This document shows positions 1 through 64,000 of a DNA stretch of 64,000 nucleotides, one piece after another. The position numbers and the translations under genes are program-made. Positions within the stretch are counted from its first letter, which is position 1. The number at the start of each line of letters is the position of its first letter. The notes under the pieces are model-generated. The model made no database searches and was not told the origin of the DNA. It saw nothing but the letters and a program-made list of their open reading frames with translations. Source of the stretch: Candidatus Wallbacteria bacterium (lineage in GTDB: Bacteria > Muiribacteriota > JAQTZZ01); the NCBI GenBank assembly GCA_028687545.1, contig JAQTZZ010000005.1, positions 62,001-126,000 on the forward strand, read 5' to 3'.

Positions 1-262
1 TTCGCTTTTTCCAGGTTGTAGGTGTATCTGAAAAATAGACAAGATACTCATATTCTCCCAAGTCAAACTTGTCAGTCAGCACTGTGATCTGAATCTCCAG
101 CTGAAAATCCTGACTGATCATTACCAGTAGCTTTTGCATGGTATCGATGAAAGGCGGATCCTCATTCAGATACTGCAGCCTTCTGCCAAGCCGGATCTCC
201 AGCCTGAGCTGTAACGGCCGCAGGTTCTTGAGTAGAGGTCGGAGCGGGGAGAGTTTTTTCAT
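1..262 (-). CDS. Hypothetical protein, 3' end outside window
   Basis: An open frame of about 87 codons runs from an ATG at 262 off the left edge. GGAGG lies 8 bases upstream of the ATG, which supports the start. The visible protein begins MKKLSPLRPLLKNLRP, is basic at the N-terminus and then contains an acidic segment around DEDPPF-like residues. It has no obvious signal peptide, and I do not recognise the family. The stop of the preceding minus-strand gene lies 18 bases upstream of the start codon, so the two are probably co-transcribed. The C-terminus lies outside the window, so no function can be assigned. Confidence 0.6.
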   Translation of the reverse strand, partial: MKKLSPLRPLLKNLRPLQLRLEIRLGRRLQYLNEDPPFIDTMQKLLVMISQDFQLEIQITVLTDKFDLGEYEYLVYFSDTPTTWKKR

Positions 263-279
263 TGCAAAGCCCTCCAGGC

Positions 280-738
280 CTACTTTGGCCAGTAGCAGTT
301 TCTGATGTATGGTTTATATCGCAGGATTGCTTCCTTTATACAGCTCAACACTTTAATGTCCATATTGTTCCAGTCGCAGTACCATAATTCACAGGTGATT
401 TCATTGTGCTCGAAGATCTGTATTCTACCCTGAAGCACACGCTGCAATGATGATCCGGCAAAAGGCTGCCAGCCACGCAAAAACTTGAGCCTGTCAACCT
501 GCAGATGCGGCAGGTTTATTCTGTAAGAAAAAAGAACCCCAAACATCCTGTTTTCAGTTGTGAATGCAAGATAAGAAGTCTTGTGCTGGGATGATTGTCC
601 ATGGCCCTGAACTGCATCTTCGGTTGCACGATCTGGATCAATGCTGAATTGGGTGACTTTTTTTATTGTTCTGACTTGCCGGGTTTTAGAAATCATGACT
701 GAATAAATAACAATCCCCATGCCAAAAGCCAGAAGCAC
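280..738 (-). pseudogene. Hypothetical membrane-anchored protein, probable frameshift near its start
   Basis: The frame encodes about 152 residues opening with a hydrophobic segment (LLAFGMGIVIYSVMI), then a basic linker and a soluble domain. The only start in this frame is a GTG at 738 without a ribosome site, or an ATG at 720 that would cut into the hydrophobic segment. An ATG at 751 in another frame reads MKFL and then diverges. Removing one T near 740 would join it as MKFL-VLLAFGMGIV, a clean signal anchor. I therefore infer a one-base insertion, either a real mutation or an assembly error. The protein family is not recognised. It precedes the partial gene at 1-262 by 18 bases. Confidence 0.5.
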
Positions 739-818
739 ACAGGAATTTCATGCTTCTTCGGATTTCAGGCCTGGCCGGCAGCTCAATTAATAAAGATCAG
801 TAATCAAATTATTATTAG

Positions 819-839
819 ATTAATCATAATATGATTAAT
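819..839. promoter_or_regulatory. Perfect 9-bp palindrome in divergent intergenic region
   Basis: ATTAATCAT and ATGATTAAT are perfect inverted copies separated by AAT. They lie between the minus-strand gene starting near 751 and the plus-strand AAA ATPase gene at 961. The symmetry and location fit a binding site for a dimeric regulator. The AT-richness means chance or a cruciform cannot be excluded. Confidence 0.35.
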
Positions 840-902
840 GCTGCTGAGTCGCAGCACAGAAGGCCTGCCAATGCTGCGGGAATTGGTTGCTTTTTGAAGA
901 CC

Positions 903-929
903 TGGCACGGGGATTGTTATTTGATCTGC
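903..929 (+). promoter_or_regulatory. Sigma54-like promoter element upstream of AAA ATPase gene
   Basis: TGGCACG starts at 903. Ten bases after its GG comes GT (916-917) inside ATTGTTA. This matches the -24/-12 layout of sigma54 promoters except for GT instead of GC. The predicted transcript start is near 929, leaving about 30 bases to the ATG at 961. Four other copies of this element precede genes in the window. Confidence 0.5.
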
Positions 930-960
930 TAAAGCAAATCCAAAAATAAACGGGGGGACT

Positions 961-3852
961 ATGAAAAATCTGCAGAATCTTCTGGAAGGCCTGGAGAAAA
1001 ACGATCTGCTCGTTTCGCGGCGGCTGAAGCTCTTTATCGACGCTTCCGGCCTGCCTTTTGCCAGCGACCTGGAATACACAGAGGCCAGGGTGTTTCCCAT
1101 GGAAGTCCTGGAATCATGCCAGAAGTACTGCAATTACATCTACAGGCAGTCTGATGGCGAAGCCACAAATCTGGAAGACTTCACTCCTTTCTGCGAGCAG
1201 CTGGAAGAGATCATTGCGGCCAGGGAAGAGCTGAGCAGCAAAGCCGGGTTTGTGCCCAGGCTTTTCTATTTCTGCGGGAACTCCGGCATTTCAAAACAGG
1301 AGCAGGCCCTGTTTCTCTACGCTGTATTCAAAGCCAGGTCTGGCAGTAGAACATTTTCTCTGCGTGATTTTCTGAATGCCTTCCGCTTCAACCGTGATCT
1401 GCAGGCCAATATCCCTGAGGATTCCAGGCTGTTCAAGCTCTCTGTGATCGAGATCGAGTCAGGGACTGAGAAGAAGTTCCTGGAACAGGTTTACTCGCTT
1501 CATCCTGTCAGCCTGAAGGTCTTTTACGGCCAGAAGCTGTCGGATTCAGAGACAGTGGAAGCAGCCGGCCTGGGCATGCTGGAAGCTATGGGCATTGAAG
1601 GCGGGGATATAGCCAGGGAAGTCCGGGAAATGGGCAATGACGAGGAAAAGCTGTTCCTACCAGGCATTGGCGATGACTCTGCCCCTGAATTCAAACTCTC
1701 GGACCTCACAATCGAGGAAGACGAGAATCCTCTGGAAGACTCCACTGATGAAGACAAGGCGATCAGGAGCGACATCGAATACTTGGAGGAAAGCTTCAAA
1801 TGGCTGCTTTTGAGGATGCAAGCCACCGGCTTTGTGCGCGACATGGCCGAGAACCCGGTCAGCCTCAGGCTCAAGGAAAAGCGTCAGCGCAGGATGATCA
1901 ATTACAGGGTCAGAAAGGGCGGGCATACGCCGAGATTCCAGAAGCTGAGCAGGATGCTGCACCTGTCCCTGTTCGAGCAATACATGATCATGTACTTGGC
2001 TGGGAAATGCATTTCCAGCGAGATCCGTGAAATGGCCAATTCTCTTTACTCTGCCAGGAACACAACTGTGGATGAGATCGGCAGGCTCTTCTGCGGCACT
2101 CTGGCCGAGAAGCTCAGCCTGAAGAAGTATTTCACCAATACCTCTGTCCTGATCAAGAACTCAGTGATCCACTTCGAATCAGACAATGAAGGCTTTTTCG
2201 CAGGCACGATCGCGCTTGACTCAAGAGTGCTTGAATACCTGATGGGCATGGAGATCAAGGTCGAGGACTATGTGGCAGGCAGCAGGCTGTTCGCACCTGA
2301 AGTCAAGCTTGAAAACGTGATCATACCTGATGAGCAGAAGAAAAAGATTCTGGAGATCGTGGAAACATACCCTCGATGGCTGAAAGAGAGAGACAAGTTC
2401 CATTTCAATGAGGTCATCTCATACGGCAAAGCGCTGGTGCTCCTGTTTCACGGCCCGTCAGGAACTGGCAAGACCATGGCCGCATACGGCATCGCCGGCC
2501 GCCTGAAGAAGAAGATGCTGCTTGTGAACTATGCTACCCTCTCCAGCCGTTCCCGCAGGGGCGGAGACAGGAACGAGACCCTGCCTTTCGTGTTCAGGGA
2601 AGCCAGGTTCGCTGATGCAATCCTGTTCATAGACGAGTGTGAGGAACTGATCAGGGACGGAGAATGCAGAAACATGCTGCTGACTGAATTCGAGAAATTC
2701 GAGGGCATTGTGATCATGGCCACGAATCAGCCCAATTCCTTTGACCCGCCCATCCAGCGCCGCATCTCCCTTACCATGAAGTTTGAGCGGCCTTCTGTCT
2801 CCCTGCGCGAGCAGATCTGGAAAGTGCACATGCCTGAAGCCATGAAACTCGCGCCTGACGTTGATTTCAAGGAACTGGCAGGATCGTTCGATCTCACTGG
2901 CGGGCTGATCAAGAACGCGGTGCTGGCAGCCCTGTCCTCTGCTGTGCGTAGGAAAGGGAAGAGCGTGACGCTCAGGATGGAGGATCTCGAATACGGAGCC
3001 AAACTACAGCTTCTGAATCTGATGTCTTTTTCAGATTTCGCCAACAAGCTCACCCCAAGATTCGGGCTGGAAAGCCTGATCTTGGACGGCAGGACAGCGC
3101 GATCTGTGCGCGACCTGATCGGGTCGCTGCGCGTGATCAAGATCATGCGGAATGAATGGGGGTTCGGCGAGCGCCATCCGTTTTCCGGGGGATGCACTGT
3201 CCTGTTTCACGGCCATCCCGGCACAGGCAAGACTCTCAGCGCTGAAGCGATCGGATTCGAACTGGGCAAGCCGCTCAAAGTGGTGAACATGGCGCAGCTC
3301 GTTTCCTGCTGGGTAGGGGAGACCAGCAAGCATATTGAGAGTGTTTTTGCGGATGCTGAAGCCAATGACGCGATCCTGCTCTTTGACGAAGCTGACGCGC
3401 TGTTTTCCTCACGCACTGCCCTGCACAGCGCTACAGACCGTTATGCCAACCAGGATGTGGGAGTGCTGCTGCGGAAGATCGAAACCACCAACCTGATCGT
3501 GATTCTCACCACTAACCTGCTCTTCAACATAGACAAGGCCTTCCTGCGTCGCTTCAATTTTGTGCTGGAATTCCCGCGTCCGGCAGTAGTGGAGCGTGAG
3601 CTGCTCTGGAAGTCACTGATCCCGGAAAAGACGCCACTTGATGCAGGAGTGAATTTCAGGAAGCTCGCCGAGTCCTATGAATTCACTGGCGGTGAGATCA
3701 GGAAAGCTGTGACTTCGGCTGCAGTCAGGGCAGGGCAGAGAGAGGGAGCAACTCGCAGGATCACTGAGAGCGATCTGAGGGAAGCTTCCTGCGAAATCCT
3801 CAATGCCATGATCAAGGAAAATAGGGTGGGTTTTATTGGAGAGGGGGCATAG
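961..3852 (+). CDS. Tandem AAA-family ATPase
   Basis: This 963-residue protein has two AAA ATPase modules after a roughly 450-residue N-terminal region that I do not recognise. Module 1 has Walker A GPSGTGKT near residues 498-505 and Walker B ILFIDECE near 554-561. Module 2 has Walker A GHPGTGKT near 751-758 and Walker B ILLFDEAD near 805-812. Both are followed by arginine-finger-like RR segments (IQRRISL, FLRRFNF). Such double-AAA proteins act as hexameric unfoldases or remodelling machines, but the substrate here is unknown. The start is supported by a GGGGGG stretch a few bases upstream. A sigma54-like element at 903 probably drives it. A short coupled frame remnant follows the stop. Confidence 0.85.
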   Translation: MKNLQNLLEGLEKNDLLVSRRLKLFIDASGLPFASDLEYTEARVFPMEVLESCQKYCNYIYRQSDGEATNLEDFTPFCEQLEEIIAAREELSSKAGFVPRLFYFCGNSGISKQEQALFLYAVFKARSGSRTFSLRDFLNAFRFNRDLQANIPEDSRLFKLSVIEIESGTEKKFLEQVYSLHPVSLKVFYGQKLSDSETVEAAGLGMLEAMGIEGGDIAREVREMGNDEEKLFLPGIGDDSAPEFKLSDLTIEEDENPLEDSTDEDKAIRSDIEYLEESFKWLLLRMQATGFVRDMAENPVSLRLKEKRQRRMINYRVRKGGHTPRFQKLSRMLHLSLFEQYMIMYLAGKCISSEIREMANSLYSARNTTVDEIGRLFCGTLAEKLSLKKYFTNTSVLIKNSVIHFESDNEGFFAGTIALDSRVLEYLMGMEIKVEDYVAGSRLFAPEVKLENVIIPDEQKKKILEIVETYPRWLKERDKFHFNEVISYGKALVLLFHGPSGTGKTMAAYGIAGRLKKKMLLVNYATLSSRSRRGGDRNETLPFVFREARFADAILFIDECEELIRDGECRNMLLTEFEKFEGIVIMATNQPNSFDPPIQRRISLTMKFERPSVSLREQIWKVHMPEAMKLAPDVDFKELAGSFDLTGGLIKNAVLAALSSAVRRKGKSVTLRMEDLEYGAKLQLLNLMSFSDFANKLTPRFGLESLILDGRTARSVRDLIGSLRVIKIMRNEWGFGERHPFSGGCTVLFHGHPGTGKTLSAEAIGFELGKPLKVVNMAQLVSCWVGETSKHIESVFADAEANDAILLFDEADALFSSRTALHSATDRYANQDVGVLLRKIETTNLIVILTTNLLFNIDKAFLRRFNFVLEFPRPAVVERELLWKSLIPEKTPLDAGVNFRKLAESYEFTGGEIRKAVTSAAVRAGQREGATRRITESDLREASCEILNAMIKENRVGFIGEGA

Positions 3853-3853
3853 T

Positions 3854-3898
3854 ATGAAAGACGAAATGTTCGTGCATCTGGAAGACGAGATTAAGTAG
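3854..3898 (+). pseudogene. Fourteen-codon remnant of a coupled gene
   Basis: An ATG one base after the AAA ATPase stop, preceded by a purine-rich GGAGAGGGGG ribosome site, reads MKDEMFVHLEDEIK and then TAG. The placement is typical of a translationally coupled second gene. The reading stops after 14 codons, just where the sequence becomes AT-rich and the PD-(D/E)XK-like gene follows. I infer a truncated gene whose remainder was replaced. A genuine micro-ORF is possible but less likely. Confidence 0.35.
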
Positions 3899-3956
3899 TT
3901 CAGATGTAGAAATATGATAACATATTGTAAATCTAACTATGAGTTATGGAGGATGA

Positions 3957-4601
3957 TTGGACAACCTTAAGACCGAGAAAGATATTGATGCTTTTTATAC
4001 TGGAATCAACGATCTAATTAAAGCATTTCAAAAACATCCATTCGATTTCCTTTATGAGCGCGATCTTCAAGCTTTTTTGTACTATAAATTGTATAAGAAA
4101 TTTCGAGAAGACCGAGTTGAAATTGGTGGTGGATGTTATAAACCGATGGACTATGGTGGTGGAAAATCAATACAAACTGCTCTTGTTCATTGTGAGTATC
4201 CATGTGAAGAGCGCTTTAAAAAAATGGATGTCGTTTTAATTGATAGAAACTATATCATCCATTATGACAAACTAGCCGACGGTTCAGCAAACGATCCTTT
4301 CTGGCGGCAACCTATCCGAGCTGCTGTTGAGTTAAAATATCTTATGCTTGGCGATATTCCTGCTATTAGATTTGGAGAAAAACAAGGTATAAAAAGAGAT
4401 GTTGAGAAACTTAAGAAATATCGTGAGGAAAAATGTATGAATCGGCCATTTCTAGGAATTAGTATTCTTTTCATACAACCTATTAATCAAAAAATTAACT
4501 ATTTCAACATTGGTCAAGAGATTGAGAACAGTAATCATCCGAGTAAAGGATTGTTTGTTTTTTTGGTTAAACCAGATGAATTCGTAAAGTTTGAGCTATG
4601 A
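3957..4601 (+). CDS. Putative PD-(D/E)XK-fold nuclease-like protein, AT-rich
   Basis: This 214-residue protein is recognised only by fold-like motifs: an N-terminal glutamate in YERDLQAFLYYKL, an aspartate in KKMDVVLID and then AAVELKY. This is the E...D...ExK order of PD-(D/E)XK nucleases. A related ERxLQAxLY motif occurs in the protein at 10560-11180, suggesting the same family. An in-frame TGA lies at 3954, so the start must be the TTG at 3957, close behind GGAGGA. ATG frames nearby stop quickly. Base composition is clearly more AT-rich than its neighbours, which suggests recent transfer. The substrate is unknown, and nuclease activity is inference. Confidence 0.6.
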   Translation: MDNLKTEKDIDAFYTGINDLIKAFQKHPFDFLYERDLQAFLYYKLYKKFREDRVEIGGGCYKPMDYGGGKSIQTALVHCEYPCEERFKKMDVVLIDRNYIIHYDKLADGSANDPFWRQPIRAAVELKYLMLGDIPAIRFGEKQGIKRDVEKLKKYREEKCMNRPFLGISILFIQPINQKINYFNIGQEIENSNHPSKGLFVFLVKPDEFVKFEL

Positions 4602-4640
4602 TAAACTAAGTAAAATATTATTCAGTGAGAGTGATTCAGA

Positions 4641-6077
4641 TTAAAGATACTTTTTAAGCGTATTTATCGAAATATCCAGCGCTCTGGCAGTGTGCGTCTG
4701 GTTCTTGTTCATCAGTTCATAAATTTTCCTGATGTATTCGATGGAATGCTGTTCCAGAGTCTGGATGCCGGTGTCGCTTTCTTTGCCGGGCGCGGCGCTG
4801 AAACTCCAGTTATTCCTGATTACGGCATGGATCAGGCGATTATGCAGTTCACGCACATTGCCAGGCCAGTCCAGTGCCATCAGCTTCTGCTTCATGTTTT
4901 TATCAAGCTGTATCAGTTCTCGCTCCCGCATGTCGCAGATACTGCGCAGGATATGATGGGCGATCAGCGGGATGTCTTCCCTGTGTTCCCGAAGGGCAGG
5001 GGTGAGGATGGTCGTTTCTGACAGTCTGTAATATAGATCAGACCTGAATTTTCCTTCATTGCAGGCTCTGGCCAGGTCGCGGTTTGTGGCAGAGATGATG
5101 CGCACGTCCACCTTGAGATCTGCGCTCCCGCCCAGGCGTCGGAAACGCTTGTGATCAAGAACCCGCAAAAGTTTAGGCTGAAGATCGAGTGGCATTTCTC
5201 CGATCTCGTCCAGGAACAGTGTGCCTGTGTCAGCTTCTTCCATCAGCCCGATCCTGCGCTCAGTCGCGCCTGTGAACGAGCCTTTCTCATGCCCGAACAG
5301 CTCGGAATCCAGGAACCCTGCCGTGAAATTGGCGCAATTGACAGCTATGAAAGGCCTGCATTTTCGTTTGCTGGCCCTGTGAAGTGCCAGAGCCACGGTT
5401 TCCTTTCCAGTACCTGTTTCGCCATGAATGAGCACTGAGCAGAGGCTGTCCATGCCAATGTCCGCAATGCTGTCCTTGAGATCCTTCATCACCTGAGCCC
5501 TGCCCAGCAGATGATTGCTGGAGAATCCCTTGCCAGCCTTGACTGCCTTGTCGTCTGCGTCCAGATCCGAAATGCCTGCCAGCTTACTGATAAAAGCAGG
5601 GTATACATCATAGTCCCGCAGGTTGAAAACCCTGAATGCGGCGTCCTCGTAAAGATTCGCCCATCCTTGATCCTTATCGAGGCAGCAGAGTATGGATTTG
5701 TCAGCGTCTTTTTTCAGATAATCAGCAGTGAGTTCAGAAATTTCCTTTGAAAAATCCTCCCTGAACTCCAGGTTTTTCAGTTTAAGCCCCTTGATTTCAG
5801 ACAAGTCGAGCTTGCAGTTCAGCCAGAGAATTGTGCAGCCTGAGCTGGATAGCTTCCGCAGGGCTGTGGACATTTCCTCGAATCTCTCATAATAGCCAAG
5901 GCCGAGTATCACGATCTGCGCGCCTTTATCGTGACTGAGAAAATCCAGCTTGTCAGGAAGCTTGCCAGCGCTGCTGATCACAAGATTAACTTCAGGGTGA
6001 GCTTTCAAGTACAAAGCAGCGGCTGTAGCGCCTTCAGAGCTGAGCATGCTGATCAGGTATGTTTTGATGTTTTTCAT
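4641..6077 (-). CDS. Sigma54-dependent activator with DHH-like N-terminal domain
   Basis: This 478-residue NtrC-class enhancer-binding protein activates sigma54 RNA polymerase by ATP hydrolysis. The central AAA domain has Walker A GETGTGKE (near 219-226), the sigma54-contact loop GSFTGA (near 265-270, normally GAFTGA) and Walker [10 protein letters not shown]. The C-terminus ends in a Fis-type helix-turn-helix ([16 protein letters not shown]). The N-terminal 180 residues are not a receiver domain. They follow the pattern of DHH phosphoesterases ([30 protein letters not shown]), with the catalytic Asp and His positions replaced. I infer a ligand-sensing, catalytically dead DHH domain. No strong ribosome site precedes the ATG. 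It may control the sigma54-like elements seen in this window. Confidence 0.88.
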
Positions 6078-6154
6078 AAGGAAAGACTACCAAACCGCAA
6101 AGATAATTGTCAAATATTGATTAGGAATGATCAAAAATTAATGAAAGAAACCAA

Positions 6155-6562
6155 TCAGGCTTTCATGACAGTCTTTTTGAATTGAGCAGCTGAAATGATT
6201 TTTGTTCCAGTGAATTTCTCGATGCTTCTAAGGTCTTTGTCGCCTGTAATGAGATATTCTGCTCCAGTTTGGGCGGCACATGCCAGGAAGCAGGTATCCT
6301 TAGGATCTCTTGGAAAATTAAGATTATTATCAGGTACTTCAACAGTTACAAGTTCACGGAAAATATTCTTCCAGTCTGCTACCGTATCAGCGGAAAGACC
6401 AAACTTCTTTCTGCCAAGTACTTCATTGTATTCTTTGAGGATTTCCTTTGAAGCGACCCATTCAATTTCTGGATTCTGAATGATGAAAGAGATTACTTCT
6501 TCAGGAATTCTATCTCTGATGATTGCTGAAATCAGTATGTTTGTATCAACGATTACCTGCAT
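6155..6562 (-). CDS. PIN-domain toxin (VapC-like ribonuclease)
   Basis: This is a 135-residue PIN-domain protein of the type II toxin-antitoxin class. The first acidic residue is in MQVIVDTNILISAI, and a later acidic cluster is in DPKDTCFLACAAQ and YLITGDKDL, as expected for the metal-binding site of a PIN ribonuclease. I chose the ATG at 6562 because the conserved VDTN strand begins there and AGGA lies just upstream. A longer frame from 6595 adds a non-conserved leader. The start overlaps the antitoxin stop by 17 bases, which fits coupled translation. It resembles the single-PIN toxins of COG1569. Confidence 0.82.
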   Translation of the reverse strand: MQVIVDTNILISAIIRDRIPEEVISFIIQNPEIEWVASKEILKEYNEVLGRKKFGLSADTVADWKNIFRELVTVEVPDNNLNFPRDPKDTCFLACAAQTGAEYLITGDKDLRSIEKFTGTKIISAAQFKKTVMKA

Positions 6563-6794
6563 TTTTCCTGCGAACTGCTTTGACTTCTCCGGCAATAACC
6601 TTCTCGCTGATCGTGGTCCTGATCTCTTTCCTGGTTTTCGAAACCAGACCCTTGAATTTCTTCAGCAGATTCTGCTTCTTTTCTTCCTCTGCGATGATCA
6701 GAACTTCGACTTTCTGGCCTGGAGTAAAAGGAAGATCCTTCAGGATCAGACTCCCAGCATTTTTTATGGTGATATACTTTCGGTAAGCAAGCAT
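6546..6794 (-). CDS. Antitoxin paired with PIN toxin
   Basis: This 82-residue protein lies directly upstream of the PIN toxin and overlaps it. Its first half (KYITIKNAGSLILKDLPF, then PGQKVEVLII) resembles an AbrB/MazE-type swapped-hairpin DNA-binding fold. The basic second half (KKFKGLVSKTRKEIRTTI and onward) would wrap the toxin. GGAGGG seven bases before the ATG fixes the start. A TATAAT -10 box on the minus strand at 6814-6819 is a likely promoter. It lies next to the divergent sigma54-like element at 6827, so the two promoters may interfere with each other. Antitoxin identity rests on context and size. Confidence 0.7.
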   Translation of the reverse strand: MLAYRKYITIKNAGSLILKDLPFTPGQKVEVLIIAEEEKKQNLLKKFKGLVSKTRKEIRTTISEKVIAGEVKAVRRKNAGNR

Positions 6795-6826
6795 CTGCCC
6801 TCCTCATGAATTAATTATAGCTGAAA

Positions 6827-6853
6827 TGGCACGGAAAGTGTTAATTAATTTTC
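6827..6853 (+). promoter_or_regulatory. Sigma54-like promoter element upstream of DUF2779 operon
   Basis: TGGCACG starts at 6827, and GT (6840-6841) follows GG at ten-base spacing, in GTGTTAATTAATTTTC. The region downstream of the GT resembles the copies at 12686, 12489 and 61149. The predicted start is near 6853, about 80 bases before the ATG at 6935. The element sits between the toxin-antitoxin promoter and the nuclease operon. Confidence 0.5.
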
Positions 6854-6934
6854 AACGGGTAACTTACGTTTACTTTAGAGAAAATTAAAGACATAATACA
6901 ACAGAAATTCTCTGAGTAATGATCGGAGGTTATG

Positions 6935-8416
6935 ATGCAGGACTCGAATCGGAAAAAAGGGTATGGTCTCTCCAAATCCAAGTACACTGCCTGGCTGCAG
7001 TGCCACAAAAGGCTCTGGCTGCAGGTGCATAGACCAGACCTGCTGGAACAAGCGGAAATGCCTGCAGAGGTTTTTGTCGGATACCAGATAGGCGACCTAG
7101 CCAGGGGCCTTTTCCCTGGCGGAGCGCTGGTGGAATTCGACGGACAGGACATCAGCCGGCAGCTTGCTCTGACTCAGGAACTGCTTGCGAGCAAAACGCC
7201 CGTGATTTACGAAGCTGCCTTTGATCATGAGGGCCTGTTCTGCAAGACTGACCTGCTGGTCAGGAAAAGGGATGGATTCGAGCTTTATGAGGTTAAGGCT
7301 TCAGCCAGTGTCAAGGATTATCACTATAATGACCTGGCAGTGCAGGTGCATATCCTGCGCGGAGCGGGTCTGAAGTTGAAGAAAGCCTTTCTCATGCACC
7401 TGAACAATCAGTACATCAGGCAGGGTGAGTTGGAGCTGGACAAGCTCTTCAACCCTGTGAATCTGACTGATGAACTCGGAGCTAATCTGGAAAAAATAAG
7501 CGCAGAGGCCGAAAAAGCGAGGGAAGCGCTTGCTGCCGGCATGCCTGAAATCGGGATCGGCTCTCACTGCACTGATCCATACAAATGCGAGTTCTTCGAT
7601 TTCTGCAGAGAGCATCTGCCTGAATACAATGTATTCGGCCTGTGCGGTTCGAATGCTCTCAAAGCCAGGCTTTACAAGCAGGGAATCCTGAAATTGGAGG
7701 AAGTTCCGCTCAATGAACTGAGCAGGAATCAGCAGATCCAGGTGGAATGCCATATCTCAAAAGACAGGCATCTTGAGCCTGAAAATATCAAAGATTTTCT
7801 GAATACACTGAGTTACCCGCTCTGTTTCCTTGATTTCGAGACAGTGCAGAATGCCATACCTCTCTATGACGGAGACTGGCCATATCAGCAGAACCCGTTT
7901 CAATACTCGCTCCATATCCTGGAACGCGAAGGCGGCAAGCTGATTCACAAGGAATTTCTGGCTGAGCATGGCAAAGACCCAAAGCCTGAATTCCTGAAAA
8001 ACCTGCTCAGGGACCTGCCGGAAAAAGGCTGTGTGCTGGCATACAACAGTTCGTTTGAAGCAACCCGGCTCAGAGAACTTGCTGAAATCTATCCAACCCA
8101 CAAAGTCAGGATCGAAAAAATCATTGACTCCATGATCAATCTGGCCACTCCATTCCAGAAACGCTGGGCATATGACTGGAAGCAGTGCGGCACATACTCC
8201 ATCAAGGAAGTGCTGCCTGCCTTTATTCCAGACATGAGTTACGACAATCTCGAAATCGGCAATGGCGACCAGGCCATGAAAGCCTATGCGGATCTGCCTG
8301 GCATGACTCCGGAAGAAGTCACCAGTACCAGGAAAGCGCTGCTTGTTTACTGCGGACAGGATACGCTGGCTATGGTGAAGCTGTGGGAGAAGTTGAGGGA
8401 GATGGCTGAGGGATGA
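6935..8416 (+). CDS. DUF2779 protein: RecB/Cas4-like nuclease fused to exonuclease-like domain
   Basis: This 493-residue protein starts with a RecB-type nuclease signature: KSKYTAWLQCHKRLW near residues 13-28, and a catalytic-type ELYEVKA near 117-122. A cysteine cluster (HCTDPYKCEFFDFC, near 212-225) probably completes an iron-sulfur site, as in Cas4/AddB-type nucleases. The C-terminal half is the DUF2779 region, with an RNase H/DEDD-like FLDFET near 298 and a late YCGQDTLAMVKLW. GGAGG is best spaced to the second of two adjacent ATGs, so I chose 6935. It begins a three-gene operon with the genes at 8420 and 9604. A DNA-processing or defence role is plausible but unproven. Confidence 0.82.
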   Translation: MQDSNRKKGYGLSKSKYTAWLQCHKRLWLQVHRPDLLEQAEMPAEVFVGYQIGDLARGLFPGGALVEFDGQDISRQLALTQELLASKTPVIYEAAFDHEGLFCKTDLLVRKRDGFELYEVKASASVKDYHYNDLAVQVHILRGAGLKLKKAFLMHLNNQYIRQGELELDKLFNPVNLTDELGANLEKISAEAEKAREALAAGMPEIGIGSHCTDPYKCEFFDFCREHLPEYNVFGLCGSNALKARLYKQGILKLEEVPLNELSRNQQIQVECHISKDRHLEPENIKDFLNTLSYPLCFLDFETVQNAIPLYDGDWPYQQNPFQYSLHILEREGGKLIHKEFLAEHGKDPKPEFLKNLLRDLPEKGCVLAYNSSFEATRLRELAEIYPTHKVRIEKIIDSMINLATPFQKRWAYDWKQCGTYSIKEVLPAFIPDMSYDNLEIGNGDQAMKAYADLPGMTPEEVTSTRKALLVYCGQDTLAMVKLWEKLREMAEG

Positions 8417-8419
8417 GAA

Positions 8420-9607
8420 ATGAACAAAAAGCCTGAACTGAACATTTTCGATTCTCTATTCGGCTACCGGCCCAGACCGGATCGTAAGCCCATGGAGGAT
8501 TTTCTGACTCAGGCTTTTGCTTATGTTCTGGGAAAGAATAAGGCTATTCTGAACTCATATCTGCAAATGATTCATGGCAAACCTCAGATTCAGTCTGAGG
8601 ACTTTGAAATTATCACACAACAATCTTTAGACACCTGCAGAATTGATCTGATGATCTATTGGACACATTCAGGAAACCGGCACTGCCTGTTTGTGGAGCA
8701 CAAAACGGGGAGCAGCCCTTGGGAAGACTGCAATGATCAAGGCGATCCGATAAATCAGATACAGCATTACTGCGATGTTCTAAAAAAACAGAATTCGCTG
8801 GCTGGAGATCAGAAATGCCATGTTGCGCTGATCAGCCCTTTGCTTTTAAAGGATTATTCCAGAGCAGCAATCAACAGACCGGAATATCTCGGTAATTTCA
8901 CATGGGGTAATTTGGCAGGGCTGCTTGAAAAATTTTCGTCTGAAAACGAAATCATAGCAGAACTTCTTGAATTTTTAAGGAGGCAGGGTATGACATCTGA
9001 AAACTTCACTCTTTCCGAACTTGCCAGCATCGGTATGTACATAACCTATCTCGACAAGCTGAATTCGTTGAACCTGCGAATCAGCGAAACTTTTACCGGG
9101 CCACTGGAGGCTTTTGCCAGGGAAAAAGGGCTTGAATACAAAATGCTCTGGGGTGAACTCATTTACAGTTTCCATTATGGAGTTCTGCTTTTTTCCGGAC
9201 CAGACCCGAATGCTTCACCAGTCTGGCTGATCTGCGGGATTTCCAACAGGAACAAGAGCTGTGTTGATGATCAGGGCTATCCGGCTTTAATGCTGAAAGA
9301 CCAGGCAATACCTGACGTTGAATGTGGGGTGATAGTGGGGGAAGTGGATTTCAACAAGCTGAACGAAATGCTCGGCAAAGCTGAATTGAGCGGATTCGAG
9401 CAAATCGATGGAACGAAATATAAAAATCCGTTCTACGCAATACTCGCAAGAAAACCCTTAAGCGATTTCCTCTGCTCCGATCACCATGATACGGGCATAC
9501 TGGAATTTCTTGGTAAAGGGATCGCTCAAATTCTGGCTGAAAATTCCGTGTTCCGTAAGATTGTCGATGAATTCCGGCAGACAGAAAACACTGCGGAGAA
9601 AACATGA
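8420..9607 (+). CDS. PD-(D/E)XK nuclease superfamily protein
   Basis: The 395-residue protein begins three bases after the DUF2779 gene stop, so the two are an operon. Its N-terminal third carries a PD-(D/E)XK arrangement: CRIDLMIYW (Asp near residue 74), LFVEHKTG (E-x-K near 92) and INQIQHY (a QxxxY-type motif), as in RecB-like nucleases. The C-terminal two thirds have no recognised motif and may bind the substrate or a partner. The next gene overlaps its end by four bases (ATGA). Proteins of this kind occur in restriction and phage-defence loci and also as isolated hypothetical genes, so the role here is inferred only from company. Confidence 0.65.
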   Translation: MNKKPELNIFDSLFGYRPRPDRKPMEDFLTQAFAYVLGKNKAILNSYLQMIHGKPQIQSEDFEIITQQSLDTCRIDLMIYWTHSGNRHCLFVEHKTGSSPWEDCNDQGDPINQIQHYCDVLKKQNSLAGDQKCHVALISPLLLKDYSRAAINRPEYLGNFTWGNLAGLLEKFSSENEIIAELLEFLRRQGMTSENFTLSELASIGMYITYLDKLNSLNLRISETFTGPLEAFAREKGLEYKMLWGELIYSFHYGVLLFSGPDPNASPVWLICGISNRNKSCVDDQGYPALMLKDQAIPDVECGVIVGEVDFNKLNEMLGKAELSGFEQIDGTKYKNPFYAILARKPLSDFLCSDHHDTGILEFLGKGIAQILAENSVFRKIVDEFRQTENTAEKT

Positions 9608-10209
9608 GCAAGGAGATTCCAGATCCCTTTCTCTGCCGTGAACTCGGCCAGATACTGGACGACAGGCCACCAGACTGTCCTTGGCATTGCCACAGATGCA
9701 AACATGGAAACTTGAAGAAGCAGTGGAAAAGGTACAAGAAACCTTTCAAGCCCTATACCAAAGAAGAATTTGCAGGTTTCAACAGGCTGAACAGGAAGCT
9801 GACTGATCTGGAATTTGCGATCCAGAAGGAAGTGATCAGGCTGAGGGCTTTGGTGAACAGGCGGATCAGAAGCAAAGACCGCTTCCTGAGCGACCATGAA
9901 ATTGAAGTGGAGATCGGCTTCATATTGCGCAAGTCAGACCCGGACTACGATAAGCTTGAAGGTGATCCCTGTTACTATCTGAGAAGCAACAGTGGATTTG
10001 CTTTCACTAACAAGGTGTGTCTTTATTGTGACGGCAATGACTGGAGCGAAAGCTATGGAATTGACAGTTCCTTTCCGCTCCTGGACAAAAAATGCTGCTA
10101 CATGTTCCACGAACTGTGCGACGATTTTCATGACCGCCGGGTTTTGCTCAGGTTCGGGGAGATCTGGACTGATGTGAAGCTGGTGCTGCAGAATTTCAGG
10201 AGGATATGA
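9604..10209 (+). CDS. Cysteine-rich hypothetical protein, third gene of nuclease operon
   Basis: This 201-residue protein shares a four-base ATGA overlap with the upstream nuclease gene, so translation is coupled. I do not recognise the family. It has an N-terminal CPWHCHRCKHG cluster, a basic helical or coiled-coil segment rich in Lys and Arg (residues about 38-95), then VCLYCDGNDW and KKCCYMFHELC. The two cysteine/histidine clusters look like zinc-binding sites, suggesting nucleic-acid binding. No signal peptide or membrane segment is visible. Being the last gene of an operon with two nuclease-fold proteins, it could be a specificity or accessory subunit. Confidence 0.65.
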   Translation: MSKEIPDPFLCRELGQILDDRPPDCPWHCHRCKHGNLKKQWKRYKKPFKPYTKEEFAGFNRLNRKLTDLEFAIQKEVIRLRALVNRRIRSKDRFLSDHEIEVEIGFILRKSDPDYDKLEGDPCYYLRSNSGFAFTNKVCLYCDGNDWSESYGIDSSFPLLDKKCCYMFHELCDDFHDRRVLLRFGEIWTDVKLVLQNFRRI

Positions 10210-10260
10210 AGTTTCAATTGTGGATACAGTAAAGAGTTTTTATGTTGATTTTCGAACTTG

Positions 10261-10289
10261 TTGCCCTGGACAGAATTTTTGAGTAGAAT
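10261..10289 (+). promoter_or_regulatory. Sigma70-type promoter for VapB gene
   Basis: TTGCCC (10261-10266) and TAGAAT (10284-10289) are spaced by exactly 17 bases. They lie 25 bases before the VapB start codon, with GGAG at 10306-10309. The -35 box is a moderate match. Confidence 0.4.
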
Positions 10290-10314
10290 TAAGTAAAAAG
10301 AGTTTGGAGTTCCG

Positions 10315-10533
10315 ATGACATGCACGATTGCCGTTCAAAAGAAGCTGCTTGACGAAGCCTGCAGGATTGGCGAGCATAAATCCGAGAAAGAAGCGGTTCT
10401 GGCAGCGCTGAAAGAATATATCCAGCGCAGGAAACAGATGAACATTATCGAATTGTTCGGGCATGTGGACTACGATCCGAATTATGATTACAAATCGCAA
10501 AGAAGCGGTGGACAAAAGGTGACATTAAGTTAA
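10315..10533 (+). CDS. VapB-type antitoxin without its toxin
   Basis: This 72-residue protein matches the VapB antitoxin family (Pfam VapB_antitoxin type): LLDEACRIGEHKSEKEAVLA, then ALKEYIQRRKQ and a tail IIELFGHVDYDPNYDYK. The N-terminal part forms the DNA-binding dimer and the tail normally wraps a VapC toxin. GGAG five bases before the ATG supports the start. The usual overlapping vapC is absent. Instead the reading ends in an atypical tail (GGQKVTLS) and an AT-rich nuclease-like gene follows 27 bases later. This looks like an orphan antitoxin left after replacement of the toxin gene, or a recombined pair. Confidence 0.8.
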   Translation: MTCTIAVQKKLLDEACRIGEHKSEKEAVLAALKEYIQRRKQMNIIELFGHVDYDPNYDYKSQRSGGQKVTLS

Positions 10534-10559
10534 CATGTTTAATTAATTTTGGAGGCCTA

Positions 10560-11180
10560 ATGTCAGACGTTTATGAAAAAATCAAAAAAGCTTGGCAGTT
10601 TGATGTGAAATTTGACTATGAAAATGGGTTAATAAATTCTGAACGTTGCCTACAAGCTTCCCTTTACAGAGCTCTGCGTTTATATTTCAATGAAGAAAAA
10701 ATATTCGTGGAACCTCAATTTTATGCTGAAGGTACGATCCCTGACATCATTATATGCTCGAACAAAAGGATCCAAGTAGTTTTTGAAATAAAATTCATGC
10801 CAGATACATATCCTTCATTTGAAGAAGATTTGCTTAAATTATGTCGCTTATCTGAATCGGAATCACCAGAAAAAAATTCGGTTAAAGAATTGGACCCATG
10901 TACAGGTAAGTTTTCGAAAAAAGAGGATAAAAAATATTCACTGTGTAATGAAACAACAAAGTTCATTTTTGCGGCTATTGGGCAAGGATATGCGATAGCT
11001 GATTCAATTGACTCGCTGAAAGTAGACGGTCTGAATAAAAAGAAAATTAAGAGCTACTTTGAAGAAAAAAACTTAGAGTCGAGACTTCCTGAAAGATTCA
11101 TATTGCTATATGGAAAACTGCCAAGTTCCGAAAACCAAAAAAAAATTGAATTTATTATAGAAAAAAACTATGACGCTTAA
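10560..11180 (+). CDS. Putative PD-(D/E)XK-fold protein, AT-rich
   Basis: This 206-residue protein is preceded by a strong GGAGG. It carries SERCLQASLYRAL, then TIPDIIICSNKR and VVFEIKFMP, the PD...ExK layout of PD-(D/E)XK enzymes. The ERxLQAxLY motif is shared with the protein at 3957-4601, and both are markedly AT-rich, so they are probably distant relatives with a similar transfer history. No transmembrane or signal segment is present. It occupies the place where a vapC toxin would be expected after the VapB gene, raising the possibility that it is the functional partner. Nuclease activity is inferred from motifs only. Confidence 0.6.
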   Translation: MSDVYEKIKKAWQFDVKFDYENGLINSERCLQASLYRALRLYFNEEKIFVEPQFYAEGTIPDIIICSNKRIQVVFEIKFMPDTYPSFEEDLLKLCRLSESESPEKNSVKELDPCTGKFSKKEDKKYSLCNETTKFIFAAIGQGYAIADSIDSLKVDGLNKKKIKSYFEEKNLESRLPERFILLYGKLPSSENQKKIEFIIEKNYDA

Positions 11181-11230
11181 ACTCTTGCGCGCTACTTTTT
11201 GCTGAAATTAGGTGTAACCCTAATTTATCT

Positions 11231-11530
11231 CTAAAACCCAATCTTCCCCACATAACAGACATGATGTGCAGCTAGGTGTGTGCTTCGTTGATTAGAAATC
11301 CCTGCCTTCTGAATCAGCGTACAGAGCGCGTAATAGCACATTTTATCAGGATACGAAAAGACAGCCGGGTGCCAGTAGTCAATCACCACTGTTTTGCCTG
11401 TTGAATAAACAAACCCAGTATCTCCGATCGGCTTCAGCGGTTCTGACAATTTTTCAAACAACCCGAAAGTGCCGCCGCAGAGAACTATTTCCGGATCGAT
11501 CAGGAGCATCAGCTCCTTGAGCAAATCCAT
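11231..11530 (-). pseudogene. C-terminal fragment of uracil-DNA-glycosylase-like hypothetical protein
   Basis: The 99-residue reading contains DPEIVLCGGTFGLFE, then TVVIDYWHPAV. This resembles the C-terminal half of small proteins with a uracil-DNA-glycosylase-like fold (a GG strand, later an HP motif). The family is normally about twice as long. Upstream the frame extends only nine codons (IKWYCQEN) to a TAG, and no ribosome site precedes the ATG. I infer a 5'-truncated remnant. A functional short form cannot be excluded. It lies among other fragments and toxin-antitoxin parts. Confidence 0.45.
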
Positions 11531-11652
11531 GTTTTCTTGGCAATACCATTTAATCTATCAATGATTGACTTTGATTGCTCAAAATCATTTTTCTGGAAAG
11601 AATCGGTCAATGTCGGGATTCGATCTTCCCGTGCAGCTTGAGAAAACTTCAT

Positions 11653-11808
11653 GGCGACAAACCTTCAATTGAAGCTTCAATACTGGGTATGCCAGAGGAC
11701 TTGTATCACGCTTCTTCTGGCGACAAATTTTCAATTGAAGATTCAATAGACGAAAGCTCGCTACTAATATCACCCAGCGACGAAAGCTCGCTAATAATAT
11801 CACCCAGC
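11653..11808 (-). repeat. Degenerate in-frame repeats at 3' end of the 98-residue gene
   Basis: Two adjacent 30-bp units (11749-11778 and 11779-11808) differ at one base and encode LGDI(S/I)SELSS. Two 29-bp units (11653-11681 and 11719-11747) encode SIE(A/S)SIE(G/N)LS and are spaced by a multiple of three. The TGA ending the gene lies between the latter two, so the repeat frame continues beyond the stop. Confidence 0.7.
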
Positions 11809-12002
11809 TTATCTTCAATTTTGTCTAACTGGGAATTCAATGTGCATGACAGAAGAAAAGCGCCGACAAGTTCTGGGTTGGCTTTGGCAAAGCCTTCCCC
11901 AAAAACGCTATCTATTGATTTCACTGCATCCTGCATAAACTCAAGGTTTTTATCCTTGGCAATTTCCCTGGGTTTGTCAGCTGAAGATTTGACTGGTTTC
12001 AT
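11706..12002 (-). CDS. Small hypothetical protein with C-terminal helical repeats
   Basis: This 98-residue acidic protein begins MKPVKSSADKPREIAKDKN. Its second half is a helical repeat region (LDKIEDKLGDIISELSS, then LGDISSELSSIESSIEN) that would form a coiled coil. GGAGGAAACTGA before the ATG fixes the start. A well-formed promoter lies at 12115-12143 on the same strand. After the TGA the same frame reads another repeat-like segment (GIPSIEASIEGLSP) before a second TGA, so the present stop may be a recent truncation. I do not recognise the family. A plus-strand frame over the same bases (11575-12018) has no ribosome site and is treated as a shadow. Confidence 0.6.
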   Translation of the reverse strand: MKPVKSSADKPREIAKDKNLEFMQDAVKSIDSVFGEGFAKANPELVGAFLLSCTLNSQLDKIEDKLGDIISELSSLGDISSELSSIESSIENLSPEEA

Positions 12003-12114
12003 TCAGTTTCCTCCATGATTAAAACTTTACTAAGATTCGGCAATTTTCAGTGCTAACGCAATTTAGCTGCAATGATTTACAATGCCTCTGCCTCCTTTGC
12101 AAAAGCTTTTTTTC

Positions 12115-12143
12115 AGTATAATGAGTTTACTGATTAATGTAAA
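12115..12143 (-). promoter_or_regulatory. Sigma70-type promoter with overlapping inverted repeat
   Basis: On the minus strand TTTACA (12138-12143) and TATACT (12115-12120) are spaced by 17 bases. The -35 box is part of an inverted repeat, GTTTAC-N8-GTAAAC, that could bind a repressor. It points to the 98-residue gene starting at 12002, giving a leader of about 100 bases that contains a stray GGAGG with no start codon after it. Confidence 0.5.
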
Positions 12144-12171
12144 CTTGAAGTTGGACAATTCTGCTTCTTTT

Positions 12172-12462
12172 TCAAAAGAACCCCATCTTTTTATACTGCT
12201 CCGCATCCGCCGGAAATGGATCAACACCCTCCTTCCACCCTTCTTCCGCCAGATCAGACATGATGTGCCGCCTGGCTGGTGATTCTGCTTCAGGGCCAAA
12301 AATAATCACTGCTGTCCTTATCCCGGCTTCATGATGCCTGAATCTGCGGTGGCGGAAGCCGACTCCAGGCACACCGGCGAATTCGTCCAGCCACTGATGC
12401 AGCTCAGTCCAGGGCTTGCCGAACAGGCGGAGTGATTCTTGGCAGTGTTCGTTGAGTTTCAT
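12172..12462 (-). CDS. DUF6915-like hypothetical protein
   Basis: This 96-residue protein has the pattern of a widespread small family of unknown function (DUF6915-like): EHCQESLRLFGKPW, then LHQWLDEFAG, GFRHRRFRHHEAGI and ARRHIMSDL. The family start coincides with the ATG at 12462, yet no ribosome site is present. A sigma54-like element upstream would place the transcript start one base before the ATG, so the message may be leaderless. The conserved His/Arg-rich core suggests binding of metal or nucleic acid, but nothing is established. Members are found on phage and chromosomal accessory regions. Confidence 0.65.
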   Translation of the reverse strand: MKLNEHCQESLRLFGKPWTELHQWLDEFAGVPGVGFRHRRFRHHEAGIRTAVIIFGPEAESPARRHIMSDLAEEGWKEGVDPFPADAEQYKKMGFF

Positions 12463-12489
12463 GAAAATGAATTAACAAGAAGCGTGCCA
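12463..12489 (-). promoter_or_regulatory. Sigma54-like promoter element, leaderless geometry
   Basis: On the minus strand TGGCACG begins at 12489 and GT (12476-12475) follows GG at ten-base spacing within CTTGTTAATTCATTTTC. The predicted start at about 12463 is directly beside the ATG at 12462. The same geometry is seen at 61149-61123. Confidence 0.5.
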
Positions 12490-12536
12490 GAGTTTGATTT
12501 TTTCCTGGTGAGGTCTGAAGAATAGGGGACAGATGG

Positions 12537-12556
12537 ATTCCTGCTTACGCAGGAAT
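12537..12556. repeat. Short palindromic intergenic repeat
   Basis: ATTCCTGC and GCAGGAAT are perfect inverted arms around TTAC, followed by GACGG. This is the same type as the 'GATTCCTGC...GCAGGAATGAC' intergenic hairpins scattered in many bacterial genomes. Only one copy is in this window. Confidence 0.5.
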
Positions 12557-12685
12557 GACGGATTAGCGAATATGATGTCGTAATTATTGAAAATATTGAT
12601 TACTGCTGATCTAAAATTGATGATCAGTTCAAGTGTCAGCTACTTGTCTTACCCGAAAACCTTAGATTTCAGCCTGCCTTCTTGT

Positions 12686-12712
12686 TGGCACGGGAAGTGT
12701 TAATTCATTCTC
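12686..12712 (+). promoter_or_regulatory. Sigma54-like promoter element upstream of pseudokinase/TPR gene
   Basis: TGGCACG starts at 12686, with GT (12699-12700) at ten-base spacing from GG, in AGTGTTAATTCATTCTC. The predicted start is near 12712, followed by GGAGG at 12729-12733 and the ATG at 12739. It closely resembles the copy at 6827. Confidence 0.5.
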
Positions 12713-12738
12713 AACAATAAAATTCAATGGAGGTCAGG

Positions 12739-14289
12739 ATGAAAGGAAAAGGGGAGAAAGAAAAGTTGAGTTTTTTCAAGGATTTTATTCATTGTGTTTG
12801 GCACTATGACCATTGCCTGCTGCTTTACTTGCTGGAAACTGAGACAGGTAAAGTCGAACGGAAAAGAACGCAGCACTTTCTGGATCAGAATCCACCGGAC
12901 GAATTCTCCCTGCCTTTCACATTGCTTCACAGAATTCTGGACTTTATCTGTGAAGAACATGGCAAAGGGCTGGTCCATGGCAAGCTGTCCTGGTCGGATA
13001 TCTTTCTGACAGATGATAAGAAAATTGTGCATCAGGTTTTTCGAGCATCTGAAGAAGACAGGGCTGGGTTAATGGAAAAAGATGTATTCTTTGTTTCAAA
13101 GTACATGGACAGCTTTACTCTCCAGGGAAAACACTTTGAATATCCGGCCGACAAGAAAAAACTTCTGTCTATTCTCAAAGCCAGGCTGGTTGCAGGTGCG
13201 GCTGTAGCCAATGTCTTTGCCAGGGCCTGCATCGCCATGTCCTGCGGGGATTACAGGGAAGCTCTCAGGATCATGGGAAAACCGGGTGTGACTGAGTTTT
13301 TTCCAGCGCATTTGAATCTGGCCAGGGCTGCCTGCTGGCATCAACTGGGAAAAGATGATGAAGCAACCATTGAGCTTGGCCGTGAGATATCTAGCAATAA
13401 TTTCACTTCAGACCTGGACAGGCTTTTTATCAAGCTTTCTGGCAGCAATTGGGATGAGCTGGTGGCAGCCCACTTGCGAATTCAAGAGCCGGTTTTTATT
13501 CATCAGTTTCTTTTTTCTGCTGATGACAGGATGTCCATTGCTTCTGTCCTGCTGAAGTACGCTGAACTAGAGCCTGCTGATTATCTGGAGATCATAGGGT
13601 CTGAGAAAAAAATGGAACTGCTGAATCTACATCTCGGGGTGGTTCTTGAAAAAGATGTTCCCGTCAGAGCTATGCAATATTTTTATGATGTGCTGGAATC
13701 CTCTGGAACTGACAAACAGGTCAATTGCTGCAAAACCTGCTCGGGTAAGCATCTCTTTGACCTGCTTCTTTCGCTTGGATGGTATGAGAGAGCTCTTGAA
13801 TTTATGAATACCTATCCTGCATACACTGTTAACCCTTGCGTCCAGGTTTTTGAAACTAATCTCTGGAAGGGAAAGGAAGGCATGGTTGAAGTCATGGAAA
13901 AACTCACCCAGTCTGTGCTTGACGATTCCGATAAATCAATCCTGCTATGCATGATAGGACAGTTCAAGCACAACAGAGAAGACATTGACGGGGCGATTGA
14001 ATGTTTCATGGAAAGCCTGAATGAAAATCCGCATAGCATCGATGCCGCAAAAGAGCTTATCAAATGCGGCTACCCTGGGTCCTGTGATCGGATTTTTGAT
14101 TTCCTATACCAACGCCATCTGGAAAATCCGGACAATCTGAATCTTCTGCTGTTCACGATCATGTTTCTGGATAACGAATCCGGATATTTCGAGAAGACAC
14201 CGGACATAACGCCTGAAGCTTTGCTTGCAAAAGCGCTGGTGCTGAAATCCGGAGGTAGGGAGAAAGCGCTGGAGACATTGCAACAATGA
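12739..14289 (+). CDS. Pseudokinase-like protein with C-terminal TPR-type repeats
   Basis: This protein has about 516 residues. The N-terminal 150 residues contain GLVHGKLSWSDIFLTDDKK, which aligns in pattern with the kinase segment HxDLKPxNILL, but the catalytic Asp is replaced by Lys and no glycine loop is seen. It is therefore a degenerate kinase fragment. The rest is alpha-helical with TPR-like units (ARACIAMSCGDYREALRIM, IGQFKHNREDIDGAIECF), implying a protein-binding scaffold. GGAGG five bases before the second ATG favours the start at 12739 over 12727. No membrane segment is seen. A sigma54-like element precedes it. The partner could be the Ser/Thr kinase at 34428, but that is speculation. 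Confidence 0.6.
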   Translation: MKGKGEKEKLSFFKDFIHCVWHYDHCLLLYLLETETGKVERKRTQHFLDQNPPDEFSLPFTLLHRILDFICEEHGKGLVHGKLSWSDIFLTDDKKIVHQVFRASEEDRAGLMEKDVFFVSKYMDSFTLQGKHFEYPADKKKLLSILKARLVAGAAVANVFARACIAMSCGDYREALRIMGKPGVTEFFPAHLNLARAACWHQLGKDDEATIELGREISSNNFTSDLDRLFIKLSGSNWDELVAAHLRIQEPVFIHQFLFSADDRMSIASVLLKYAELEPADYLEIIGSEKKMELLNLHLGVVLEKDVPVRAMQYFYDVLESSGTDKQVNCCKTCSGKHLFDLLLSLGWYERALEFMNTYPAYTVNPCVQVFETNLWKGKEGMVEVMEKLTQSVLDDSDKSILLCMIGQFKHNREDIDGAIECFMESLNENPHSIDAAKELIKCGYPGSCDRIFDFLYQRHLENPDNLNLLLFTIMFLDNESGYFEKTPDITPEALLAKALVLKSGGREKALETLQQ

Positions 14290-14350
14290 CGCAGGAGCAG
14301 CTTAACTTTGTCCAGGTTAGCGAGTTAACATTGAAGTTTGAAGTGTTCTA

Positions 14351-14399
14351 AACCCCGCTACGCACCAATACACAGTAGCGTCTTAGTGCTGCGGGGGTT
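14351..14399. terminator. GC-rich branched hairpin between convergent genes
   Basis: AACCCCGC (14351-14358) pairs with GCGGGGGTT (14391-14399), with a nested CGCTAC/GTAGCG pair (14356-14361 and 14375-14380). It lies between the convergent ends of the TPR gene and the D-threonine-aldolase-like gene. No clear T-run follows, so it may be a structural rather than an intrinsic terminator. Confidence 0.4.
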
Positions 14400-14401
14400 A
14401 A

Positions 14402-14449
14402 GAAACAGTAAAAACTCACAAATCTGCGATTTGCAGTTTTAACTGTTTC
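14402..14449 (-). terminator. Long hairpin directly after the aldolase-like gene
   Basis: GAAACAG...CTGTTTC forms the base of an almost continuous stem of about 20 pairs, with an inner AAATC/GATTT. It begins at the stop codon of the minus-strand gene at 14449. It probably stabilises or terminates that transcript, and the opposite strand may also use it. Confidence 0.5.
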
Positions 14450-15510
14450 TAAATAATGAGATACTCCTGCATCAGATCAGCAGTCAGGCAGGAATGGACT
14501 GGCAGGATCGCCACCAGATCTCCGATTTTCAGGGTTTTGAGGATTTCCGTGGTTGTCCTGATCACTCCATGCTCCTGAGACAGTGCTGAGACTCTGGTGT
14601 CTTTGTAACTCTTGCCCCAGCCGTTTTCAAGCAACGGGCAGACCAGTCCGAAATTCTGTGAACCGTCGGATTCTTTCAGAAATTCCTTTGACAGATGCAC
14701 AGCCCCGCCATAGACGACGAATTCGTTCCGCTCAGGGTGAATCGCTATTACCGGGGCTGCCAGAGCTACGGCGATCTGTTCTTCAGTACAGCTGCCAAGC
14801 CTCAACTGCATTGTGTCGTAAAAAACGTAATTTCCAGGCCTGACTTCGTCGACTGCCTTGAAATCCGGGATCAGGCTGCAGGAAGGAGTGTCACCTGTTG
14901 AAAGCTCGAGAGATGGATACTGGCTGAGATAACCTTTTTTCAGAAAATTCAGTTTTGCGACAGTTTCGTCATAAAGGTTGATGATTTCCTCCCTGGACCC
15001 GGCTTTGTAAGCATGTCCTGAATGGGTCAGAAATCCTTTGAATTTGAGATTCCGCTGATCAATCTCTGAAAGGAGTGAATCCATGGTATCGATATCTTCC
15101 CAGGAAACTCCTGTCCTGTGATAGCCGCAGTCCACTTTGATCCAGATCTCGATTTTTTTGCCTGGCTCTATCCATTTTATCGTTTCCAGAGATTCCACGA
15201 GCACGCCCAGCTTTATCTTTTCCGACAGCTGGTAGATCTCGTCGAGTTCTCGGATATTCAGAGGAATGGCGATGGTAATGTCGTTGAAGTCCCATTCTGT
15301 AAAATGCACTGCCATTGCTACAGAAGACACTGTGATCTGGCTGCATCCTTGCTCACGGATCCAGTCGCCTACGAGAGCCGACTGGTGTGTCTTGAAATGA
15401 GGCCTGAGACGCACTTGGCTTTTTTTGGCCTTGTCTGCCATAGCCCGGATATTTATCAGGCAGCGTTCCTTATCAAGAAGAAGAGTTGGCTTTTTAATAT
15501 TCTGGAGCAT
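14449..15510 (-). CDS. D-threonine aldolase / D-serine dehydratase-like PLP enzyme
   Basis: This 353-residue fold-type III PLP enzyme belongs to the alanine racemase-like superfamily that includes D-threonine aldolase and D-serine dehydratase. The Schiff-base lysine is in RPHFKTHQ (near residue 39), the barrel continues through VDCGYHRTG and LTHSGHAYKAG, and the metal-binding C-terminal motif is HSCLTAD. These enzymes cleave D-3-hydroxy amino acids or deaminate D-serine in the cytoplasm, but the exact substrate cannot be read from sequence. A plausible minus-strand promoter (TTGGAC, 16 bases, TATATA) lies just upstream. The gene is monocistronic, ending in hairpins. Confidence 0.85.
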   Translation of the reverse strand: MLQNIKKPTLLLDKERCLINIRAMADKAKKSQVRLRPHFKTHQSALVGDWIREQGCSQITVSSVAMAVHFTEWDFNDITIAIPLNIRELDEIYQLSEKIKLGVLVESLETIKWIEPGKKIEIWIKVDCGYHRTGVSWEDIDTMDSLLSEIDQRNLKFKGFLTHSGHAYKAGSREEIINLYDETVAKLNFLKKGYLSQYPSLELSTGDTPSCSLIPDFKAVDEVRPGNYVFYDTMQLRLGSCTEEQIAVALAAPVIAIHPERNEFVVYGGAVHLSKEFLKESDGSQNFGLVCPLLENGWGKSYKDTRVSALSQEHGVIRTTTEILKTLKIGDLVAILPVHSCLTADLMQEYLII

Positions 15511-15604
15511 TTATTCATCAGTATATAGAGCAGCCGGCAGAATGTCCAAATCTGGCGCTCCACGAATTTGGGAATTCAATAAAAAAATAAATCAGTGAAA
15601 AAAA

Positions 15605-15633
15605 TGGACAATTAGGACAAACTACCGTAATAT
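15605..15633 (+). promoter_or_regulatory. Sigma70-type promoter for ABC-F gene
   Basis: TGGACA (15605-15610) and TAATAT (15628-15633) are separated by 17 bases. The predicted transcript would start near 15640 and carry a 155-base leader before the ABC-F start codon. That leader contains a short reading frame and a hairpin. Confidence 0.45.
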
Positions 15634-15663
15634 TATATTATCAAATTTAAGGATCACACTGCG

Positions 15664-15690
15664 ATGAAGACTTTCAACTTCATTTCATAA
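15664..15690 (+). CDS. Putative eight-residue leader peptide of ABC-F gene
   Basis: An ATG preceded by AAGGA (about nine bases) reads MKTFNFIS and stops. It lies in the leader between the likely promoter and the ABC-F gene. Antibiotic-resistance ABC-F genes are often controlled by ribosome stalling on short leader peptides, so the frame may be regulatory. Its shortness means chance is quite possible. Confidence 0.35.
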   Translation: MKTFNFIS

Positions 15691-15727
15691 TCTCCAGGCT
15701 CATAGAGTTCTCATTTATTATTTTCTG

Positions 15728-15757
15728 ATCAAACGGACTTTATGTCCATGGTTTGAT
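15728..15757 (+). promoter_or_regulatory. Leader hairpin upstream of ABC-F gene
   Basis: ATCAAAC-GGAC pairs with GTCC-(ATG bulge)-GTTTGAT around a five-base loop (TTTAT). It ends 38 bases before the ABC-F ATG. No U-run follows, so it could act on translation or be an antiterminator alternative rather than a simple terminator. Confidence 0.45.
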
Positions 15758-15794
15758 TAATTCGGCTTTGTTCCCAAAGCACAGAGGAGGATTT

Positions 15795-17297
15795 ATGTTA
15801 TTGCAGAGTTCTAAAATCTCATACAGATACGACGAAAAATGGCTTTTCCAGGACCTGAATTTTACGATTCATGAAAATTCCAGAGTCGGCATCATTGGAA
15901 AAAACGGGTCAGGAAAGTCCACGCTTTTCAGATTGATTCTGAGAGAACTGGATCCTGAATCAGGCGAGATATCCAGAAAGAAAGGATTAAGAATCGGGTA
16001 TCTTCCTCAAGAGCTGGAAAGCGCTGGGGGAGAAACTATTCTGGATTATCTCCGGGCTTTTCCTGACTATGATCCCCTGTTTCCGGAGAAGATCACCATT
16101 GCTGCTTCCAGATTCGGCTTCACTGACCTTGAAAAGAGGCTGGATTCATTCAGTGGAGGTGAGAAGACCAGAGTCGCACTCTGCAGGCTGCTGCTGACTG
16201 ATCCGGACCTGCTGCTGCTGGATGAACCCACCAATCACCTGGATCTGAAAAATCTGGAATGGCTGGAAAACTATCTGCTGCACTGCAGAATTCCATATCT
16301 CGTAATCAGCCATGACCGGAGATTCCTGGATTTATGTTCTGAAGAGATCTGGGAAATTGATGGAAGAGTGCAGATGCGTTCCGGAAATTATACCATTTTC
16401 ACAACTGAAAAAAAGCTGGAAACTGAACAGAAAATGGAACTTCACATTCAGCAGCAGAAAAAGATCAGGCAGCTCAAGTCCGACCTTCTGGAAAAGAAGA
16501 AATGGGCGGAGAGTTTCCAGCGGGAAACAAGCCGCAATGGCTCTCATTCGTATCGCAGCATCACCAATGACGCCCGGAGAGCCATGAAACGGGCGGTGAA
16601 CATTCAGAGTCGGATCAGCCGGATCATTGAAAAGGAGGAAGCCCGGAAACCGGTGCTGGACAAAGAACGGAAGATCAGATTCGACGGTGCGGTTCTGGAA
16701 AACGCGATTGTACTCCGGGTTGACAATCTGGGAAAGAAGTATGGAGAAAATCAGGTGTTGAACGATTTTTCCCTGGAGGTGGAAAATGGGATGAGGCTTG
16801 GCTTAGTGGGCAGGAATGGCTGCGGGAAATCTACACTGCTGAGGATACTGGCCGGTCATGACGCTCAACATGAAGGCTCGGTAATCTGGGTTCCGTGTGC
16901 CAGGATCGGGTATTATGCCCAGGACATTTCAATACTTGATCCGCAAAACAATATTCTGGATGAAGTTTCAGGACATGATGCTCGTAGGGAGGAATTCAGC
17001 CGTACGATTCTGGGCTGCCTCAATCTCAGGAGAGACAAAGTGCTGCAGAAAATCAGCACGCTCAGCAGGGGTGAGATGATGAAAACGATGCTGGCCAGGA
17101 TCATCTGCTCCGGAGCAAATGTCCTTTTGCTGGACGAGCCCACCAATCATCTGGAACTGATGGCCAGGGAAGAGCTGGAAGATGCTCTTACCATGTTTCG
17201 GGGGACCTTGATCTTTGCTACGCATGACCGTTGTTTCCTGGAAAAGATTTCTACAAAAATAATTGATCTTGAAAAAAGGTGGGATCAAGTCAATTGA
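15795..17297 (+). CDS. ABC-F family ATPase
   Basis: This 500-residue soluble protein has two ABC modules and no membrane segments. Module 1 has Walker A GKNGSGKS (near 35-42), signature FSGGEKTRVAL and DEPTNHLDL. Module 2 has GRNGCGKS (near 339-346), an altered signature LSRGEMMKTML and DEPTNHLEL. The interdomain linker is rich in Lys, Glu and Gln (about residues 205-300). ABC-F proteins bind the ribosome E site, and some confer resistance by displacing antibiotics. GAGGAGG before the ATG at 15795 sets the start. The leader with a micro-ORF and hairpin suggests attenuation. The end overlaps the convergent DUF2062 gene by 13 bases. Confidence 0.9.
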   Translation: MLLQSSKISYRYDEKWLFQDLNFTIHENSRVGIIGKNGSGKSTLFRLILRELDPESGEISRKKGLRIGYLPQELESAGGETILDYLRAFPDYDPLFPEKITIAASRFGFTDLEKRLDSFSGGEKTRVALCRLLLTDPDLLLLDEPTNHLDLKNLEWLENYLLHCRIPYLVISHDRRFLDLCSEEIWEIDGRVQMRSGNYTIFTTEKKLETEQKMELHIQQQKKIRQLKSDLLEKKKWAESFQRETSRNGSHSYRSITNDARRAMKRAVNIQSRISRIIEKEEARKPVLDKERKIRFDGAVLENAIVLRVDNLGKKYGENQVLNDFSLEVENGMRLGLVGRNGCGKSTLLRILAGHDAQHEGSVIWVPCARIGYYAQDISILDPQNNILDEVSGHDARREEFSRTILGCLNLRRDKVLQKISTLSRGEMMKTMLARIICSGANVLLLDEPTNHLELMAREELEDALTMFRGTLIFATHDRCFLEKISTKIIDLEKRWDQVN

Positions 17298-17773
17298 TTA
17301 AAGGAATCATTTTTTTTCTTAAGCCTGGCAGCCCTTTTTTCTCGATAAACATCCACACCCTTTTTTACCAGGAAGTAAGATAAGATGGAAACAGGAATGC
17401 CTATGATTGAACTGCCTGCCATGAATTTTATGGAGAAATGATAGAGATGATTCAGGATATGCAGGTCGAAATTTGATTCAGGCAGTGTGCTTAAAAGTAT
17501 TGTTCCCAGGGAAATGCTGAGTGAATATACCGGAACGAGCAGGAGCGGGTTCCAGAAGGCAATGGAAATCAGGACAGACACTTTGTTGAGGTAGGGGATA
17601 AGAAAAGCTACAGCCAGGCCCAGCAGCAGGTGAAGACCTGGAGGAGACACGATGCTGACCAGTGTTCCGACTGCAAAACCAAGCGCAATCCCATGTGAGG
17701 TCGCCTTGGCTGATGCCAGCCTGATGACCTGGAGCTTGAGCCAGTGGAACGCTCCTTTTTTTCCCTGTTTCAT
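17285..17773 (-). CDS. DUF2062 membrane protein
   Basis: This 162-residue integral membrane protein matches the DUF2062 pattern: a basic N-terminus, then KATSHGIALGFAVGTLVSIV, LHLLLGLAVAFLIPYLNKV and a late hydrophobic segment near residues 110-135. The C-terminus is strongly basic. The family has no settled function. Members are often found near glycosyltransferases or envelope genes, but that is not the case here. The gene converges on and overlaps the end of the ABC-F gene, so the two transcripts share a short antisense region. Confidence 0.8.
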   Translation of the reverse strand: MKQGKKGAFHWLKLQVIRLASAKATSHGIALGFAVGTLVSIVSPPGLHLLLGLAVAFLIPYLNKVSVLISIAFWNPLLLVPVYSLSISLGTILLSTLPESNFDLHILNHLYHFSIKFMAGSSIIGIPVSILSYFLVKKGVDVYREKRAARLKKKNDSFNQLT

Positions 17774-17950
17774 GGTTTAAATTTAGCAGGTCCCCCAGAT
17801 GTTTTCAATTTCTATCGGTGGTTTTTACAAGTTGGATAGGGCTGATCTTGCTGATGACTTCTTAATCAAAGGCAGGCAGTCTGACTTTTTTATTATATTC
17901 TGGAAATTCAGGATACTGATGTTATAAAATATCAGGTAAAGAAGGTACAG

Positions 17951-19771
17951 ATGAAAAAAGTGATTCTGAAAGCTAGAATGAAGCGACTGTTTTCACTGGA
18001 CGGACTAGCCCTGGCCCCTTTGTGGCTGCAGCTTCTGGTTATACTCCTGATCAGCGCGGTGCTGGTTTTTTCGCTGGCCCCCCTGATCGGATCTTCAGGA
18101 CAGAGTTTCCAGCTGTTCGTCGATCCGTCATATTACTCTGATCTCGGGGGAACCAGGCTTAATTATTTCTTCGGTTTCATCATGCTCATCATCGGGCTCA
18201 CTGTATACGGCTTCATCATCTCAGTACTTTCGACAGCTCTGGAAAACTTCATCGGCAATCTGAAATCAGGTTCCAGTCCATACAGAAATTCAGGCCAGCT
18301 GCTGATCATCAACAGAAACAGTAAAATCAGGCACATTCTGGAAGAGGTGAATCAGAAATATTCGGACCTGGATAAAACCGCTGACGTGGTGATTCTGCTC
18401 GGTGACAGCGAGAAAGTAATGCAGTTCTGCTCTGAAATGGATTTTACCATTTTCCCGTATCTGAGTGTTTACGTGAAACACGGGGATCTGTATCGCTTCG
18501 AGTGCTATGAGCATGTATCAGCGCTTTCAGCGCTGGGATTGATCATTCTGAAGGATCAGGACCAGGCTGATGAACTCAGTTCAGACATCAACAACATCAG
18601 GATCTTTTCTGTTCTCACTAACAATCCTGAGTTCAGCGCTGAGGTGAATCGCAGGTTTTCTGAACGCAAACCATTCAAGTGTTCGATCGAAATCACGGAT
18701 ACTCTGAAGGTGCAGGAGATAGTAAGAGCTCAAGCATTGCCTAACGGAGAACCAATTTTTATCACAGTTAATCCGATGGAAGTAATATCCAGGGTGATGA
18801 GCCAATCTATTGTGGATATTTCCTATTACAAAATTTATCATGAGCTGCTCTCTTACTATGGCAGGGAGATCTACTTCCTTGATCCCAACCGTTATAGGCA
18901 TCTAGGTTTGGACAATGAAATGACTTTCGAAGACCTGAACGTTAAATTCTGCCGGGGCGTGCTGCTTGGATTTACGAAATCCTCGGCCAAAGGGTTTGAA
19001 CTCGTGCTTGCGCCTTGCGGCCGCAAACTGGAAGCTGGAGACTGGCTGATCATGGCCGCAGAAAATGAAAACAGCGTGGAATTCGATAACAGAATTAAAT
19101 ATGATCCCATCGGAATAAAAAAAATCGAGGGACCTTCAGAAATAGTACAAAGAAAGATCTGCATGATCGGAAATCATCACAGGTTCTGGAATCTGGACAG
19201 CTTTCTGGACGAGCGGTCAAAGGAACAATTCCATTCCTCCAACATTGTACTGGATGTGCAGGACCAGTATTTTGACCGTGATCTGATCATGAAACTGAAA
19301 GAGGAAAACTACGACCATGTAATCATCAACCTGGAGGACAAGGCCTCGTTTCTGCTGACTCTATACATTCTTACCCTTTTCGGATCAGACGATCCTTTCC
19401 TGTACAGGATCAGCACTATCCTTGAAGACCCGGCTAATGAGGAAATACTCAATCAGAACAGCAAATACAGGAATACGATCCTCTCCCAGAAACTTGCTGG
19501 AAAATACCTGACCCAGGTGACTTTCCAGAAGAATATAGACCCTCTCTTCAGGCATCTGACATCTCCTGAAGGATACGAATTCAACTGCCTGAATCTCGGG
19601 ACCGAGATTCCCAGATCACTGGTTACAGACAAGCTGCGGCTCAAGCAACTGCTCCTCTATAATAAGCTGGTTTACGTGGGGACTGTAAGCGAGGACAAAA
19701 CCGTGCATGTCGACGGCAACGAATACGTGGATGCAGCCCAGATCATAGTACTGTCCCATGGGAAAATGTGA
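17951..19771 (+). CDS. CASTOR/POLLUX-type ion channel with RCK-like domains
   Basis: This 606-residue protein is similar in layout to plant CASTOR/POLLUX/SYM8 channels and their bacterial relatives. It has a transmembrane segment near residues 21-45, a second hydrophobic stretch near 65-92 (IMLIIGLTVYGFIIS), then long Rossmann-like regulatory domains. QLLIINRNSKIRHILEEV and KICMIGNHHRFWNLDSFL are the two NAD-type strand starts. Such proteins conduct cations under control of the cytoplasmic ring. A TATAAAAT-like box precedes the start, and the ribosome site is weak (AAGAAGG). The gene stands alone. Ion specificity is unknown. Confidence 0.75.
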   Translation: MKKVILKARMKRLFSLDGLALAPLWLQLLVILLISAVLVFSLAPLIGSSGQSFQLFVDPSYYSDLGGTRLNYFFGFIMLIIGLTVYGFIISVLSTALENFIGNLKSGSSPYRNSGQLLIINRNSKIRHILEEVNQKYSDLDKTADVVILLGDSEKVMQFCSEMDFTIFPYLSVYVKHGDLYRFECYEHVSALSALGLIILKDQDQADELSSDINNIRIFSVLTNNPEFSAEVNRRFSERKPFKCSIEITDTLKVQEIVRAQALPNGEPIFITVNPMEVISRVMSQSIVDISYYKIYHELLSYYGREIYFLDPNRYRHLGLDNEMTFEDLNVKFCRGVLLGFTKSSAKGFELVLAPCGRKLEAGDWLIMAAENENSVEFDNRIKYDPIGIKKIEGPSEIVQRKICMIGNHHRFWNLDSFLDERSKEQFHSSNIVLDVQDQYFDRDLIMKLKEENYDHVIINLEDKASFLLTLYILTLFGSDDPFLYRISTILEDPANEEILNQNSKYRNTILSQKLAGKYLTQVTFQKNIDPLFRHLTSPEGYEFNCLNLGTEIPRSLVTDKLRLKQLLLYNKLVYVGTVSEDKTVHVDGNEYVDAAQIIVLSHGKM

Positions 19772-19814
19772 TCCTGGTGTAAATTTACATTAAATGACTT
19801 AAGTCCGAATGTCC

Positions 19815-19842
19815 TTGAAAAAGGTCCTGACCTGACTATAAT
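19815..19842 (+). promoter_or_regulatory. Sigma70-type promoter for C1A peptidase gene
   Basis: TTGAAA (19815-19820) and TATAAT (19837-19842) are separated by 16 bases. A run of alternating TATA-type sequence continues downstream. The predicted start is near 19850, about 37 bases before the ATG at 19887. Confidence 0.5.
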
Positions 19843-19886
19843 TATAGTATAGTATTCAGATAAGTGGTAAGCAGGGGGTATGAGTA

Positions 19887-21158
19887 ATGAGGGCAGTATT
19901 TCTTCTGATCCTGATTTCCATCTTTTTTTCTCCCGCAAATCTATCGGCAGGCGTCAATTCTCCATATCGGATGTTTGACAGCCGCAAAGTTCTCCAGGAA
20001 GTGGAGGCAGTCGCCAGAGCTGAAGGCGGATTGTACACTGTTTCCATAGATGCGGTGCCGGATTGTGCGAGTCTTGACAAAGTGACAGGTGCAATCATCC
20101 CGGAAAATATGGGCGAGATAGTCAAAGCCAGTCTCAAGCGATTCCCGGCCAGAAAAGACCGTCTGCCTGACAAATGGGACTGGCGCGAGCAGAATGGAGT
20201 GTCTGCAGTCAAGCATCAGAAAAGTTGCGGAAGCTGCTGGGCTTTCGGGGCAACTGCGGCCATGGAATCAGCGATCATGATCAAGGATAAAAAAGAAATC
20301 GACCTTGCTGAACAGGATCTTCTGGATTGCAATCCATGGGGATACAGTTGCAATGGCGGCGGGCTGGATGTAATCAAATACTTCAAAAACTACGGTGGCT
20401 CGCTGGAAAAAGAGTATCCATACCAGGCTTATGACTGCTCCTGCAAATCCGGCACTAACAGACCATATAAAGCTTCAAGCTGTGGATATGTGGATGACTA
20501 CGTCGACCAGATCAAGCAGGCGATCTATACTTACGGAGCTGTGTCCACCTGTATTGCAGCTGACAGCAGCTTTTCGCATTACTCAGGCGGAATCTTCAAT
20601 CATGACAATCAATATTCAACTAATCACATCGTAGCTCTGATAGGCTGGGACGACAGCAAAGGCAGCGGATGCTGGATTTTGAAGAATTCCTGGGGAAGAA
20701 ACTGGGGAGAATCAGGTTTCATGTATATCGAATACGGAAAATGCAATGTAGGCTGCTACAATGCTTATGTGGATTATAAAGGCGGAGTGGATCCAGGTCC
20801 AAGTCCGAATCCATCGCCAGATCCTAATCCGGATCCTGCCCCTGATCCAGACCCTTCACCCTGGATTCCAATCCCGATTCCGACTCCCGACCCTGCACCT
20901 GACCCTAATCCAGCTCCAACACCAGCTCCAAATCCAACGCCAGCTCCAGCACCGGCTCCTAATCCCACCCCTGCACCTGACCCGACGCCGGCTCCAACAC
21001 CGGCTCCTAATCCCACTCCTGCACCTGACCCGACACCAGCTCCAAATCCGACTCCGGCGCCGGCACCGACTCCGGCACCAACCCCGGACCCCAGCTATAC
21101 GACTGAAGAAATAATCACAATCATTGATCAACAGGTCAATGATCTGATCGGGAATTGA
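19887..21158 (+). CDS. Secreted papain-family (C1A) cysteine peptidase with Pro-rich tail
   Basis: This 423-residue protein has a signal peptide (AVFLLILISIFFSPANLSA), a short pro-segment and a papain domain. The catalytic Cys is in KSCGSCWAFGA (near 117), the His in NHIVALIGWD (near 247) and the Asn in LKNSWGRNWG (near 267). From about residue 300 to 400 it is a low-complexity spacer of alternating Pro with Asp, Asn, Ala and Thr (PDPNPDPAP, PAPNPTPAP), followed by a distinct tail, YTTEEIITIIDQQVNDLIGN. The spacer could span the cell wall or envelope, and the tail could be an anchoring or sorting element. A GGGGG tract precedes the ATG. A terminator follows at 21189. Confidence 0.92.
   Translation: MRAVFLLILISIFFSPANLSAGVNSPYRMFDSRKVLQEVEAVARAEGGLYTVSIDAVPDCASLDKVTGAIIPENMGEIVKASLKRFPARKDRLPDKWDWREQNGVSAVKHQKSCGSCWAFGATAAMESAIMIKDKKEIDLAEQDLLDCNPWGYSCNGGGLDVIKYFKNYGGSLEKEYPYQAYDCSCKSGTNRPYKASSCGYVDDYVDQIKQAIYTYGAVSTCIAADSSFSHYSGGIFNHDNQYSTNHIVALIGWDDSKGSGCWILKNSWGRNWGESGFMYIEYGKCNVGCYNAYVDYKGGVDPGPSPNPSPDPNPDPAPDPDPSPWIPIPIPTPDPAPDPNPAPTPAPNPTPAPAPAPNPTPAPDPTPAPTPAPNPTPAPDPTPAPNPTPAPAPTPAPTPDPSYTTEEIITIIDQQVNDLIGN
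20790..21090 (+). repeat. Low-complexity Pro-x repeat region in peptidase gene
   Basis: About 300 bases of short repeats encode Pro-Asp/Asn/Ala/Thr dipeptides, with recurring units such as CCTGCACCTGACCC and GCTCCAACACCGGCTCC. The purity of the third codon positions varies, so the array is not very recent. It also creates long open antisense frames rich in Gly or Arg that I regard as artefacts. Confidence 0.85.
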
Positions 21159-21188
21159 ATTGATCAGTAACCATTGTCAATACAGGCA

Positions 21189-21222
21189 TAAGGGCGGATT
21201 TGAAATCCGCCCTTACGTTTTT
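21189..21222 (+). terminator. Rho-independent terminator after C1A peptidase gene
   Basis: TAAGGGCGGATT and AATCCGCCCTTA form a perfect 12-bp stem around TGA, followed by CGTTTTTATC. It lies 30 bases after the peptidase stop and before the ribosome site of the next gene, separating the two transcripts. Confidence 0.85.
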
Positions 21223-21240
21223 ATCTGTAAAGGAGATTTC

Positions 21241-22071
21241 ATGAAAAAAATGTTTTTTTCCCTGGCGATTTTATTTTTTGCAGGTTGTGTGTCTGCTGCT
21301 GAAGACGAAATTTCTGAAGCCAAGGCTCTGAGGGAAGACATTCAGATCCTGAATCTATTAAATGGGCTTGACCTCAAGCCTGAACAGATGCAGTTCATCC
21401 TGGGAAAAGCCAGGGAAGTGGGTAAAATCCGCAACGACTCGTTTCAGAAAATATCAGAGCGCAAATCCGAAATCGTCCAGAACTTATCTGCGATCCGTGA
21501 TCAGGTCGGACAGGGCCGCACCATCCTCGAAGACCCTGACAAGCAGAGATTCGAACGGAACAGGAAACTGGTCGAGGATACCGCTAAAGAAGCCGAGACC
21601 AGGCTGGACGGGATCGCGGACGAGGTTGAAGCAAAGCTATTGGATTTCCAGAAATGCGCCCTGGAGGCCTATAAACCCTGCATAGTTCCACGTGTCAGCC
21701 AGAATCGCATCGGCCAGGCAGAGCCTGGTCAGGGTGTCGCCAAAGGCCTGGAAAGGATTCAGGCCATGCCTGCGGCAAAATATGAGAAAATGAAAGACAG
21801 AATCATGAACCAGGTGCTGGAAAAAGTGCGCGACAAGCTTCCACCTGCGCTCGAATACGATGAAAAAGACTATCTTTCAAAGATCGAGTCTGTGTTCAAT
21901 GAAGTGAGAAGTATGGATGCACCGCACTTCAGGCTGGAAAAAGACGCGATCTCAGAAAAGCTCGCCAATCAGATGCTTCCTTTGAGAAAAAAAGGGACCA
22001 GTGAAAAGATCAAAAAACTGCTGCTGTCGGAACGGATCATACCGATCCTGGAAGAAAAGCTGAAGCATTAA
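21241..22071 (+). CDS. Helical secreted protein or lipoprotein, function unknown
   Basis: This 276-residue protein has a signal sequence ending FFAGCVSA, where the cysteine could be lipidated, although the -3 residue is Phe rather than Leu. The mature part is highly helical and charged, with early LNGLDLKPEQMQFILGKARE recalling periplasmic Spy/CpxP-like or LTXXQ proteins, but the family is not certain. Later segments (LLDFQKCALEAYKPCIVP) contain a cysteine pair. AAAGGAG before the ATG at 21241 sets the start, and the frame is open further upstream through the terminator without meaning. The gene converges on the Ehr operon, overlapping its last stop by four bases. Confidence 0.7.
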   Translation: MKKMFFSLAILFFAGCVSAAEDEISEAKALREDIQILNLLNGLDLKPEQMQFILGKAREVGKIRNDSFQKISERKSEIVQNLSAIRDQVGQGRTILEDPDKQRFERNRKLVEDTAKEAETRLDGIADEVEAKLLDFQKCALEAYKPCIVPRVSQNRIGQAEPGQGVAKGLERIQAMPAAKYEKMKDRIMNQVLEKVRDKLPPALEYDEKDYLSKIESVFNEVRSMDAPHFRLEKDAISEKLANQMLPLRKKGTSEKIKKLLLSERIIPILEEKLKH

Positions 22072-22823
22072 ATCTTCAGATAATCCAGCAATGCATTGAT
22101 GAATGTCAGGGGATGGATCGGGCAGCCGGGGATGAACAGATCAACCTTGACCTGTTCAAAAAAGGATCTGTCCAGGGCAGGCGAACCTGCGAAAACTCCG
22201 CCGCTGATCGCGCAGGCACCGGTTGCAATCACGATCTTCGGGTCTGGTATCGAACGGTATGTGTCGAGCAGGGCAGGAGCCATGTTCTTCGAGACAGGCC
22301 CTGTGATCACGATCCCGTCGGCATGTCTCGGAGATGCCACGAACTCGATCCCGAATCTTCCCAGGTCGAAATTCACGTTCCCGCAGGCGTTCAGCTCCAT
22401 TTCGCAGGAATTGCAGCCTGCAGCGGACACCTGCCTCAACTTCAGGGATTTCCCGAAGATTTTCCTCACTGATTCGTCAGGGACTATGGAGTTTTTCAGA
22501 TAGTCATCGGCAGTGATCTGACCGACTTTCAGGAATTCACGGCTGTTGGTGCCGGTTTTATGGAAGCTGGAAAAAGAGATGGCTTTTTCCGGACATTCCC
22601 GGGCACAGTCCCCGCAGAAGATACAGCGGCCCAGGTCGATCATCAGCGGAGCAAAGGAGACGGCTCCAGTCGGGCAGGTTTTCAGGCACTGGCTGCAATT
22701 TTCCGGGCATTTTCCATTCACCAGCTCGGGCAGACCCCTGAAGGGAGCTGCGAGTTTTGCGGCTTTGAGGTCAGCAATTGCCAAGTTCCCGAACTTGAGT
22801 CTTAATCTAGCGCATCCCAGCAT
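22068..22823 (-). CDS. Ferredoxin/NuoB-like fused subunit of Ehr-type complex
   Basis: This 251-residue fusion joins a two-cluster ferredoxin domain (HycF/NuoI-like) to a NuoB/HycG-like small subunit. The ferredoxin motifs are CPENCSQCLKTCP (first spacing one residue longer than usual) and CIFCGDCARECP. The small-subunit cluster ligands are in AAGCNSCEME, ATGACAISGG and PGCPIHP, so a proximal [4Fe-4S] cluster (N2-like) should be present. It would pass electrons from a soluble donor to the large subunit at the membrane. It is the last gene of the six-gene operon. No formate dehydrogenase or NADH module is encoded here, so ferredoxin is a plausible donor. Confidence 0.85.
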   Translation of the reverse strand: MLGCARLRLKFGNLAIADLKAAKLAAPFRGLPELVNGKCPENCSQCLKTCPTGAVSFAPLMIDLGRCIFCGDCARECPEKAISFSSFHKTGTNSREFLKVGQITADDYLKNSIVPDESVRKIFGKSLKLRQVSAAGCNSCEMELNACGNVNFDLGRFGIEFVASPRHADGIVITGPVSKNMAPALLDTYRSIPDPKIVIATGACAISGGVFAGSPALDRSFFEQVKVDLFIPGCPIHPLTFINALLDYLKI

Positions 22824-22831
22824 GGTTTCTC

Positions 22832-24322
22832 CTATAGATCATTACCGCAATAAGACAGGTTGAAACTTTTGTTGCAGAGCGGAAAATCCGATATTTCCTG
22901 GTTCCTGACGGCGAGCGCCAGGCCATACCAGTTACAGAAGGATGGGTCTTTCACTTTATACTTTACTATCCTGCCGGCATCATCAGTGATTGCAGCATGC
23001 AGCACCTCCCCACGCCAGCCCTCAGTGAGTGAAACAGCGAGAGAATCAGGGTTTATCTGTCCGGGACTGCTGACCAATCCGCCCTCCTGCCAGTCAGGAA
23101 GTATCATGATCAGGTATTGAAGGGATGCCCTGGCTTCTTCAAATCTCTGATAGGCTCTGGCAAAGACATCTCCGCTTGCCTGGGTGAATGTGTCTATCGG
23201 TTTCACTGAATAGTAAGCATAGGGATGATCGGTGCGGATGTCCCTGGCGAGTCCTGAAGCTCGACCGGCCAGTCCGGTCAGACCTATGGAGTCGGCAGTG
23301 GGTTTATCCACTATGCCGGTTTTTTCGAATCTGGAAAGCACTGTAACCGAGGAAAACAGATCCCTGCTGATCAGGTTGAATCCGGCCAGTGTATCTGCAA
23401 GAGTTTTCCCGATTTTATCGATCGATTCCTTCGGCAGGTCAAAGCTGACACCACCGGGACACACTAAGCCTTTTCCGAATCTGTTGCCGCAGATGGCCTG
23501 GAGGGTGTTGATCAGTGGTGTCCTGAAGTTACCGTAGAATGAGCTGGCCGGAAGGTAGGCCACATCGTTCGCGAGCGCTGAAAGGTCCCCGAGATGACAG
23601 GCTGCCCTTTCGAGTTCCTGTGCGACGGTTCTGATGAATCTGGCTCTGGGAGGAGTTTCACAGCCGGTCAGAGCTTCGATCAGTGAGCAGTAGGCAGTGA
23701 CATGGGCGATGGTGGAATCACCGGCGATCGATTCAGCCAGGTGATGACGGAAATTTGGTTTAAGTTCAGGGCGGTCGAGCAGCAGTGTTTCCACTCCCCT
23801 GTGCTGGTAGCCGAGCTGGATTTCCAGATGGAAGACCCGTTCGCCGTTGCACATGAATCTGAAATGCCCTGGTTCGATGATCCCTGCATGTACCGGACCT
23901 ACTCCGACTTCATGGATTTCCTCGCCTGACATGGAGAAAAAAGGATAGTCTTCCATTTTTCCGCAAGTTGAGTTGTACGAGTAACGCACTGGTTTCAGCC
24001 AGGGGTGTCCCTCCGGATACAAGCCGAATTCTTCAAAAAGTTCCCGTTCAAAGGCATGGAATGATGGGATTTTCGGAGTGATCGATGGATAGCGGGATTT
24101 TTCGGCAAGCACTGAGGAGGAGATTGCCAGTTTGGGGGCATCATCAGCGGAAAGGATCGCGTAAATGTTGACTCCGTTTTTGACCTTATGCCCGAAAAAA
24201 GCGCAGACCCTGAATCCACTGCTGCAGAGGTCAATGATTTCCGACCTGAATTCATTGAATGATGGAAACGGGATGTCCGCAAGCTTGATCGAAGAATTGT
24301 TACTTGCAATCAGCCAGTCCAT
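22832..24322 (-). CDS. NuoCD/HycE-like large subunit without NiFe cysteines
   Basis: This 496-residue subunit fuses a NuoC-like domain (FERELFEEFGLYPEGHPWL) to a NuoD/HycE-like domain. In [NiFe] hydrogenases the metal is bound by two CxxC motifs. Here the first region reads AESIAGDSTIAH and the second DPSFCNWYGLAL, so none of the four ligand positions is Cys. The enzyme therefore cannot carry a NiFe site. This is the signature of energy-converting hydrogenase-related (Ehr) complexes, which are linked to complex I and group 4 hydrogenases. The redox substrate is unknown. The gene sits eight bases upstream of the small-subunit gene. Confidence 0.88.
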   Translation of the reverse strand: MDWLIASNNSSIKLADIPFPSFNEFRSEIIDLCSSGFRVCAFFGHKVKNGVNIYAILSADDAPKLAISSSVLAEKSRYPSITPKIPSFHAFERELFEEFGLYPEGHPWLKPVRYSYNSTCGKMEDYPFFSMSGEEIHEVGVGPVHAGIIEPGHFRFMCNGERVFHLEIQLGYQHRGVETLLLDRPELKPNFRHHLAESIAGDSTIAHVTAYCSLIEALTGCETPPRARFIRTVAQELERAACHLGDLSALANDVAYLPASSFYGNFRTPLINTLQAICGNRFGKGLVCPGGVSFDLPKESIDKIGKTLADTLAGFNLISRDLFSSVTVLSRFEKTGIVDKPTADSIGLTGLAGRASGLARDIRTDHPYAYYSVKPIDTFTQASGDVFARAYQRFEEARASLQYLIMILPDWQEGGLVSSPGQINPDSLAVSLTEGWRGEVLHAAITDDAGRIVKYKVKDPSFCNWYGLALAVRNQEISDFPLCNKSFNLSYCGNDL

Positions 24323-24336
24323 TTTACTCCTCTGAC

Positions 24337-25749
24337 TTAAATAAAATTACCTGCTCTCTCCAGCAGGGCGAAGAGCCCGCCGGGAAGCAGCGAAGTAAGC
24401 AGCAGCAGAAGAAGCAGCACGATCTGCGGCAGCAGCGAAAAAATATGGATTCTGGCCGGGGGAATCATCCCTTTACCGAATCCCATGCCCAGGAAAGCAT
24501 TGCCCATTCCATACATCACAATGGTTAAAAGCAGAAAAAGAATCATCGCCAGCAGCCAATGACCGCCGATAAACAGGGCTTTCAGAATCAGAAATTCAGA
24601 GAAAAAGAGAGGGAAGGGCGGAAAAGCTGCGATACTCAGAAAACCAAGGAACCAGATCCAGCCTGAGATAGGGTCTGATTCCAGAATTCCATGTACTTCG
24701 TCGATCTGTTTCGTGTGAAAACGGTCATAGATATTCCCTGATGTAAGGAAAAGCACTGTCTTGGAAAGAGAGTGCCCTACCAGGTGGATGATTGCAGCCA
24801 GGGCAGCGGCCTTGCCGATTCCCACCGCCAGCGCGATGATGCCGATATGCTCTACAGACGAATATGCCAGCATTCGCTTGAAACTGCAGGTTTTCAGAGT
24901 ATAGATAGCGCAGATGGTTACTGACAGGAAACCCATCGTGATCAGGAGAATTCTGGGATAATGATCGAGTCTGGCCTGCTCCATAATTCTGAACACCCTG
25001 AAGATACCCAGCATGGCTGCATTGAGCAGGGTCCCGGAAAGCATGGCTGAAATCGGGGAAGGTGCCTCGGAATGTGCGTCAGGCAGCCAGGAGTGGAGAG
25101 GCGACAATCCGGCCTTGGTGCCGAATCCTACCAGGATGAAAACGAAAGACATCAGGAGCCAGAACGGGTTGATTTTGTCCGCGGATGCTACCAGGTCCTG
25201 GAAGAAAAGCGAATTAATCTGCTGGGCTCCAAGAAAAAGCAGGGTCAATCCTACAAAGGCGAAAGAAATGCCGATTGAGCAGATGAACAGGTATTTCCAG
25301 GCGGCTTCCAGTGATGCCTTGCTCTTCTCATCGAACAGGAACGGAGCTGTGACCAGAGTCGTAGCTTCGATCAGCACCCAGAAAAGTCCCAGATGTGTGG
25401 CAAGCAGCATTCCGGTCATGCAGAGGACGAACAAAAGCAGTAACGAAGTGTAATAGGTGTCCCATTCCCTGGAGTAATTATGGGCTTTTAAGAAATAGAT
25501 GTGGTAGAAGGCTACGCTGGAAAATACCAGGGCCTGGATTGCCAGAAAGACAATGTTCAGAGGGTCCACTGCAAAATAATTCGTATACCGCTCCGGGACT
25601 GCTATCAGGCAGGCTGTAGAAATGAGGTAGGTAATAGCGTAGCCCAGCAGGCCGATTCTGTTGAGAATTTTTTTCCGAAACAGCAGAAGCACTGGTATTA
25701 GCACCAGGGGGGTAAACAGCAGCAGCTGGATCATGTTCAATCTGATCAT
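24337..25749 (-). CDS. HyfF/NuoN-like proton-pumping membrane subunit
   Basis: This 470-residue polytopic antiporter-like protein of the NuoL/M/N family has about 14 hydrophobic segments. The conserved lysine/histidine region is present (GTKAGLSPLHSWLPDAHSEA, and KRMLAYSSVEHIGI). Subunits of this type move H+ or Na+ when electrons reach the small subunit. It resembles HyfF of hydrogenase 4. The gap to the next gene (22832-24322) is 14 bases, and its start is one base from the previous stop, so translation is tightly coupled. Confidence 0.88.
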   Translation of the reverse strand: MIRLNMIQLLLFTPLVLIPVLLLFRKKILNRIGLLGYAITYLISTACLIAVPERYTNYFAVDPLNIVFLAIQALVFSSVAFYHIYFLKAHNYSREWDTYYTSLLLLFVLCMTGMLLATHLGLFWVLIEATTLVTAPFLFDEKSKASLEAAWKYLFICSIGISFAFVGLTLLFLGAQQINSLFFQDLVASADKINPFWLLMSFVFILVGFGTKAGLSPLHSWLPDAHSEAPSPISAMLSGTLLNAAMLGIFRVFRIMEQARLDHYPRILLITMGFLSVTICAIYTLKTCSFKRMLAYSSVEHIGIIALAVGIGKAAALAAIIHLVGHSLSKTVLFLTSGNIYDRFHTKQIDEVHGILESDPISGWIWFLGFLSIAAFPPFPLFFSEFLILKALFIGGHWLLAMILFLLLTIVMYGMGNAFLGMGFGKGMIPPARIHIFSLLPQIVLLLLLLLTSLLPGGLFALLERAGNFI

Positions 25750-25750
25750 G

Positions 25751-26386
25751 TCAGTCCTTAAGGTTTGTCAGGATGTCTACGTCCAGTTCTTCAAACGAGG
25801 TATGGATTCTGGTTACCATGATTCCGAGCAGGAACACACCCACGAAAATGTCCAGGAGCATTCCCAGATTAACCAGCAGCGGCATCTCCTCAGCCACAGC
25901 GAGTGACAGCAGGAAAGTGCCGTTTTCCAGGATCATGAAACCCATGATGTGGGTGATGATCTTCTTGCGGTTGAGGATGATCAATAATCCTGAAATTATC
26001 GCTGAAATTGAAATGCTGAAGTAGACGGCCTGGATGTTCGAAGGGGATCTGGTGGTCCAGAAAGCTACGAAGAATCCGAAGGAAAAAATCAGGGTGGTCA
26101 GCACCACAGAGTAAAAACTCGGGATGTTGGGTTCGATTTCCCGGTAAATGTTGTTCTTGCGAACAATGTGCATGAGAAACCAGGGTATCAGGAAAGTTTT
26201 CAATCCCAGAGTTTCAATTATCAGGAGTGTGGAGGCGAGGAGTGGAATCTTGTTGATTTCCATGGAGATCAGTAGAAAGAGCAGAAGCCCCTGGAATGAG
26301 AGAGCCTTGATGTAACCTTCGATCCGGCTGGTGGAAGAAATGTAGAAGATGGTGATTCCAAAGAGTATGATCAGGGCATTTGCCAT
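25751..26386 (-). CDS. HyfE-like membrane subunit (NuoK-related)
   Basis: This 211-residue membrane protein resembles hydrogenase-4 component E, which includes a NuoK-like half. It has seven or so hydrophobic segments, with acidic residues inside membrane segments (LLISMEINKIPLLASTLLI, and FMILENGTFLLSLAVAEEMP) that match NuoK glutamates used in proton transfer. The C-terminus is short and cytoplasmic (ELDVDILTNLKD). It is directly abutted by the HyfC-like gene upstream and the HyfF-like gene downstream, giving the gene order of hyf operons. Confidence 0.83.
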   Translation of the reverse strand: MANALIILFGITIFYISSTSRIEGYIKALSFQGLLLFLLISMEINKIPLLASTLLIIETLGLKTFLIPWFLMHIVRKNNIYREIEPNIPSFYSVVLTTLIFSFGFFVAFWTTRSPSNIQAVYFSISISAIISGLLIILNRKKIITHIMGFMILENGTFLLSLAVAEEMPLLVNLGMLLDIFVGVFLLGIMVTRIHTSFEELDVDILTNLKD

Positions 26387-27304
26387 TTATTTCCTCCCAG
26401 CGAACAGTATCAGGATCATGGCGAAGAGCAGGATACAGGCGAGCGAATTCATGAAGTAAATATACTGGGGGATATGGCTCATCCTGAGCCTGGCCATGGA
26501 AATTTCGCAGATGGCAATTGCAAGTGCCAGTACGATTAAAATTGCCGTGAAAGCTACGAAGGCTATCAGGATCGAGGAATATACCGGCAGGATCAGAGCT
26601 GCGATCAGACTGCTGATAAAAACCATTTCCATAGCGTGGGCGAGAGTGTAGTAAGCCAGGTCCGGACCGGAGTTATCAAGGATCATGACTTCATGGATCA
26701 TCGTCAGTTCAAGATGGGTGTTGGGATCATCCACAGGTACTCTGGAGCCTTCTGTCAGCAGCATGATGAAAAAAGCCGCGGAGCAGAGTCCGATGCTTAA
26801 GATCTGTACCTGAGGCGCAGAACGCAGCACATCAAAAATCCGGGAAAACGATGTGCAGCCGCTGGTTGTGGCAAGTGTTGCCAGTATCATTAGAAAAGCC
26901 GGTTCGACGAATGCCGAAAAAGTGATGCGACGGCTGGCTCCCATTCCTTCAAAGCTGGAACCGACGTCCATTGCTGAGAGGATGGATGCGAATTTAGCCA
27001 GAGCCAGAAGATAGGCAAAGACGATGAAGTCACCTTCGAAGCTCAGGAGCGACTTCTTATTGACCAGTGGCAGCAGCAGGCCTGCCAGTATCACTGCTCC
27101 CAGATTGAGCGCTGGAGCAATGCCGAAGATCTGGGAAGATGTCGTGCTGATGACAGTTCCTTTCTTCAGAAGACGGATAAAATCATGATACGGTTGCAGG
27201 AGCCTGGGACCGATTCGTCCGGCCCACCAAGCTTTTTCACAGTTTATTATACCGATAAAAAGCAGGGGGAAAACAAAGATGATCAGTAGATTCAGAAGAG
27301 TCAT
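26387..27304 (-). CDS. HyfC/HycD-like membrane subunit (NuoH-related)
   Basis: This 305-residue protein belongs to the NuoH/HycD family that anchors the peripheral arm to the membrane. Typical motifs are GRIGPRLLQPYHDFIRLLKKG near the N-terminus, the charged loop EGSRVPVDDPNTHLELTMIH and about eight membrane segments. The glutamates in the loop are thought to link electron transfer to ion movement. It overlaps the upstream gene by four bases and abuts the downstream one. NuoH and HycD forms are distinguished mainly by operon content, which here is hyf-like. Confidence 0.9.
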   Translation of the reverse strand: MTLLNLLIIFVFPLLFIGIINCEKAWWAGRIGPRLLQPYHDFIRLLKKGTVISTTSSQIFGIAPALNLGAVILAGLLLPLVNKKSLLSFEGDFIVFAYLLALAKFASILSAMDVGSSFEGMGASRRITFSAFVEPAFLMILATLATTSGCTSFSRIFDVLRSAPQVQILSIGLCSAAFFIMLLTEGSRVPVDDPNTHLELTMIHEVMILDNSGPDLAYYTLAHAMEMVFISSLIAALILPVYSSILIAFVAFTAILIVLALAIAICEISMARLRMSHIPQYIYFMNSLACILLFAMILILFAGRK

Positions 27305-29277
27305 GGCATCATCCCTACAGCCCCCAGCAAAGCCAGCAGCAGGAAGATAAGGCCGTATTTTATATATTGTTGTGTACTGCCGCTCTGGATCCAGCTCAGA
27401 TTCTTCTGAAGCCAGAAATATAATCTGTGCAGGGGATTCATGAAAAAGTTCCGGAACAGATCATGACTGTGTGATGAAAAAGAAGCTTTGAGCGGGAATA
27501 AACCTTTGGGTGGCGATAAATCTGTTTCACCGTTAAGCATAGGCTTCATCAGAACCAGGAAACGGCTTACGAATGAAGAAGCAGTATATTGAAGCCGGAT
27601 GCTTCCTTTCTGATAACCGCAGTCCCAGGTTTTAAATGAGGACTCATGTCCCGTAAGCAGCCGTCTGCGCAGAGAGAACAAAACAAGTGTCACTGTCACC
27701 AGTGCCACTGAAATCAGAGAGATCTGGTTCAGGACAGCAAGCGATGGGATCGCTTTGGCCGAGATTCCTGTGAACTGTTGCGCAGCGCTGTTGACAATCC
27801 CGAGCGCAAGCTGCGGCAGGAAGCCGATCAGGATGCAGAGGGCCGAGAGGGCGGCCATCGGAAGAAGCATCAACCGGTCGGCTTCGGTTCGCACTTCCGA
27901 TGCTGCAGGACTTCTCGGCAGTCCCAGGAAGACAATGCTGAAAGCTTTGGAGAAGCACATCATCGCCATTACTCCCACAAAGGACAGAAAGGAAATGGCT
28001 GCCACTGAAATTAAGATCAGCACCGGGAGTCTGATCAGGGAAGCCTTGAGAAGGGCAAAATAAATCAGAAATTCGCTGACAAATCCATTGAAAGGCGGCA
28101 GCCCTGAGATGGCCATTGAGCCAACGAGAAAGAAGGCCGCTGTAAACGGCATGGACTTGATCAACCCGCCCAACAGCTCAATGTCACGCAGATGTGTTGC
28201 TCTATAGACCGCTCCTGCCCCGAAAAAGAGCAGGGCTTTGAAAAGCGAGTGATTGAGTACATGCAGGAAGGCTCCCGCGAAGCCCAGAAAAGCCACGGTA
28301 CTGTTGCCGGTGGAGATGCCCAGCATGCCTATTCCCATGCCCATTCCAATGATTCCGATGTTTTCCACGCTGTGATAGGCAAGCAACCGTTTCAGATCAT
28401 GCTGAGCGAGTGCGAACAATACTCCAACCACTGCTGAAAAGGTGGAGACTGCCAGCACCAGAAAGCCCAGCCAGAAAGGAATTGTATCCATGAATGTCAG
28501 AATTCTGGCGATTCCGTAAATTCCGGTTTTAATCATCACTCCTGACATCAGTCCTGAGACATGGCTGGGTGCGGCAGGGTGAGCCCGAGGCAGCCAGATG
28601 TGGAACGGGATAAAGCCTGCTTTCAGGCTGAAACCGCAAAAGAAGAGGATGAAGATCAGGCCAGGGTGCTGGAAAGTGGAGATGGCAAAACGGAATGTGT
28701 CGAAACTGTAGCTGCCTGAGCGGTTGGCCAGCAGGACGAATCCGATGGAGAGGATGATCAGGCTCAGATGAGTGAAAATCAGATACTCGATTCCAGCAGC
28801 GAATACTTCCCGATTATCATTTTCATAAGTGATCAGAAAATACGAAGCCATTGACATCAATTCCCAGGCAAATAAAAATGCCAGGCCATTTCTCAGAGTG
28901 ACAACCAGAAGCATCGAACAAGTCAAGAGAGGCAGGAAGAAAAACTGAAGCGCTGTCTGTTTTCCCTTATCCTGATCGGATTTCAGATAACCGCAGGCAT
29001 AAATTGTTGTGATCATACTTAAGATTGAAATGGTAAGAACGAAAAATGCAGACAAAGGATCGATTGTCAGATCGACTGTTCCTGTTAAAAGATGTGAAAA
29101 TCCGAGAGTAGGGTAAAGTCTACTGCCTGACAAAACCGGAAGTACACTCACGAATAAGCAAAAGGTTGCCAGGGCAGTGAAAGCTGAAACAATCTGTCCT
29201 TTCCGATTTTCAGGGAAGAACAGGGAAGTGATGCTGCCTGTAATCAGTAAGAATATTCCGACTAGAAAGTAAATCAT
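27301..29277 (-). CDS. HyfB/NuoL-like membrane subunit
   Basis: This 658-residue antiporter-like subunit is the first gene of the operon. Conserved features include ELMSMASYFLITYE, FSLKAGFIPFHIWLPRAHPA (the lysine and His of the channel), LKRLLAYHSVENIGIIGMG and a long C-terminal extension past residue 500 with final membrane helix (YGLIFLLLALLGAVGM). HyfB homologues pump cations. A strong promoter lies about 30 bases upstream. The ribosome site is weak (GAAAG). The presence of two large antiporter subunits (this and 24337-25749) is typical of Hyf and Ehr complexes. Confidence 0.88.
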   Translation of the reverse strand: MIYFLVGIFLLITGSITSLFFPENRKGQIVSAFTALATFCLFVSVLPVLSGSRLYPTLGFSHLLTGTVDLTIDPLSAFFVLTISILSMITTIYACGYLKSDQDKGKQTALQFFFLPLLTCSMLLVVTLRNGLAFLFAWELMSMASYFLITYENDNREVFAAGIEYLIFTHLSLIILSIGFVLLANRSGSYSFDTFRFAISTFQHPGLIFILFFCGFSLKAGFIPFHIWLPRAHPAAPSHVSGLMSGVMIKTGIYGIARILTFMDTIPFWLGFLVLAVSTFSAVVGVLFALAQHDLKRLLAYHSVENIGIIGMGMGIGMLGISTGNSTVAFLGFAGAFLHVLNHSLFKALLFFGAGAVYRATHLRDIELLGGLIKSMPFTAAFFLVGSMAISGLPPFNGFVSEFLIYFALLKASLIRLPVLILISVAAISFLSFVGVMAMMCFSKAFSIVFLGLPRSPAASEVRTEADRLMLLPMAALSALCILIGFLPQLALGIVNSAAQQFTGISAKAIPSLAVLNQISLISVALVTVTLVLFSLRRRLLTGHESSFKTWDCGYQKGSIRLQYTASSFVSRFLVLMKPMLNGETDLSPPKGLFPLKASFSSHSHDLFRNFFMNPLHRLYFWLQKNLSWIQSGSTQQYIKYGLIFLLLALLGAVGMMP

Positions 29278-29308
29278 ATGAGCACTTTCAAAACTAGCAT
29301 TTTAGGGG

Positions 29309-29337
29309 ATTTTATGACAGCAGGATAGGCTTGTCAA
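29309..29337 (-). promoter_or_regulatory. Sigma70-type promoter of Ehr operon
   Basis: On the minus strand TTGACA (29332-29337) and TAAAAT (29309-29314) are separated by 17 bases, a near-consensus housekeeping promoter. The first gene begins at 29277, so the leader is about 25 bases. The operon therefore appears to be constitutively expressed. Confidence 0.7.
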
Positions 29338-29510
29338 GGGGCGGGTGATGACCACAGTTACCACTAATTGGACTTTTTCATCATACTGCTATGGGTACTG
29401 CTGATTCATGGCTCTATTTAATAGTCTGAACAAATCTGATAGAATTTTATACCAATCCAGGTTAATTTCTGTGAATGACATGTCTGTCGGAAAATATTAC
29501 GGAGGTTTGG

Positions 29511-30911
29511 ATGAAAGTGGTTGGATTTGTCGGGAGCCCCGCAATGGCTGGAAAATTGATCGTAATCATGGCGTTGGTCGCAACCGTGGTTTTGGCCGGG
29601 GAAGTAGTGGACTGTTCCAGGGATTTCAACCAGAAACCAGGGACTTTCCAGTGTGAGAGAGTTTCGCTGCATCCGGATTTTCTTCCCTTTATCGGCAAGT
29701 GGGAAGGCGAATTCATGTCCTATGACAATGACAAAAAGAAATTCCGGCCAGTGCATAATGTAGTGGATTATTCGGATGAGGATTGTTACAGAGATCCTAA
29801 AACAGGCGATATCTTCCTGATCGGCCGCGAGATCAATACTTTTCTGCCGTTCATGGGAAAACCTGCGATGATTCAGTCGTCGAATCTCGTTTATGGCCTG
29901 AGGGAAGGCCTGGAGGATAAACCGTATCTGTTGACTGTCGACCACGAACACGGCATCTGCGAATACAAACTCGTGTCAGAAGACAATACTGCCGAAATCG
30001 CAGTCTGGAAAACCACTATCCCGGCGAGCAGCGGGAATCTGGAGATGGAATTCACGGTCACTGACGCCCGCGATCATTCCTATACCAAGGCTACCAGACG
30101 CAATGTGAAAGTAGAACTAAGGGTCGGCAGCAGTGAACGCCCTCTCTGGGAAGGTGTGGTCACAAAAGGATTTCATACCCGCGCAGAGGAGCAGCTCGGG
30201 AAGTATTTCAAGGGTTACGATGGCTGTTTCGTGCTTTATGACATGAAATCCGGACAATACACTTTTTATAATTATCACAGATGCGAAACCAGATTTTCTC
30301 CCTGCTCCACATTTAAAGTGTTTAACAGCCTGGCAGGACTGGATGCCGGGATTCTCAATGATGAAAACACTCTCTTCAAATGGGATGGAACAAAGCAGCC
30401 TTATGGGAGCTGGGAGAAAGAGCAGACCCTGCAGAGCGCGTTCCGCGATTCAGTGGTCTGGTATTTCCAGGAGAACTCCCGCAGGGTCGGCCCGCTGAAG
30501 ATGCAGAAATACCTCAATGGTGTCGGATATGGAAACTGCGATATTTCAGGAGGGATAGATACTTTCTGGCTGAACAGCACTCTCAAGGTTTCAGCCATCG
30601 AGCAGGTGATTTTTCTCAAGAGATTGTACCGCGATAAACTGCCGTTCGAACAGCGGAGCATGGAAACTGTCAGAAAAATCATGGTTCAGGAACAGGAGAA
30701 GAATCTGGAATTCTCCGGAAAGACAGGATCTGCTTTTGTGAACGACAAGTGGACTCTGGGCTGGTTTGTGGGGCATCTGAAACTTAAAACCAGTGATTAC
30801 CTGTTCGCAGCGAATATTTCCGCTCCTGACGATGCCAGGGGCACAAAGGCGCGTGAAATAACCTGCGACATCTTAAAAGAACTTTTTGGAGTGAAACTGA
30901 CTGACAAGTGA
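29511..30911 (+). CDS. Secreted class D beta-lactamase-like protein with N-terminal extra domain
   Basis: This 466-residue protein has a signal peptide (KLIVIMALVATVVLAGEV), then about 200 residues of beta-rich sequence that I do not recognise, then an OXA-type serine beta-lactamase domain. Motifs are PCSTFK (Ser near 266), DSVVWYF (SxV), YGNCDISGG (YxN) and SGKTGSA (KTG, near 404), followed by GWFVG. All four elements of a class D active site are present. Typical class D enzymes are about 270 residues, so the N-terminal extension is unusual. It could be a penicillin-recognising sensor rather than a resistance enzyme. GGAGG before the ATG fixes the start, and the stop overlaps the methyltransferase GTG. 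Confidence 0.85.
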   Translation: MKVVGFVGSPAMAGKLIVIMALVATVVLAGEVVDCSRDFNQKPGTFQCERVSLHPDFLPFIGKWEGEFMSYDNDKKKFRPVHNVVDYSDEDCYRDPKTGDIFLIGREINTFLPFMGKPAMIQSSNLVYGLREGLEDKPYLLTVDHEHGICEYKLVSEDNTAEIAVWKTTIPASSGNLEMEFTVTDARDHSYTKATRRNVKVELRVGSSERPLWEGVVTKGFHTRAEEQLGKYFKGYDGCFVLYDMKSGQYTFYNYHRCETRFSPCSTFKVFNSLAGLDAGILNDENTLFKWDGTKQPYGSWEKEQTLQSAFRDSVVWYFQENSRRVGPLKMQKYLNGVGYGNCDISGGIDTFWLNSTLKVSAIEQVIFLKRLYRDKLPFEQRSMETVRKIMVQEQEKNLEFSGKTGSAFVNDKWTLGWFVGHLKLKTSDYLFAANISAPDDARGTKAREITCDILKELFGVKLTDK

Positions 30912-32305
30912 GCAAGGAATCCGGAAAATATACAAGCTGGAACAGGCGGGCGCTGATCAAGCGAATCGAAATTCTCGAGAGGGAATGCAGTCTGTCTGAA
31001 ACCGGGACGGAAAGTGAGGATTTTTCCGGGTTGCCTGAGTTATCCGAAGCCTGCGATCTTTCAATTGTGACCACCCCCGGGCAGCCGGAAAACTTGCTGA
31101 TCGAAGGCGAGAACCTTGAGGCCCTGCACCTGCTGAATCGGGATTTTCGCGGCAAAATCGACCTGATTTACATCGATCCTCCTTACAATACCGGACGCAC
31201 TGATTTCCGCTATCTGGACAATTTCCGATCCGGCGATGGAGACAGGCACGGGCGCTGGATTTCATTCATGCGGAAAAGGCTGATTCCGGCAAGGGATCTT
31301 CTAGCCGACGAAGGTGCCATCTTCATTTCCATCAATGAAGATGAGTTCGCCCATCTGAAGCTTTTGTGCGACGAGATTTTCGGAGAGCGGAATTATCTTA
31401 CCACTGTCTCAGTCAAGGTCAGGCATGAGAAGAGATTCCTCAAGAGCGACAAGGCTTTCCACGAAGTTGTGGAATACCTGCTGCTTTACAGGAAGCGCGG
31501 GTTCAAACCATGGAAGAGACGGGAATCCGCCAGAATGGATGATTACAGGTACAAGATCAGGGAACTGAAGGACAATCCGCAGCTTGTCCGATTCGGGGGA
31601 AAAAAAACGGCAGTATTCGGCCCAGGGGAATTTGAACTGGTTAAAGGAGACCCTGGAGCAGGCATGCTCAAGAAGATCAATATCCGCGGCACGCTCAAGG
31701 AAGGAAATTCCAGCGGCCGCTTTTACATGAAATACCTTGCCGGAAAGCCTGGCGGGTATCTTTACAGGGTGGAAGGAATCGGAGACGATGGAATGGGATG
31801 CAGGTACTTTCTCACCCCTACAGACCGGAAAAACGGGAACTATCTTCAGGGTGTACCTCAAAGCGGCGAGTCTGTAAAAGAATTCCCCTGCCCCAATTTT
31901 TTCGACTTTGTTTCCGAATTCAACAGAGTCGGCCAGGAAGGTGGAGTGGAATTCCGTAATGGGAAAAAACCAGTGGAGTTTCTGAAAAAAATCCTGGAAA
32001 TCGGTAATTGTACAGGCAAGAAGGATGCAATCGTGCTGGACTTTTTTGCAGGTTCAGGGAGCACCGGTCAGGCCGTACTGGAACTCAACCTGAGCGATCC
32101 GGGAAACAGGAGATTCATACTCTGCACGAACAATGAAGAGGACATCTGCAGCCAGGTCTGCTATCCCAGGCTCAGGAACGTGATGCTGGGCTACAGAGAC
32201 CGCTGCAGACGGCTGCATCCCGGACTGGGAGGAAATCTCAGATATTTCAGGATACAGCCTGCAGGAAGGGGGGGAAGTGAACAGGGAAAAAATCGTTTAT
32301 TCTGA
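30908..32305 (+). CDS. Site-specific DNA adenine/cytosine-N4 methyltransferase, orphan
   Basis: This 465-residue methyltransferase has DPPYNTG (near 90-96) before DFFAGSGST (near 378-386), the beta-class order used by type III Mod proteins. It would transfer a methyl group from S-adenosylmethionine to adenine N6 or cytosine N4 in a specific DNA site. The central 200 residues hold the target recognition domain. The start is GTG, overlapping the stop of the beta-lactamase-like gene (GTGA). No restriction gene (res) lies nearby. The next gene is an ion channel, so this is an orphan methylase, either regulatory or a remnant of restriction-modification. Its operon company is odd. Confidence 0.87.
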   Translation: MSKESGKYTSWNRRALIKRIEILERECSLSETGTESEDFSGLPELSEACDLSIVTTPGQPENLLIEGENLEALHLLNRDFRGKIDLIYIDPPYNTGRTDFRYLDNFRSGDGDRHGRWISFMRKRLIPARDLLADEGAIFISINEDEFAHLKLLCDEIFGERNYLTTVSVKVRHEKRFLKSDKAFHEVVEYLLLYRKRGFKPWKRRESARMDDYRYKIRELKDNPQLVRFGGKKTAVFGPGEFELVKGDPGAGMLKKINIRGTLKEGNSSGRFYMKYLAGKPGGYLYRVEGIGDDGMGCRYFLTPTDRKNGNYLQGVPQSGESVKEFPCPNFFDFVSEFNRVGQEGGVEFRNGKKPVEFLKKILEIGNCTGKKDAIVLDFFAGSGSTGQAVLELNLSDPGNRRFILCTNNEEDICSQVCYPRLRNVMLGYRDRCRRLHPGLGGNLRYFRIQPAGRGGSEQGKNRLF

Positions 32306-33065
32306 GATGCCGGTCCCTGGACCCTGGCAGATAGTGATCCTGTTACTTTCCATTTATGTGCTGCTTGCGATTCTTGTGGAAACAGCCTGCACCCTTTCCC
32401 CGGAGACTGTAGATCTGCTCTGGGATATAGACACCCTGATCTGTTTTGTCTTTATTGGTGATTTCTTCTGGCATCTGTTCAGGGCAAGGGACAAAATGGA
32501 ATACCTGAAGTGGGGCTGGATTGACCTTATTTCCAGCATTCCCAATATCCATTACCTGCGGGTAGGCCGGATTGCCAGGGTTATCCGGGTCCTGCGAATC
32601 CTGAGAGCCGTACGTTCCACGCATGTCATTTTTCATTACTATTTCACCAACCGCAAGCGGTCGATCTTTGCTTCCATAACTGTGATCTGGTTTGCGCTCC
32701 TCATTTCCTCTTCGATTACTATTCTCAACATCGAGACTACGCCTGAAGCGAATGTGAAAAATGCGGGAGATGCGCTCTGGTGGGCTTTCAACACCATCGT
32801 CGCCGGCGGAGGTTACGGGAACTATTTCCCTCTGACTGCAAGCGGCAAGATCCTGGCCGGATTCCTGATGATCGCAGGCATGGTGATTTTCGGGATTTTC
32901 ACAGCCTTGCTGGCATCCAAGTTTGTGGAAGCTGAGTATAAGGATTTTCAGGAAGAGTATATAGAAAGCGAAGCCCGCGAAGATGTCACAGAGAGGATGA
33001 TTCTGGAAGAACTGAAACGGCTCAGGGAAGAGGTCGCTGAACTTAAGAAGGCGAAGAAGGACTGA
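32277..33065 (+). CDS. Voltage-gated potassium-type ion channel
   Basis: This 262-residue channel has six membrane segments. The S4 voltage sensor RVGRIARVIRVLRILRAVR carries regularly spaced arginines. The pore loop reads ALWWAFNTIVAGGGYGNYFP, so the usual TVGYGD filter is replaced by a version with AGGGYGN. The C-terminal ERMILEELKRLREEVAELKK is a coiled coil for tetramer assembly. The start is a GTG that overlaps the methyltransferase gene by 29 bases, so the reading frames are linked. The altered filter makes ion selectivity uncertain. A coupled role with the methylase is not apparent. Confidence 0.85.
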   Translation: MNREKIVYSEMPVPGPWQIVILLLSIYVLLAILVETACTLSPETVDLLWDIDTLICFVFIGDFFWHLFRARDKMEYLKWGWIDLISSIPNIHYLRVGRIARVIRVLRILRAVRSTHVIFHYYFTNRKRSIFASITVIWFALLISSSITILNIETTPEANVKNAGDALWWAFNTIVAGGGYGNYFPLTASGKILAGFLMIAGMVIFGIFTALLASKFVEAEYKDFQEEYIESEAREDVTERMILEELKRLREEVAELKKAKKD

Positions 33066-33068
33066 GGT

Positions 33069-33671
33069 CTAAGGGCTGAGTTCAGATGTAGTTTCTGAAG
33101 TTCCGGAACTTATCTCAGCAGTTTCTTCTGCATGTATCTCTTTCTCGAACTTCATTCTGGTGAATACCGCTCCGGCAAGTGAAAGATCGTAAATCAAACC
33201 CTTGCGGCCGATCACGAATCCAATCACAGGGTCTTCAAGTTTCCGGATGTCCAGGAATCCCTGCTTCCCAGTCTTCGGCATTCCAAGCGCTGCTTCTTCC
33301 GTGATTTTCCAGGTGGGCCTGGAGCGGAATTTCGCAAGGGAACTGTCCTGCATGAAGAGCAGGATGATGCTTTTCCGCTGGGCTGCCAATTGGTTGCTCA
33401 AAAGGTCAAGCAGATAATAATCCTCGGTTTTTCCGTTGATCCGCAGCACTCCTTCGCCATGCTCATTCCCTGACATCAGCCCGATCCTGTATACACGGGG
33501 CAGCACCAGCACTGCCTTGGCTTTTTTTACCAGCTCGTCCCCATTGGTGACATGATGGTGGAAATCCGCAAGCATGAGGTCAGCGCGTTCGTTGGTTTCA
33601 GTAGCGGATTCAGCCTGCGCCGGTATTGACTGGAAGCAGAAGAGCATCATGAAAATTAAAAGGGAGATCAT
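33069..33671 (-). CDS. Secreted SYLF-domain lipid-binding protein, copy 2
   Basis: This 200-residue protein has a signal peptide (LIFMMLFCFQSIPAQA) and an SYLF (Ysc84/DUF500) domain: KKAKAVLVLPRVYRIGLMSG, GEGVLRINGKTEDYYLL, and RKGLIYDLSLAG near the end. Domains of this type bind phosphoinositide-like lipids in eukaryotes, and in bacteria they are envelope proteins of unknown role. Its start overlaps the stop of the neighbouring paralog by four bases (ATGA), so both come from one transcript. The central region has more substitutions than the partner, notably the loss of the Gly-rich glide (FGFQLGAE). Confidence 0.82.
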   Translation of the reverse strand: MISLLIFMMLFCFQSIPAQAESATETNERADLMLADFHHHVTNGDELVKKAKAVLVLPRVYRIGLMSGNEHGEGVLRINGKTEDYYLLDLLSNQLAAQRKSIILLFMQDSSLAKFRSRPTWKITEEAALGMPKTGKQGFLDIRKLEDPVIGFVIGRKGLIYDLSLAGAVFTRMKFEKEIHAEETAEISSGTSETTSELSP

Positions 33672-34267
33672 GGCTTTTTCTCAGGGAATTCCATTTTAGT
33701 GAATCTGGTGCCTTCAAGCGACAGGCTGTACATCAGGCCTCTGCGGCCGATCACATAAGCCAGGATCTGAGGACTGACCTTGTCGGTGTTGACTGGTCCG
33801 CCGTCCCCTGTGCCTGCCACTGTGATCGAAGCATCCAGTCCTGCCCTCCATTTGTTCCCTGACCTGATCTTTTTGAAAATGTCTTCCTGCATGAAAAGCA
33901 GGATCACGGTTTTTTTCTCAGCTCCCAGCTGGAATCCAAAAGAGGCTGTGGACATGCTGTAATAGTCAATGGTCTTGCCGTCGACCCGCATCGCACCCTC
34001 GCCATATTCCAGGCCGAAAGCCACTCCCACTTTGTAGACCCTGGGGAAGACGAGCACAGCCTTAGCCTGCTTGACGAGCCGCCTGCCCCCGCTGACTTTG
34101 TCGTAGAAGTGCAGCAGCGAATTGTCCACCCTGGTCTCGATCTCGCTGGTCACGATTTCCCTGTTCCTGATCTCCCCGGTGGATTCAGCATAGAGAGTGC
34201 CTTTCAGACAGAGAAGGAACAGGCAGAGGCAGAGTTTGAAGCAAGAAGATGATAATAATTCGGCCAT
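33668..34267 (-). CDS. Secreted SYLF-domain lipid-binding protein, copy 1
   Basis: This 199-residue protein is the upstream member of a tandem pair. A signal sequence (FKLCLCLFLLCLKGTLYA) precedes KQAKAVLVFPRVYKVGVAFG, EGAMRVDGKTIDYYSMST, SFGFQLGAEKKTVILLFM and YVIGRRGLMYSLSLEG, the conserved SYLF core. Related proteins are often called lipid-binding SYLF or YSC84. AAAGGTGA before the ATG fixes the start. The two copies share clear similarity across their length and arose by tandem duplication. The location next to the divergent Ser/Thr kinase gene suggests envelope stress or signalling, but this is only context. Confidence 0.83.
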   Translation of the reverse strand: MAELLSSSCFKLCLCLFLLCLKGTLYAESTGEIRNREIVTSEIETRVDNSLLHFYDKVSGGRRLVKQAKAVLVFPRVYKVGVAFGLEYGEGAMRVDGKTIDYYSMSTASFGFQLGAEKKTVILLFMQEDIFKKIRSGNKWRAGLDASITVAGTGDGGPVNTDKVSPQILAYVIGRRGLMYSLSLEGTRFTKMEFPEKKP

Positions 34268-34339
34268 GAAATCACCTTTCTTTCAATTTTACTGCATGAT
34301 TTGAATTAATCTAATTTATGCTGGCCTGTTTAATAATAT

Positions 34340-34368
34340 TTGTCAACAGGCTGGATTTTTTGTAAAAT
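34340..34368 (+). promoter_or_regulatory. Sigma70-type promoter of Ser/Thr kinase gene
   Basis: TTGTCA (34340-34345) and TAAAAT (34363-34368) are separated by exactly 17 bases. The predicted start is near 34375, about 50 bases before the ATG at 34428. Confidence 0.6.
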
Positions 34369-34427
34369 CATAAACATGGCGATCGATATTCTAAACAATC
34401 CTACTTTTTGCTCAGATATTCGGCTCA

Positions 34428-36383
34428 ATGGTTAAGCTGGAAAAAGACATTATGCTGTCCGGCTGCCGGGTCATCGATAAAATCGGTGAAGGCGGAATGG
34501 GCATGGTTTATAAAGCCAATGATGATAATCTGGACCGGCCGGTAGCCATCAAGATCATGAACTCAGTGGCTGAGAGTGATGAAAGCAGAACCCGTTTCAT
34601 CCGGGAAGCCAAATCACTGGCCCAATGCAGACATCCCGGCATAATTCAGATATACGCCTATGGCGAGCACAATGGTTATCCCTATTTTGTGATGGAGTAT
34701 GTGGCAGGGGCTTCCCTGGATTCGTTTCTCAGTAAATCCAGAATGATTGCCAGCGGAAAATACCAGCTGGAAGAGCTGCTGGAAAACGGATATCTCAGGC
34801 CTGTTGACCCTAATCAGCCCTATTTTCTGCGCGACCCCAATACCAACCCGCTGCTTGACCAGTCCTATCTCAAAGAAGTCAACCGTTTGATTATCAGCCT
34901 TGCCGAAGCTTTGGCAGAGGTTCATAAACTGGGAATCATCCACCGCGACATCAAACCTTCCAATATCCTGATCGACGGAGGAGGCCAGGCCAAGCTGGTG
35001 GATTTCGGCTTAGCCAAAAAAGAGCTGGACACAGCCCTGACTCAAGTGGATCAGATGGTAGGCACACTCAATTACATGGCGCCTGAACAGTTCATGGGTA
35101 AAAGGAGTAAAGTTTCCTGTCTCACTGACCTTTATGGCCTGGGATTGATTTATTACGAACTTCTTACACTGCATAAAGTTGTGGAGGAAGAAGATTTCGC
35201 TGCAGTTGTAAAACAGGTGACCATGGAGCCGCCGCTTGACCCGCGGAAATATAATCCTAATCTTTCCCCAGCGTTGTGCAAAATAGTCCTGAAATGCCTG
35301 GCCAAAGAACCTGCGGATCGTTATGCCGGAGCTCACGAGCTGGCTGAAGCGATCCGTGCCCAGGACAGCAAGCCGTTTTTAGGCGGTGTTTTGGAAATGA
35401 TCAATAATTTTTCCAGCGAAAAAGATCCTGATTCCAGGAATTCCAACGCTTCCGCGCAGCAGAAAAGCGAAATTCAGGCTGACCCTCAGCTTGCACCGCC
35501 GCCTGACGAAACATCCAAAATCTGCCCATTCTGCCGGAAAAAATATCCTGCTAATCAGACCCGCTGTGCCGGCGATGGTTCGATCCTGGTGGAACCGCTG
35601 AAAATGCAGCCCAGCTGCCCCAAATGCGGGAATTTTTACCAGCCTGGAATCCAATATTGTCCTGCAGACGGGATTCCGCTGATTCCGGAAGCCTTGCGCG
35701 GCAAAGGGGCCTGCCTTTTTCAGGAAAACTCAAAGGTTGATCCGTTAAAATTCACTGATTATGATTTCTCCCTTAAAGCAGCCCTGAAAAAGGCTGCCCG
35801 GATTTTTCTTTCCACACTTCCTGTCGGTTTAATTTTTATCTGGCTGCTTGCAATCTTGATCCTGCAGATTCAGTATCAGAACACCTCACTTGGCATGCAT
35901 ATTTTATTGAATTCCGGTAACCAGACCTGGCTTTTTCGGGTCCCCTTTATTTTATTACTGGCTGGAGGATATCTTATCTGCTGCTTTAGGAAATTAAGAG
36001 GAGAAAATCCTGAAGTTAAGGATATTCTGAGGATCAGGCATTATCTTTTTCCATTCTGCTTGAATTGCATTTCAATTATTTTTTATTTTGTTTTAGGTCT
36101 TGTGATTGTGGTGTTACCCGGATTGTATTTTTTGATTGTTTATCAGCTTTCTCCACTTTTAGTCCTGGAGAAAGGGATGAAATCCAAAGACGCAGCCAGA
36201 GCCTCGCGGGAAATAATCAGTCACAGCTTCTGGAAATTCACTTTTTTGTCTTTTCTTATTCTGTTAATCCATCTGCCGATGTTGAAATCTGATTTTTTCC
36301 TGCTGCTCAGCCTGCCGTATTCGCTTTGTCTCCTGGCCGCGGTTTATGAGCAGGTGATCGGGCTTTCGCACAGGAAGTATTAA
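34428..36383 (+). CDS. Membrane Ser/Thr protein kinase with zinc ribbons
   Basis: This 651-residue Hanks-type kinase phosphorylates serine or threonine on proteins. The glycine loop is IGEGGMGMVYKA (near 18-29), the ATP lysine is in VAIKIM, and the catalytic loop is HRDIKPSNIL (near 172-181), followed by DFGLAKKE and MAPEQF. An insert of about 40 residues (ENGYLRPVDPNQ and onward) lies between lobes, as in Planctomycete-like kinases. After the kinase come two C4 zinc-ribbon motifs (CPFCRKKYPANQTRC, CPKCGNFYQPGIQYC), then six hydrophobic segments (about 455-645). The membrane part is C-terminal, which is unusual since most PknB kinases have one membrane helix. A sigma70 promoter precedes it. 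Confidence 0.9.
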   Translation: MVKLEKDIMLSGCRVIDKIGEGGMGMVYKANDDNLDRPVAIKIMNSVAESDESRTRFIREAKSLAQCRHPGIIQIYAYGEHNGYPYFVMEYVAGASLDSFLSKSRMIASGKYQLEELLENGYLRPVDPNQPYFLRDPNTNPLLDQSYLKEVNRLIISLAEALAEVHKLGIIHRDIKPSNILIDGGGQAKLVDFGLAKKELDTALTQVDQMVGTLNYMAPEQFMGKRSKVSCLTDLYGLGLIYYELLTLHKVVEEEDFAAVVKQVTMEPPLDPRKYNPNLSPALCKIVLKCLAKEPADRYAGAHELAEAIRAQDSKPFLGGVLEMINNFSSEKDPDSRNSNASAQQKSEIQADPQLAPPPDETSKICPFCRKKYPANQTRCAGDGSILVEPLKMQPSCPKCGNFYQPGIQYCPADGIPLIPEALRGKGACLFQENSKVDPLKFTDYDFSLKAALKKAARIFLSTLPVGLIFIWLLAILILQIQYQNTSLGMHILLNSGNQTWLFRVPFILLLAGGYLICCFRKLRGENPEVKDILRIRHYLFPFCLNCISIIFYFVLGLVIVVLPGLYFLIVYQLSPLLVLEKGMKSKDAARASREIISHSFWKFTFLSFLILLIHLPMLKSDFFLLLSLPYSLCLLAAVYEQVIGLSHRKY

Positions 36384-36404
36384 TTTCAATCCAATATTTT
36401 CAAT

Positions 36405-37625
36405 TCAGTTACCGGCTCTTGGTAAATTCCTGAAATCGATTTCTTTTGCTCCAGGCAGTTCACGCAGCAGTTCTGAAACAACTTTATCAGTGAGTGCTTC
36501 AATCGTGGCAGATGGATTCATACTTTCACTGATCGCTGTCCGCACTGCATACATCACTTCCTCAGTTTTCGGAGAAGCGGAAAGCAGGCCGCAGGTGCGG
36601 TCTGTCAGGTATCTGCAAAGTCTCAGCCTTACAAGTGGGTCGTCAGGAAGATTTCTCTCCCAGATCGCATTGACTGTCGAATCATACTTGTATCTCAGGC
36701 GCCAGCTCTCATCCTCCAGTTTGTCATATTTTCCGGTAGTCTGATTATCCCATTCGATGTCGATTTTATGCAGACGTTTATCGCTTTGCAGGAAATGACA
36801 TTTGATTCCGCGCCTGTAGCATGGATAACCCCAGACTTCCTCCATTTCTTCACCCAGGCGGTCAGGCCAGATCTGATCAGGTTTGCCTATCAGGGACATG
36901 ACTTCAGAGGTAGTCATTCCGAGTTTCAATTTTCTGGAATCGCGGTATAATTCCAGTTTTCTGACTGTACCGCCTTTATGCTGGAAACAGGAGGCCAGAA
37001 AATTCATGGATGCTTCGTAAGAACATCCGTACAAAAAATACAACCAGGCTAAGGCCAGAATACTCAAAGCAAGATACAATGCTCCGATTGAGGAGACAAT
37101 CAGTTCCAAAACCTGGGCTTTGTACTTAGGAACACTGACTGCGTCGATTCCGCAGTTTTTAATCTCATTGATTTTATCCAGGGCTTTTTTCTGCGGATTC
37201 AGAAACAATCTGCCGGCAACAGGATTGGCAAGCAGCAGAAGCGACAGAATTCCATACCAGCCTAAACCGACAGCAGTCCTGGACATGAAATGATTGGTGC
37301 CCAGATCAGTCAGATCAGGCAGTTTTACGAAGTTCGCAGTGAAACAAAGAACAAGCAGCGAGTAAAGCCCGATGAAAATTGCCAGATACCGTCCTGCCCA
37401 CTGGAATCTGACCAGCAATGTACCCTGAAAGGCCATCAAAGCAAAAAAAGCGGCATAGCCTAAGATAAGATCAGGATGTTTTCCCAGGATAAAAACAATG
37501 CTTGGGATCGGGATCAGGAAATGGAGGATTCCGAAGCAGCGGATCAGAAAAGCCAGCGGCCCTTCTGAAAAAAACCATTCTGAAATCGACTGGTTGAATT
37601 TTATTTCCTGGGTCTCAGTTTCCAC
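36405..37625 (-). CDS. Membrane protein with BamE/SmpA-like segment
   Basis: This protein of about 406 residues has roughly six hydrophobic segments (residues 35-210). Its C-terminal region contains RKLKLGMTTSEVMSLIGKPD, a match to the SmpA/OmlA (BamE) repeat motif, followed by a beta-strand-rich part (WDNQTTGKYDKL). The frame is open upstream to 37688 but overlaps the HicB gene on the same strand. The likely start is a GTG at 37625 or a TTG four bases further, just inside the HicB stop. The exact function is unknown. An outer-envelope assembly role is suggested by the motif. Confidence 0.6.
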   Translation of the reverse strand: METETQEIKFNQSISEWFFSEGPLAFLIRCFGILHFLIPIPSIVFILGKHPDLILGYAAFFALMAFQGTLLVRFQWAGRYLAIFIGLYSLLVLCFTANFVKLPDLTDLGTNHFMSRTAVGLGWYGILSLLLLANPVAGRLFLNPQKKALDKINEIKNCGIDAVSVPKYKAQVLELIVSSIGALYLALSILALAWLYFLYGCSYEASMNFLASCFQHKGGTVRKLELYRDSRKLKLGMTTSEVMSLIGKPDQIWPDRLGEEMEEVWGYPCYRRGIKCHFLQSDKRLHKIDIEWDNQTTGKYDKLEDESWRLRYKYDSTVNAIWERNLPDDPLVRLRLCRYLTDRTCGLLSASPKTEEVMYAVRTAISESMNPSATIEALTDKVVSELLRELPGAKEIDFRNLPRAGN

Positions 37626-37827
37626 CAGCAATTTCCACGATTGTCTTGGATGTAGCGGAAGGCATAGACGGCACAGGTTCGCTGTCAATCATCATCTTAT
37701 AGGCATCAACTATGTTCTCTTTGAGTTCTTCGATGGTTTCACCCTGGCTGAAAACGCCGGGAACTTCAGTCAGCCTGCCCACAAACCAGCCATCATCCTT
37801 CCAATATTCCATTGTAAAATTCCTCAT
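37615..37827 (-). CDS. HicB-family antitoxin-like protein, without HicA
   Basis: This 70-residue protein has the short HicB/RNase-H-like fold: MEYWKDDGWFVGRLTEVPGV, then QGETIEELKENIVDAYKMMI. It lacks the DNA-binding C-terminus of larger HicB forms and ends in a low-complexity tail. No hicA lies next to it, so it is solitary. The following membrane protein gene appears to start inside its end, suggesting translational coupling. Solitary HicB proteins can cross-regulate other HicA toxins, for instance the HicBA pair 1 kb away at 38885-39311. Confidence 0.75.
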   Translation of the reverse strand: MRNFTMEYWKDDGWFVGRLTEVPGVFSQGETIEELKENIVDAYKMMIDSEPVPSMPSATSKTIVEIAGGN

Positions 37828-37889
37828 ATTTTCATAATAACCTGCTGGTCAGGAAAAATCAAGCTCCCGCCTCAGGGTTGAACTCCACT

Positions 37890-38303
37890 TCAGTGCGTCC
37901 CTAAAATGTATTCAATCGGAGTAATCATAATCATACTACCGTGGAAAATTACAAATACATTGAATAAATTCAGTAAAACAAGAAGTATGGCCACTCCGGT
38001 TTTATGAGAGTAATTGGCTTTTATGAAAAAATGAAAAACGGTAAACAAGGTTATCAGCAAGCTGAGATACTCAGTGAACTGTAAGCTGTAAAAAGTATTG
38101 AATCCGGAACAATGAACTTTGGATTTCAATAGATAATTACGCACATTAGGTAAAATAAAAAACGAATAAAAGTTCAGAAAAAGAGAATATGTAATGAATA
38201 AAAGAAGATGAAAGCCTCTTCTGAAATAGTTGGTTTGCATTTTATCAGTTGGCCTAAGCAGAAAATCTCCACACAGGTCCCTGCCTCTTTTTTGTACATT
38301 CAT
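37890..38303 (-). CDS. Hypothetical small membrane protein, AT-rich
   Basis: This 137-residue frame has four hydrophobic stretches (HLLLFITYSLFLNFYSFF, FTEYLSLLITLFTVFHFF, VAILLVLLNLFNVFVIF, a final MIMITPIEYIL). The first 20 residues (MNVQKRGRDLCGDFLLRPTD) may be upstream of the real start at MQTNYFRR. No ribosome site is clear. The sequence is more AT-rich than the conserved genes on either side. I do not recognise the family. It is listed as a probable gene because the hydrophobic periodicity is strong and the codon use is protein-like. Confidence 0.45.
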   Translation of the reverse strand: MNVQKRGRDLCGDFLLRPTDKMQTNYFRRGFHLLLFITYSLFLNFYSFFILPNVRNYLLKSKVHCSGFNTFYSLQFTEYLSLLITLFTVFHFFIKANYSHKTGVAILLVLLNLFNVFVIFHGSMIMITPIEYILGTH

Positions 38304-38384
38304 AATACAGGATAAAATAGCTGAAGAGAAAAATCAGTCTCAGAAATAGAGATTTTATGGTTTCTCTCCAATTCTTTATATCCT

Positions 38385-38774
38385 TCAGCGACTTTTTATT
38401 AAAATTCCACCTCCTGAAAGCAGCATGAAATTGACGAGTAAATAGAAAAGAGAAACAAAAATAGCAAAAAAAGTTATTGTAATTGACGCCTTACTTAAAC
38501 CTATTTTTTTGTTCCTGAATAAAATGAAAATAATGTTTGCAAGGCATAAAATTGTGACGAACATTTTTAAAGCAATGTGAATCCTGCGCAAATCATAATG
38601 ACCGTAGTAACACAGTACTGCAATTTGAAAAAAACTTGGAATAACCGAATACCATAGAAACAAAACAATCAAATTTATAATTACGGAAAAATAGTCGCCT
38701 GCCATATTCTTATCAATAATGGGCCGGTCAATCCCTGCGATATTAGCACCCAAACGGCCTCCACAATTTACCAA
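38385..38774 (-). CDS. Hypothetical small membrane protein, AT-rich
   Basis: The 129-residue frame contains four hydrophobic segments (VIINLIVLFLWYSVIP, FQIAVLCYYGHYDL, MFVTILCLANIIFILF, ITFFAIFVSLFYLLVNFMLL) and ends GGGILIKSR. The methionine at MAGDYFSVII is a plausible alternative start, removing about 24 non-conserved residues. It is next to a similar small membrane protein (37890-38303) on the same strand, and both are AT-rich, so they may be related. No family is recognised. Confidence 0.45.
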   Translation of the reverse strand: MVNCGGRLGANIAGIDRPIIDKNMAGDYFSVIINLIVLFLWYSVIPSFFQIAVLCYYGHYDLRRIHIALKMFVTILCLANIIFILFRNKKIGLSKASITITFFAIFVSLFYLLVNFMLLSGGGILIKSR

Positions 38775-38884
38775 ACAATTTAATCTGGTAAGATCTCAAT
38801 TTGATCTTTATTGTAACTCACCAAAATAATTGTATTTTAGTCAAAAGTATAGCCCCGGTTCAAATCCCAAATCCATACTGATTC

Positions 38885-39106
38885 TTATTTTTTGAGAAGC
38901 ATCTTGAACTGTTCGAGTTTCAAGCCGGACTGGCGTAGAATGCTGTGAAAAGTTCCTGTAGGAATTTCTTTTTTATTCATGGGCAGGATGACGCTCCGAC
39001 CATCGTTGTTTTTGAATTTTCCGTGTGAGCCTTCCTGAGCTGAAAACAAATAGCCGAGTTTACTGAGGACAGTCTCGATTTCCCGGGATGAATACAGTTT
39101 AGGCAT
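38885..39106 (-). CDS. hicA: HicA-type mRNA interferase toxin
   Basis: This 73-residue protein is HicA of the dsRBD-like toxin family. It contains KLYSSREIETVLSKLGY, AQEGSHGKFKNNDG with the catalytic His in GSHGKF, and VILPMNKKEIPTGTFHSILR. HicA cleaves mRNA independent of the ribosome. Its start overlaps the upstream HicB gene by eight bases, so the pair is co-translated, with antitoxin first. A solitary HicB-like gene lies 1 kb away. Confidence 0.87.
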   Translation of the reverse strand: MPKLYSSREIETVLSKLGYLFSAQEGSHGKFKNNDGRSVILPMNKKEIPTGTFHSILRQSGLKLEQFKMLLKK

Positions 39107-39311
39107 TCACAAAGCCTTTTCCGACAACTATGTTCTTCACTTCCACCATTTCTGGAGTAACGTCTTCACCGTCGAAATAAAGCTGCACTGCTTCCTTGAG
39201 GTTTTTTACAGCCTCTTCGAATGTCTCGCCGAAAGAAGAAACGTCTATGTTGAGGCATTGGGAAACATAATACTTATCCTCCTGCCAGATGACATAACTG
39301 AATTCTTTCAA
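39099..39311 (-). CDS. hicB: HicB-type antitoxin
   Basis: This 70-residue antitoxin has the HicB RNase-H-like fold (EFSYVIWQEDKYYVSQCL, FGETFEEAVKNLKEAVQLYF). It binds HicA and represses the operon. GGAGGCAT-like sequence before the start supports translation. It overlaps hicA, and its order (antitoxin before toxin) is the less common hicBA arrangement. No separate DNA-binding domain is present, as in short HicB forms. Confidence 0.85.
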   Translation of the reverse strand: MKEFSYVIWQEDKYYVSQCLNIDVSSFGETFEEAVKNLKEAVQLYFDGEDVTPEMVEVKNIVVGKGFVNA

Positions 39312-39446
39312 AATGCCTCCCTGCTCGGTAATTGTGGCTTTGTAAAATTATACCATTATTAATAATATTTGTATGCTCAAAGAAACAAAGTGTCAAGTTT
39401 TCGTGGGCAAGATCAAAACATCATCAGCACAGGTAAAGCTCTCAAC

Positions 39447-41333
39447 TTACTTGGGTCTTTCGAAAATCAGGGAATTTTCAGTTTTCGTTATCCTGTCAAG
39501 GAAGGGGTGTTTTGCTCCGTCAGGTGCAACCAGCATGAAGACTCTGTTGTCATAAGGGAAAAAGAGGCATTCCGAAATTCCACTGATAAGTCCTTCGTCT
39601 TTTTCGTCTGATTCGAGTCGGAACAGGCGTCTTTCAGGAACCAGGGCTATCAGATAAAGCGGGCTGTCCGGAAAATACTTGGGCACTTTTCTGACCAGGT
39701 AAACCGAGATGATCTCCGGGAAATTAATGGAAATCTGGCCGGCTATCTCTTCAATCAGATTCTGGTTCAGAGCATGGGGCAGAAACTGTTCCTCCGGCTG
39801 CCAGGAGTTTCTTTCATGTTTTGCTTTATTAAGAGACTCTTCATTGTCCTGCAGGAACTTATAAAATTCATTGGCTTCTTCAGGCTTGCCCTGGTTTTGA
39901 AGATCGTGATAAACAGCCCAGAAATTGTTGAACAGACTGATATCCCTGAAAAGGGCTTTTTTCACAACTTCCAGTCCCTGAGAATCTCCTTTTTCGAGCA
40001 GCACCCGGCCGAGCTGAAACTGGATAAAAGTACGGTCAGGGTTTTTAGTTAAAAAGTCTCTCAATCTGCGCTCAGCCGCTTCCAGGCCTTCAAATTCCCT
40101 GCTGTACAATACCTGGTACAATTCTTCAGATGCGCTGAGCTCTGCAGCCGGTTTTGCTAGAAGTTCCTTGAATCTCACTCTGTGTTCTTCGAATTTCCGG
40201 ATCTTCTGTTCCAGTGCAGCTCCATTTTCAGCATTCCAGGCATAATTACAGGCTGAGATAAAATCACTGAAACGGGACTGAAAGTATTCCTGGGCAGCGC
40301 TTTGAGAAATTATTTTAGGAAGTTCGATTTTAGCTGAGATTTCTTTGATCCTGTCCTGCAATGGAGGATGCTCTTCAATTAGATGATCTTCACTTTTAAG
40401 CAGGAGTTCAAGATACTTAGTCTGCCGCTCAGGATTGGAAAACCTGCCAATGCTCTCCTGAAACATCAGATAATATTCAGGAAGTGTTTTCTGCTGCATG
40501 ACTTTCTTCCAGAGGGAACTGTAGAAATCTTCGTTGATAAATTGCGGCAGCAGCGAAATCCTGACTAGAGCATGGGCATTGACTTCAGATCCGGCAATCT
40601 CAGCTGCCAGCTGATCAGCTTTGATTTCGAATTTTCTGGCCAGAACGAAAGAGTAGAGACTGAATCTAGGCAGGTACCAGTTCATGAACTTTCCGATCAG
40701 CAGATTCATCATCCAGTCCGATTGCTCGAGCGAAGATGCTAGGCATTCCCAGGTGTGGTGAATCCTGTAGATCCAGATCTGTGTACGGCCATGTTTTTCT
40801 GAAATATGGCCAAGTTCATGGGCCAGAATAGCCCGGAACTCATCATGTGGAAAGCACAGCAGAAGAGGGATTCCGATGTAAAGAGTATTTATGTACATGC
40901 CGAAAAAGCCCAGGATAGGTCGCTGGATAATGCAGGCGTTCAGTTCGTGGGTAAACAGGATCCTATGGATTTCCTTGCAACAGAGTTTCCCGGAAATCTC
41001 ATCGATTTCCCGGGAAAAAAGCTTGTATAATTCAGGATCAAGTTCAAATCCGGGCAGATCGCTGAAACTTACCCAGAGGGATTTCAGCATGTAATAAATC
41101 ATGATCAGGAGCGGGATGGAGATTTTAAAGAAAACGGCTTTGAGTTTATAAGTTAAGAGAGCGTAAAGCAGGAATGCAGACAATGATGCTGCGGTCAGCA
41201 GGAGCAGAAAAAAATAAAGATAACCTGCAATTGAGAACCACAGTACTTTTCTTCTGAAATCTCTGGGATTCTGATCGTAACTGATCAGCAACTCCCTGAT
41301 CTTGATTTCTCTTTCTTTCAGATTAAACTGCAT
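39447..41333 (-). CDS. M48-family membrane zinc metallopeptidase with C-terminal tetratricopeptide region
   Basis: This protein of about 628 residues has two N-terminal membrane helices (YLYFFLLLLTAASLSAFLLY, FFKISIPLLIMIYYML). The M48 core follows: FELDPELYKLFSREIDEIS, then ILAHELGHISEKHG with the zinc HExxH near residue 170, and KADQLAAEIAG with the third ligand. After about residue 360 there is a helical region resembling TPR-like repeats (AAERRLRDFLTKNPDRTFIQ). The start is taken at MQFNLKER since the first 27 codons of the longer frame lack conserved content. M48 enzymes degrade misfolded membrane proteins or process prenylated peptides. The TPR part may bind substrates. Confidence 0.85.
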   Translation of the reverse strand: MQFNLKEREIKIRELLISYDQNPRDFRRKVLWFSIAGYLYFFLLLLTAASLSAFLLYALLTYKLKAVFFKISIPLLIMIYYMLKSLWVSFSDLPGFELDPELYKLFSREIDEISGKLCCKEIHRILFTHELNACIIQRPILGFFGMYINTLYIGIPLLLCFPHDEFRAILAHELGHISEKHGRTQIWIYRIHHTWECLASSLEQSDWMMNLLIGKFMNWYLPRFSLYSFVLARKFEIKADQLAAEIAGSEVNAHALVRISLLPQFINEDFYSSLWKKVMQQKTLPEYYLMFQESIGRFSNPERQTKYLELLLKSEDHLIEEHPPLQDRIKEISAKIELPKIISQSAAQEYFQSRFSDFISACNYAWNAENGAALEQKIRKFEEHRVRFKELLAKPAAELSASEELYQVLYSREFEGLEAAERRLRDFLTKNPDRTFIQFQLGRVLLEKGDSQGLEVVKKALFRDISLFNNFWAVYHDLQNQGKPEEANEFYKFLQDNEESLNKAKHERNSWQPEEQFLPHALNQNLIEEIAGQISINFPEIISVYLVRKVPKYFPDSPLYLIALVPERRLFRLESDEKDEGLISGISECLFFPYDNRVFMLVAPDGAKHPFLDRITKTENSLIFERPK

Positions 41334-41525
41334 GTGTAAAATACCAGGTCGAAATTTACGCAATATTTCACATAACTTTGTCTTAAGAATAACAATTTTC
41401 ATCTGCTGCGTCAAAATGAATTTGTCAATCTGACTGCATGCGTATTTTCTGCCTGTGAATCCTTGATTTAACCAGCTTTTTAGTTTATGCTATCCTCCAT
41501 TTCAATAACAAATGGAGGAAGCCTG

Positions 41526-42836
41526 ATGTCTCAGAAAACCTTGAGAATTTTGCTCGTAGCTTTGCTGTTCTCTTTCCAGGCCTTTTCGGCTGAGCATGTC
41601 AAAAACGTGATCCTGATGATCGGTGATGGAATGGGATTAGCCCAGATTTCCCTAGCGCATTATGTAAAGGGACAAAAACTGAACATGGAATCAGTCAGCG
41701 ATACCGGACTCGCCACCAACTACTGCCTGGACTCATTCGTTACAGACTCGGCTGCTGCAGGGACCGCACTTGCCACAGGCGAAAAAACCAATTCAGGCAT
41801 GATTTCCACCAGACCTGACCGCACCAGAATCACCACGATCCTGGAGCGTTTCATGGAAAAGGGAGCTAAGACAGGCCTGGTCACAACCACCAATATCACT
41901 GATGCCACGCCTGCCTCGTTCGCATCCCATGTGCCGAACAGGAGCAGTGAAGAAGCAATCGCCTTGCAGCTTGTGAATTCAGGAGTGGATGTGCTGATGG
42001 GCGGAGGCTCTGACTTTTTCCTGCCTGTTTCCAAAAAGGGGAGACGTAAAGACGGACTGGAACTTTTCCAGCTCGCTGCCCAGAAAGGTTATTCCGTAGT
42101 CCGGACTCCTGCTGAAATGAATATCGCATCAGGCAGGATGCTTGGTATTTTTGGATCTTCACAGCTTGATTTTGAACTGAACAGACAGGACCAGCCAAAC
42201 CTTGCCGCCATGACCGGAAAAGCGCTGAACCTGTTATCCGGCTCAGACAAAGGCTTTTTCCTGATGGTGGAAGGCGGCAGGATCGACCATGCAGCGCACG
42301 ACAATGACCCTGTCGGTGCTGTCTCAGAGCTTCTGATGTTCGACAGGGCCGTCGGAATCGCCCTTGATTTCGCGAGGATCAACGGAGACACGCTGGTACT
42401 GATCACTGCAGACCATGAGACAGGCGGTCTGGTGCTCAGCAACGGAGACTATAAAATTGTTCCTGAAGTCCTGAAAAAGCCTATCCGCACTGCCGAATTC
42501 CTGGAAAACGCGCTGGCACCTGATTGCAGAAATGCCGGGAAAGTGTTCAGAACCTATGCCGGAATCGATCTCACAGGCGCGGAGATAGCACTGCTGAAAA
42601 ACTGCAGTCAGAAAAAGAATGATCCGAGCCTGCTCAAGAAAAAGGGTGATCCCGGCCGGATCGCGTTTGTGACAAAGATCCTGAATGAAAGAGCGAAGCT
42701 CGGTTGGGTCACATACTCTCATTCAGCGTGCATGGTGGCTGTGATGGCAGACGGACCATGCTCGGAAATGTTCACAGGATATATGGATAATACTGATATC
42801 CCGAAGCGGATCGCCAAAGCTGCAGCATTGAAATAG
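41526..42836 (+). CDS. Secreted alkaline phosphatase
   Basis: This 436-residue protein has a signal peptide (LRILLVALLFSFQAFSAE). It contains the catalytic serine in FVTDSAAAGTALATGEKT (near residue 75), the zinc/magnesium ligands in LMIGDGMG, GRIDHAAHDNDP and TADHETGG, and a late His-containing HSACMVAVMADGP. These are the features of alkaline phosphatase of the PhoA family, which removes phosphate from periplasmic monoesters. GGAGGAAG before the ATG at 41526 marks the start. The upstream region shares no TTTACA repeat with the S41/TolB promoters, so its regulation is not visible. Confidence 0.92.
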   Translation: MSQKTLRILLVALLFSFQAFSAEHVKNVILMIGDGMGLAQISLAHYVKGQKLNMESVSDTGLATNYCLDSFVTDSAAAGTALATGEKTNSGMISTRPDRTRITTILERFMEKGAKTGLVTTTNITDATPASFASHVPNRSSEEAIALQLVNSGVDVLMGGGSDFFLPVSKKGRRKDGLELFQLAAQKGYSVVRTPAEMNIASGRMLGIFGSSQLDFELNRQDQPNLAAMTGKALNLLSGSDKGFFLMVEGGRIDHAAHDNDPVGAVSELLMFDRAVGIALDFARINGDTLVLITADHETGGLVLSNGDYKIVPEVLKKPIRTAEFLENALAPDCRNAGKVFRTYAGIDLTGAEIALLKNCSQKKNDPSLLKKKGDPGRIAFVTKILNERAKLGWVTYSHSACMVAVMADGPCSEMFTGYMDNTDIPKRIAKAAALK

Positions 42837-42853
42837 GGGATTGCTCCAGGGAA

Positions 42854-43186
42854 TCATTTCGTCCCTTCGTCCACGTCCATTTTTGTTCCGCAGCGCGGGC
42901 AGAGCCGCAGCTCAGGATCCCATTTTTCATAATCTCTGGATTTGCATCTTGGGCAGCAGTGAGAATTTTTGAGAAACGTCGCCAGCGGTTCTTCGATAGT
43001 TTCTCCAGGTTCAAGCTGCTCCGGGTTGCAGCTTACAAGGACGTCCACGATATTCCGGCAGTTGCGGCAGACCGACAGCTGAGTCACTGCGAAGAATCCG
43101 CTTTCAGCGTCAGGAATCGCGAGAGCTTTGTATCTGCATTTCCGACATTTGTATTCATGAAGACTGGACATGAGAGGATGATACAT
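42854..43186 (-). CDS. Small zinc-ribbon protein
   Basis: This protein of about 110 residues has two zinc-binding cysteine sets: HEYKCRKCRYKAL with LSVCRNCRNIVDVL, and HCCPRCKSRDYEKW with LCPRCGTKMDVDEG. The arrangement resembles small RNA-polymerase or ribosome-associated zinc ribbons, but no precise family is recognised. AAGGA precedes the ATG at 43186. The gene is convergent with the phosphatase gene, 17 bases from its stop, and divergent from the thioredoxin-like gene. A role in redox or metal handling is not indicated. Confidence 0.7.
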   Translation of the reverse strand: MYHPLMSSLHEYKCRKCRYKALAIPDAESGFFAVTQLSVCRNCRNIVDVLVSCNPEQLEPGETIEEPLATFLKNSHCCPRCKSRDYEKWDPELRLCPRCGTKMDVDEGTK

Positions 43187-43221
43187 CAATCCTTAAAAAA
43201 GTAAAAAAATAAAATACGATT

Positions 43222-43250
43222 TTGCAAACTGACTGCTTTAGGCATAAAAT
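43222..43250 (+). promoter_or_regulatory. Sigma70-type promoter of TlpA-like gene
   Basis: TTGCAA (43222-43227) and TAAAAT (43245-43250) are 17 bases apart. A T-rich stretch follows, and the ATG at 43281 is about 25 bases beyond the predicted start. Confidence 0.55.
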
Positions 43251-43280
43251 TTTTTCGATTTCAAGTTGGAGGAATTCAAA

Positions 43281-43895
43281 ATGAATTCAGTAAAGTCTGG
43301 ATTGATGATCCTGTTTCTGGCAACTTCACTGCTCCATGCAGCCCCTGGAACCGGCGAAGTATCAAACGCCACAATGGAAACAATGGTCGGCCAGTATCCG
43401 CCGGTGATAGCTGTCACAACCCTGGACAGCAGGGAAGTGAATATCGCGGATACAATAGGGAAGAAGATGATTGTCCTGAATTTTTTCGCTTCCTGGTGCC
43501 CGCCCTGTAAGAGAGAACTTCCTGAATTCCAGAAATTCTACCAGGAACATTCCAGCGAAGTGCTGATGCTGGGTCTGAGCCTTGATTACCCGAAGGACAT
43601 GACTACACTGGAAACTGTGATCCGGGAGAACGGGATCACCTATCCGGTCGCCCTCAACAAGGACAAGGAACTGCCCAAAAAATTCGGCTTCAAAGCTATA
43701 CCATTTACTGCGGTGATCGGAGCAGATGGAAAAATCCTGGATTGCCAGACCAAAGCGATTGCCAATCCATATGAGTACTTTACCCAGAGTCTGCAGAAAG
43801 TCGCTGAACAGCTCAAAGCCGGTGTGGCGATCACAAAAGAGCAGTTCGTGAAGCAGTGCCAGCAAGACTGCACAGGCTGCGGCGGCTGTAAGTAA
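43281..43895 (+). CDS. Secreted TlpA/ResA-like thioredoxin
   Basis: This 204-residue protein has a signal peptide (LMILFLATSLLHAAPG) and a thioredoxin fold. NFFASWCPPCKRELPEF holds the CPPC redox pair (near residues 73-76), and the cis-proline loop is KAIPFTAVIG. Such proteins reduce cytochrome c or other exported disulfides. The C-terminal tail (QFVKQCQQDCTGCGGCK) is an extra cysteine-rich segment, CxxxCxxCxxC, which is unusual for TlpA proteins and may bind metal or shuttle disulfides. GGAGGAATTC precedes the ATG. The gene ends immediately before the inverted repeat element at 43898. Confidence 0.88.
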   Translation: MNSVKSGLMILFLATSLLHAAPGTGEVSNATMETMVGQYPPVIAVTTLDSREVNIADTIGKKMIVLNFFASWCPPCKRELPEFQKFYQEHSSEVLMLGLSLDYPKDMTTLETVIRENGITYPVALNKDKELPKKFGFKAIPFTAVIGADGKILDCQTKAIANPYEYFTQSLQKVAEQLKAGVAITKEQFVKQCQQDCTGCGGCK

Positions 43896-43897
43896 GT

Positions 43898-44092
43898 CTG
43901 AAAGGCAACTTCTTTTCAACAGCGGTCGACCTGGTTTGATTTAAATTGTTTTTCAGCAAAGACTGGACTGGCAGCAATCATCCCAGTCTCGCTCCGCAGG
44001 CCCCGCAGAGAGGGGACCCCACCTGCTGCGCGGTTATTGAATTTTGGAATTTAAACCAATGCTCCCGCTGCTGAAAAGGAGTTGCCTTTCAG
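43898..44092. mobile_element. 195-bp element with 28-bp imperfect terminal inverted repeats
   Basis: The first 28 bases (43898-43925, beginning CTGAAAGGCAACT) and the last 28 (44065-44092) are inverted copies with two mismatches, and similarity weakly extends to about 50 bases. The interior has no frame and no known motif. It fills the gap between two convergent genes, starting two bases after one stop and ending four bases before the other. It resembles a MITE-type non-autonomous transposon or a giant cruciform terminator. No target duplication was recognised and no second copy is in the window. Confidence 0.55.
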
Positions 44093-44096
44093 TTAG

Positions 44097-46385
44097 CTAC
44101 TTTATCCCGTGTTCAGCCGGTGTGAATATCCCTGTGCCTGCGATCGGATTGACAGCCAGTATGCTTTTAGCTGGAATAGAGGTTGAACCGTAAGCATAAG
44201 TATCGTCGCTGAAATTGGCGATCAGCTCGAGCTGGCCGTCGAACACTGTTTTCTGCACCAGCCTGTCAGAAGTCAGCCACTGAAAATCTGTCATCTCCGA
44301 GAATCCGAAGCGCCGGTGCAGGGGAGAGAAAAATTTATACTGGCTGATGATATATTCCTTCCAGCTCTCAAATGAGGCTGGATTGAGATGGTACAGCGGC
44401 GGGCAGAGATAAAGGAGCTCTGTCAGGGAATTCAGGCCGGCTGCATTGCTGAACTTGAGGCTTCCGCTTCCCCAGTGATTCATGCTTACGAAGCAGTCGT
44501 GGAAGACGATCTCATTGAGAGGCAGGCGGAAAGCCGGATCATAGTGAAATTCAAGATAATCATCTTTCAATGGCACATTGAGCAGCATAATATCCGGACC
44601 ATAAGCCGGATAATATTTTCCTGCGAAATATCTTGAATCCTTGTTTTTCATCTCAGCATCACCCCAACCGATGGAAGGAGTCAGCATGCCTTCCACAAAA
44701 TGCACTGCAGGCGCGAAGTATGAACAGCCTCCTTCAGACCCTAACACAACGTTGAATTTGTCGCTGATCCAGCACATCCGGCGGAGTCTCTCAGCTGCGT
44801 CATCCATCTGCGTATCTGAATGAAGCGGGGCATAATCATCATAGAGCTGGCCGTACGCGTCGCAGTCCATGAAATAAAGATTAAAAGGAGTGCTTTGCAT
44901 AATGGAACTGACCCGTTTCTCAAGATATGGACGGGCAGCTTTAGAATTCAGGATATACCCTTTTTTCTGAAATCCCGGCGCTTTTTTTCCGTCTTCTCTG
45001 ACAACCGGTCCTTTTTCATAGAGTTCCCGGTCGAACTGGGCAGTGGGCCAGGTGCTGTCTGTGCCTGAGAGAGCAGGGTCATGGATACTGTTGTAGGAGT
45101 CATAGGTTCCATAGAGATATCCCATCCCGACTGCCTGTTTAACGACTTCAGGCCTCTTATCCACCATTTCCCAGCCAGGCACGCAGATCCTGGCTTTGTC
45201 GATGCCTGCGTCTGACAGCATTTTCACCATCCTGCCTGATGTGCCATAACCCCAGTCGGTCAAGTTTCTGAAACAGCCTGGAAATGCCGTGCAGAGGAGC
45301 ATGGAGTTCAGGCGGAGCAGCTCGAACTGATTCAGCTCACTTTTCCTGATCAGAGCCCATTCTTCCTCGGTCAGTGCAAGGTCTGCAAAGGACCGGGCAT
45401 CGTAAAAATCCGGCCGCCTGAGCAGTGAGGAAATATCCTCAGCCAGCATGGATTTCATCACTTCGCCTGGTCTTTTGCCTTCTGTGATCCATTTAAGGCA
45501 GTCACGCGAATTCCCGCTCAGCAGTTTGTAAAGTTTATAGCCAGGAGTGTTTTCATGATTGGACTGGGTAATGATTGCACTGGCAAAATCCTGCCATTTA
45601 CCAGGGAGATCGTCGAAGGAGAGCAGTTCAGTTCCCCAGACATAGGCATGGATCGCACCCATCAGGCGTTCCACAGCATGGGTTCTGATCAGTTTTTTTG
45701 ACAGCGGGAAAAAATCCCGGTTGCCTATCAGAAGGTTCCGATAACGATATGCCGGAAAAACCGGATTTCCTGGACTTAGTGAGATCAGGATTTTCTGGTG
45801 GCTGTCATTCCTGGCTGGATTGAAATTATGGCCTGTTGAAAGAGAGCTGGATGAACCGAAACTGAAGGCCAGCCGGTTGTGAAAACGATTTTCAAAAATG
45901 AAGGTCAGGGTAAATTTAGGATTGTACAATCCGAAAAAAGGCATGGTCAGGCCATCCAGCATGTTCCACTCCTCATCAGACAGCCATTTCTGCCAGCGCT
46001 GATCAGAGAGCGGAATGAATTTGCCTTCCCAGTTCGGCCAGATCAGAGCCTGGAAAGCCTGAGGCAGCGGGATCAATGGGAAATCCAGTACCGATTTTTC
46101 GGATGCTGAAAAATCTATGGATAAGTCCGGCCCTGACAGGCTGAGTTCGATTTTCATCCCTTTTTTATAAATTATCAAAACATGTCCGGCTGATCGATCA
46201 AGAATCTCAGAAATTTCCTGCTCCGGTTGAGCCGAAGACAGCATGATTCCGCTTCCTGCCGTGGTTTTCAGTTGAAGGGTGGTTGGATCGAAGTTTATCT
46301 CCCAGGAATCACTCTTTAAGCTGATTTCTTCTCCGGCTGCACTGGAAATCAGAATTGACAGGAATAAGAAAAGCAGGAATTTCAT
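44097..46385 (-). CDS. Secreted glycoside-hydrolase-like protein, intact paralog
   Basis: This 762-residue secreted protein has a signal peptide (KFLLFLFLSILISSAAGEE), an N-terminal beta-sandwich (WEINFDPTTLQLKTT) and a large catalytic-like domain. The region around FNLYFMDCDAYGQLYDDY and VVLGSEGGCSYFAP, with Asp/Glu residues at strand ends, resembles the GH101/DUF5696-type family of carbohydrate-active enzymes, but I am not sure of the exact family. The C-terminal part again is beta-rich (AKSILAVNPIAGTGIF). It is about 60% similar to the next gene (46447-48462), which lacks internal segments. Both are on the minus strand, arranged in tandem. Confidence 0.65.
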   Translation of the reverse strand: MKFLLFLFLSILISSAAGEEISLKSDSWEINFDPTTLQLKTTAGSGIMLSSAQPEQEISEILDRSAGHVLIIYKKGMKIELSLSGPDLSIDFSASEKSVLDFPLIPLPQAFQALIWPNWEGKFIPLSDQRWQKWLSDEEWNMLDGLTMPFFGLYNPKFTLTFIFENRFHNRLAFSFGSSSSLSTGHNFNPARNDSHQKILISLSPGNPVFPAYRYRNLLIGNRDFFPLSKKLIRTHAVERLMGAIHAYVWGTELLSFDDLPGKWQDFASAIITQSNHENTPGYKLYKLLSGNSRDCLKWITEGKRPGEVMKSMLAEDISSLLRRPDFYDARSFADLALTEEEWALIRKSELNQFELLRLNSMLLCTAFPGCFRNLTDWGYGTSGRMVKMLSDAGIDKARICVPGWEMVDKRPEVVKQAVGMGYLYGTYDSYNSIHDPALSGTDSTWPTAQFDRELYEKGPVVREDGKKAPGFQKKGYILNSKAARPYLEKRVSSIMQSTPFNLYFMDCDAYGQLYDDYAPLHSDTQMDDAAERLRRMCWISDKFNVVLGSEGGCSYFAPAVHFVEGMLTPSIGWGDAEMKNKDSRYFAGKYYPAYGPDIMLLNVPLKDDYLEFHYDPAFRLPLNEIVFHDCFVSMNHWGSGSLKFSNAAGLNSLTELLYLCPPLYHLNPASFESWKEYIISQYKFFSPLHRRFGFSEMTDFQWLTSDRLVQKTVFDGQLELIANFSDDTYAYGSTSIPAKSILAVNPIAGTGIFTPAEHGIK

Positions 46386-46446
46386 GGGTAAATTATATTG
46401 CATCAGACATTACTTATGCAATTCGAAGGAATTCGATGATACGGGA

Positions 46447-48462
46447 TCAGGGGTATGAATTTTCAGCCCGATTCCGCGATTCAAAAGTGAAGAGGGTTTC
46501 GCCGGCCGGCTGGATTGCCAGTATGCTTCTGCCTGGAATTACACTGGCGAGGTAAACATAGGGGGTTGTTCTGAAGTTTGCGATCAATTCCAGTTGACCG
46601 CCGAATCCGGTTTTCTGCACCATTCTGTCAGGTGTGAGCCAGCTGAAGTCTGTCATGGCTGAAAAGCCCCATTTTTTATGCAGAGGGGAGAAAAATTCAT
46701 ACTGCCTGACTATGGACTCCTGTCGATTTTCGAATTCCAGCGGATCCAGACGATACAGCGGAGGGCAGAGATAGAGAAGGCTGGTCAGAGTGAGAAAACT
46801 CTCGGCTTTGTCTGAACCCGACCATTCGCGGTGAGTGAGGCTCTCAAAGCAGTCGTGAAAAACGATTTCATTGAGCGGCAGGCGGAATCGCGGGTCGCAA
46901 TCAAAGTACAGGGAATCGTCGATTGAAGAGAGGGTATTATGCATGCCTTCCATAAAATGCACTGCAGGAGCGAAGTATGAGCAGCCTCCGTCTGAGCCGA
47001 GTACTGCCTTGTATTTATCACGGATCAGGCAGAGGCGTGAGAGTTTCTCCCTTGCGTCGTCCATCTGGGTGGCAGGATGGGCAGGGGAAAAATCGTCATA
47101 AACCTGACCTGTGGCGGCATTTCCCAGAAAATAATGATTGAAGGGGATGTTTTCAGAAATGTTGTCTGCACAGTATTCACCAAAGAGATAACCGATTTGC
47201 ACTGATTGTTTGACGACTTCCGGCCTGACTGCGACCAATTCCCGGCTGGACACGCGGAGAACAGCCCGGTCGATTCCTGCATTCTGAAGCATGTTCAGCA
47301 TGCGGCTGGAAGTTCCAAAACCCCAGTCGCTGACCTCTCTGAGACAATCCGGAAATGCCGAATAAAGAAGCAATGAATTCATCCTGAAGATTTCCGGCTC
47401 GCTCAGATTTCTTTTTGACAGCAGGACTCTGGTTTCTATAGACAAAGCTGTTTCAGCGAATGAGCGTTGATCATAAAAATCATCTTTCCTAAGAAGATTG
47501 GATAGAGATTCACTGAGAATGACTTTCATCTCCCTGGAAGGACGTTCTCCAAGTGCGATCCTTTTAAGGTAGGAAGGCACAGGATCTTCCAGAAATGAAG
47601 AGATCAGTTTACCCGGATTCGGGTCTCGAATTTTAGACTGGGACAGGAGCTCTATGGCAAATTTCCGCCATTTTCCTGGTAACACATCATCATAGGAGAG
47701 GAGTTCTGTCCCTGACAGCCAGGCATGGAGAGCACCTTTGAGCCGTCCGACTGACGGGATTTTAACCTGCTTTTCTGACAGGGTGGCCAGTTCTTCACGG
47801 CTGAGCATTTTACGGTATTTCAAGGCAGGAAGAATCGGATTTCCTGGTCCGGGAGAAATCAAGATCGTCTGAAAGGCATCTCCCTGTCCAGGCTGGAAAT
47901 CATGGGTGAAGGAGATGTTTTCCTGAGGCCCGAAATTGAAGCAGAGCCTGTTATGAAAGCGATTTGAGATGAAATAAGTCAAAGTCAGGTCCTGTTTATA
48001 CAAACTCCAGAATGGCATGGTCAAACCGTCCATGGTGTTCCATTTTCTGGCAGACAGCCATTTCTGCCACTGCCTGTCCTCCAGAGGGATGAATTTTCCT
48101 TCCAGGTTGGGCCAGATCAGGGCCTGGAAATTCTGGGGCAGAGGAATCAGAGGGAAGGTCAAGCTATTTTTTTTTGCGGCTGTGATTTCGATGGACAGGT
48201 CTGAATCCAGAATTGTGAGTGCGATTTTCAGGCCGTTTTTATAAGTGACAGAAACATGGTTGGGCGACTTATCGCTGATAGCAGATATTTCCAGAGTGCT
48301 CTGTGGAGCTGAATAGATTATTTTATAAATTCCTTCCCCAGTGGTGATTGCAAGTGTGGCTGGATCGAAATTGATTTTCAGCCTCTGATTCTGAAGAATC
48401 ACTCTTTCACCTGCGATAGCGAAAGCTGCCAGCAGCAGAAAAGTACAGAATGCAGTTTTCAT
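46447..48462 (-). CDS. Secreted glycoside-hydrolase-like protein, active site altered
   Basis: This 671-residue paralog of the gene at 44097 has a signal peptide (MKTAFCTFLLLAAFAIAG) and similar N- and C-terminal domains. Where the partner reads LYFMDCDAYGQLYDD, this copy reads HYFLGNAATGQVYDD, so the acidic residues thought to be catalytic are missing. It also lacks about 75 residues (the segment around GPVVREDGKKAPGFQKK) and a shorter stretch near the partner's PSIGWGDAEMKNKD. I infer that it lost activity or became a binding protein or partner of the intact enzyme. No clear ribosome site precedes the ATG at 48462. Confidence 0.65.
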   Translation of the reverse strand: MKTAFCTFLLLAAFAIAGERVILQNQRLKINFDPATLAITTGEGIYKIIYSAPQSTLEISAISDKSPNHVSVTYKNGLKIALTILDSDLSIEITAAKKNSLTFPLIPLPQNFQALIWPNLEGKFIPLEDRQWQKWLSARKWNTMDGLTMPFWSLYKQDLTLTYFISNRFHNRLCFNFGPQENISFTHDFQPGQGDAFQTILISPGPGNPILPALKYRKMLSREELATLSEKQVKIPSVGRLKGALHAWLSGTELLSYDDVLPGKWRKFAIELLSQSKIRDPNPGKLISSFLEDPVPSYLKRIALGERPSREMKVILSESLSNLLRKDDFYDQRSFAETALSIETRVLLSKRNLSEPEIFRMNSLLLYSAFPDCLREVSDWGFGTSSRMLNMLQNAGIDRAVLRVSSRELVAVRPEVVKQSVQIGYLFGEYCADNISENIPFNHYFLGNAATGQVYDDFSPAHPATQMDDAREKLSRLCLIRDKYKAVLGSDGGCSYFAPAVHFMEGMHNTLSSIDDSLYFDCDPRFRLPLNEIVFHDCFESLTHREWSGSDKAESFLTLTSLLYLCPPLYRLDPLEFENRQESIVRQYEFFSPLHKKWGFSAMTDFSWLTPDRMVQKTGFGGQLELIANFRTTPYVYLASVIPGRSILAIQPAGETLFTFESRNRAENSYP

Positions 48463-48529
48463 GAAAAAAGCATACAAGAACTGCATTCGTAAGTCCATTT
48501 GATTGCGGTTCTGAAGTGATACCAAAATA

Positions 48530-48556
48530 AAAAAAGGCTCCTGAGGGAGCCCTTTA
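48530..48556 (-). terminator. Rho-independent terminator after C11 peptidase gene
   Basis: On the minus strand AAGGGCTCC-CTCA-GGAGCC forms a hairpin followed by seven T residues. It lies about 20 bases after the clostripain-like gene stop (48576), isolating it from the glycosidase-like genes. Confidence 0.85.
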
Positions 48557-48575
48557 AATTATTAAAGACAGGATT

Positions 48576-49994
48576 TCAGTTCAATCCGTAATACTTATGC
48601 AGGAAGATATCCCAGCCTGTTGCCTGGCAGAAATCGATCTGCTGGTATTTTGGTTCAAGCAGCTTTGAATAGAGTTTCACCATTTTCTCCTTAGGAGGCA
48701 GCAGGAAGAAGTCTACCGCATAGGAACCCTTGTCAGTGCAAGGATTGGCTTTGGCTATGGTGGCGGTATTGAGCGCTTCGATCACTGAGGCTGCTGCTTC
48801 CTTCACCTGAGCCGTCAGCTGCCTTCCTTCGTCATTCTGCAGGAGCACTTCCATGGTTTTCGTCAGATTAGTAAGGAATGAGCCAAGGTCTACATATTCG
48901 TAATCATCGGGTTTGGTTTCATAGATGCCTTCGAAGATTCCTCCGAATTTGGGGCTCATGGTTCTGGCGCTGGTCACTGCAGCGATCACTCCGCTCTTGT
49001 TTGCAGAATCAAGGCCTGCTGTGAGCAGCTCGGATATCTTCTTCATGCCAGGCACTAACTTGGGGATTTCATTCAGATCGAGGCATGACATCTGGAAATC
49101 GAATTTGGCTATCTCAGTGACTTTCTGGTTGGTCTTGCGGACGCTGTCATACATGGCTTTTGCCACATTAAGAGGCGAGGATGCCGGAGCAGAGCTGAGC
49201 AGGTCGAGTACAGCAGGGTCGAAATGAGTCTGCAGCCCGAACAGGCTTGAGATGATGCCCTGAGCTACGCCCACTTGCGAAGTTTCGCTGGCTACCATGT
49301 AGTTGAAGAATCTTGAAAACTGCAGGGAAGTTTCTGCCTGATCCATCAGGCAGGAACGGAAGGCCAGTATGTCGAGCTTTCCGCCGTTGAGCACCTGCTC
49401 CAGCACTGAAGTGGATTCAAGCAGAGTGATGCAGTCTTTGGAATTCAGGTCATAGCCGAAGGATTTCTGATCCGGAAGTATGGAACCAGGGCCGCTGCCG
49501 GAGATCCAGCCTGTGCCGTGGCCGTTGATATAGAGCATCCTGTGTTTGGCTGGGTATGACATGGCCCATTCCAGGAAATTTTTAAAATTACTCGGATCAC
49601 CTGTATTGAGATTGGCCATTTTAGCCCTGACGTTGAGGCTGTCTTTGGTGATGTAATATCGTCTGGATTCCTTCTTTTTTTCAGACATGAAGTCGATCTG
49701 GGCTATGATATGAACCTGGCCGCCGCAATTGCCGTAAGCGGCGATGTCCATGATCTCAGTAAGCAGGGCTGATTCGAGCTGCTTTTCGATGTCCAGGCAG
49801 CCGTAAACCATGATGGCCCAGTTTTTCTCGGTCTTCTCAGAGGCAGCGACTGGGCTTTCCTTTTCCAGCTTGGCGAATTTGTTGTCAACAGACCATGGAT
49901 TCAGATCGTCCAGAATCCCCTTCTGAGCCTGCGCTGATACTTCGAAGTTCAAAACAACTGTCAGCATGAAAATCGCGATTAAAACTTTTTTCAA
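48576..49994 (-). CDS. Secreted clostripain-family (C11) cysteine peptidase
   Basis: This protein of about 472 residues has a signal peptide (VLIAIFMLTVVLNFEVSAQA). The C11 core has MVYGCLDIEKQLESALLTEI, the catalytic His in LYINGHGTGW (near 157) and the catalytic Cys in ILAFRSCLMDQAE (near 214), so it cleaves after arginine in this family. The start is taken at a TTG (49994), because an adjacent TTG at 49997 is too close to the GGGGGG ribosome site. No ATG is near the signal. The mature protein is likely exported and active outside the cell or in the envelope. It ends in a strong terminator. Confidence 0.9.
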   Translation of the reverse strand: MKKVLIAIFMLTVVLNFEVSAQAQKGILDDLNPWSVDNKFAKLEKESPVAASEKTEKNWAIMVYGCLDIEKQLESALLTEIMDIAAYGNCGGQVHIIAQIDFMSEKKKESRRYYITKDSLNVRAKMANLNTGDPSNFKNFLEWAMSYPAKHRMLYINGHGTGWISGSGPGSILPDQKSFGYDLNSKDCITLLESTSVLEQVLNGGKLDILAFRSCLMDQAETSLQFSRFFNYMVASETSQVGVAQGIISSLFGLQTHFDPAVLDLLSSAPASSPLNVAKAMYDSVRKTNQKVTEIAKFDFQMSCLDLNEIPKLVPGMKKISELLTAGLDSANKSGVIAAVTSARTMSPKFGGIFEGIYETKPDDYEYVDLGSFLTNLTKTMEVLLQNDEGRQLTAQVKEAAASVIEALNTATIAKANPCTDKGSYAVDFFLLPPKEKMVKLYSKLLEPKYQQIDFCQATGWDIFLHKYYGLN

Positions 49995-50087
49995 CAAAAC
50001 CCCCCAGGTTCCTTTTTTTCTTCAGTCAATCATATCCGGATTTTCCTGCTTGGCAAGTGAAAAAGAGTGAAAAAAATGAATTTGAGA

Positions 50088-50267
50088 TTAATTTACAGGC
50101 TTCAAGGAAATGCCGATGTCATTGGCTTTGTTGTAAATCGCGTCTTCTGTTTTGCCGAGCTTCAATCCCATGACATTAATAGGAGTATTCATTTTGATAA
50201 GATCTCTCAGGAGGACAATATCTTCCTTGGTCCAGGAATTACCTGAATTTTGATCAGATGTATACAT
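50088..50267 (-). CDS. Small Myb/SANT-like helix-turn-helix protein
   Basis: This 59-residue protein reads SWTKEDIVLLRDLIKMN, then INVMGLKLGKTEDAIYNKA, ending DIGISLKPVN. This is the Trp-containing helix pattern of Myb/SANT-type or GcrA-like small DNA-binding proteins (SWTxEDxxxLRxL and GRTxxAIxxKA). AAAGG lies about eight bases before the ATG. It is too short for a typical 60-residue cutoff, but the composition and motif make it a credible gene. It lies between the S41 peptidase and C11 peptidase genes on the same strand. Confidence 0.7.
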   Translation of the reverse strand: MYTSDQNSGNSWTKEDIVLLRDLIKMNTPINVMGLKLGKTEDAIYNKANDIGISLKPVN

Positions 50268-50316
50268 TGAATCGCCTTTTTCTTTTTATTAATTTTAACA
50301 GGAAAAGTCGGCGTTG

Positions 50317-50490
50317 TCAATTCCTGTTCAGCTGGCGCGGATCAGATAAAAGGCTGGAAAATTCCGGGATCGTAGGCTGGGTCCACTCGAACATCAGATT
50401 GATTTTTTCCGATTTTCCAGTCCTGTATGCTTCCGTGTCTTCCCCAAGCAGCTCGTACATTCTCACCTTAACGGCAGCTTCGATCGGCAT
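50317..50490 (-). CDS. Possible small protein overlapping S41 gene end
   Basis: A 57-residue frame from MPIEAAVKVRMYELLG to PRQLNRN starts at 50490, overlapping the last 23 bases of the S41 peptidase gene in another frame, with GGGAAG before the ATG. The reading is protein-like (EDTEAYRTGKSEKINLMFEW). No family is recognised. It may be a coupled small gene or simply an unused frame. Confidence 0.3.
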   Translation of the reverse strand: MPIEAAVKVRMYELLGEDTEAYRTGKSEKINLMFEWTQPTIPEFSSLLSDPRQLNRN

Positions 50491-51979
50491 CTTCCCATCT
50501 CTCGAAATCAATCCCTTCAACTGCTGCCGGGATCTCCAGCCTAAACTGATATGATTCCGGATGTTTCAGCCAGGCTGCGGCCTCTTTTACCGGTTCACTG
50601 GAATCAAGCCAGTAATCGGGCAGATATCCCACGCCTTCTTCCAATCCCGGTGTCAGGAGAATTTTAGAGGGGATCAGGAATCTGATCCTGGAATTCGGCA
50701 ATTCATATTCTCTGACCTCGCCAAAGGTGGCTACACCTCCGGAGTTTTCGCCCACGATTACGGCATTTGGGATCGACTCGGAATATAACAGAGTATCTTC
50801 GCTTGCCGATGCGCTCCTGCGGTTGGACAGAAACAATGCTTTGCCCTGATAATTTCCGGTCTGTTGTCCGCTGTCGTCTTCCACCTCCCATTGCACAACC
50901 GGCTTTTTTTTCAGTGTTTCCACTTCTTTTCTGGCATTTAAGATTATTTCCTGAATATAATCGGGAGAATTTTCGAGGTCCAGATTCGCCCAGGATTGCA
51001 TCACAGGAGGAGAAGACAGGGCGGCATAGTATAAGCGCAAATGAGCGCATCCGTTCAGATTTGTCACGAATTCTTCCGAATAGGTATCAGAACCGCCCTG
51101 GTTCGAAAGCAGATTGACCACAAAGCAGGATTTGTCCTTGAGAATCTTTCCGTATTCCGCATATTCAGTAAGCTTTTGGTCATATCCGAAGTCGAAAGTG
51201 GACACTCTCACTACCGGAACTCCTTCGCGCTCTGAAACCGCGAAAACTTCGCCCCCATTATCCGATTCATTGATTCTGCAGTCATGCAGGAACAGTTTCC
51301 GATTTCCGGAAGAGAACCCTATGGTGATGGAATCAATCTTCTCATAAGACAAAGTTCCAATCAGGAATTGCTCCCTGCTGGAAGCAGCGAGAGTCTGGAA
51401 TAAAAATTTCCCGCGCTGAGCGTCAGTGACAAGATCTCCGGCAATCACTCCGGAAACCCCGGATTGAATCACCACATAATCGTTCCCCTTCTTTTCCACC
51501 AGAAGATCCGAAAAACAGGCGTTCTTATGTCTGTAAAAAGTGTGCATTTTGTTTCCGCAGAACGCAAAATGCCCGTCGATTATCCCGGAAAACCCGTCTG
51601 CCAAGATTTTTTCTATTTCCGCTACTGAGACCCGGTCCACACTTCCGATATAATCTGAGATGTTTTTATAAACCTCCGGGAAATTCACCCCGTGGTTTTC
51701 CCAGTAAAACCGGCCGCTGTAAGCGTCATCAAAAAGACAGTTGATCATCTCCAGATCCTGGAGTGCTTGCTCCCGGCTGAGATAGTCCGGACAATTCTCT
51801 GTGGTCAGCTTGGGGATCGAGAGGAAAATCGTGGGTCTGTACACCAGATCCACATATCCGGTAAGAGCCCCAGGTATCTTGACAGAAGAAAATTTATCGA
51901 TCGTCTCTGCCTGGACAGGATGGAACACGGCCTGCAATGCCAATACACCTGCCAGCAGCAGAGTGGTTGTCCTGATCAT
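50468..51979 (-). CDS. Secreted S41-family serine peptidase
   Basis: This 503-residue protein has a signal peptide (TTTLLLAGVLALQAVFHPVQA). It carries the S41/C-terminal processing protease core: ALFLSNRRSASASEDTLLY with the nucleophilic serine (SASASE), preceded by CFVVNLLSNQGGSDTYSEEF and followed by VIVGENSGGVATFG. A PDZ domain is not evident. GGGGAGGAAAC before the ATG at 51979 fixes the start. The promoter region contains a TTTACA direct repeat shared with the TolB-like gene at 55422. Such enzymes degrade tagged or misfolded exported proteins, but some are tricorn-like. Confidence 0.83.
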   Translation of the reverse strand: MIRTTTLLLAGVLALQAVFHPVQAETIDKFSSVKIPGALTGYVDLVYRPTIFLSIPKLTTENCPDYLSREQALQDLEMINCLFDDAYSGRFYWENHGVNFPEVYKNISDYIGSVDRVSVAEIEKILADGFSGIIDGHFAFCGNKMHTFYRHKNACFSDLLVEKKGNDYVVIQSGVSGVIAGDLVTDAQRGKFLFQTLAASSREQFLIGTLSYEKIDSITIGFSSGNRKLFLHDCRINESDNGGEVFAVSEREGVPVVRVSTFDFGYDQKLTEYAEYGKILKDKSCFVVNLLSNQGGSDTYSEEFVTNLNGCAHLRLYYAALSSPPVMQSWANLDLENSPDYIQEIILNARKEVETLKKKPVVQWEVEDDSGQQTGNYQGKALFLSNRRSASASEDTLLYSESIPNAVIVGENSGGVATFGEVREYELPNSRIRFLIPSKILLTPGLEEGVGYLPDYWLDSSEPVKEAAAWLKHPESYQFRLEIPAAVEGIDFERWEDADRSCR

Positions 51980-51992
51980 GTTTCCTCCCCAG

Positions 51993-52064
51993 TGTTCTAA
52001 ACTAATAATAACAGATTGCTGTAAACCACTCATGATGATCATGTAAAAAGATTGTAAAATCTCA
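51993..52064 (-). promoter_or_regulatory. Shared upstream region with TTTACA direct repeat (S41 gene)
   Basis: On the minus strand TTTACA occurs at 52053-52058 and 52042-52047, an 11-bp period. The surrounding 70 bases, to TCTAGAAC-like sequence near the ribosome site, are clearly similar to 56394-56465 upstream of the TolB-like gene. An 11-bp direct repeat is the layout of OmpR/PhoB/PhoP-type regulator boxes. A TTTACA near 52021 may also act as -35. Confidence 0.6.
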
Positions 52065-52188
52065 GTATCCAGCTTTCCCTTATTTCTTTTATCTTCTGGT
52101 TGGTATCAGTACCTCTGGATTTTGACAGAAATCCTCCTAATCTCTATGCTTAATGCAATACATAGTTGATAAAAGAGTATGCTGTAAA

Positions 52189-52974
52189 ATGAAAAAACTG
52201 ATGCCTGTGATCTGCATCGCGCTCTGGGCCTATCTGCTCACCTGGGTTCTGCATGAAGGCTTCGCCCATGGCGGGACAGCCCTGATGCTGGGAGCGAAAT
52301 CCATTTTTCTTTCTACCACTTATTGTAATTATGAGAATACGGACTTGAACGAATTCAGGAATCGGTTCGTGGCATTAGCCGGTCCGCTCATCTCGATCGG
52401 CACAGGCCTGATTTTCATCATTGTTTTCAGGAAATTTAATATTCCCGACCCAAACACCAGATTTTTCATCTGGCTGTGCGGCTATCTCGGAGTAACAACC
52501 GGCTCAGGCTATATGCTGGCTCTTTCGTTCGCTAATTTCGGCGACATCTCAACATTTGTCAGTGGCTTCAGATTAGAATTGCTCTTGAGATTAGCCTTCA
52601 CAGTCATCGGTTACTATGTATACTTCCCGGCTTATCGGCAGGCAATGACAGATTTGGACTGCTTTCTCGGTTCAGATCCTGAGCGCTCCATCCTGGCGAA
52701 AAGATTGCTTCTGACATCATACATTGCAGGTGCAGCAGGGATCTGCCTGTCTTCTCTGCTCTCACCAGAAGGAGTCAATGTTCTGCTGGCATCTGCGATA
52801 CCCTCAGCACTTGGTGGGGGGATCTGGCTGGCGATGGGAGCCCGGTATGCCCATAAATTCAAAGCCCAGAGCCGGACTCCCCGGTATCTGATACACGACA
52901 GATTTCCGCTTTACACAGCCCTCAGCCTGGTCCTGATCCTGTATGTTTATATTGGCAGAGGAATCACGATTTAG
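52189..52974 (+). CDS. Putative membrane metallopeptidase-like protein (HExxxH)
   Basis: This protein of about 261 residues has seven or so hydrophobic segments. A motif WVLHEGFAHGGTALMLGA resembles the zinc-binding region of M50 peptidases but has one extra residue between Glu and the second His (HEGFAH). Similar HEGxxH proteins occur as uncharacterised membrane proteins, so activity is uncertain. NRFVALAGPLISIGTGLIF matches the second conserved M50 region. The start at 52189 begins just before the first membrane helix, and 12 codons upstream another ATG at 52153 is possible. It is the sole gene in its strand block. Confidence 0.6.
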   Translation: MKKLMPVICIALWAYLLTWVLHEGFAHGGTALMLGAKSIFLSTTYCNYENTDLNEFRNRFVALAGPLISIGTGLIFIIVFRKFNIPDPNTRFFIWLCGYLGVTTGSGYMLALSFANFGDISTFVSGFRLELLLRLAFTVIGYYVYFPAYRQAMTDLDCFLGSDPERSILAKRLLLTSYIAGAAGICLSSLLSPEGVNVLLASAIPSALGGGIWLAMGARYAHKFKAQSRTPRYLIHDRFPLYTALSLVLILYVYIGRGITI

Positions 52975-53094
52975 CGGATGTTTAAAGCAGCACAGGAATC
53001 GAGTCAAATTCTAAGCAGTATAAATGACAGAACTTGATGCATCCTGTATTCTGATAATCATCTGAAACTTTTCCAGCGTGGGAGAGGAGAGAAA

Positions 53095-53412
53095 ATGGCG
53101 TCAGAAAAAGATTTTGTCGAATTCATTGTTGAGCAAATGGAAGGCGCGGGAGCAGTCTCCTGTAAAAAGATGTTCGGGGAATACGGGATTTACTGCTCCG
53201 GCAAAATGGTAGCCCTGGTCTGCGATGATCGTCTGTTTGTCAAGCCGACCAAAAGCGGAAGGGATTTTATCGGCGATCTGACCGAGGTTCCTCCATACCC
53301 AGGTGCAAAACCCTGTTTTCTGATCGAAGACAGATTTGAAGACAGGGAATGGATCAGCGAGCTGATCAGGATTACTGCCCTGGAACTCCCGGAACCGGCG
53401 AGGAAAAAGTAA
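53095..53412 (+). CDS. TfoX N-terminal domain protein
   Basis: This 105-residue protein has the TfoX/Sxy N-terminal domain: VEFIVEQMEGAGAVSCKKMF, then GEYGIYCSGKMVALVCDDRL and YPGAKPCFLIEDRFEDRE. In Haemophilus TfoX induces competence, but stand-alone N-terminal domains are widespread and probably not competence specific. GGAGAG before the ATG supports the start. It lies ten bases upstream of a nucleoside phosphorylase-like gene, likely co-transcribed. Confidence 0.85.
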   Translation: MASEKDFVEFIVEQMEGAGAVSCKKMFGEYGIYCSGKMVALVCDDRLFVKPTKSGRDFIGDLTEVPPYPGAKPCFLIEDRFEDREWISELIRITALELPEPARKK

Positions 53413-53422
53413 GAGGTTGATT

Positions 53423-54139
53423 ATGCAGACTCCGGTTAATGCCGTGATTGTTTCCGCAGATACGGAATGGAAGATGCTCCGCTCGCTGCTGCCGGACTTC
53501 CCGCTCAAGGAATCCCCTTTCGGCGCATGGTTCGTGATGGATCTAAATGTCACAGCCAGGGAACCAGGCGGTGAAGTCAGGATCGTGCCTGTCATTTTTT
53601 TCCAGGGCGGCTGGGGCAAGATCTCTGCCGCTGCCTCGACCCAGTATCTGATCGACCGCTGGAAGCCTGATTTTCTGATCGTTCTGGGTACTTGCGGAGG
53701 ATTTGAAGGAGAGGTGGAAAGGGGTACTCTGATTGTCGCTGAACGCACCATAGTCTATGACATAGTAGAAAGAATGGGAAACCAGGAGCAAGCCATAACC
53801 CACTATACGACTGAGATCGATCTTTCAGGCCTGGGTATAGATCTGCCCGACGGAGCGCTCAGCACCCTGCTCGTATCCGCGGACCGCGACCTGGACCCTG
53901 CTGAAGTCGGCAGTCTCAAGGAACGCTTTAGGGCAGTGGCAGGCGATTGGGAGTCAGGCGCTATCGCCTGGGTGGCACAACGCAACTCTGTTAAATGCCT
54001 GATTGCCAAGGCTGTATCCGACCTGGTGGGAGATTCAGGCGGAGAAGCATACGGAAATCTGCAGACATACGCGGATAACACCAGGAAGCTGATGAGAAAG
54101 CTCCTGGCAATTCTACCCGGGCTGATCCGGATTTCCTGA
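53423..54139 (+). CDS. Nucleoside phosphorylase / MTA-SAH nucleosidase-like protein
   Basis: This 238-residue protein follows the PNP/UDP phosphorylase fold: NAVIVSADTEWKML, FFQGGWGKISAAASTQYLI, FLIVLGTCGGFEGEV, GDWESGAIAWVAQ (substrate glutamate) and LIAKAVSDLVG (catalytic Asp). It could cleave methylthioadenosine, S-adenosylhomocysteine or another nucleoside. The start is an ATG at 53423 with AGAGG upstream, 10 bases after the TfoX-like gene stop. The exact substrate is not certain. Confidence 0.75.
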   Translation: MQTPVNAVIVSADTEWKMLRSLLPDFPLKESPFGAWFVMDLNVTAREPGGEVRIVPVIFFQGGWGKISAAASTQYLIDRWKPDFLIVLGTCGGFEGEVERGTLIVAERTIVYDIVERMGNQEQAITHYTTEIDLSGLGIDLPDGALSTLLVSADRDLDPAEVGSLKERFRAVAGDWESGAIAWVAQRNSVKCLIAKAVSDLVGDSGGEAYGNLQTYADNTRKLMRKLLAILPGLIRIS

Positions 54140-54190
54140 TAAACTCGACTTGATAAGGCTGAACGGACTGGTTTCAGGACCAGCTGGAGC

Positions 54191-55396
54191 TTATTCGAAG
54201 CTTCCAGCTGCTGCAGGCGGGTACAGTTTTACTGTGAAGTATTTCTCTGGTATCCGCCTGAAAGCCAGATAAAAAAATAAGAAGACTGCGCTGAATAAAA
54301 TGCCAAACACATAAAAACTGTCAAAGCCCCAGACATCAAACAGATACCCCAGGACAGGACCTAGAATCGATCTGATGCCGACAGCCAGCAGGCTGCACAG
54401 GGAAAGCACTGTGGCCCGCTTGTTTTCAAAGGTATAGGCCAGGATGCGGTCGTTCAGGATGTTCCTGTGCACCCCTCTGTTGAACTGATGGAAAAGGATC
54501 AGCAGAAAACTTCCGGCGCAAAGCAGCCAGGGCATCACAAACAGTGGCAGGATCAGGAACACGGGCATTACAAACAACATGCTTTTTCCGAAGAACGAGT
54601 TGATTTCCTGGCTGAACTTTGAAGAGAGGGCTGCGCCAAGGTTGTAAATTGTGAAAGCTATGCCGAACCAGGCGATCGTAAGGCCGGTATGCTGCATGTA
54701 GGGCTGGTAAAACCAGAGGAAAAGATTGATAAAAGCGCTGATACAGGCTGTGTAAGCTATGTACCATTTCACAAGCCTGTGCTTATTTACAAACTTGTAG
54801 GTCTCAGACAGAATCGAAAAATATGACGCTCTCTTTTCTGCGCTCCTGCTCCTGGGTTCATCCATCAGGCTGACAGCCAGGTAGCTGAGCACAAAAAAAA
54901 TTGCTGTAAGAAGAAAAGTCAGCCGCAGGGAGGTTTCGCCCACTAATCCGCCCATCAGGCTGGCGATGCCCCCGCCGATGATGGAAAGTGCCAGGCTGTT
55001 CCCCTGGATCTTTTTGAAGGATTCCTTTTCGCCGATGCATTCCAGAGTGTTATACAGCAGCGCTGAATCAGCGCCGCTGATCAGAGCAGCAGACAGGGCC
55101 CAGATCGTTTCAGCGATTACAAAATGCCAGAAGCAGGTGGACTGGTAGTATACCAGGCAGGCGATTATCACCAGGAATGATCCGGCCATCACGCTCTTGC
55201 GTTCTCCATATCTGTCCGCCAGAGTCCCGGTGGGAATCTCCAGAATCGCCAGCAGTATGCCGAAGTAAGATTGCAGAATCATGATCATGGTCATGGAAAG
55301 TCCTGCATCCTGCCAGAAAAGGACAATCACGGGCGTGAACAGGGCAAACATCCGGAAAAACGAAAACATGTAAAACTTGGAGATGTTGCCTTTCAT
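54191..55396 (-). CDS. Major facilitator superfamily transporter
   Basis: This transporter of about 401 residues has 12 hydrophobic segments. The N-terminal motif LAILEIPTGTLADRYGERKS is the MFS loop 2-3 signature. The family exports drugs or sugars, and no specific substrate is visible. The longer frame from 55516 overlaps the TolB-like gene on the same strand, so I chose MKGNISKFYMF at 55396, which leaves a 25-base gap. The pair is an operon. A degraded copy of the C-terminal 25 codons (FLFFYLAFRRIPEKYF) is present at 57560-57640, indicating a past duplication. A hairpin at 54182-54209 overlaps the end. Confidence 0.85.
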   Translation of the reverse strand: MKGNISKFYMFSFFRMFALFTPVIVLFWQDAGLSMTMIMILQSYFGILLAILEIPTGTLADRYGERKSVMAGSFLVIIACLVYYQSTCFWHFVIAETIWALSAALISGADSALLYNTLECIGEKESFKKIQGNSLALSIIGGGIASLMGGLVGETSLRLTFLLTAIFFVLSYLAVSLMDEPRSRSAEKRASYFSILSETYKFVNKHRLVKWYIAYTACISAFINLFLWFYQPYMQHTGLTIAWFGIAFTIYNLGAALSSKFSQEINSFFGKSMLFVMPVFLILPLFVMPWLLCAGSFLLILFHQFNRGVHRNILNDRILAYTFENKRATVLSLCSLLAVGIRSILGPVLGYLFDVWGFDSFYVFGILFSAVFLFFYLAFRRIPEKYFTVKLYPPAAAGSFE

Positions 55397-55421
55397 CAGT
55401 TGCTGCAATCCCGGAATGGAG

Positions 55422-56381
55422 TCAATGTGCCATGGGCCAGAGCTTCCATGAGCTGTCTGTTGCTGTTGTAAGCCTTTTCTTGTCAGTGCCGTCCAGATTG
55501 ATGGAAAATATCTCATCCTGGAACTGCATTATCGGATGCCATTCGTCTTCAGCGTTGAAGAGCAGGCGGCTGCCGTCCCTGGAAAAAGAAGTTGTGGTCA
55601 ATCCATGAAGATGGATGACTTCAGAGGTGCTGCCGGTTTTCAAGTCCATGATCATGATCCCATAGTCCTTGTCATCATCGGGTATATAGTATCCATCCTG
55701 GTAGTAGGCGATCTTTGTGCCGTCAGGGGAAAAAGACGGTCCATCGAAATAGTCTCCAAGTTTTTTCGGGGAGCTTCCATCAGAATTCATCAGATAAAGG
55801 CTTTTGCCATATTGCTTGGAATAGATAACGCAGAGAAGCTTCTTCCCGTCAGGAGATGGGACGGCCTGTCTCTCCTCCAGCTCAGGCCCTGTCATTGTCA
55901 GCCTGGCGATTGTGCCGTCCTGCAGGTCAAGAGTGTACAGATCCCAGTTTTCCGATACAAAATGGCTGAAAATCAGCTTTTTCCCGTCAGGTGAATAGCA
56001 GGGGGAATACACTGTCTGATCATTGAAAAAAGTCAGTCTCTTGACTTCGCTGCCGTCGATGTTCATCTGGTAGATGTCCCTTTTTTTATCATTGAAGTCC
56101 GGCATGTAACCATAGGCAATTTTTGTGCCGTCAGGTGAGATGCAGGGGGAGTCCTCAACTCCTGCAAGATTGTGAAGCCTGGTCTGGCCGCTGCCGTCTT
56201 CATTCATTATATAGATGCTGCCATTATCAAAATTCTCTCCAAGTACAGAGTAGACTATTTTTCCCAGACTGTTCCCGCTTTTGCCGTTCGACTCCTGCTG
56301 AGCGGCATTTCCTGAAAAACGGCAAAGATACAGCAGGAAAAAAATCGCCATCAATGAATAAAACGGTTTTCTATTTTTCAT
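55422..56381 (-). CDS. Secreted TolB-like beta-propeller protein, copy 1
   Basis: This 319-residue protein has a signal peptide (FYSLMAIFFLLYLCRFSGNA) and repeated PD40/WD40-like blades: CISPDGTKIAYGYMP, CYSPDGKKLIFSHF, VPSPDGKKLLCVIYS, SFSPDGTKIAYYQ. It is similar throughout to the divergent gene at 56574. TolB-type propellers bind envelope proteins or peptidoglycan, but no Tol cluster is here. GGAGGAAAT before the ATG fixes the start. The promoter region has the TTTACA repeat shared with the S41 gene. It precedes the MFS gene. Confidence 0.82.
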   Translation of the reverse strand: MKNRKPFYSLMAIFFLLYLCRFSGNAAQQESNGKSGNSLGKIVYSVLGENFDNGSIYIMNEDGSGQTRLHNLAGVEDSPCISPDGTKIAYGYMPDFNDKKRDIYQMNIDGSEVKRLTFFNDQTVYSPCYSPDGKKLIFSHFVSENWDLYTLDLQDGTIARLTMTGPELEERQAVPSPDGKKLLCVIYSKQYGKSLYLMNSDGSSPKKLGDYFDGPSFSPDGTKIAYYQDGYYIPDDDKDYGIMIMDLKTGSTSEVIHLHGLTTTSFSRDGSRLLFNAEDEWHPIMQFQDEIFSINLDGTDKKRLTTATDSSWKLWPMAH

Positions 56382-56393
56382 ATTTCCTCCACC

Positions 56394-56528
56394 ATGTTCT
56401 AGATTAATGATAACAAATCCTTGTCAAAGACTCATGATGAAATTGTAAAATAATTGTAAAATCTGAAATGACATTACGGTCTCTATGAATTTACATGAAA
56501 TTTACTTTTTTTTCACCGGATTTTTACA
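56394..56528. promoter_or_regulatory. Divergent TolB promoter region with TTTACA repeats on both strands
   Basis: Minus strand: TTTACA at 56455-56460 and 56444-56449 (11-bp period), facing the TolB-like gene at 55422. This side is similar over 70 bases to the S41 upstream region. Plus strand: TTTACA at 56490-56495, TTTACT at 56501-56506 and TTTACA at 56523-56528, facing the TolB-like gene at 56574. Such paired direct repeats fit binding of an OmpR/PhoP-type dimer. Confidence 0.55.
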
Positions 56529-56573
56529 GTTGCAGGTTATCCTGAAACTATAGTTGAAAATTGAGGAGGCAAT

Positions 56574-57530
56574 ATGAAAAAAGCAGCACATCTGATTTGT
56601 TCGCTTTTACTGCTCTTTTTCTGCACATCCGGTAGCGCTGCGGAAGCAGATCCAGGACAAGCTATGGAGCGCGGCCAGGGGAAAATCGTATTCACGACTT
56701 ATTTCACCATCGGTGAAAACTGCTTCAACATCTGCACTGTAAACGAAGACGGCAGCTGCCTGACCAGGCTGCACAAGGTTGGAGACGAAGGGACTCCCAG
56801 CATTTCCCCGGACGGCACAAAGATAATATATATGTGCAGTAAAGAAAACGACTGGACTGAAAGCGATATTTATCAGATGAATATGGACGGCAGCGATGTC
56901 CAGAGACTGACAGAACTGCACGACTGGACCATTTCCTACCCTCGCTATTTCCCGGACGGGAAGAAACTGGTTTTCGGCCGCAGGGTAGCCTGCAACTATG
57001 ATCTTTACACTCTGGATCTCTCGTGCGGCTCGATCCAGCGGATTACCCAGACCGGCGAAGAGATAAGAGAAATGTGTGCAATACCATCGCCTGATGGGAA
57101 AAAACTGCTGTGCAGTGCTTATTTACTGTATGAAAATATAAATACGCTTTTTTTGATGAATGCAGACGGCAGCGACTGCCGCAGAATCGTTCCCGAGGGC
57201 AGTGATGCGATTGGCATGTCATTCTCTCCTGACGGCAAGAAAATCGCTTACTGTATGGATAATCCTCATCCCAAACAGATCGAGCTGCTTGATCTTTCCA
57301 CAGGTGTGACGAGCGAAGTGGTGAGAATCAAAGATTCTACAAATTATGGTGAAACTTCATTTACCAGGGACGGCAGACGCCTGATCATCAATGCCTGTGA
57401 TGACGCCTTCCCGTCGCTTCCGGCTGCGGCAGGAGGTGGTTCTCAGCTCTTTTCCGTAAGTCTGGACGGAAAAGATGTGAAAAGAATCACTACCGATACT
57501 TACGAGAAACTCTGGCCAATGGCATTCTGA
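56574..57530 (+). CDS. Secreted TolB-like beta-propeller protein, copy 2
   Basis: This 318-residue protein is divergent to copy 1 and closely similar, with a signal peptide (HLICSLLLLFFCTSGSAAEA) and repeated blades (SISPDGTKIIYMCSK, YFPDGKKLVFGRRV, IPSPDGKKLLCSAYL, SFSPDGKKIAYCMD). GAGGAGG before the ATG fixes the start. The two genes are an inverted duplication sharing a promoter region. Downstream, instead of a complete transporter gene, only a fragment of the MFS gene remains. It may have taken over a distinct role from copy 1. Confidence 0.82.
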   Translation: MKKAAHLICSLLLLFFCTSGSAAEADPGQAMERGQGKIVFTTYFTIGENCFNICTVNEDGSCLTRLHKVGDEGTPSISPDGTKIIYMCSKENDWTESDIYQMNMDGSDVQRLTELHDWTISYPRYFPDGKKLVFGRRVACNYDLYTLDLSCGSIQRITQTGEEIREMCAIPSPDGKKLLCSAYLLYENINTLFLMNADGSDCRRIVPEGSDAIGMSFSPDGKKIAYCMDNPHPKQIELLDLSTGVTSEVVRIKDSTNYGETSFTRDGRRLIINACDDAFPSLPAAAGGGSQLFSVSLDGKDVKRITTDTYEKLWPMAF

Positions 57531-57559
57531 AACCGCAGCAGCACAGGGACTGCGTCACC

Positions 57560-57640
57560 CGTCCGCTGCCGGCGGGTACTGCTTTACGTGAAATACTTCT
57601 CCGGTATTCTCCGGAAGGCCAGATAGAAGAAGAAAAAACC
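57560..57640 (-). pseudogene. Remnant of a duplicated MFS transporter gene (3' end)
   Basis: On the minus strand this reads FFFFYLAFRRIPEKYFT and then TAA, matching the MFS transporter C-terminus FLFFYLAFRRIPEKYFT (54191-55396) at about three quarters of bases. A one-base loss shifts the remainder. The similarity stops abruptly near 57640 and near 57560. It is in the same orientation as the intact gene, so it flanks the TolB pair as a direct repeat. It indicates a duplication followed by deletion. Confidence 0.75.
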
Positions 57641-57719
57641 AATCACTCTGTACGCATCATTTCAATCCCTTCTTTCTCTTTTCCAGCCGGGCATGTATCA
57701 TAGCAACTGAGGATAAATC

Positions 57720-58292
57720 ATGAAAAGGATCTGCGTATATTGCGGCTCGAATTCAGGATCTGCATCATACATGGATGCAGCCCGCAGGCTCGGCCTGGAA
57801 CTTGCCGGGCGCAAGCTGGAGCTTGTTTACGGCGGTGCGGCAGCCGGCCTGATGGGAGAAGTTGCCGACTCTGTGATGAAAGCCGGCGGCAAGGCCATAG
57901 GCGTGATCCCGAAGCTTTTTTCAGACAGGCTGTCCCACAGGGGACTGACTGAACTTCACGTGGTGGAGACTATGCACGAGCGCAAGACGAAAATGTTCGA
58001 CCTGGCTGACGGTTTCATCGCTCTGCCCGGAGGGTTCGGCACTCTGGAAGAGATCTTCGAGGTAGTCACCTGGGCTCAGCTCGGAATCAACCGCAAGCCC
58101 TGCGGCCTTCTCAATGTGGACGGATATTTCGACCATCTGCTGCTCTTCCTGGACAATGCAGCAGCCTGCGGATTCATCAGAGAGACCCACAGAAACATGC
58201 TGCTTACTACCGATGACCCGGCCCAGATGCTAGCAATGATGGAATCCTACCGCATGACTGACACAGGTAAATGGGTGGAGACTCGGGTTTGA
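57720..58292 (+). CDS. LOG-family protein (nucleotide phosphoribohydrolase)
   Basis: This 190-residue protein has the Rossmann-type LOG/YvdD family signature: CVYCGSNSGSASYM at the start and the catalytic PGGFGTLEEIFEVVTW near 100-115. The family hydrolyses nucleoside 5'-monophosphates, releasing bases such as cytokinin, and is widely used for nucleotide quality control. The plausible start is at ATG 57720, preceded by GAGGA. It appears monocistronic. Confidence 0.9.
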   Translation: MKRICVYCGSNSGSASYMDAARRLGLELAGRKLELVYGGAAAGLMGEVADSVMKAGGKAIGVIPKLFSDRLSHRGLTELHVVETMHERKTKMFDLADGFIALPGGFGTLEEIFEVVTWAQLGINRKPCGLLNVDGYFDHLLLFLDNAAACGFIRETHRNMLLTTDDPAQMLAMMESYRMTDTGKWVETRV

Positions 58293-58390
58293 TGCTTCCA
58301 GGACTCGAAACAAAAGCAGCGGATTGTAACTTTGATTTTCAATCAATCCGGATATATTTTACTTAGGTAAATGCAATTCCAGGGGGAAAA

Positions 58391-59251
58391 ATGAGTATCA
58401 TGCGGAAATTTCTGGTTCTGTCTGGCCTGATTTTATGGGCGTCTTTTGCCGGAGCTGCGCAGTTTCAGCAGCATCAATACAGAGTCGGTGAAAAGTTTTT
58501 CTATGCTTTCGAAGATACGGAATACAATTATCAGGTCTCTGTAAACGATAAGAACGAGCGGTCTATGGAACTGTCCGAAATCCAGGAGATCAGGACAGAT
58601 CTCAAGCTCTCCGTGATCAGGGAAAAATCGGGAAAAACTGTCAGAAAAATGGAGATCTACAACACGCAGTACAAGGAAGGCTCCACGGAAAATTACAATC
58701 AGGCTGAATACAGGCTTCTGACCACGCTGATCAAAAATTTCCCCAAGGTTTTCAGCTATACTTACGAAGTGGAAGCCGCGAAAAACAGGGTGATCTCTGA
58801 TTTCGCGAAGTTCTGCGCTCCTTACATGAACTGCTCTGTGGGTAATTTTTTCTATTTCAAAACCCTGGACATCCACACCTTCGAATCAGTGATCGAGCGG
58901 ATGGCCGGATCTCTTGAACCGGAAAAATTCAGGAAGATCGAATCGTCGAACCCTAAGATCAGCGGAGGCAGCTTTTTCAACAACAGCCCAGCAGTCACAT
59001 ACAACAGGACTGAAACCATGAACGGCGTGCCCTGTGCGGTTTTCAAATACTCCACAGTGGGAAACAGGTATGTCTCAGAGCAGTTCGGAGTGAATCTTAT
59101 TACAGATTATGGAGCCAATATTTATGTCGCGTTGGAAGGAAAACTGGCTGGAATGCTGATATTCGGCGAACTGCACGAAACAGTTACCGGCCTCAATCAG
59201 GGCAAGCCCGCTTATGTAGTGAGAATGCTCACGATGCGAATGAGACATTGA
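58391..59251 (+). CDS. Secreted hypothetical protein
   Basis: This 286-residue protein has a signal peptide (KFLVLSGLILWASFAGAAQ) and an unrecognised beta-rich mature domain. Its features include YRVGEKFFYAFEDTEYNY, then repeated Lys/Glu and a terminal region VRMLTMRMRH. Two cysteines near SDFAKFCAPYMNCSVG could form a disulfide. GGGGG before the ATG fixes the start. No neighbours on the same strand. No function is assigned. Confidence 0.7.
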   Translation: MSIMRKFLVLSGLILWASFAGAAQFQQHQYRVGEKFFYAFEDTEYNYQVSVNDKNERSMELSEIQEIRTDLKLSVIREKSGKTVRKMEIYNTQYKEGSTENYNQAEYRLLTTLIKNFPKVFSYTYEVEAAKNRVISDFAKFCAPYMNCSVGNFFYFKTLDIHTFESVIERMAGSLEPEKFRKIESSNPKISGGSFFNNSPAVTYNRTETMNGVPCAVFKYSTVGNRYVSEQFGVNLITDYGANIYVALEGKLAGMLIFGELHETVTGLNQGKPAYVVRMLTMRMRH

Positions 59252-59302
59252 TTTTTTCGTCAACTTGATTACTTTGGGTGTAAGGCTTGCAGCGTGGTTA
59301 TG

Positions 59303-59347
59303 GTCACAAATTGTGACTTCCAATTTTCCCGTCTGCAGCAAATGCTC
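59303..59347. repeat. ORF6N gene fragment, left copy
   Basis: A 45-bp stretch around the palindrome GTCACAA-A-TTGTGAC followed by TTCCAATTTTC and CTGCAGCAAATGCTC is about 87% identical to 60532-60576. Read on the minus strand it encodes NWKSQFVT, the conserved core of ORF6N-domain proteins. It lies left of the CPBP protease gene. Confidence 0.7.
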
Positions 59348-59366
59348 AAAATGTGGAGCAACTGGA

Positions 59367-59390
59367 AATTGTCAAGATACTGTCTCTAAT
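59367..59390. repeat. Dispersed AATTGTCAAGA repeat, copy 1
   Basis: AATTGTCAAGATACTGTC and six further bases match 62628-62650 (AATTGTCAAGACACGGTC) at most positions. Such short stretches often flank transposed segments. No gene is affected. Confidence 0.4.
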
Positions 59391-59425
59391 CTCCAATTGC
59401 CTCAGAATATTAGAAGGAATGGAGT

Positions 59426-60280
59426 TCACGGCTTTATTCCCAAAATCAGACACGAGAACAGACATGCGAACATTATGAACGTTGCGACTGAATTGTTGAC
59501 TACATGCAGAATCAGAGGCGGGACCAGGGAATTATAACGGTACCTAAGATATGTCAGCATAATGCCCATTGCTGCCATATTGACAATAGGATAGACGTTC
59601 GGATAATGCTGCGGGACATGGATCAGGCCAAACAGGAGCCCCACGATGACAATCGTTTTTCCGGGTGAAAACAGCTTGATCATCGCCTGATACAGGATGC
59701 CTCTGAATAAAAACTCCTCTACCATAGGGACGAGCAATGGTACCAGGAAGAGAAGTGTGGCAAATGCCAGCCTGGAAGTCAGGCGTTCAGTCCAGTATTC
59801 ATCAATAAAGGTATTTTCCGATTGGTACGGCAGAAAAAATCCGAGGGCTATATTTGACAGCGCCCAGACAATGCCGGTCAGCACAGTACTTTTGATTACA
59901 TCGCTGCTCACGGGATACAGGGCAAAACTTTCGATAAAGGTTTTATTGTATTTCACGCAGATCCTGCGGTAGGCAATCCAGAGAATGAAAAAATAACTCG
60001 GATATTGCTTAACAAACTCTGCAAAGGTGACATTCAAGTATTTGATATAATGACTAAGTATAGACATCAAAATCATAAAAATGAATGAATACAGAATAAT
60101 CATGAAAATATCGCTGAATGTGACTGAATCCGGTGCTTCCGCAGCTTTATTCCTGACTTCTGGGATTACAGACTTTTTTTCCTGCTTGATAATGTAATCA
60201 GGACAGAATTTATTTTCACAGTTTCTGCAGAATTCAGCAAGACCTAAATTAACTTCACCGCATGGGCACTTCCAGATCAT
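59426..60280 (-). CDS. CPBP-family (CAAX-like) intramembrane metalloprotease with zinc ribbon
   Basis: This 284-residue protein has an N-terminal zinc ribbon (CPCGEVNLGLAEFCRNC) and eight membrane segments. The CPBP motifs are PMVEEFLFRGILY (EExxxR), GLLFGLIHV (FxxxH) and PPLILHVVNNS (HxxxN), as in Abi/CAAX-type proteases. Members modify prenylated or bacteriocin-related proteins, or act on antisigma factors. The gene is bordered on both sides by direct repeats that look like ORF6N gene fragments, so it may have been inserted with them. No strong ribosome site is visible. Confidence 0.87.
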   Translation of the reverse strand: MIWKCPCGEVNLGLAEFCRNCENKFCPDYIIKQEKKSVIPEVRNKAAEAPDSVTFSDIFMIILYSFIFMILMSILSHYIKYLNVTFAEFVKQYPSYFFILWIAYRRICVKYNKTFIESFALYPVSSDVIKSTVLTGIVWALSNIALGFFLPYQSENTFIDEYWTERLTSRLAFATLLFLVPLLVPMVEEFLFRGILYQAMIKLFSPGKTIVIVGLLFGLIHVPQHYPNVYPIVNMAAMGIMLTYLRYRYNSLVPPLILHVVNNSVATFIMFACLFSCLILGIKP

Positions 60281-60600
60281 CTCTTACCCTCAATTCATTT
60301 TCAATTGACGCGGATTCAAAAAAAGCCCGCCTGAGTGCCTGTCTTAGATCATTTCATGGATGTGTTTCCCGGTTATATCTGAGACTGCCTGCAACAGGAG
60401 CCATATGGAAATTTTAAATTTCCGCCTCACGATTCACCTTTATTTCTTATCCAAAGTTATGATCCTGATATTTTAATTCGAAATTCCTGTTTTTACAATG
60501 AATATCAGACTGTATACTCTTGGATTTGGATATCACAGTTTGTGACTTCCAATTTTCCTGACTGCAGCAAATGCTCCGGATGCTGCACCGAAAACCTGCA
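60281..60600. other. Gene-poor 320-bp interval with ORF6N remnant
   Basis: No credible gene. It holds a perfect palindrome GGAAATT-TTA-AATTTCC near 60404-60420, an AT-rich stretch and, at 60532-60576, the right copy of the 45-bp ORF6N-derived repeat. On the minus strand the latter reads QENWKSQTVISKSKS, a decayed ORF6N core with the conserved NWKSQ. Confidence 0.6.
60532..60576. repeat. ORF6N gene fragment, right copy
   Basis: This is the second copy of the 45-bp element (left copy at 59303-59347). The conserved core NWKSQ is also found in the intact ORF6N gene at 60601-61122 (bases 60893-60919). The two fragments are in the same orientation and enclose the CPBP protease gene. Confidence 0.7.
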
Positions 60601-61122
60601 TTACGGAGTAAATCCAATCTTGCGCCGGCTGCCAGGCGGTTGAGCAAGAAGTTTCTTGATGGCATCGAACACTACCATGAACTGCCGGTCATATTTCTGC
60701 TCCAGCAGTTCGATTTGTTCCCTGAGCTCTTTATGGGTAGACATGATTTCCCTCAATCTGACAAAAGTCCTCACAATGGAAATATTGACCTGGATGGCTC
60801 TACTGCTCATCAGTACACTCGACAGCATGGCAATACCGAGCTCAGTGAAAGCAAAAGGACATTTACGCAATCCCAATCTCAACGATTTGGAAGTCACAAA
60901 TTGTGACTTCCAATTTTTCATTTCATCATTGTTAAGCTGAAACATGAAATCTGCAGGAAATCGCTCGATATTTCTATGGACAGCCTGGTTCAATACTTTA
61001 GTCTTAACGCCATACAGCATTGCCAGGTCCCGGTCTAGCAATACTTTCTTTCCGCGGATCAGGAAAATCCTTTGCTCAAGGAATGCTTCCGGAATTTCGA
61101 CTGCAATGTTTTCATTGTTCAT
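60601..61122 (-). CDS. ORF6N-domain (phage-type) DNA-binding protein
   Basis: This 173-residue protein has the ORF6N domain: VLLDRDLAMLYGVKTKVLN, then NIERFPADFMFQLNNDEMKNW and CPFAFTELGIAMLSSVL. It is common on phages, plasmids and in genomic accessory sites, and binds DNA as a regulator. The C-terminal half is a helical segment (LREIMSTHKELREQIELLEQ). The start at 61122 lacks a ribosome site. The sigma54-like element at 61149 would place the transcript start one base before the ATG. Fragments of related genes lie downstream. Confidence 0.87.
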   Translation of the reverse strand: MNNENIAVEIPEAFLEQRIFLIRGKKVLLDRDLAMLYGVKTKVLNQAVHRNIERFPADFMFQLNNDEMKNWKSQFVTSKSLRLGLRKCPFAFTELGIAMLSSVLMSSRAIQVNISIVRTFVRLREIMSTHKELREQIELLEQKYDRQFMVVFDAIKKLLAQPPGSRRKIGFTP

Positions 61123-61149
61123 AAAAATGGATTAACAATTTCCATGCCA
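61123..61149 (-). promoter_or_regulatory. Sigma54-like promoter element, leaderless geometry
   Basis: On the minus strand TGGCATG begins at 61149 and GT (61136-61135) follows GG at ten-base spacing, in AATTGTTAATCCATTTTT. The predicted start at about 61123 is directly beside the ORF6N ATG at 61122. Geometry and downstream sequence are almost identical to the copy at 12489-12463. Confidence 0.5.
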
Positions 61150-61485
61150 GGATCTGGAAACCGATTTTCTTCGAAAACAGCGATTGTTGCGCATTGTCTC
61201 AAAATCCTTTCAGTCTCGGATTCAACTGTTGCTTTCATGAACAAAGGGGAATTTTTGAGCTTGGGATTGATAAGGGGTCGCGTTTCGCCAATTGTCATTC
61301 CACTACTCTTTAGGGTGAACAGGCTTTTTGGAGATGGGTTCCACCATCATTTAAGCCTTCATGCCGAAATTGATCGCCTTCCGATGGGGACAAGTCGTGG
61401 ATTGGGCGAGGAGTTTAGGAACGACATGTCCCCATTTCTTTCAAAAATGACATTTTGCTTAATCCGGGGAAAATGAATAGAATCT
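61150..61485. other. Gene-poor interval with inverted repeat
   Basis: No recognised gene. It has a 13-bp inverted repeat (TGGGGACAAGTCG at 61385-61397, and CGACATGTCCCCA at 61422-61434, one mismatch, 24-base loop). A plus-strand frame ending near 61476 contains LFGDGFHHHLSLHAEIDRLP but has no ribosome site and no clear family. It may be a remnant of a transposase-like gene, as the GGGGACATGTCCCC type repeats are often associated with such elements. Confidence 0.4.
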
Positions 61486-62598
61486 ATGGCTGACATGAAT
61501 CTTGAAACACAGCGACAGCAGGCACAGCTGGATTTTCTGGCAGGCGGGGCGCAGATCGAAGTCGGTAACGCTGCAAATTTACCCATTCCTCTGGATCAGT
61601 TAAGTGCCACTACGGCTGATTCACCGCACGTGGTTAAAGCATTTTCTTCCGGTTTGACAGCGCATGTCTATAAAATCAAGGCGGGTGGACAATTCTGGAC
61701 CCTCAAATGCAAACGGCAGGAAAGTCTGGTGAAAAACCCTGACGGTCAGACTTCATTTCTCAACGAAATTCAGAGACGCCGTGATTTTTTCGAACTGAAG
61801 AGATCACCTGCGAACGCATCGCTGTTCACTCACATCGTGGAAACGGAATATGCATCCCTCAGCGATGGAGTCATTCTCTCGCCCTGGATCGAGGGTGAAC
61901 ATCTCCGGCACTTCGACGGCCGGGTCTATGATCAGCTCTTCGGCACCATCGTCAACCTTGAGCTGAGCGGGTTCTTCGAATGGGACTTCTGCCCGGGCAA
62001 CATCCTGGATGACGGCAAGCGGCTTATGCTCTTTGACTTTGGGTACATGTACCGATTCGAGCCAAGGGAACAATTCAATAGTAACGGACTTGCAACGCCT
62101 CTGTTTCATGGTATCGAGCGATTCGAGACGCGAAACTTCTTTGATTTCCTGCTGCGCAGCCAGAAAAGCCTGGACGGATCCCGGCTGCTGGAAGCATATC
62201 GTGAAGAGAAGAAATACGCCCTGAAACATTACGAGATCAAACTTGACCGGTTAAAATCAATGGAGGCAGCGGAACCTGTGCTGCAATGGCATCACGCCAT
62301 CATTCAGCGATGGCGGCTGGCATTGGAATGCAGTAATTCCCTGCACAGGCTGTATCTGCTGGAAAGTTTCCGTTCCAATGTTCTGGATCTGTTAGACGAC
62401 CTGCACGGCAAATCCTGTACGTCACAAACGCTCATGCGGGCGGATTTAGTCGTAAACATGCTGAAAGAGCACTTCACCCTGCTGGCAGAGGAGGATGGGC
62501 TCTTCTTCGGCGACGAAAAAAAGACGCAGACAGAACTTGTTAAGAAATACCTGTGCCTGAGGGAAAAGGCGGCAGAGTATCAGCTGGGAAGTCAATAA
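61486..62598 (+). CDS. Kinase-like phosphotransferase (APH superfamily pattern)
   Basis: This 370-residue protein has kinase-fold features: a lysine in FWTLKCKRQE, a catalytic-loop variant FEWDFCPGNILDDGKRLML and a following FDFGYMYRF, similar to aminoglycoside/choline phosphotransferases, where HxDxxxxNIL and DFG-like motifs bind Mg-ATP. The His is replaced by Trp-Glu. The long C-terminal region (residues about 230-370) is helical and not recognised. The start at 61486 is the first methionine, with a weak GGGGAAA upstream. It is likely a cytoplasmic small-molecule kinase of unknown substrate. Confidence 0.6.
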   Translation: MADMNLETQRQQAQLDFLAGGAQIEVGNAANLPIPLDQLSATTADSPHVVKAFSSGLTAHVYKIKAGGQFWTLKCKRQESLVKNPDGQTSFLNEIQRRRDFFELKRSPANASLFTHIVETEYASLSDGVILSPWIEGEHLRHFDGRVYDQLFGTIVNLELSGFFEWDFCPGNILDDGKRLMLFDFGYMYRFEPREQFNSNGLATPLFHGIERFETRNFFDFLLRSQKSLDGSRLLEAYREEKKYALKHYEIKLDRLKSMEAAEPVLQWHHAIIQRWRLALECSNSLHRLYLLESFRSNVLDLLDDLHGKSCTSQTLMRADLVVNMLKEHFTLLAEEDGLFFGDEKKTQTELVKKYLCLREKAAEYQLGSQ

Positions 62599-62627
62599 AG
62601 ATTACTGGAGCGCGTCTTGTCATTGTC

Positions 62628-62650
62628 AATTGTCAAGACACGGTCCCTAT
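62628..62650. repeat. Dispersed AATTGTCAAGA repeat, copy 2
   Basis: This is the second copy of the AATTGTCAAGA(C/T)AC motif found at 59367, lying between the kinase-like gene and the adenosine deaminase gene. A partial tandem TTGTCATTGTCAATTGTC is also present. Confidence 0.4.
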
Positions 62651-62735
62651 CGCCATCCAGAACTCTGAATCGAGAGTTTGATAAGAATGAACTTTTGTTT
62701 TGACAACCTGGACCATTCTGCCTTAAGTTTATGAA

Positions 62736-63680
62736 ATGATTACAACCCGTTCCTTTGTTTCATTTCTGGAGTCAGGGGATATCTCAGGCCTTCGCAGCGT
62801 GCCTAAAAGCGATCTCCACAATCACGGTATTTACGGCGGGAACCAGGATTATATCCGCAGGAAAACAGGCGCGCATTTAAAACTAGAATCCAGTCTCAAC
62901 GGCCTGACCGGAATGGCCGGATGGTGCGATACGCACCTGAAGCCTCTCTATCGGGATGTGGAAGGGCTCCTGCTTCTGTTCGAATCGGCTTTTATCCAGG
63001 CCGCGGAAGACGGTGTGACCAGACTGGAGATGAGCCTGGACTCAAAATATGCCGGATTTTTCGGCGGAAACTGTCAGGGGTACGTTGACGCCATCAGGAA
63101 GCTCCACCAGGAATTCGCTCCTCAGATCGATTTCAGGCCTGAAATAGGCATCAACCGGTGTCTGCCCACTGCCGAACTTTATCCGGCAGTAAAGAAATTC
63201 ATCGACACCGGGTATTTCAAATCAATCGACCTCTATGGGGATGAATTCGCCCGGCTGGTTGAGAATTTCAAGGAAATCTACCGGATGGCCGGGGAAAAAG
63301 GGCTCAAACTCAAGGCGCATGTCGGAGAGGCAGGCACAGCTGAGGACATTGTCAGGGCAGTTGAGGTCCTGAACCTGACTGAAATACAGCATGGCATAGC
63401 AGCAGCCACGTCAGAAAAAGTGATGGATTTCCTGGCCGAGCGTTCAGTGCAGCTCAACATCTGCCCGGAAAGCAATATCACGCTTGGTTATTCCTCTGAT
63501 TACACCACTCCTGCCCGAATTTTATTCGACAATGGAGTCAGGATCACAATCAACACCGACGACTGCCTGATATTCGGCAAAGGCTTGAGTGAACAGTACC
63601 TGAAACTATACCAGAGCGGGACATTCTCCGCTGCAGATCTGGACAGCATAAGGCTGAACGGGCTGAATTCCCGGCAATGA
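62736..63680 (+). CDS. Adenosine deaminase-like amidohydrolase
   Basis: This 314-residue protein has the adenosine/AMP deaminase core: KSDLHNHGIYGG (metal His pair), KLKAHVGEAG (third His and catalytic Glu), EIQHGIAAA, and VRITINTDDCLIF (metal Asp and catalytic Asp). Thus it should deaminate adenosine or a related purine to inosine in the cytoplasm. It is slightly shorter than classical enzymes (about 340). The ATG at 62736 has no clear ribosome site. A cytidine deaminase-like gene follows, suggesting a nucleoside-salvage cluster. Confidence 0.87.
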   Translation: MITTRSFVSFLESGDISGLRSVPKSDLHNHGIYGGNQDYIRRKTGAHLKLESSLNGLTGMAGWCDTHLKPLYRDVEGLLLLFESAFIQAAEDGVTRLEMSLDSKYAGFFGGNCQGYVDAIRKLHQEFAPQIDFRPEIGINRCLPTAELYPAVKKFIDTGYFKSIDLYGDEFARLVENFKEIYRMAGEKGLKLKAHVGEAGTAEDIVRAVEVLNLTEIQHGIAAATSEKVMDFLAERSVQLNICPESNITLGYSSDYTTPARILFDNGVRITINTDDCLIFGKGLSEQYLKLYQSGTFSAADLDSIRLNGLNSRQ

Positions 63681-63743
63681 TCGGAAATACGTGATAAGAT
63701 TGTATGAATGCGGTCTTTCCTGTTCGAACTGTGGGAGGTTTTG

Positions 63744-64000
63744 ATGAAACTGGCATCAGGAGACAGAAAACTGATTCAGGAAGCGATCAATGTCATAATC
63801 AGGTCCAGGCCGGTCCGTCTCAAGGATACCGGCGACGTAGGAGCCGCACTGATCACCCCGGAAGGTAATGTTTACAGCGGCGTCTGCCTGGGCTTTCAGT
63901 GCGGCATCGGAACCTGCGGGGAGTATCAGGCCATCGGGGCCATGATCTCCGGCGGGGAAAAGGTAATCAGAGCTATAGTCGCGGTATGGTTTGACGATAA
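63744..64000 (+). CDS. Cytidine deaminase-like protein, 3' end outside window
   Basis: About 85 codons are visible. The start ATG is preceded by GGGAGG. The reading contains VRLKDTGDVGAALITPEGNV, then YSGVCLGFQCGIGTCGEYQAIGAMI, which matches the zinc-binding segment of cytidine deaminases, with CGEYQ replacing the usual CAE-x. A zinc PCxxC second motif would lie beyond the edge. It follows the adenosine deaminase gene, so both may act in nucleoside salvage. The altered motif means blasticidin-deaminase-like specificity is possible. Confidence 0.7.
   Translation, partial: MKLASGDRKLIQEAINVIIRSRPVRLKDTGDVGAALITPEGNVYSGVCLGFQCGIGTCGEYQAIGAMISGGEKVIRAIVAVWFDD

Follow-up and report, generated by a model that had tools for sequence, protein, structure and literature searches.

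Probable sigma54 promoters, often with GT at -12, precede recA, comEC-operon and accessory genes in a Candidatus Wallbacteria family

The window analysed here, a 64-kb stretch of the Candidatus Wallbacteria genome G000, carries six copies of the promoter-like element TGGCAYG-N4-KTGTTA together with an AAA ATPase gene, a nuclease-family operon and a gene for a sigma54 enhancer-binding activator (Table 1). The original prediction listed five copies (903, 6827, 12489, 12686 and 61149), each of which was found at that position and strand; the list was incomplete, as a sixth copy, divergent from the one at 903, had been overlooked. Based on nucleotide composition, 0.008 copies were expected in the window. 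A genome-wide pattern search identified 10 copies in G000 compared with 0.57 expected from composition, and the reversed pattern used as a control gave no match in this search; these genome counts and the control rule out a chance origin of the element. When two mismatches were allowed the search was not informative (6 seen versus 2.9 expected). The same search, with strand and start-codon distance recorded, revealed that all 10 copies point into gene starts, as had been proposed. An ATG lies 11-12 nt past the element in five of them and about 25-90 nt past it in the rest, most of which have a GGAGG-type ribosome site. The reported similarity of the downstream bases (TTAATTCATTTTC) is real in four of the five copies listed originally (6827, 12489, 12686 and 61149) and is not present downstream of copies 903 and 724. 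A single contig (C5) holds seven of the 10, which makes the set clustered rather than evenly scattered. A near-duplicate of the promoter at 61133-61149 lies just beyond the window (G000:C5:126521-126537).

Table 1. Promoters, repeats and associated genes in the window
Feature	Position	Strand	Context
Sigma54-type promoter TGGCATGGGGATTGTTA	708-724	-	Into ORF 280-696 (-); ATG at about +3
Perfect palindrome TTAATCAT-AAT-ATGATTAA	820-838		Putative activator site; flanked by promoters 724 (-) and 903 (+), which diverge
Sigma54-type promoter TGGCACGGGGATTGTTA	903-919	+	AAA ATPase gene 961-3852; 42 nt to ATG, GGGGGA ribosome site
AAA ATPase with winged-helix domain	961-3852	+	PF22977 and PF00004; PADLOC IetA-like
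Sigma54 enhancer-binding activator	4641-6077	-	Between promoters 903 and 6827
Sigma54-type promoter TGGCACGGAAAGTGTTA	6827-6843	+	DUF2779 operon; ATG 6932 with GGAGG
DUF2779 / Cas4-like nuclease-family protein	6932-8416	+	Heads run with 8420-9607 and 9604-10209
Sigma54-type promoter TGGCACGCTTCTTGTTA	12473-12489	-	DUF6915 gene 12172-12462 (-); ATG at about +2, leaderless
Imperfect inverted repeat CTGATC...GATCAG	12606-12627		Putative activator site; flanked by promoters 12489 (-) and 12686 (+), which diverge
Sigma54-type promoter TGGCACGGGAAGTGTTA	12686-12702	+	TPR protein gene; ATG probably 12739 behind GGAGG
Sigma54-type promoter TGGCATGGAAATTGTTA	61133-61149	-	ORF6N gene 60601-61122 (-); ATG at about +2

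Sigma54 promoters carry GG at -24 and GC at -12 in the consensus TGGCACG-N4-TTGCW. The element is best read as a -24/-12 promoter of this kind, recognized by sigma54 (RpoN). It shares with canonical sigma54 promoters the TGGCAYG block (with GG at -24 in all six window copies), the N4 spacer, the TTG, the distance to the gene start, palindromes upstream as candidate activator sites and a genome that encodes RpoN and activators: G000 has one PF04552 protein (L021) and about 13 strong PF00158 matches, one of them inside the window. It differs in that several genes have their ATG at +2 or +3 and are leaderless, and in the -12 part, where the spacing is kept and C is replaced by T (TTGTTA rather than TTGC(A/T)). 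The predicted sigma54-like promoters with GT at -13/-12 are thus borne out by orientation, the single RpoN and the activators, but their status as a new class is not. In Salmonella, TTGT or GTGT occurs naturally at -12 of the sigma54 promoters pspA, pspG and hydN (PMC3844500), and GC and GT forms coexist in G000, where GC-type sites precede typical sigma54 targets (HtrA/DegP-like and HlyD-like); for both reasons GT does not define a new promoter class. The odd feature is instead the dominance of an already known variant. GT is the minority form in Salmonella and the majority form in the family of G000 and of G001, a genome from a sister genus, and it dominates in G000, G001 and G002 (another phylum genome), at 26/35 compared with 19/102 (p 5e-9).

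The proposal that an altered RpoN, or another sigma factor, reads a distinct promoter class is highly improbable and was rejected. The dominance of GT in these three genomes, which have activators with a degenerate DHH-fold sensor, fits it, as does the T for A in the RpoN box of both family members (ARRTVTKYRE, compared with ARRTVAKYR in the other families examined). However, the helix-turn-helix predicted to read the -12 region (HESTVSRAVNNKYM) was not obviously aberrant when checked for the suggested change, the -24 element and spacing are canonical, and the GT variant occurs naturally, next to GC forms in the same genomes. The description of the sigma54 set as an accessory regulon was too narrow, because genome-wide the class also covers recA, a RecA-like/comEC operon (behind a GC-type element) and an Hsp20 gene.

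Many such promoters in G001 have the palindrome GTCTCA-N3-TGAGAC 50-105 bp upstream, and tandem pairs with a 20-21 bp offset are common. Analysis of G001 revealed 23 exact sites in 15 clusters; a sigma54 element matching at 11 or more of 13 positions was present 20-120 bp away in 12 of the 15 clusters compared with 4% of random places. The gaps were mostly 52, 66, 77 or 85 bp, and most sites with a 52-bp gap are in duplicated ORF6N/RAYT cassettes and so are not independent. In G000, four of the six one-mismatch palindromes precede a sigma54 element at a distance of 50-85 bp (ORF6N-2, DUF1016, recA and RecA-like/comEC), and three of these four are accompanied, at 21 bp, by another site in degraded form; the other two (C7 and C36) are within genes and were taken as background. 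The palindrome marks recA and the RecA-like/comEC/rex operon in both genera, and radC additionally in G001, with no radC site found in G000. The gene order of the comEC operon is kept in G000 and G001. For the sites at recA and the RecA-like/comEC operon, the two genera share the same 85-bp gap (recA) and have similar gaps of 50-53 bp. No sigma54 element was found at recA of phylum mates, and the palindrome was not found in G002.

These positions, which fall 50-105 bp before the -24 element and in the usual enhancer range, suggest an activator site. An HTH_3-S24 (CI/LexA-like) repressor could instead use the palindrome as its operator, since tandem 15-bp palindromes spaced by about two helical turns would fit this kind of protein, radC in G001 is flanked by HTH_3-S24 genes, and G000 encodes a relative whose S24 residues are intact. 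This is unlikely given the enhancer-range placement, the tie of nearly all sites to sigma54 elements and the lack of any convincing copy ahead of the repressor genes. It is less likely still that the sites are REP-like repeats spread by RAYT transposases, with their nearness to sigma54 promoters incidental: several are indeed found ahead of RAYT and ORF6N genes that belong to duplicated cassettes, but two genera whose RecA proteins are 76% identical share the sites of recA and of the RecA-like/comEC operon, with the same 85-bp gap at recA, and almost no site is free-standing.

A PWM scan found no GTCTCA palindrome upstream of the six window promoters (p 0.28-0.87); palindromes are present there, none of them shared between copies. 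The promoter is thus the sole feature that joins the window copies to the recA/comEC set, and several regulons rather than one are probably involved. The activator encoded in the window (PF00158, 1e-64) has a GSFTGA loop and a C-terminal Fis-type HTH. Its sensor, a degenerate DHH-fold domain at about residues 1-185, had no match by sequence in Pfam, PDB sequences or plasmids. A full-length model of the activator was poor (pLDDT 58); an AF2 model of the sensor on its own was good (pLDDT 85, pTM 0.84). The best PDB match of the sensor model was RecJ (5x4j, E 3e-4), and several viral DHH proteins also matched (down to E 5.6e-5), with TM-scores of only 0.4-0.6; the modelled domain was assigned a DHH fold (RecJ/NrnB-like). 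The catalytic DxDG, D and DHH residues are absent, with SSEG, LGLG and NCK occupying the positions taken as equivalent, and the domain is therefore not classed as an enzyme.

Among 40 phylum genomes, such dead-DHH activators were identified only in G000, G001 and G002, and none of their genes has the GTCTCA palindrome upstream. In G002 the activator gene diverges from a sigma54-type promoter that reads towards a second recA. The arrangement resembles RtcR, the CARF-domain sigma54 activator of RNA repair, which senses oligonucleotides and can respond to DNA damage (PMC7790460, PMC9879122): both have a sensor of a nucleic-acid-binding type and a gene divergent from its target (here a putative one), and RtcR has been linked to genotoxic stress (PMC7790460, PMC9879122). 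In contrast, the sensor here has a DHH-like (RecJ/NrnB) fold without catalytic residues, and in place of rtcBA the genes nearby are recA2, those of a nuclease-family operon or one for an AAA ATPase.

It is fairly likely that sigma54 runs several gene sets in the G000/G001 family from TTGTTA-type -24/-12 promoters, a recombination/competence-type regulon among them. This model draws on features seen in the DNA itself: promoter match, orientation, a single RpoN, activators, palindrome-promoter geometry and gene contents. RpoN-polymerase would stay closed on the promoter until an enhancer-binding AAA+ activator, bound at a predicted palindrome 50-140 bp upstream, opened it using ATP. The set with tandem palindromes would be this recombination/competence-type regulon, comprising recA, the RecA-like/comEC/rex operon, radC (seen in G001) and genes of a mobile or host-interaction kind (ORF6N, KilA-N and BRO-N proteins, RAYT-type transposases and DUF1016). 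Within the window, the AAA ATPase, DUF2779-operon, DUF6915 and TPR genes have the same promoter type and lack this palindrome; they would probably answer to different activators, the likeliest being the dead-DHH protein encoded in their midst, whose sensor may detect nucleic-acid fragments.

Control of recA usually involves LexA or other non-sigma54 regulators, and we found no report in the literature searched of its control by sigma54 with an upstream activator site. The canonical LexA DNA-binding domain (PF01726) was not detected in G000 and was marginal in G001 (22.9 bits), compared with above-threshold matches in 16 of 18 further genomes of the phylum; simple patterns identified no LexA-type boxes at recA. 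The missing or marginal LexA domain, the sites at recA, radC and a RecA-like gene, and the RtcR precedent of oligonucleotide-sensing activators that respond to DNA damage (PMC7790460, PMC9879122) could indicate that the palindrome marks an SOS-like, DNA-damage regulon in which sigma54 and an activator replaced LexA at recA. We consider this rather doubtful. Like a LexA regulon the set includes recA, but its sites are upstream of the promoter rather than overlapping it, and umuDC lies outside it, with no palindrome in G000 or G001. HTH-S24 repressors, possibly a non-canonical LexA, are present in both genomes, two other phylum genomes without LexA do not have the sigma54-palindrome system, and comEC and radC point to competence.

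In streptococci (SigX) comEC, radC and recA are co-regulated (PMC5069739), and in Vibrio (TfoX/QstR) comEC is under QstR, with radC also discussed (PMC6237807). The palindrome is found at all three genes in G001 and only at recA and the comEC operon in G000, and their common control is a possibility. The putative grouping of comEC, radC and recA resembles those competence regulons; the difference is the use of sigma54 and a palindrome, with no role established here for pheromone, SigX, TfoX or QstR.

More tentatively, a sigma54 system with a dead RecJ/NrnB-like (DHH) sensor may have taken over recA, radC and comEC in place of LexA, so that recombination, uptake and linked mobile or defence-like genes would be switched on by a nucleic-acid-derived signal. 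If so, recombination and DNA uptake would be under activator-driven, ATP-gated control, the DHH-sensor activators would form an unnamed family, and the system would explain how the lineage manages without canonical LexA. AAA/DUF2779, ORF6N and DUF1016, as candidate defence genes, would then sit behind a tightly off sigma54 switch. In G001 a DUF2779 gene adjoins a homologue of the winged-helix AAA ATPase gene, and both are behind the same promoter type.

All five sites of the original prediction were found in the window at exactly the predicted positions, and a sixth copy lies divergent from the AAA ATPase promoter. The strict pattern TGGCAYG-N4-KTGTTA was observed 6 times in the window (0.008 expected) and 10 times in the whole 4.54-Mb genome, G000 (0.57 expected); the same genome search with the reversed pattern as a control gave 0 copies. 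Contig C5, which contains the window, carries 7 of these 10 copies, and all 10 point toward gene starts. In five copies an ATG lies 11-12 nt past the 16-base core; on a normal sigma54 transcript this ATG would fall at +2 or +3, and the message would be leaderless. For DUF6915 such a start is credible, since the Pfam match runs from that first Met onward. The start is ~25-90 nt away in the remaining five, with a clear ribosome site in most.

Positions of promoters and other features (plain coordinates refer to the window; L-numbers are contig stretches)
Feature	Position	Strand	Context
Element, sixth copy	708-724	-	
Element	903	+	AAA ATPase
sigma54 activator	4641-6077	-	between promoters 903 and 6827
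PIN-domain gene	6155-6807	-	between activator gene and DUF2779 operon
Element	6827	+	DUF2779 operon
Element	12489	-	DUF6915
ATTCCTGCTTACGCAGGAATGACGG inverted repeat	12540-12566		between divergent promoters 12489 and 12686
Element	12686	+	TPR protein
GTCACA-N3-TGTGAC	59303-59317; 60532-60546; 60893-60907		near ORF6N gene
Element	61149	-	ORF6N
dead-DHH activator	L174 1874-3394 (G000:C3)		
dead-DHH activator	L221 349-1869 (G001:C312)		

The proposed sigma54-type mechanism was largely upheld: the -24 half is textbook TGGCAYG, the spacing is correct, the -12 half reads (T/G)TGTTA, and G000 encodes one RpoN and 13 strong sigma54 activators. The element does not define a new promoter class, because GT also occurs naturally at -12 in Salmonella pspA, pspG and hydN (PMC3844500). 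The RpoN box, ARRTVTKYRE, differs only slightly. G000 also has a few GC-type sites, which precede targets of the usual sigma54-like kind, among them an HtrA/DegP-like protease. What is unusual is GT as the majority form in G000, a sister genus (G001) and another family of the phylum (G002); by hand count among the matches listed, in which sites are not independent of each other, 26 of 35 sites in these genomes were GT type, and in seven further genomes of the phylum 19 of 102.

The element is real. The unexpected finding comes from beyond the window, where recA, radC and comEC are at the centre of a putative sigma54/enhancer set in a family with no detectable canonical LexA. Exact GTCTCA-N3-TGAGAC palindromes numbered 23 in G001, 0 in both G000 and G002, and 1 each in two others among 37 phylum genomes. 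The 23 form 15 clusters, often as pairs 20-21 bp apart. A sigma54 element (>=11/13) lay at 20-120 bp in 12 of the 15 clusters, compared with ~4% of random positions, and gaps were mostly 52, 66, 77 or 85 bp, inside the usual enhancer range; many 52-bp cases are duplicated ORF6N/RAYT cassettes, so the raw count overstates the independent evidence. G000 has six one-mismatch palindromes, four of them before sigma54 elements (recA, ORF6N-2, DUF1016 and a RecA-like gene); in three of the four, another degraded palindrome lies 21 bp away. At recA the gap measures 85 bp in G000 as well as in G001, despite diverged surrounding sequence. The G001 ORF6N genes are multicopy (L072, L035, L036, L039, L040), and most of them carry this same cassette of palindrome and promoter, which looks like joint duplication of promoter and gene; a CAACAGCGCGATT-like conserved sequence separates palindrome and promoter in several.

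The palindrome marks recA in both genomes and radC in G001. In each of the two it also marks an operon made up of a short hydrophobic ORF and genes for a RecA-like protein (a weak profile match), ComEC (PF03772 in G001; G000 has a similar ORF at that position) and Rex. Further members encode ORF6N, KilA-N and BRO-N proteins, RAYT/Y1 transposases and DUF1016; no palindrome was present at umuDC. Streptococci have comEC, radC and recA jointly among their core competence genes (PMC5069739). Canonical LexA was absent from G000 and marginal in G001, with matches over the cut-off in 16 of 18 other phylum genomes. HTH_3-S24 proteins, two of which adjoin radC in G001, could represent a non-canonical LexA. 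From gene content and these LexA and HTH_3-S24 findings, we therefore consider a regulon for competence and recombination more probable than one that simply replaces SOS.

The N-terminal domain of the window activator had no match in Pfam. This domain was modelled on the C47 homologue, using an alignment that included the window protein (pLDDT 85), and the folds closest to the model were RecJ and other DHH proteins; the DHH catalytic residues are absent. Homologues of this dead-DHH activator number three in G000, two in G001 and one in G002, with none elsewhere among 40 phylum genomes. The G002 gene carries an interrupting stop in the assembly; divergent to it, a sigma54-type promoter, TTGGCATGAAATTTGTA, leads into a small ORF and a second recA. 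A G001 homologue lies 187 bp from a GT promoter. These placements suggest that dead-DHH activators serve GT promoters, and the unnamed family is a candidate controller of the recA/radC/comEC set. The CARF sensor of RtcR binds tRNA fragments (PMC7790460); by analogy, the dead-DHH activators could plausibly respond to nucleic-acid fragments. The L174 and L221 proteins, probably orthologous, have a degraded GAFTGA loop and adjoin large surface-protein genes; they are probably no longer sigma54 activators.

The GTCTCA palindrome was absent from all window promoter copies. A perfect TTAATCATAATATGATTAA lies between the divergent promoters 724 and 903, and 12489 and 12686 flank an imperfect repeat; AAA ATPase and DUF2779 homologues are adjacent behind a GT promoter in G001, and PADLOC ties the AAA, ORF6N and DUF1016 proteins to defence families, known or candidate. 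The genes of the window set are therefore best regarded as a separate group of accessory genes controlled by sigma54, probably through the local activator. A small ORF beside the PIN-domain gene resembles an AbrB-type antitoxin, and the ATTCCTGCTTACGCAGGAATGACGG repeat is of a common intergenic type. The GTCACA-N3-TGTGAC match count was reached by 0 of 100 shuffles; its three copies may be CRP/FNR-type sites or repeats. In G002 the remaining strict -24/-12 matches (L170, L171), again of GT type, lie before grpE-dnaK and a MoxR/VWA operon, and a GT promoter precedes an Hsp20 gene in G000 (L051); in these lineages sigma54 may have heat-shock genes among its targets as well.

Follow-up and report, generated by a model that had tools for sequence, protein, structure and literature searches.

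A candidate sigma-54-controlled operon around a DUF2779 dual nuclease in a Wallbacteria genome, probably assembled from independently mobile genes

The window, by which we mean the whole 64,000-nucleotide stretch of Candidatus Wallbacteria DNA that was analysed, carries three closely spaced genes that encode a DUF2779 protein (gene 1), a PD-(D/E)XK nuclease-type protein (gene 2) and a Cys-rich protein (gene 3; Table 1). All three lie on the same strand, with a 3-nt gap between genes 1 and 2 and an ATGA overlap between genes 2 and 3, and they are probably carried on one transcript. An earlier, sequence-only reading of this DNA had described the three genes as coupled and had counted two nuclease-type proteins among them. 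The open reading frame coordinates bear out the first point, and the domains and active-site residues described below bear out the second. That reading had also placed a PIN toxin–antitoxin pair divergent from genes 1–3, and we find both genes of the pair on the opposite strand. The toxin matches TIGR00305 with 75.3 bits against a cut-off of 29.15, and the 82-aa open reading frame that overlaps it is a putative type II antitoxin. A search for Rfam families and tRNAs found none in the window, and scans for sigma-70 promoters and terminators returned matches at chance level.

Table 1. Genes and sigma-54-like boxes at the locus, with positions counted from the first nucleotide of the window and profile matches given as E values.
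Feature	Position	Strand	Remarks
Gene 1, DUF2779 protein, 494 aa	6932-8416	+	Predicted Cas4/RecB-like Fe-S nuclease domain (N-terminal) and DEDDy-type 3'-5' exonuclease domain (C-terminal)
Gene 2, PD-(D/E)XK nuclease-type protein, 395 aa	8420-9607	+	PF14281 0.0036, below cut-off; motif invariant in three homologues
Gene 3, Cys-rich protein, 201 aa	9604-10209	+	Without family match
Putative antitoxin, 82 aa	6546-6794	-	Divergent from gene 1; overlaps PIN gene from the upstream side; without family match
PIN-domain toxin	6155-6595	-	PF13470 4.9e-17; TIGR00305 4.4e-21
Sigma-54 activator (bEBP), Fis-type C-terminus	4641-6077	-	PF00158 1.2e-64; GSFTGA motif read from translation
Tandem-AAA ATPase with winged-helix domain, 963 aa	961-3852	+	PF00004 3.6e-45 in two stretches; PF22977 5.2e-29
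Box TGGCACGGAAAGTGTT	6827-6842	+	90 nt before gene 1; 25/28 identical to the 12686 box
Box	903-918	+	Before the tandem-AAA ATPase gene
Box	12686-12701	+	Before TPR protein 12727-14289
Box	709-724	-	Inside ORF 280-738 as called
Box	12474-12489	-	One of five local boxes

Gene 1 encodes a member of the DUF2779 family (PF11074, E = 1.8e-41; 141.8 bits, cut-off 23.3). Its N-terminal part also matches Cas4 (PF01930, 8.4e-5, above the cut-off) and the PADLOC Cas4 models, weakly yet significantly. An alignment of 56 DUF2779 proteins was used to assess residue conservation. Both the PD-(D/E)XK triad (D107, E120 and K122) and the DEDDy-like exonuclease signature (D301-x-E303, E376 and Y473xxxD477) are intact in gene 1. 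D107, K122, D301, E303, E376, Y473 and D477 are each kept in 55–56 of the 56 sequences, and E120 is found in 51 of them (E or D in 55). Four cysteines in the 1+3 pattern of Cas4 and AddB (C24, C213, C219 and C225) are present in 54–56 of the 56, and the gene 1 sequence thus has both the four Fe-S cysteines and the PD-(D/E)XK core of Cas4. From these intact catalytic residues, we predict that gene 1 encodes a fusion of a Cas4-like Fe-S nuclease with a DEDDy-type exonuclease. It has the PD-(D/E)XK motif and the 1+3 cysteines in common with Cas4/AddB-type Fe-S nucleases and with the TM0106-family RecB-like nucleases (TIGR03491), but differs from these in its additional exonuclease domain. No match to cas1 or cas2 was found among the eight locus proteins scanned. 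PF11074 has been assigned to RNase H-like family F.17, putative 3'-5' exonucleases with a DUF83 domain (Majorek et al. 2014, PMC3985635), and because this architecture was predicted earlier, gene 1 is a protein of known type. It is a full-length family member, with the DUF83/Cas4-like N-terminal domain, the 3'-5' exonuclease-type domain and all catalytic positions, and it differs from the other members in being followed by two coupled genes that are absent beside them. We found no biochemical characterisation of DUF2779 proteins in the literature searched. The sister Wallbacterium genome (G001) encodes a DUF2779 protein that is 72–75% identical to gene 1 (G001:C133, 2477-3319(-)) and has an in-frame loss of residues 136–360, which make up most of both nuclease domains. 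DUF2779 would therefore be dispensable in G001, and the loss itself could reflect decay or a low-coverage assembly artefact.

Gene 2 falls below the cut-off for PF14281 (PDDEXK_4), and E26, D76, E93-H94-K95 and Q113xxxY117 are invariant in three homologues, which outlines a RecB-like core. Direct searches found no gene 2 homologue in plasmids, phages, viral contigs or the phylum. One clear homologue was present in our sample of 382 genomes, a 379-aa protein with 31% identity in genome G276, where it stands isolated and the DUF2779 gene is on a different contig. Further relatives were sought with the G276 protein as the query. On a Shewanella plasmid, the homologue is embedded in a type I restriction operon, with the S gene on one side and the R gene on the other; on a Pseudoalteromonas plasmid, it lies near a HipA toxin gene and a WYL gene. 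Because its homologues sit in these other contexts, gene 2 appears to be a mobile PD-(D/E)XK nuclease that is not bound to DUF2779.

We also considered whether gene 2 belongs to PDC-S26. The PDC-S26/PDDEXK_4 proteins are single-gene defence candidates with a motif of similar kind, and an Arcobacter PDDEXK_4 protein that matches PADLOC PDC-S26 at 6.8e-50 is encoded 2 nt upstream of DUF2779, whereas gene 2 lies downstream. This identification was dropped, as gene 2 showed no convincing profile match to the Arcobacter PDDEXK_4 neighbours. Given that it has no match to the PADLOC PDC-S26 models, a sub-threshold PF14281 score and a downstream position, gene 2 is not demonstrably a member of this family. 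AlphaFold2 models of gene 2 (predicted with no alignment) and gene 3 (from two sequences) had a mean pLDDT of 37.5 and were left out of fold searches.

Gene 3 has a homologue with 54% identity in the sister genome (G001:C251, JAQTRI010000200.1). Its neighbours there are an AAA gene and unrelated open reading frames, and neither DUF2779 nor gene 2 lies beside it. An Aliarcobacter plasmid encodes a more distant homologue (29%), which is related in its C-terminal half only and is not adjacent to genes 1 and 2. A gene 3 profile found no further copy in the 382 genomes or the viral contigs. Gene 3 had been taken for a zinc-finger-like partner of the nucleases. Support for this is weak, and we dropped the idea because the cysteines are not kept in the Aliarcobacter protein.

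The sequence-only reading had also noted a sigma-54-like element before genes 1–3, and this is confirmed by the box at 6827. The genome (4.54 Mb) contains 17 copies of the box pattern TGGCAYRNNNNNTGTT, compared with 3 of a reversed control, and five of the 17 are found in a 12-kb stretch around the gene for the sigma-54 activator. When boxes were placed at random, five in any 12 kb were reached in 1 of 200,000 trials, a figure that is somewhat optimistic because window sites were used to refine the pattern. Four of the five local boxes lie upstream of a gene start, the 724(-) box being the exception, and two such boxes lie upstream of the DUF2779 orthologue in G001. The -12 element of the box is TGTT, compared with TTGC in the canonical promoter, and the loose consensus TGGCACN5TTGC, with 3 mismatches allowed, was not above chance frequency. 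RpoN is encoded in both Wallbacteria genomes, so that a -24/-12 box, RpoN and an activator are all found at the level of sequence. The presence of RpoN and the clustering of five of the 17 genomic boxes around the activator make the 6827 box credible. We propose a candidate local sigma-54 regulon comprising the AAA ATPase, the DUF2779 operon, a DUF6915 protein and the TPR protein, in which RpoN would transcribe from the boxes and the activator is a candidate local regulator. The N-terminal sensor domain of the activator (residues 1–180) has no Pfam match; judged by eye, it bears a likeness to a degenerate DHH-type domain, which we offer as a candidate.

The same box also occurs at 61149(-) in the window and at seven further sites. 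Across both Wallbacteria genomes, the accessory genes behind it encode ORF6N and KilA-N proteins, a YhcG/DUF1016 nuclease and an IS200-like transposase, and recA is preceded by it as well. Several of these start codons lie 11–12 nt past the box, and the transcripts would therefore be near-leaderless.

We favour the reading that the locus is a sigma-54-inducible accessory nuclease operon built from independently mobile genes, and we consider this probable, though by no means assured. RpoN, probably acting with the activator, would switch on the operon, the gene for the tandem-AAA ATPase and another two genes. The Cas4/AddB-like Fe-S domain of gene 1 would cut or degrade one strand end and the DEDDy-type domain would trim 3' ends, a two-headed nuclease that may process broken or foreign DNA (or RNA). 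Gene 2, as a mobile nuclease, and gene 3, as a mobile accessory protein, would have joined the transcription unit by capture in this lineage, and they do not have to work with gene 1. The substrates of gene 1 and its role in DNA processing or defence are ones that we infer. The tight gene coupling, the domains and the intact active sites argue for this reading, as does the published prediction of Cas4-like DUF83 and 3'-5' exonuclease domains in DUF2779 proteins. The clustered boxes, the RpoN genes, the boxes before the G001 orthologue and the gene 2 homologue within a type I restriction operon also speak in its favour. Counting against it are the G001 copy without residues 136–360, the refinement of the box pattern on window sites and the occurrence of the same box before recA and the ORF6N/KilA-N genes.

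Plasmid relatives of gene 1 bear on what such an operon might do. On an Aliarcobacter cryaerophilus plasmid, DUF2779 is flanked directly by TatD, the last gene of a Qat cluster, and by a Mokosh-like (MkoA-like) gene; on an A. butzleri plasmid, it follows a PDC-S26 nuclease gene at a distance of 2 nt; and on a Planktothrix plasmid, it is beside MzaB-like and helicase genes. The earlier statement that DUF2779 genes occur in defence-related loci therefore holds on plasmids, and this company makes a defence role for gene 1 plausible, in line with the operon that we favour. At the seven Arcobacter/Aliarcobacter plasmid loci, DUF2779 was seen in a variable cassette with, for example, Qat or Mokosh-like genes, in several cases flanked by genes for an SbcC-like ATPase and a dGTPase (dgt). 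This cassette is a probable defence hotspot.

The alternative that survives best is that these are ordinary stress-induced nuclease genes for DNA repair or recombination, with no role in defence. In Mycoplasma bovis, a transposon mutant of the DUF2779 homologue groups with DNA replication/repair mutants (PMC7373297), which is a better fit to repair than to defence; in the sample of 382 genomes, housekeeping genes adjoin many of the DUF2779 genes; and the box type before gene 1 also precedes recA. The mutant grouping and the housekeeping neighbours likewise weigh against our favoured reading. By contrast, the defence clusters that house the plasmid copies, and a patchy distribution (45 of the 382 genomes), speak against an ordinary repair gene, and we regard repair alone as a serious but somewhat unlikely explanation.

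Alternatively, the real unit may be the DUF2779 nuclease together with the tandem-AAA ATPase, accompanied by WYL regulators on plasmids and by the sigma-54 activator here, with genes 2 and 3 as passengers. We collected all open reading frames within 6 kb of DUF2779 at 59 loci (the window, relatives, other phyla and plasmids), and nine more plasmid loci were fetched later as a check, giving 68 loci from many phyla. An ATPase related to that of the window was found near DUF2779 at seven of the first 59 loci (the window counted), compared with a rough expectation of approximately 0.5–1 from the ATPase density in 57 genomes; some of the loci are related. It was found at one of the nine later loci (Azospirillum), for a total of 8/68, and a WYL gene often accompanies it. 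WYL-family regulators lay near DUF2779 at six of the 59. The AAA, DUF2779 and WYL genes are contiguous in Rhodoferax and Diaphorobacter, a tandem-AAA gene follows DUF2779 on the same strand in G001, and in the window the ATPase gene, 3 kb from gene 1, has its own box of the same type. However, the ATPase is missing from most DUF2779 loci, spacing and orientation vary, and four genes separate the two in the window; we therefore think it unlikely that this pair is the functional unit of the locus. We would advance only with considerable doubt the broader suggestion that DUF2779 and the tandem-AAA ATPase form an undescribed and widely scattered module for defence or DNA processing, controlled by WYL proteins on plasmids and through a local sigma-54 regulon in Wallbacteria, and that individual lineages add further nucleases to it, gene 2 among them. 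Nonetheless, this pairing is the most interesting lead remaining, and its association with WYL, along with the dense cluster of sigma-54-like promoters, is more promising and can be tested.

The sequence-only reading had suggested that genes 1–3 form one undescribed system and had named a neighbourhood search for conserved co-occurrence as the check. Apart from the window itself, none of the 68 DUF2779 loci had gene 2 or gene 3 beside DUF2779, and, across these neighbourhoods, the 382 genomes, the plasmids, the phages and the viral contigs, no other locus combined as many as two of the three families. Searches of viral contigs (genes 1–3) and phage records (genes 1 and 2) gave no match. The three genes thus occur together only in this genome, the outcome that the sequence-only reading itself had named as a refutation, and because co-occurrence was seen nowhere else in the search, we interpret the trio as a local assembly and not as a newly found defence system. 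The idea that the dual nuclease, the PD-(D/E)XK nuclease and the Cys-rich protein work jointly as an anti-phage system of three components is largely refuted by these results and by gene 3 standing alone in the sister genome. It is very improbable despite the overlapping genes, the promoter-like box common to all three and the occurrence of DUF2779, and of one gene 2 homologue, in defence islands elsewhere. A plausible call of a new defence system is thereby corrected as unsupported, and the DUF2779 dual nuclease, whose active sites are intact, is assigned to a known family.

Other small genes of related kinds were observed nearby. A VapB-type antitoxin gene lies at 10315-10533(+) (PF09957, 2.2e-12), with no recognisable VapC, and is followed by an open reading frame at 10560-11180 that has no family match and whose PD...EIK motif recalls PD-(D/E)XK nucleases. 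A 214-aa open reading frame at 3957-4601(+), also without a family match, contains a D...ELK motif and is possibly another small PD-(D/E)XK protein.
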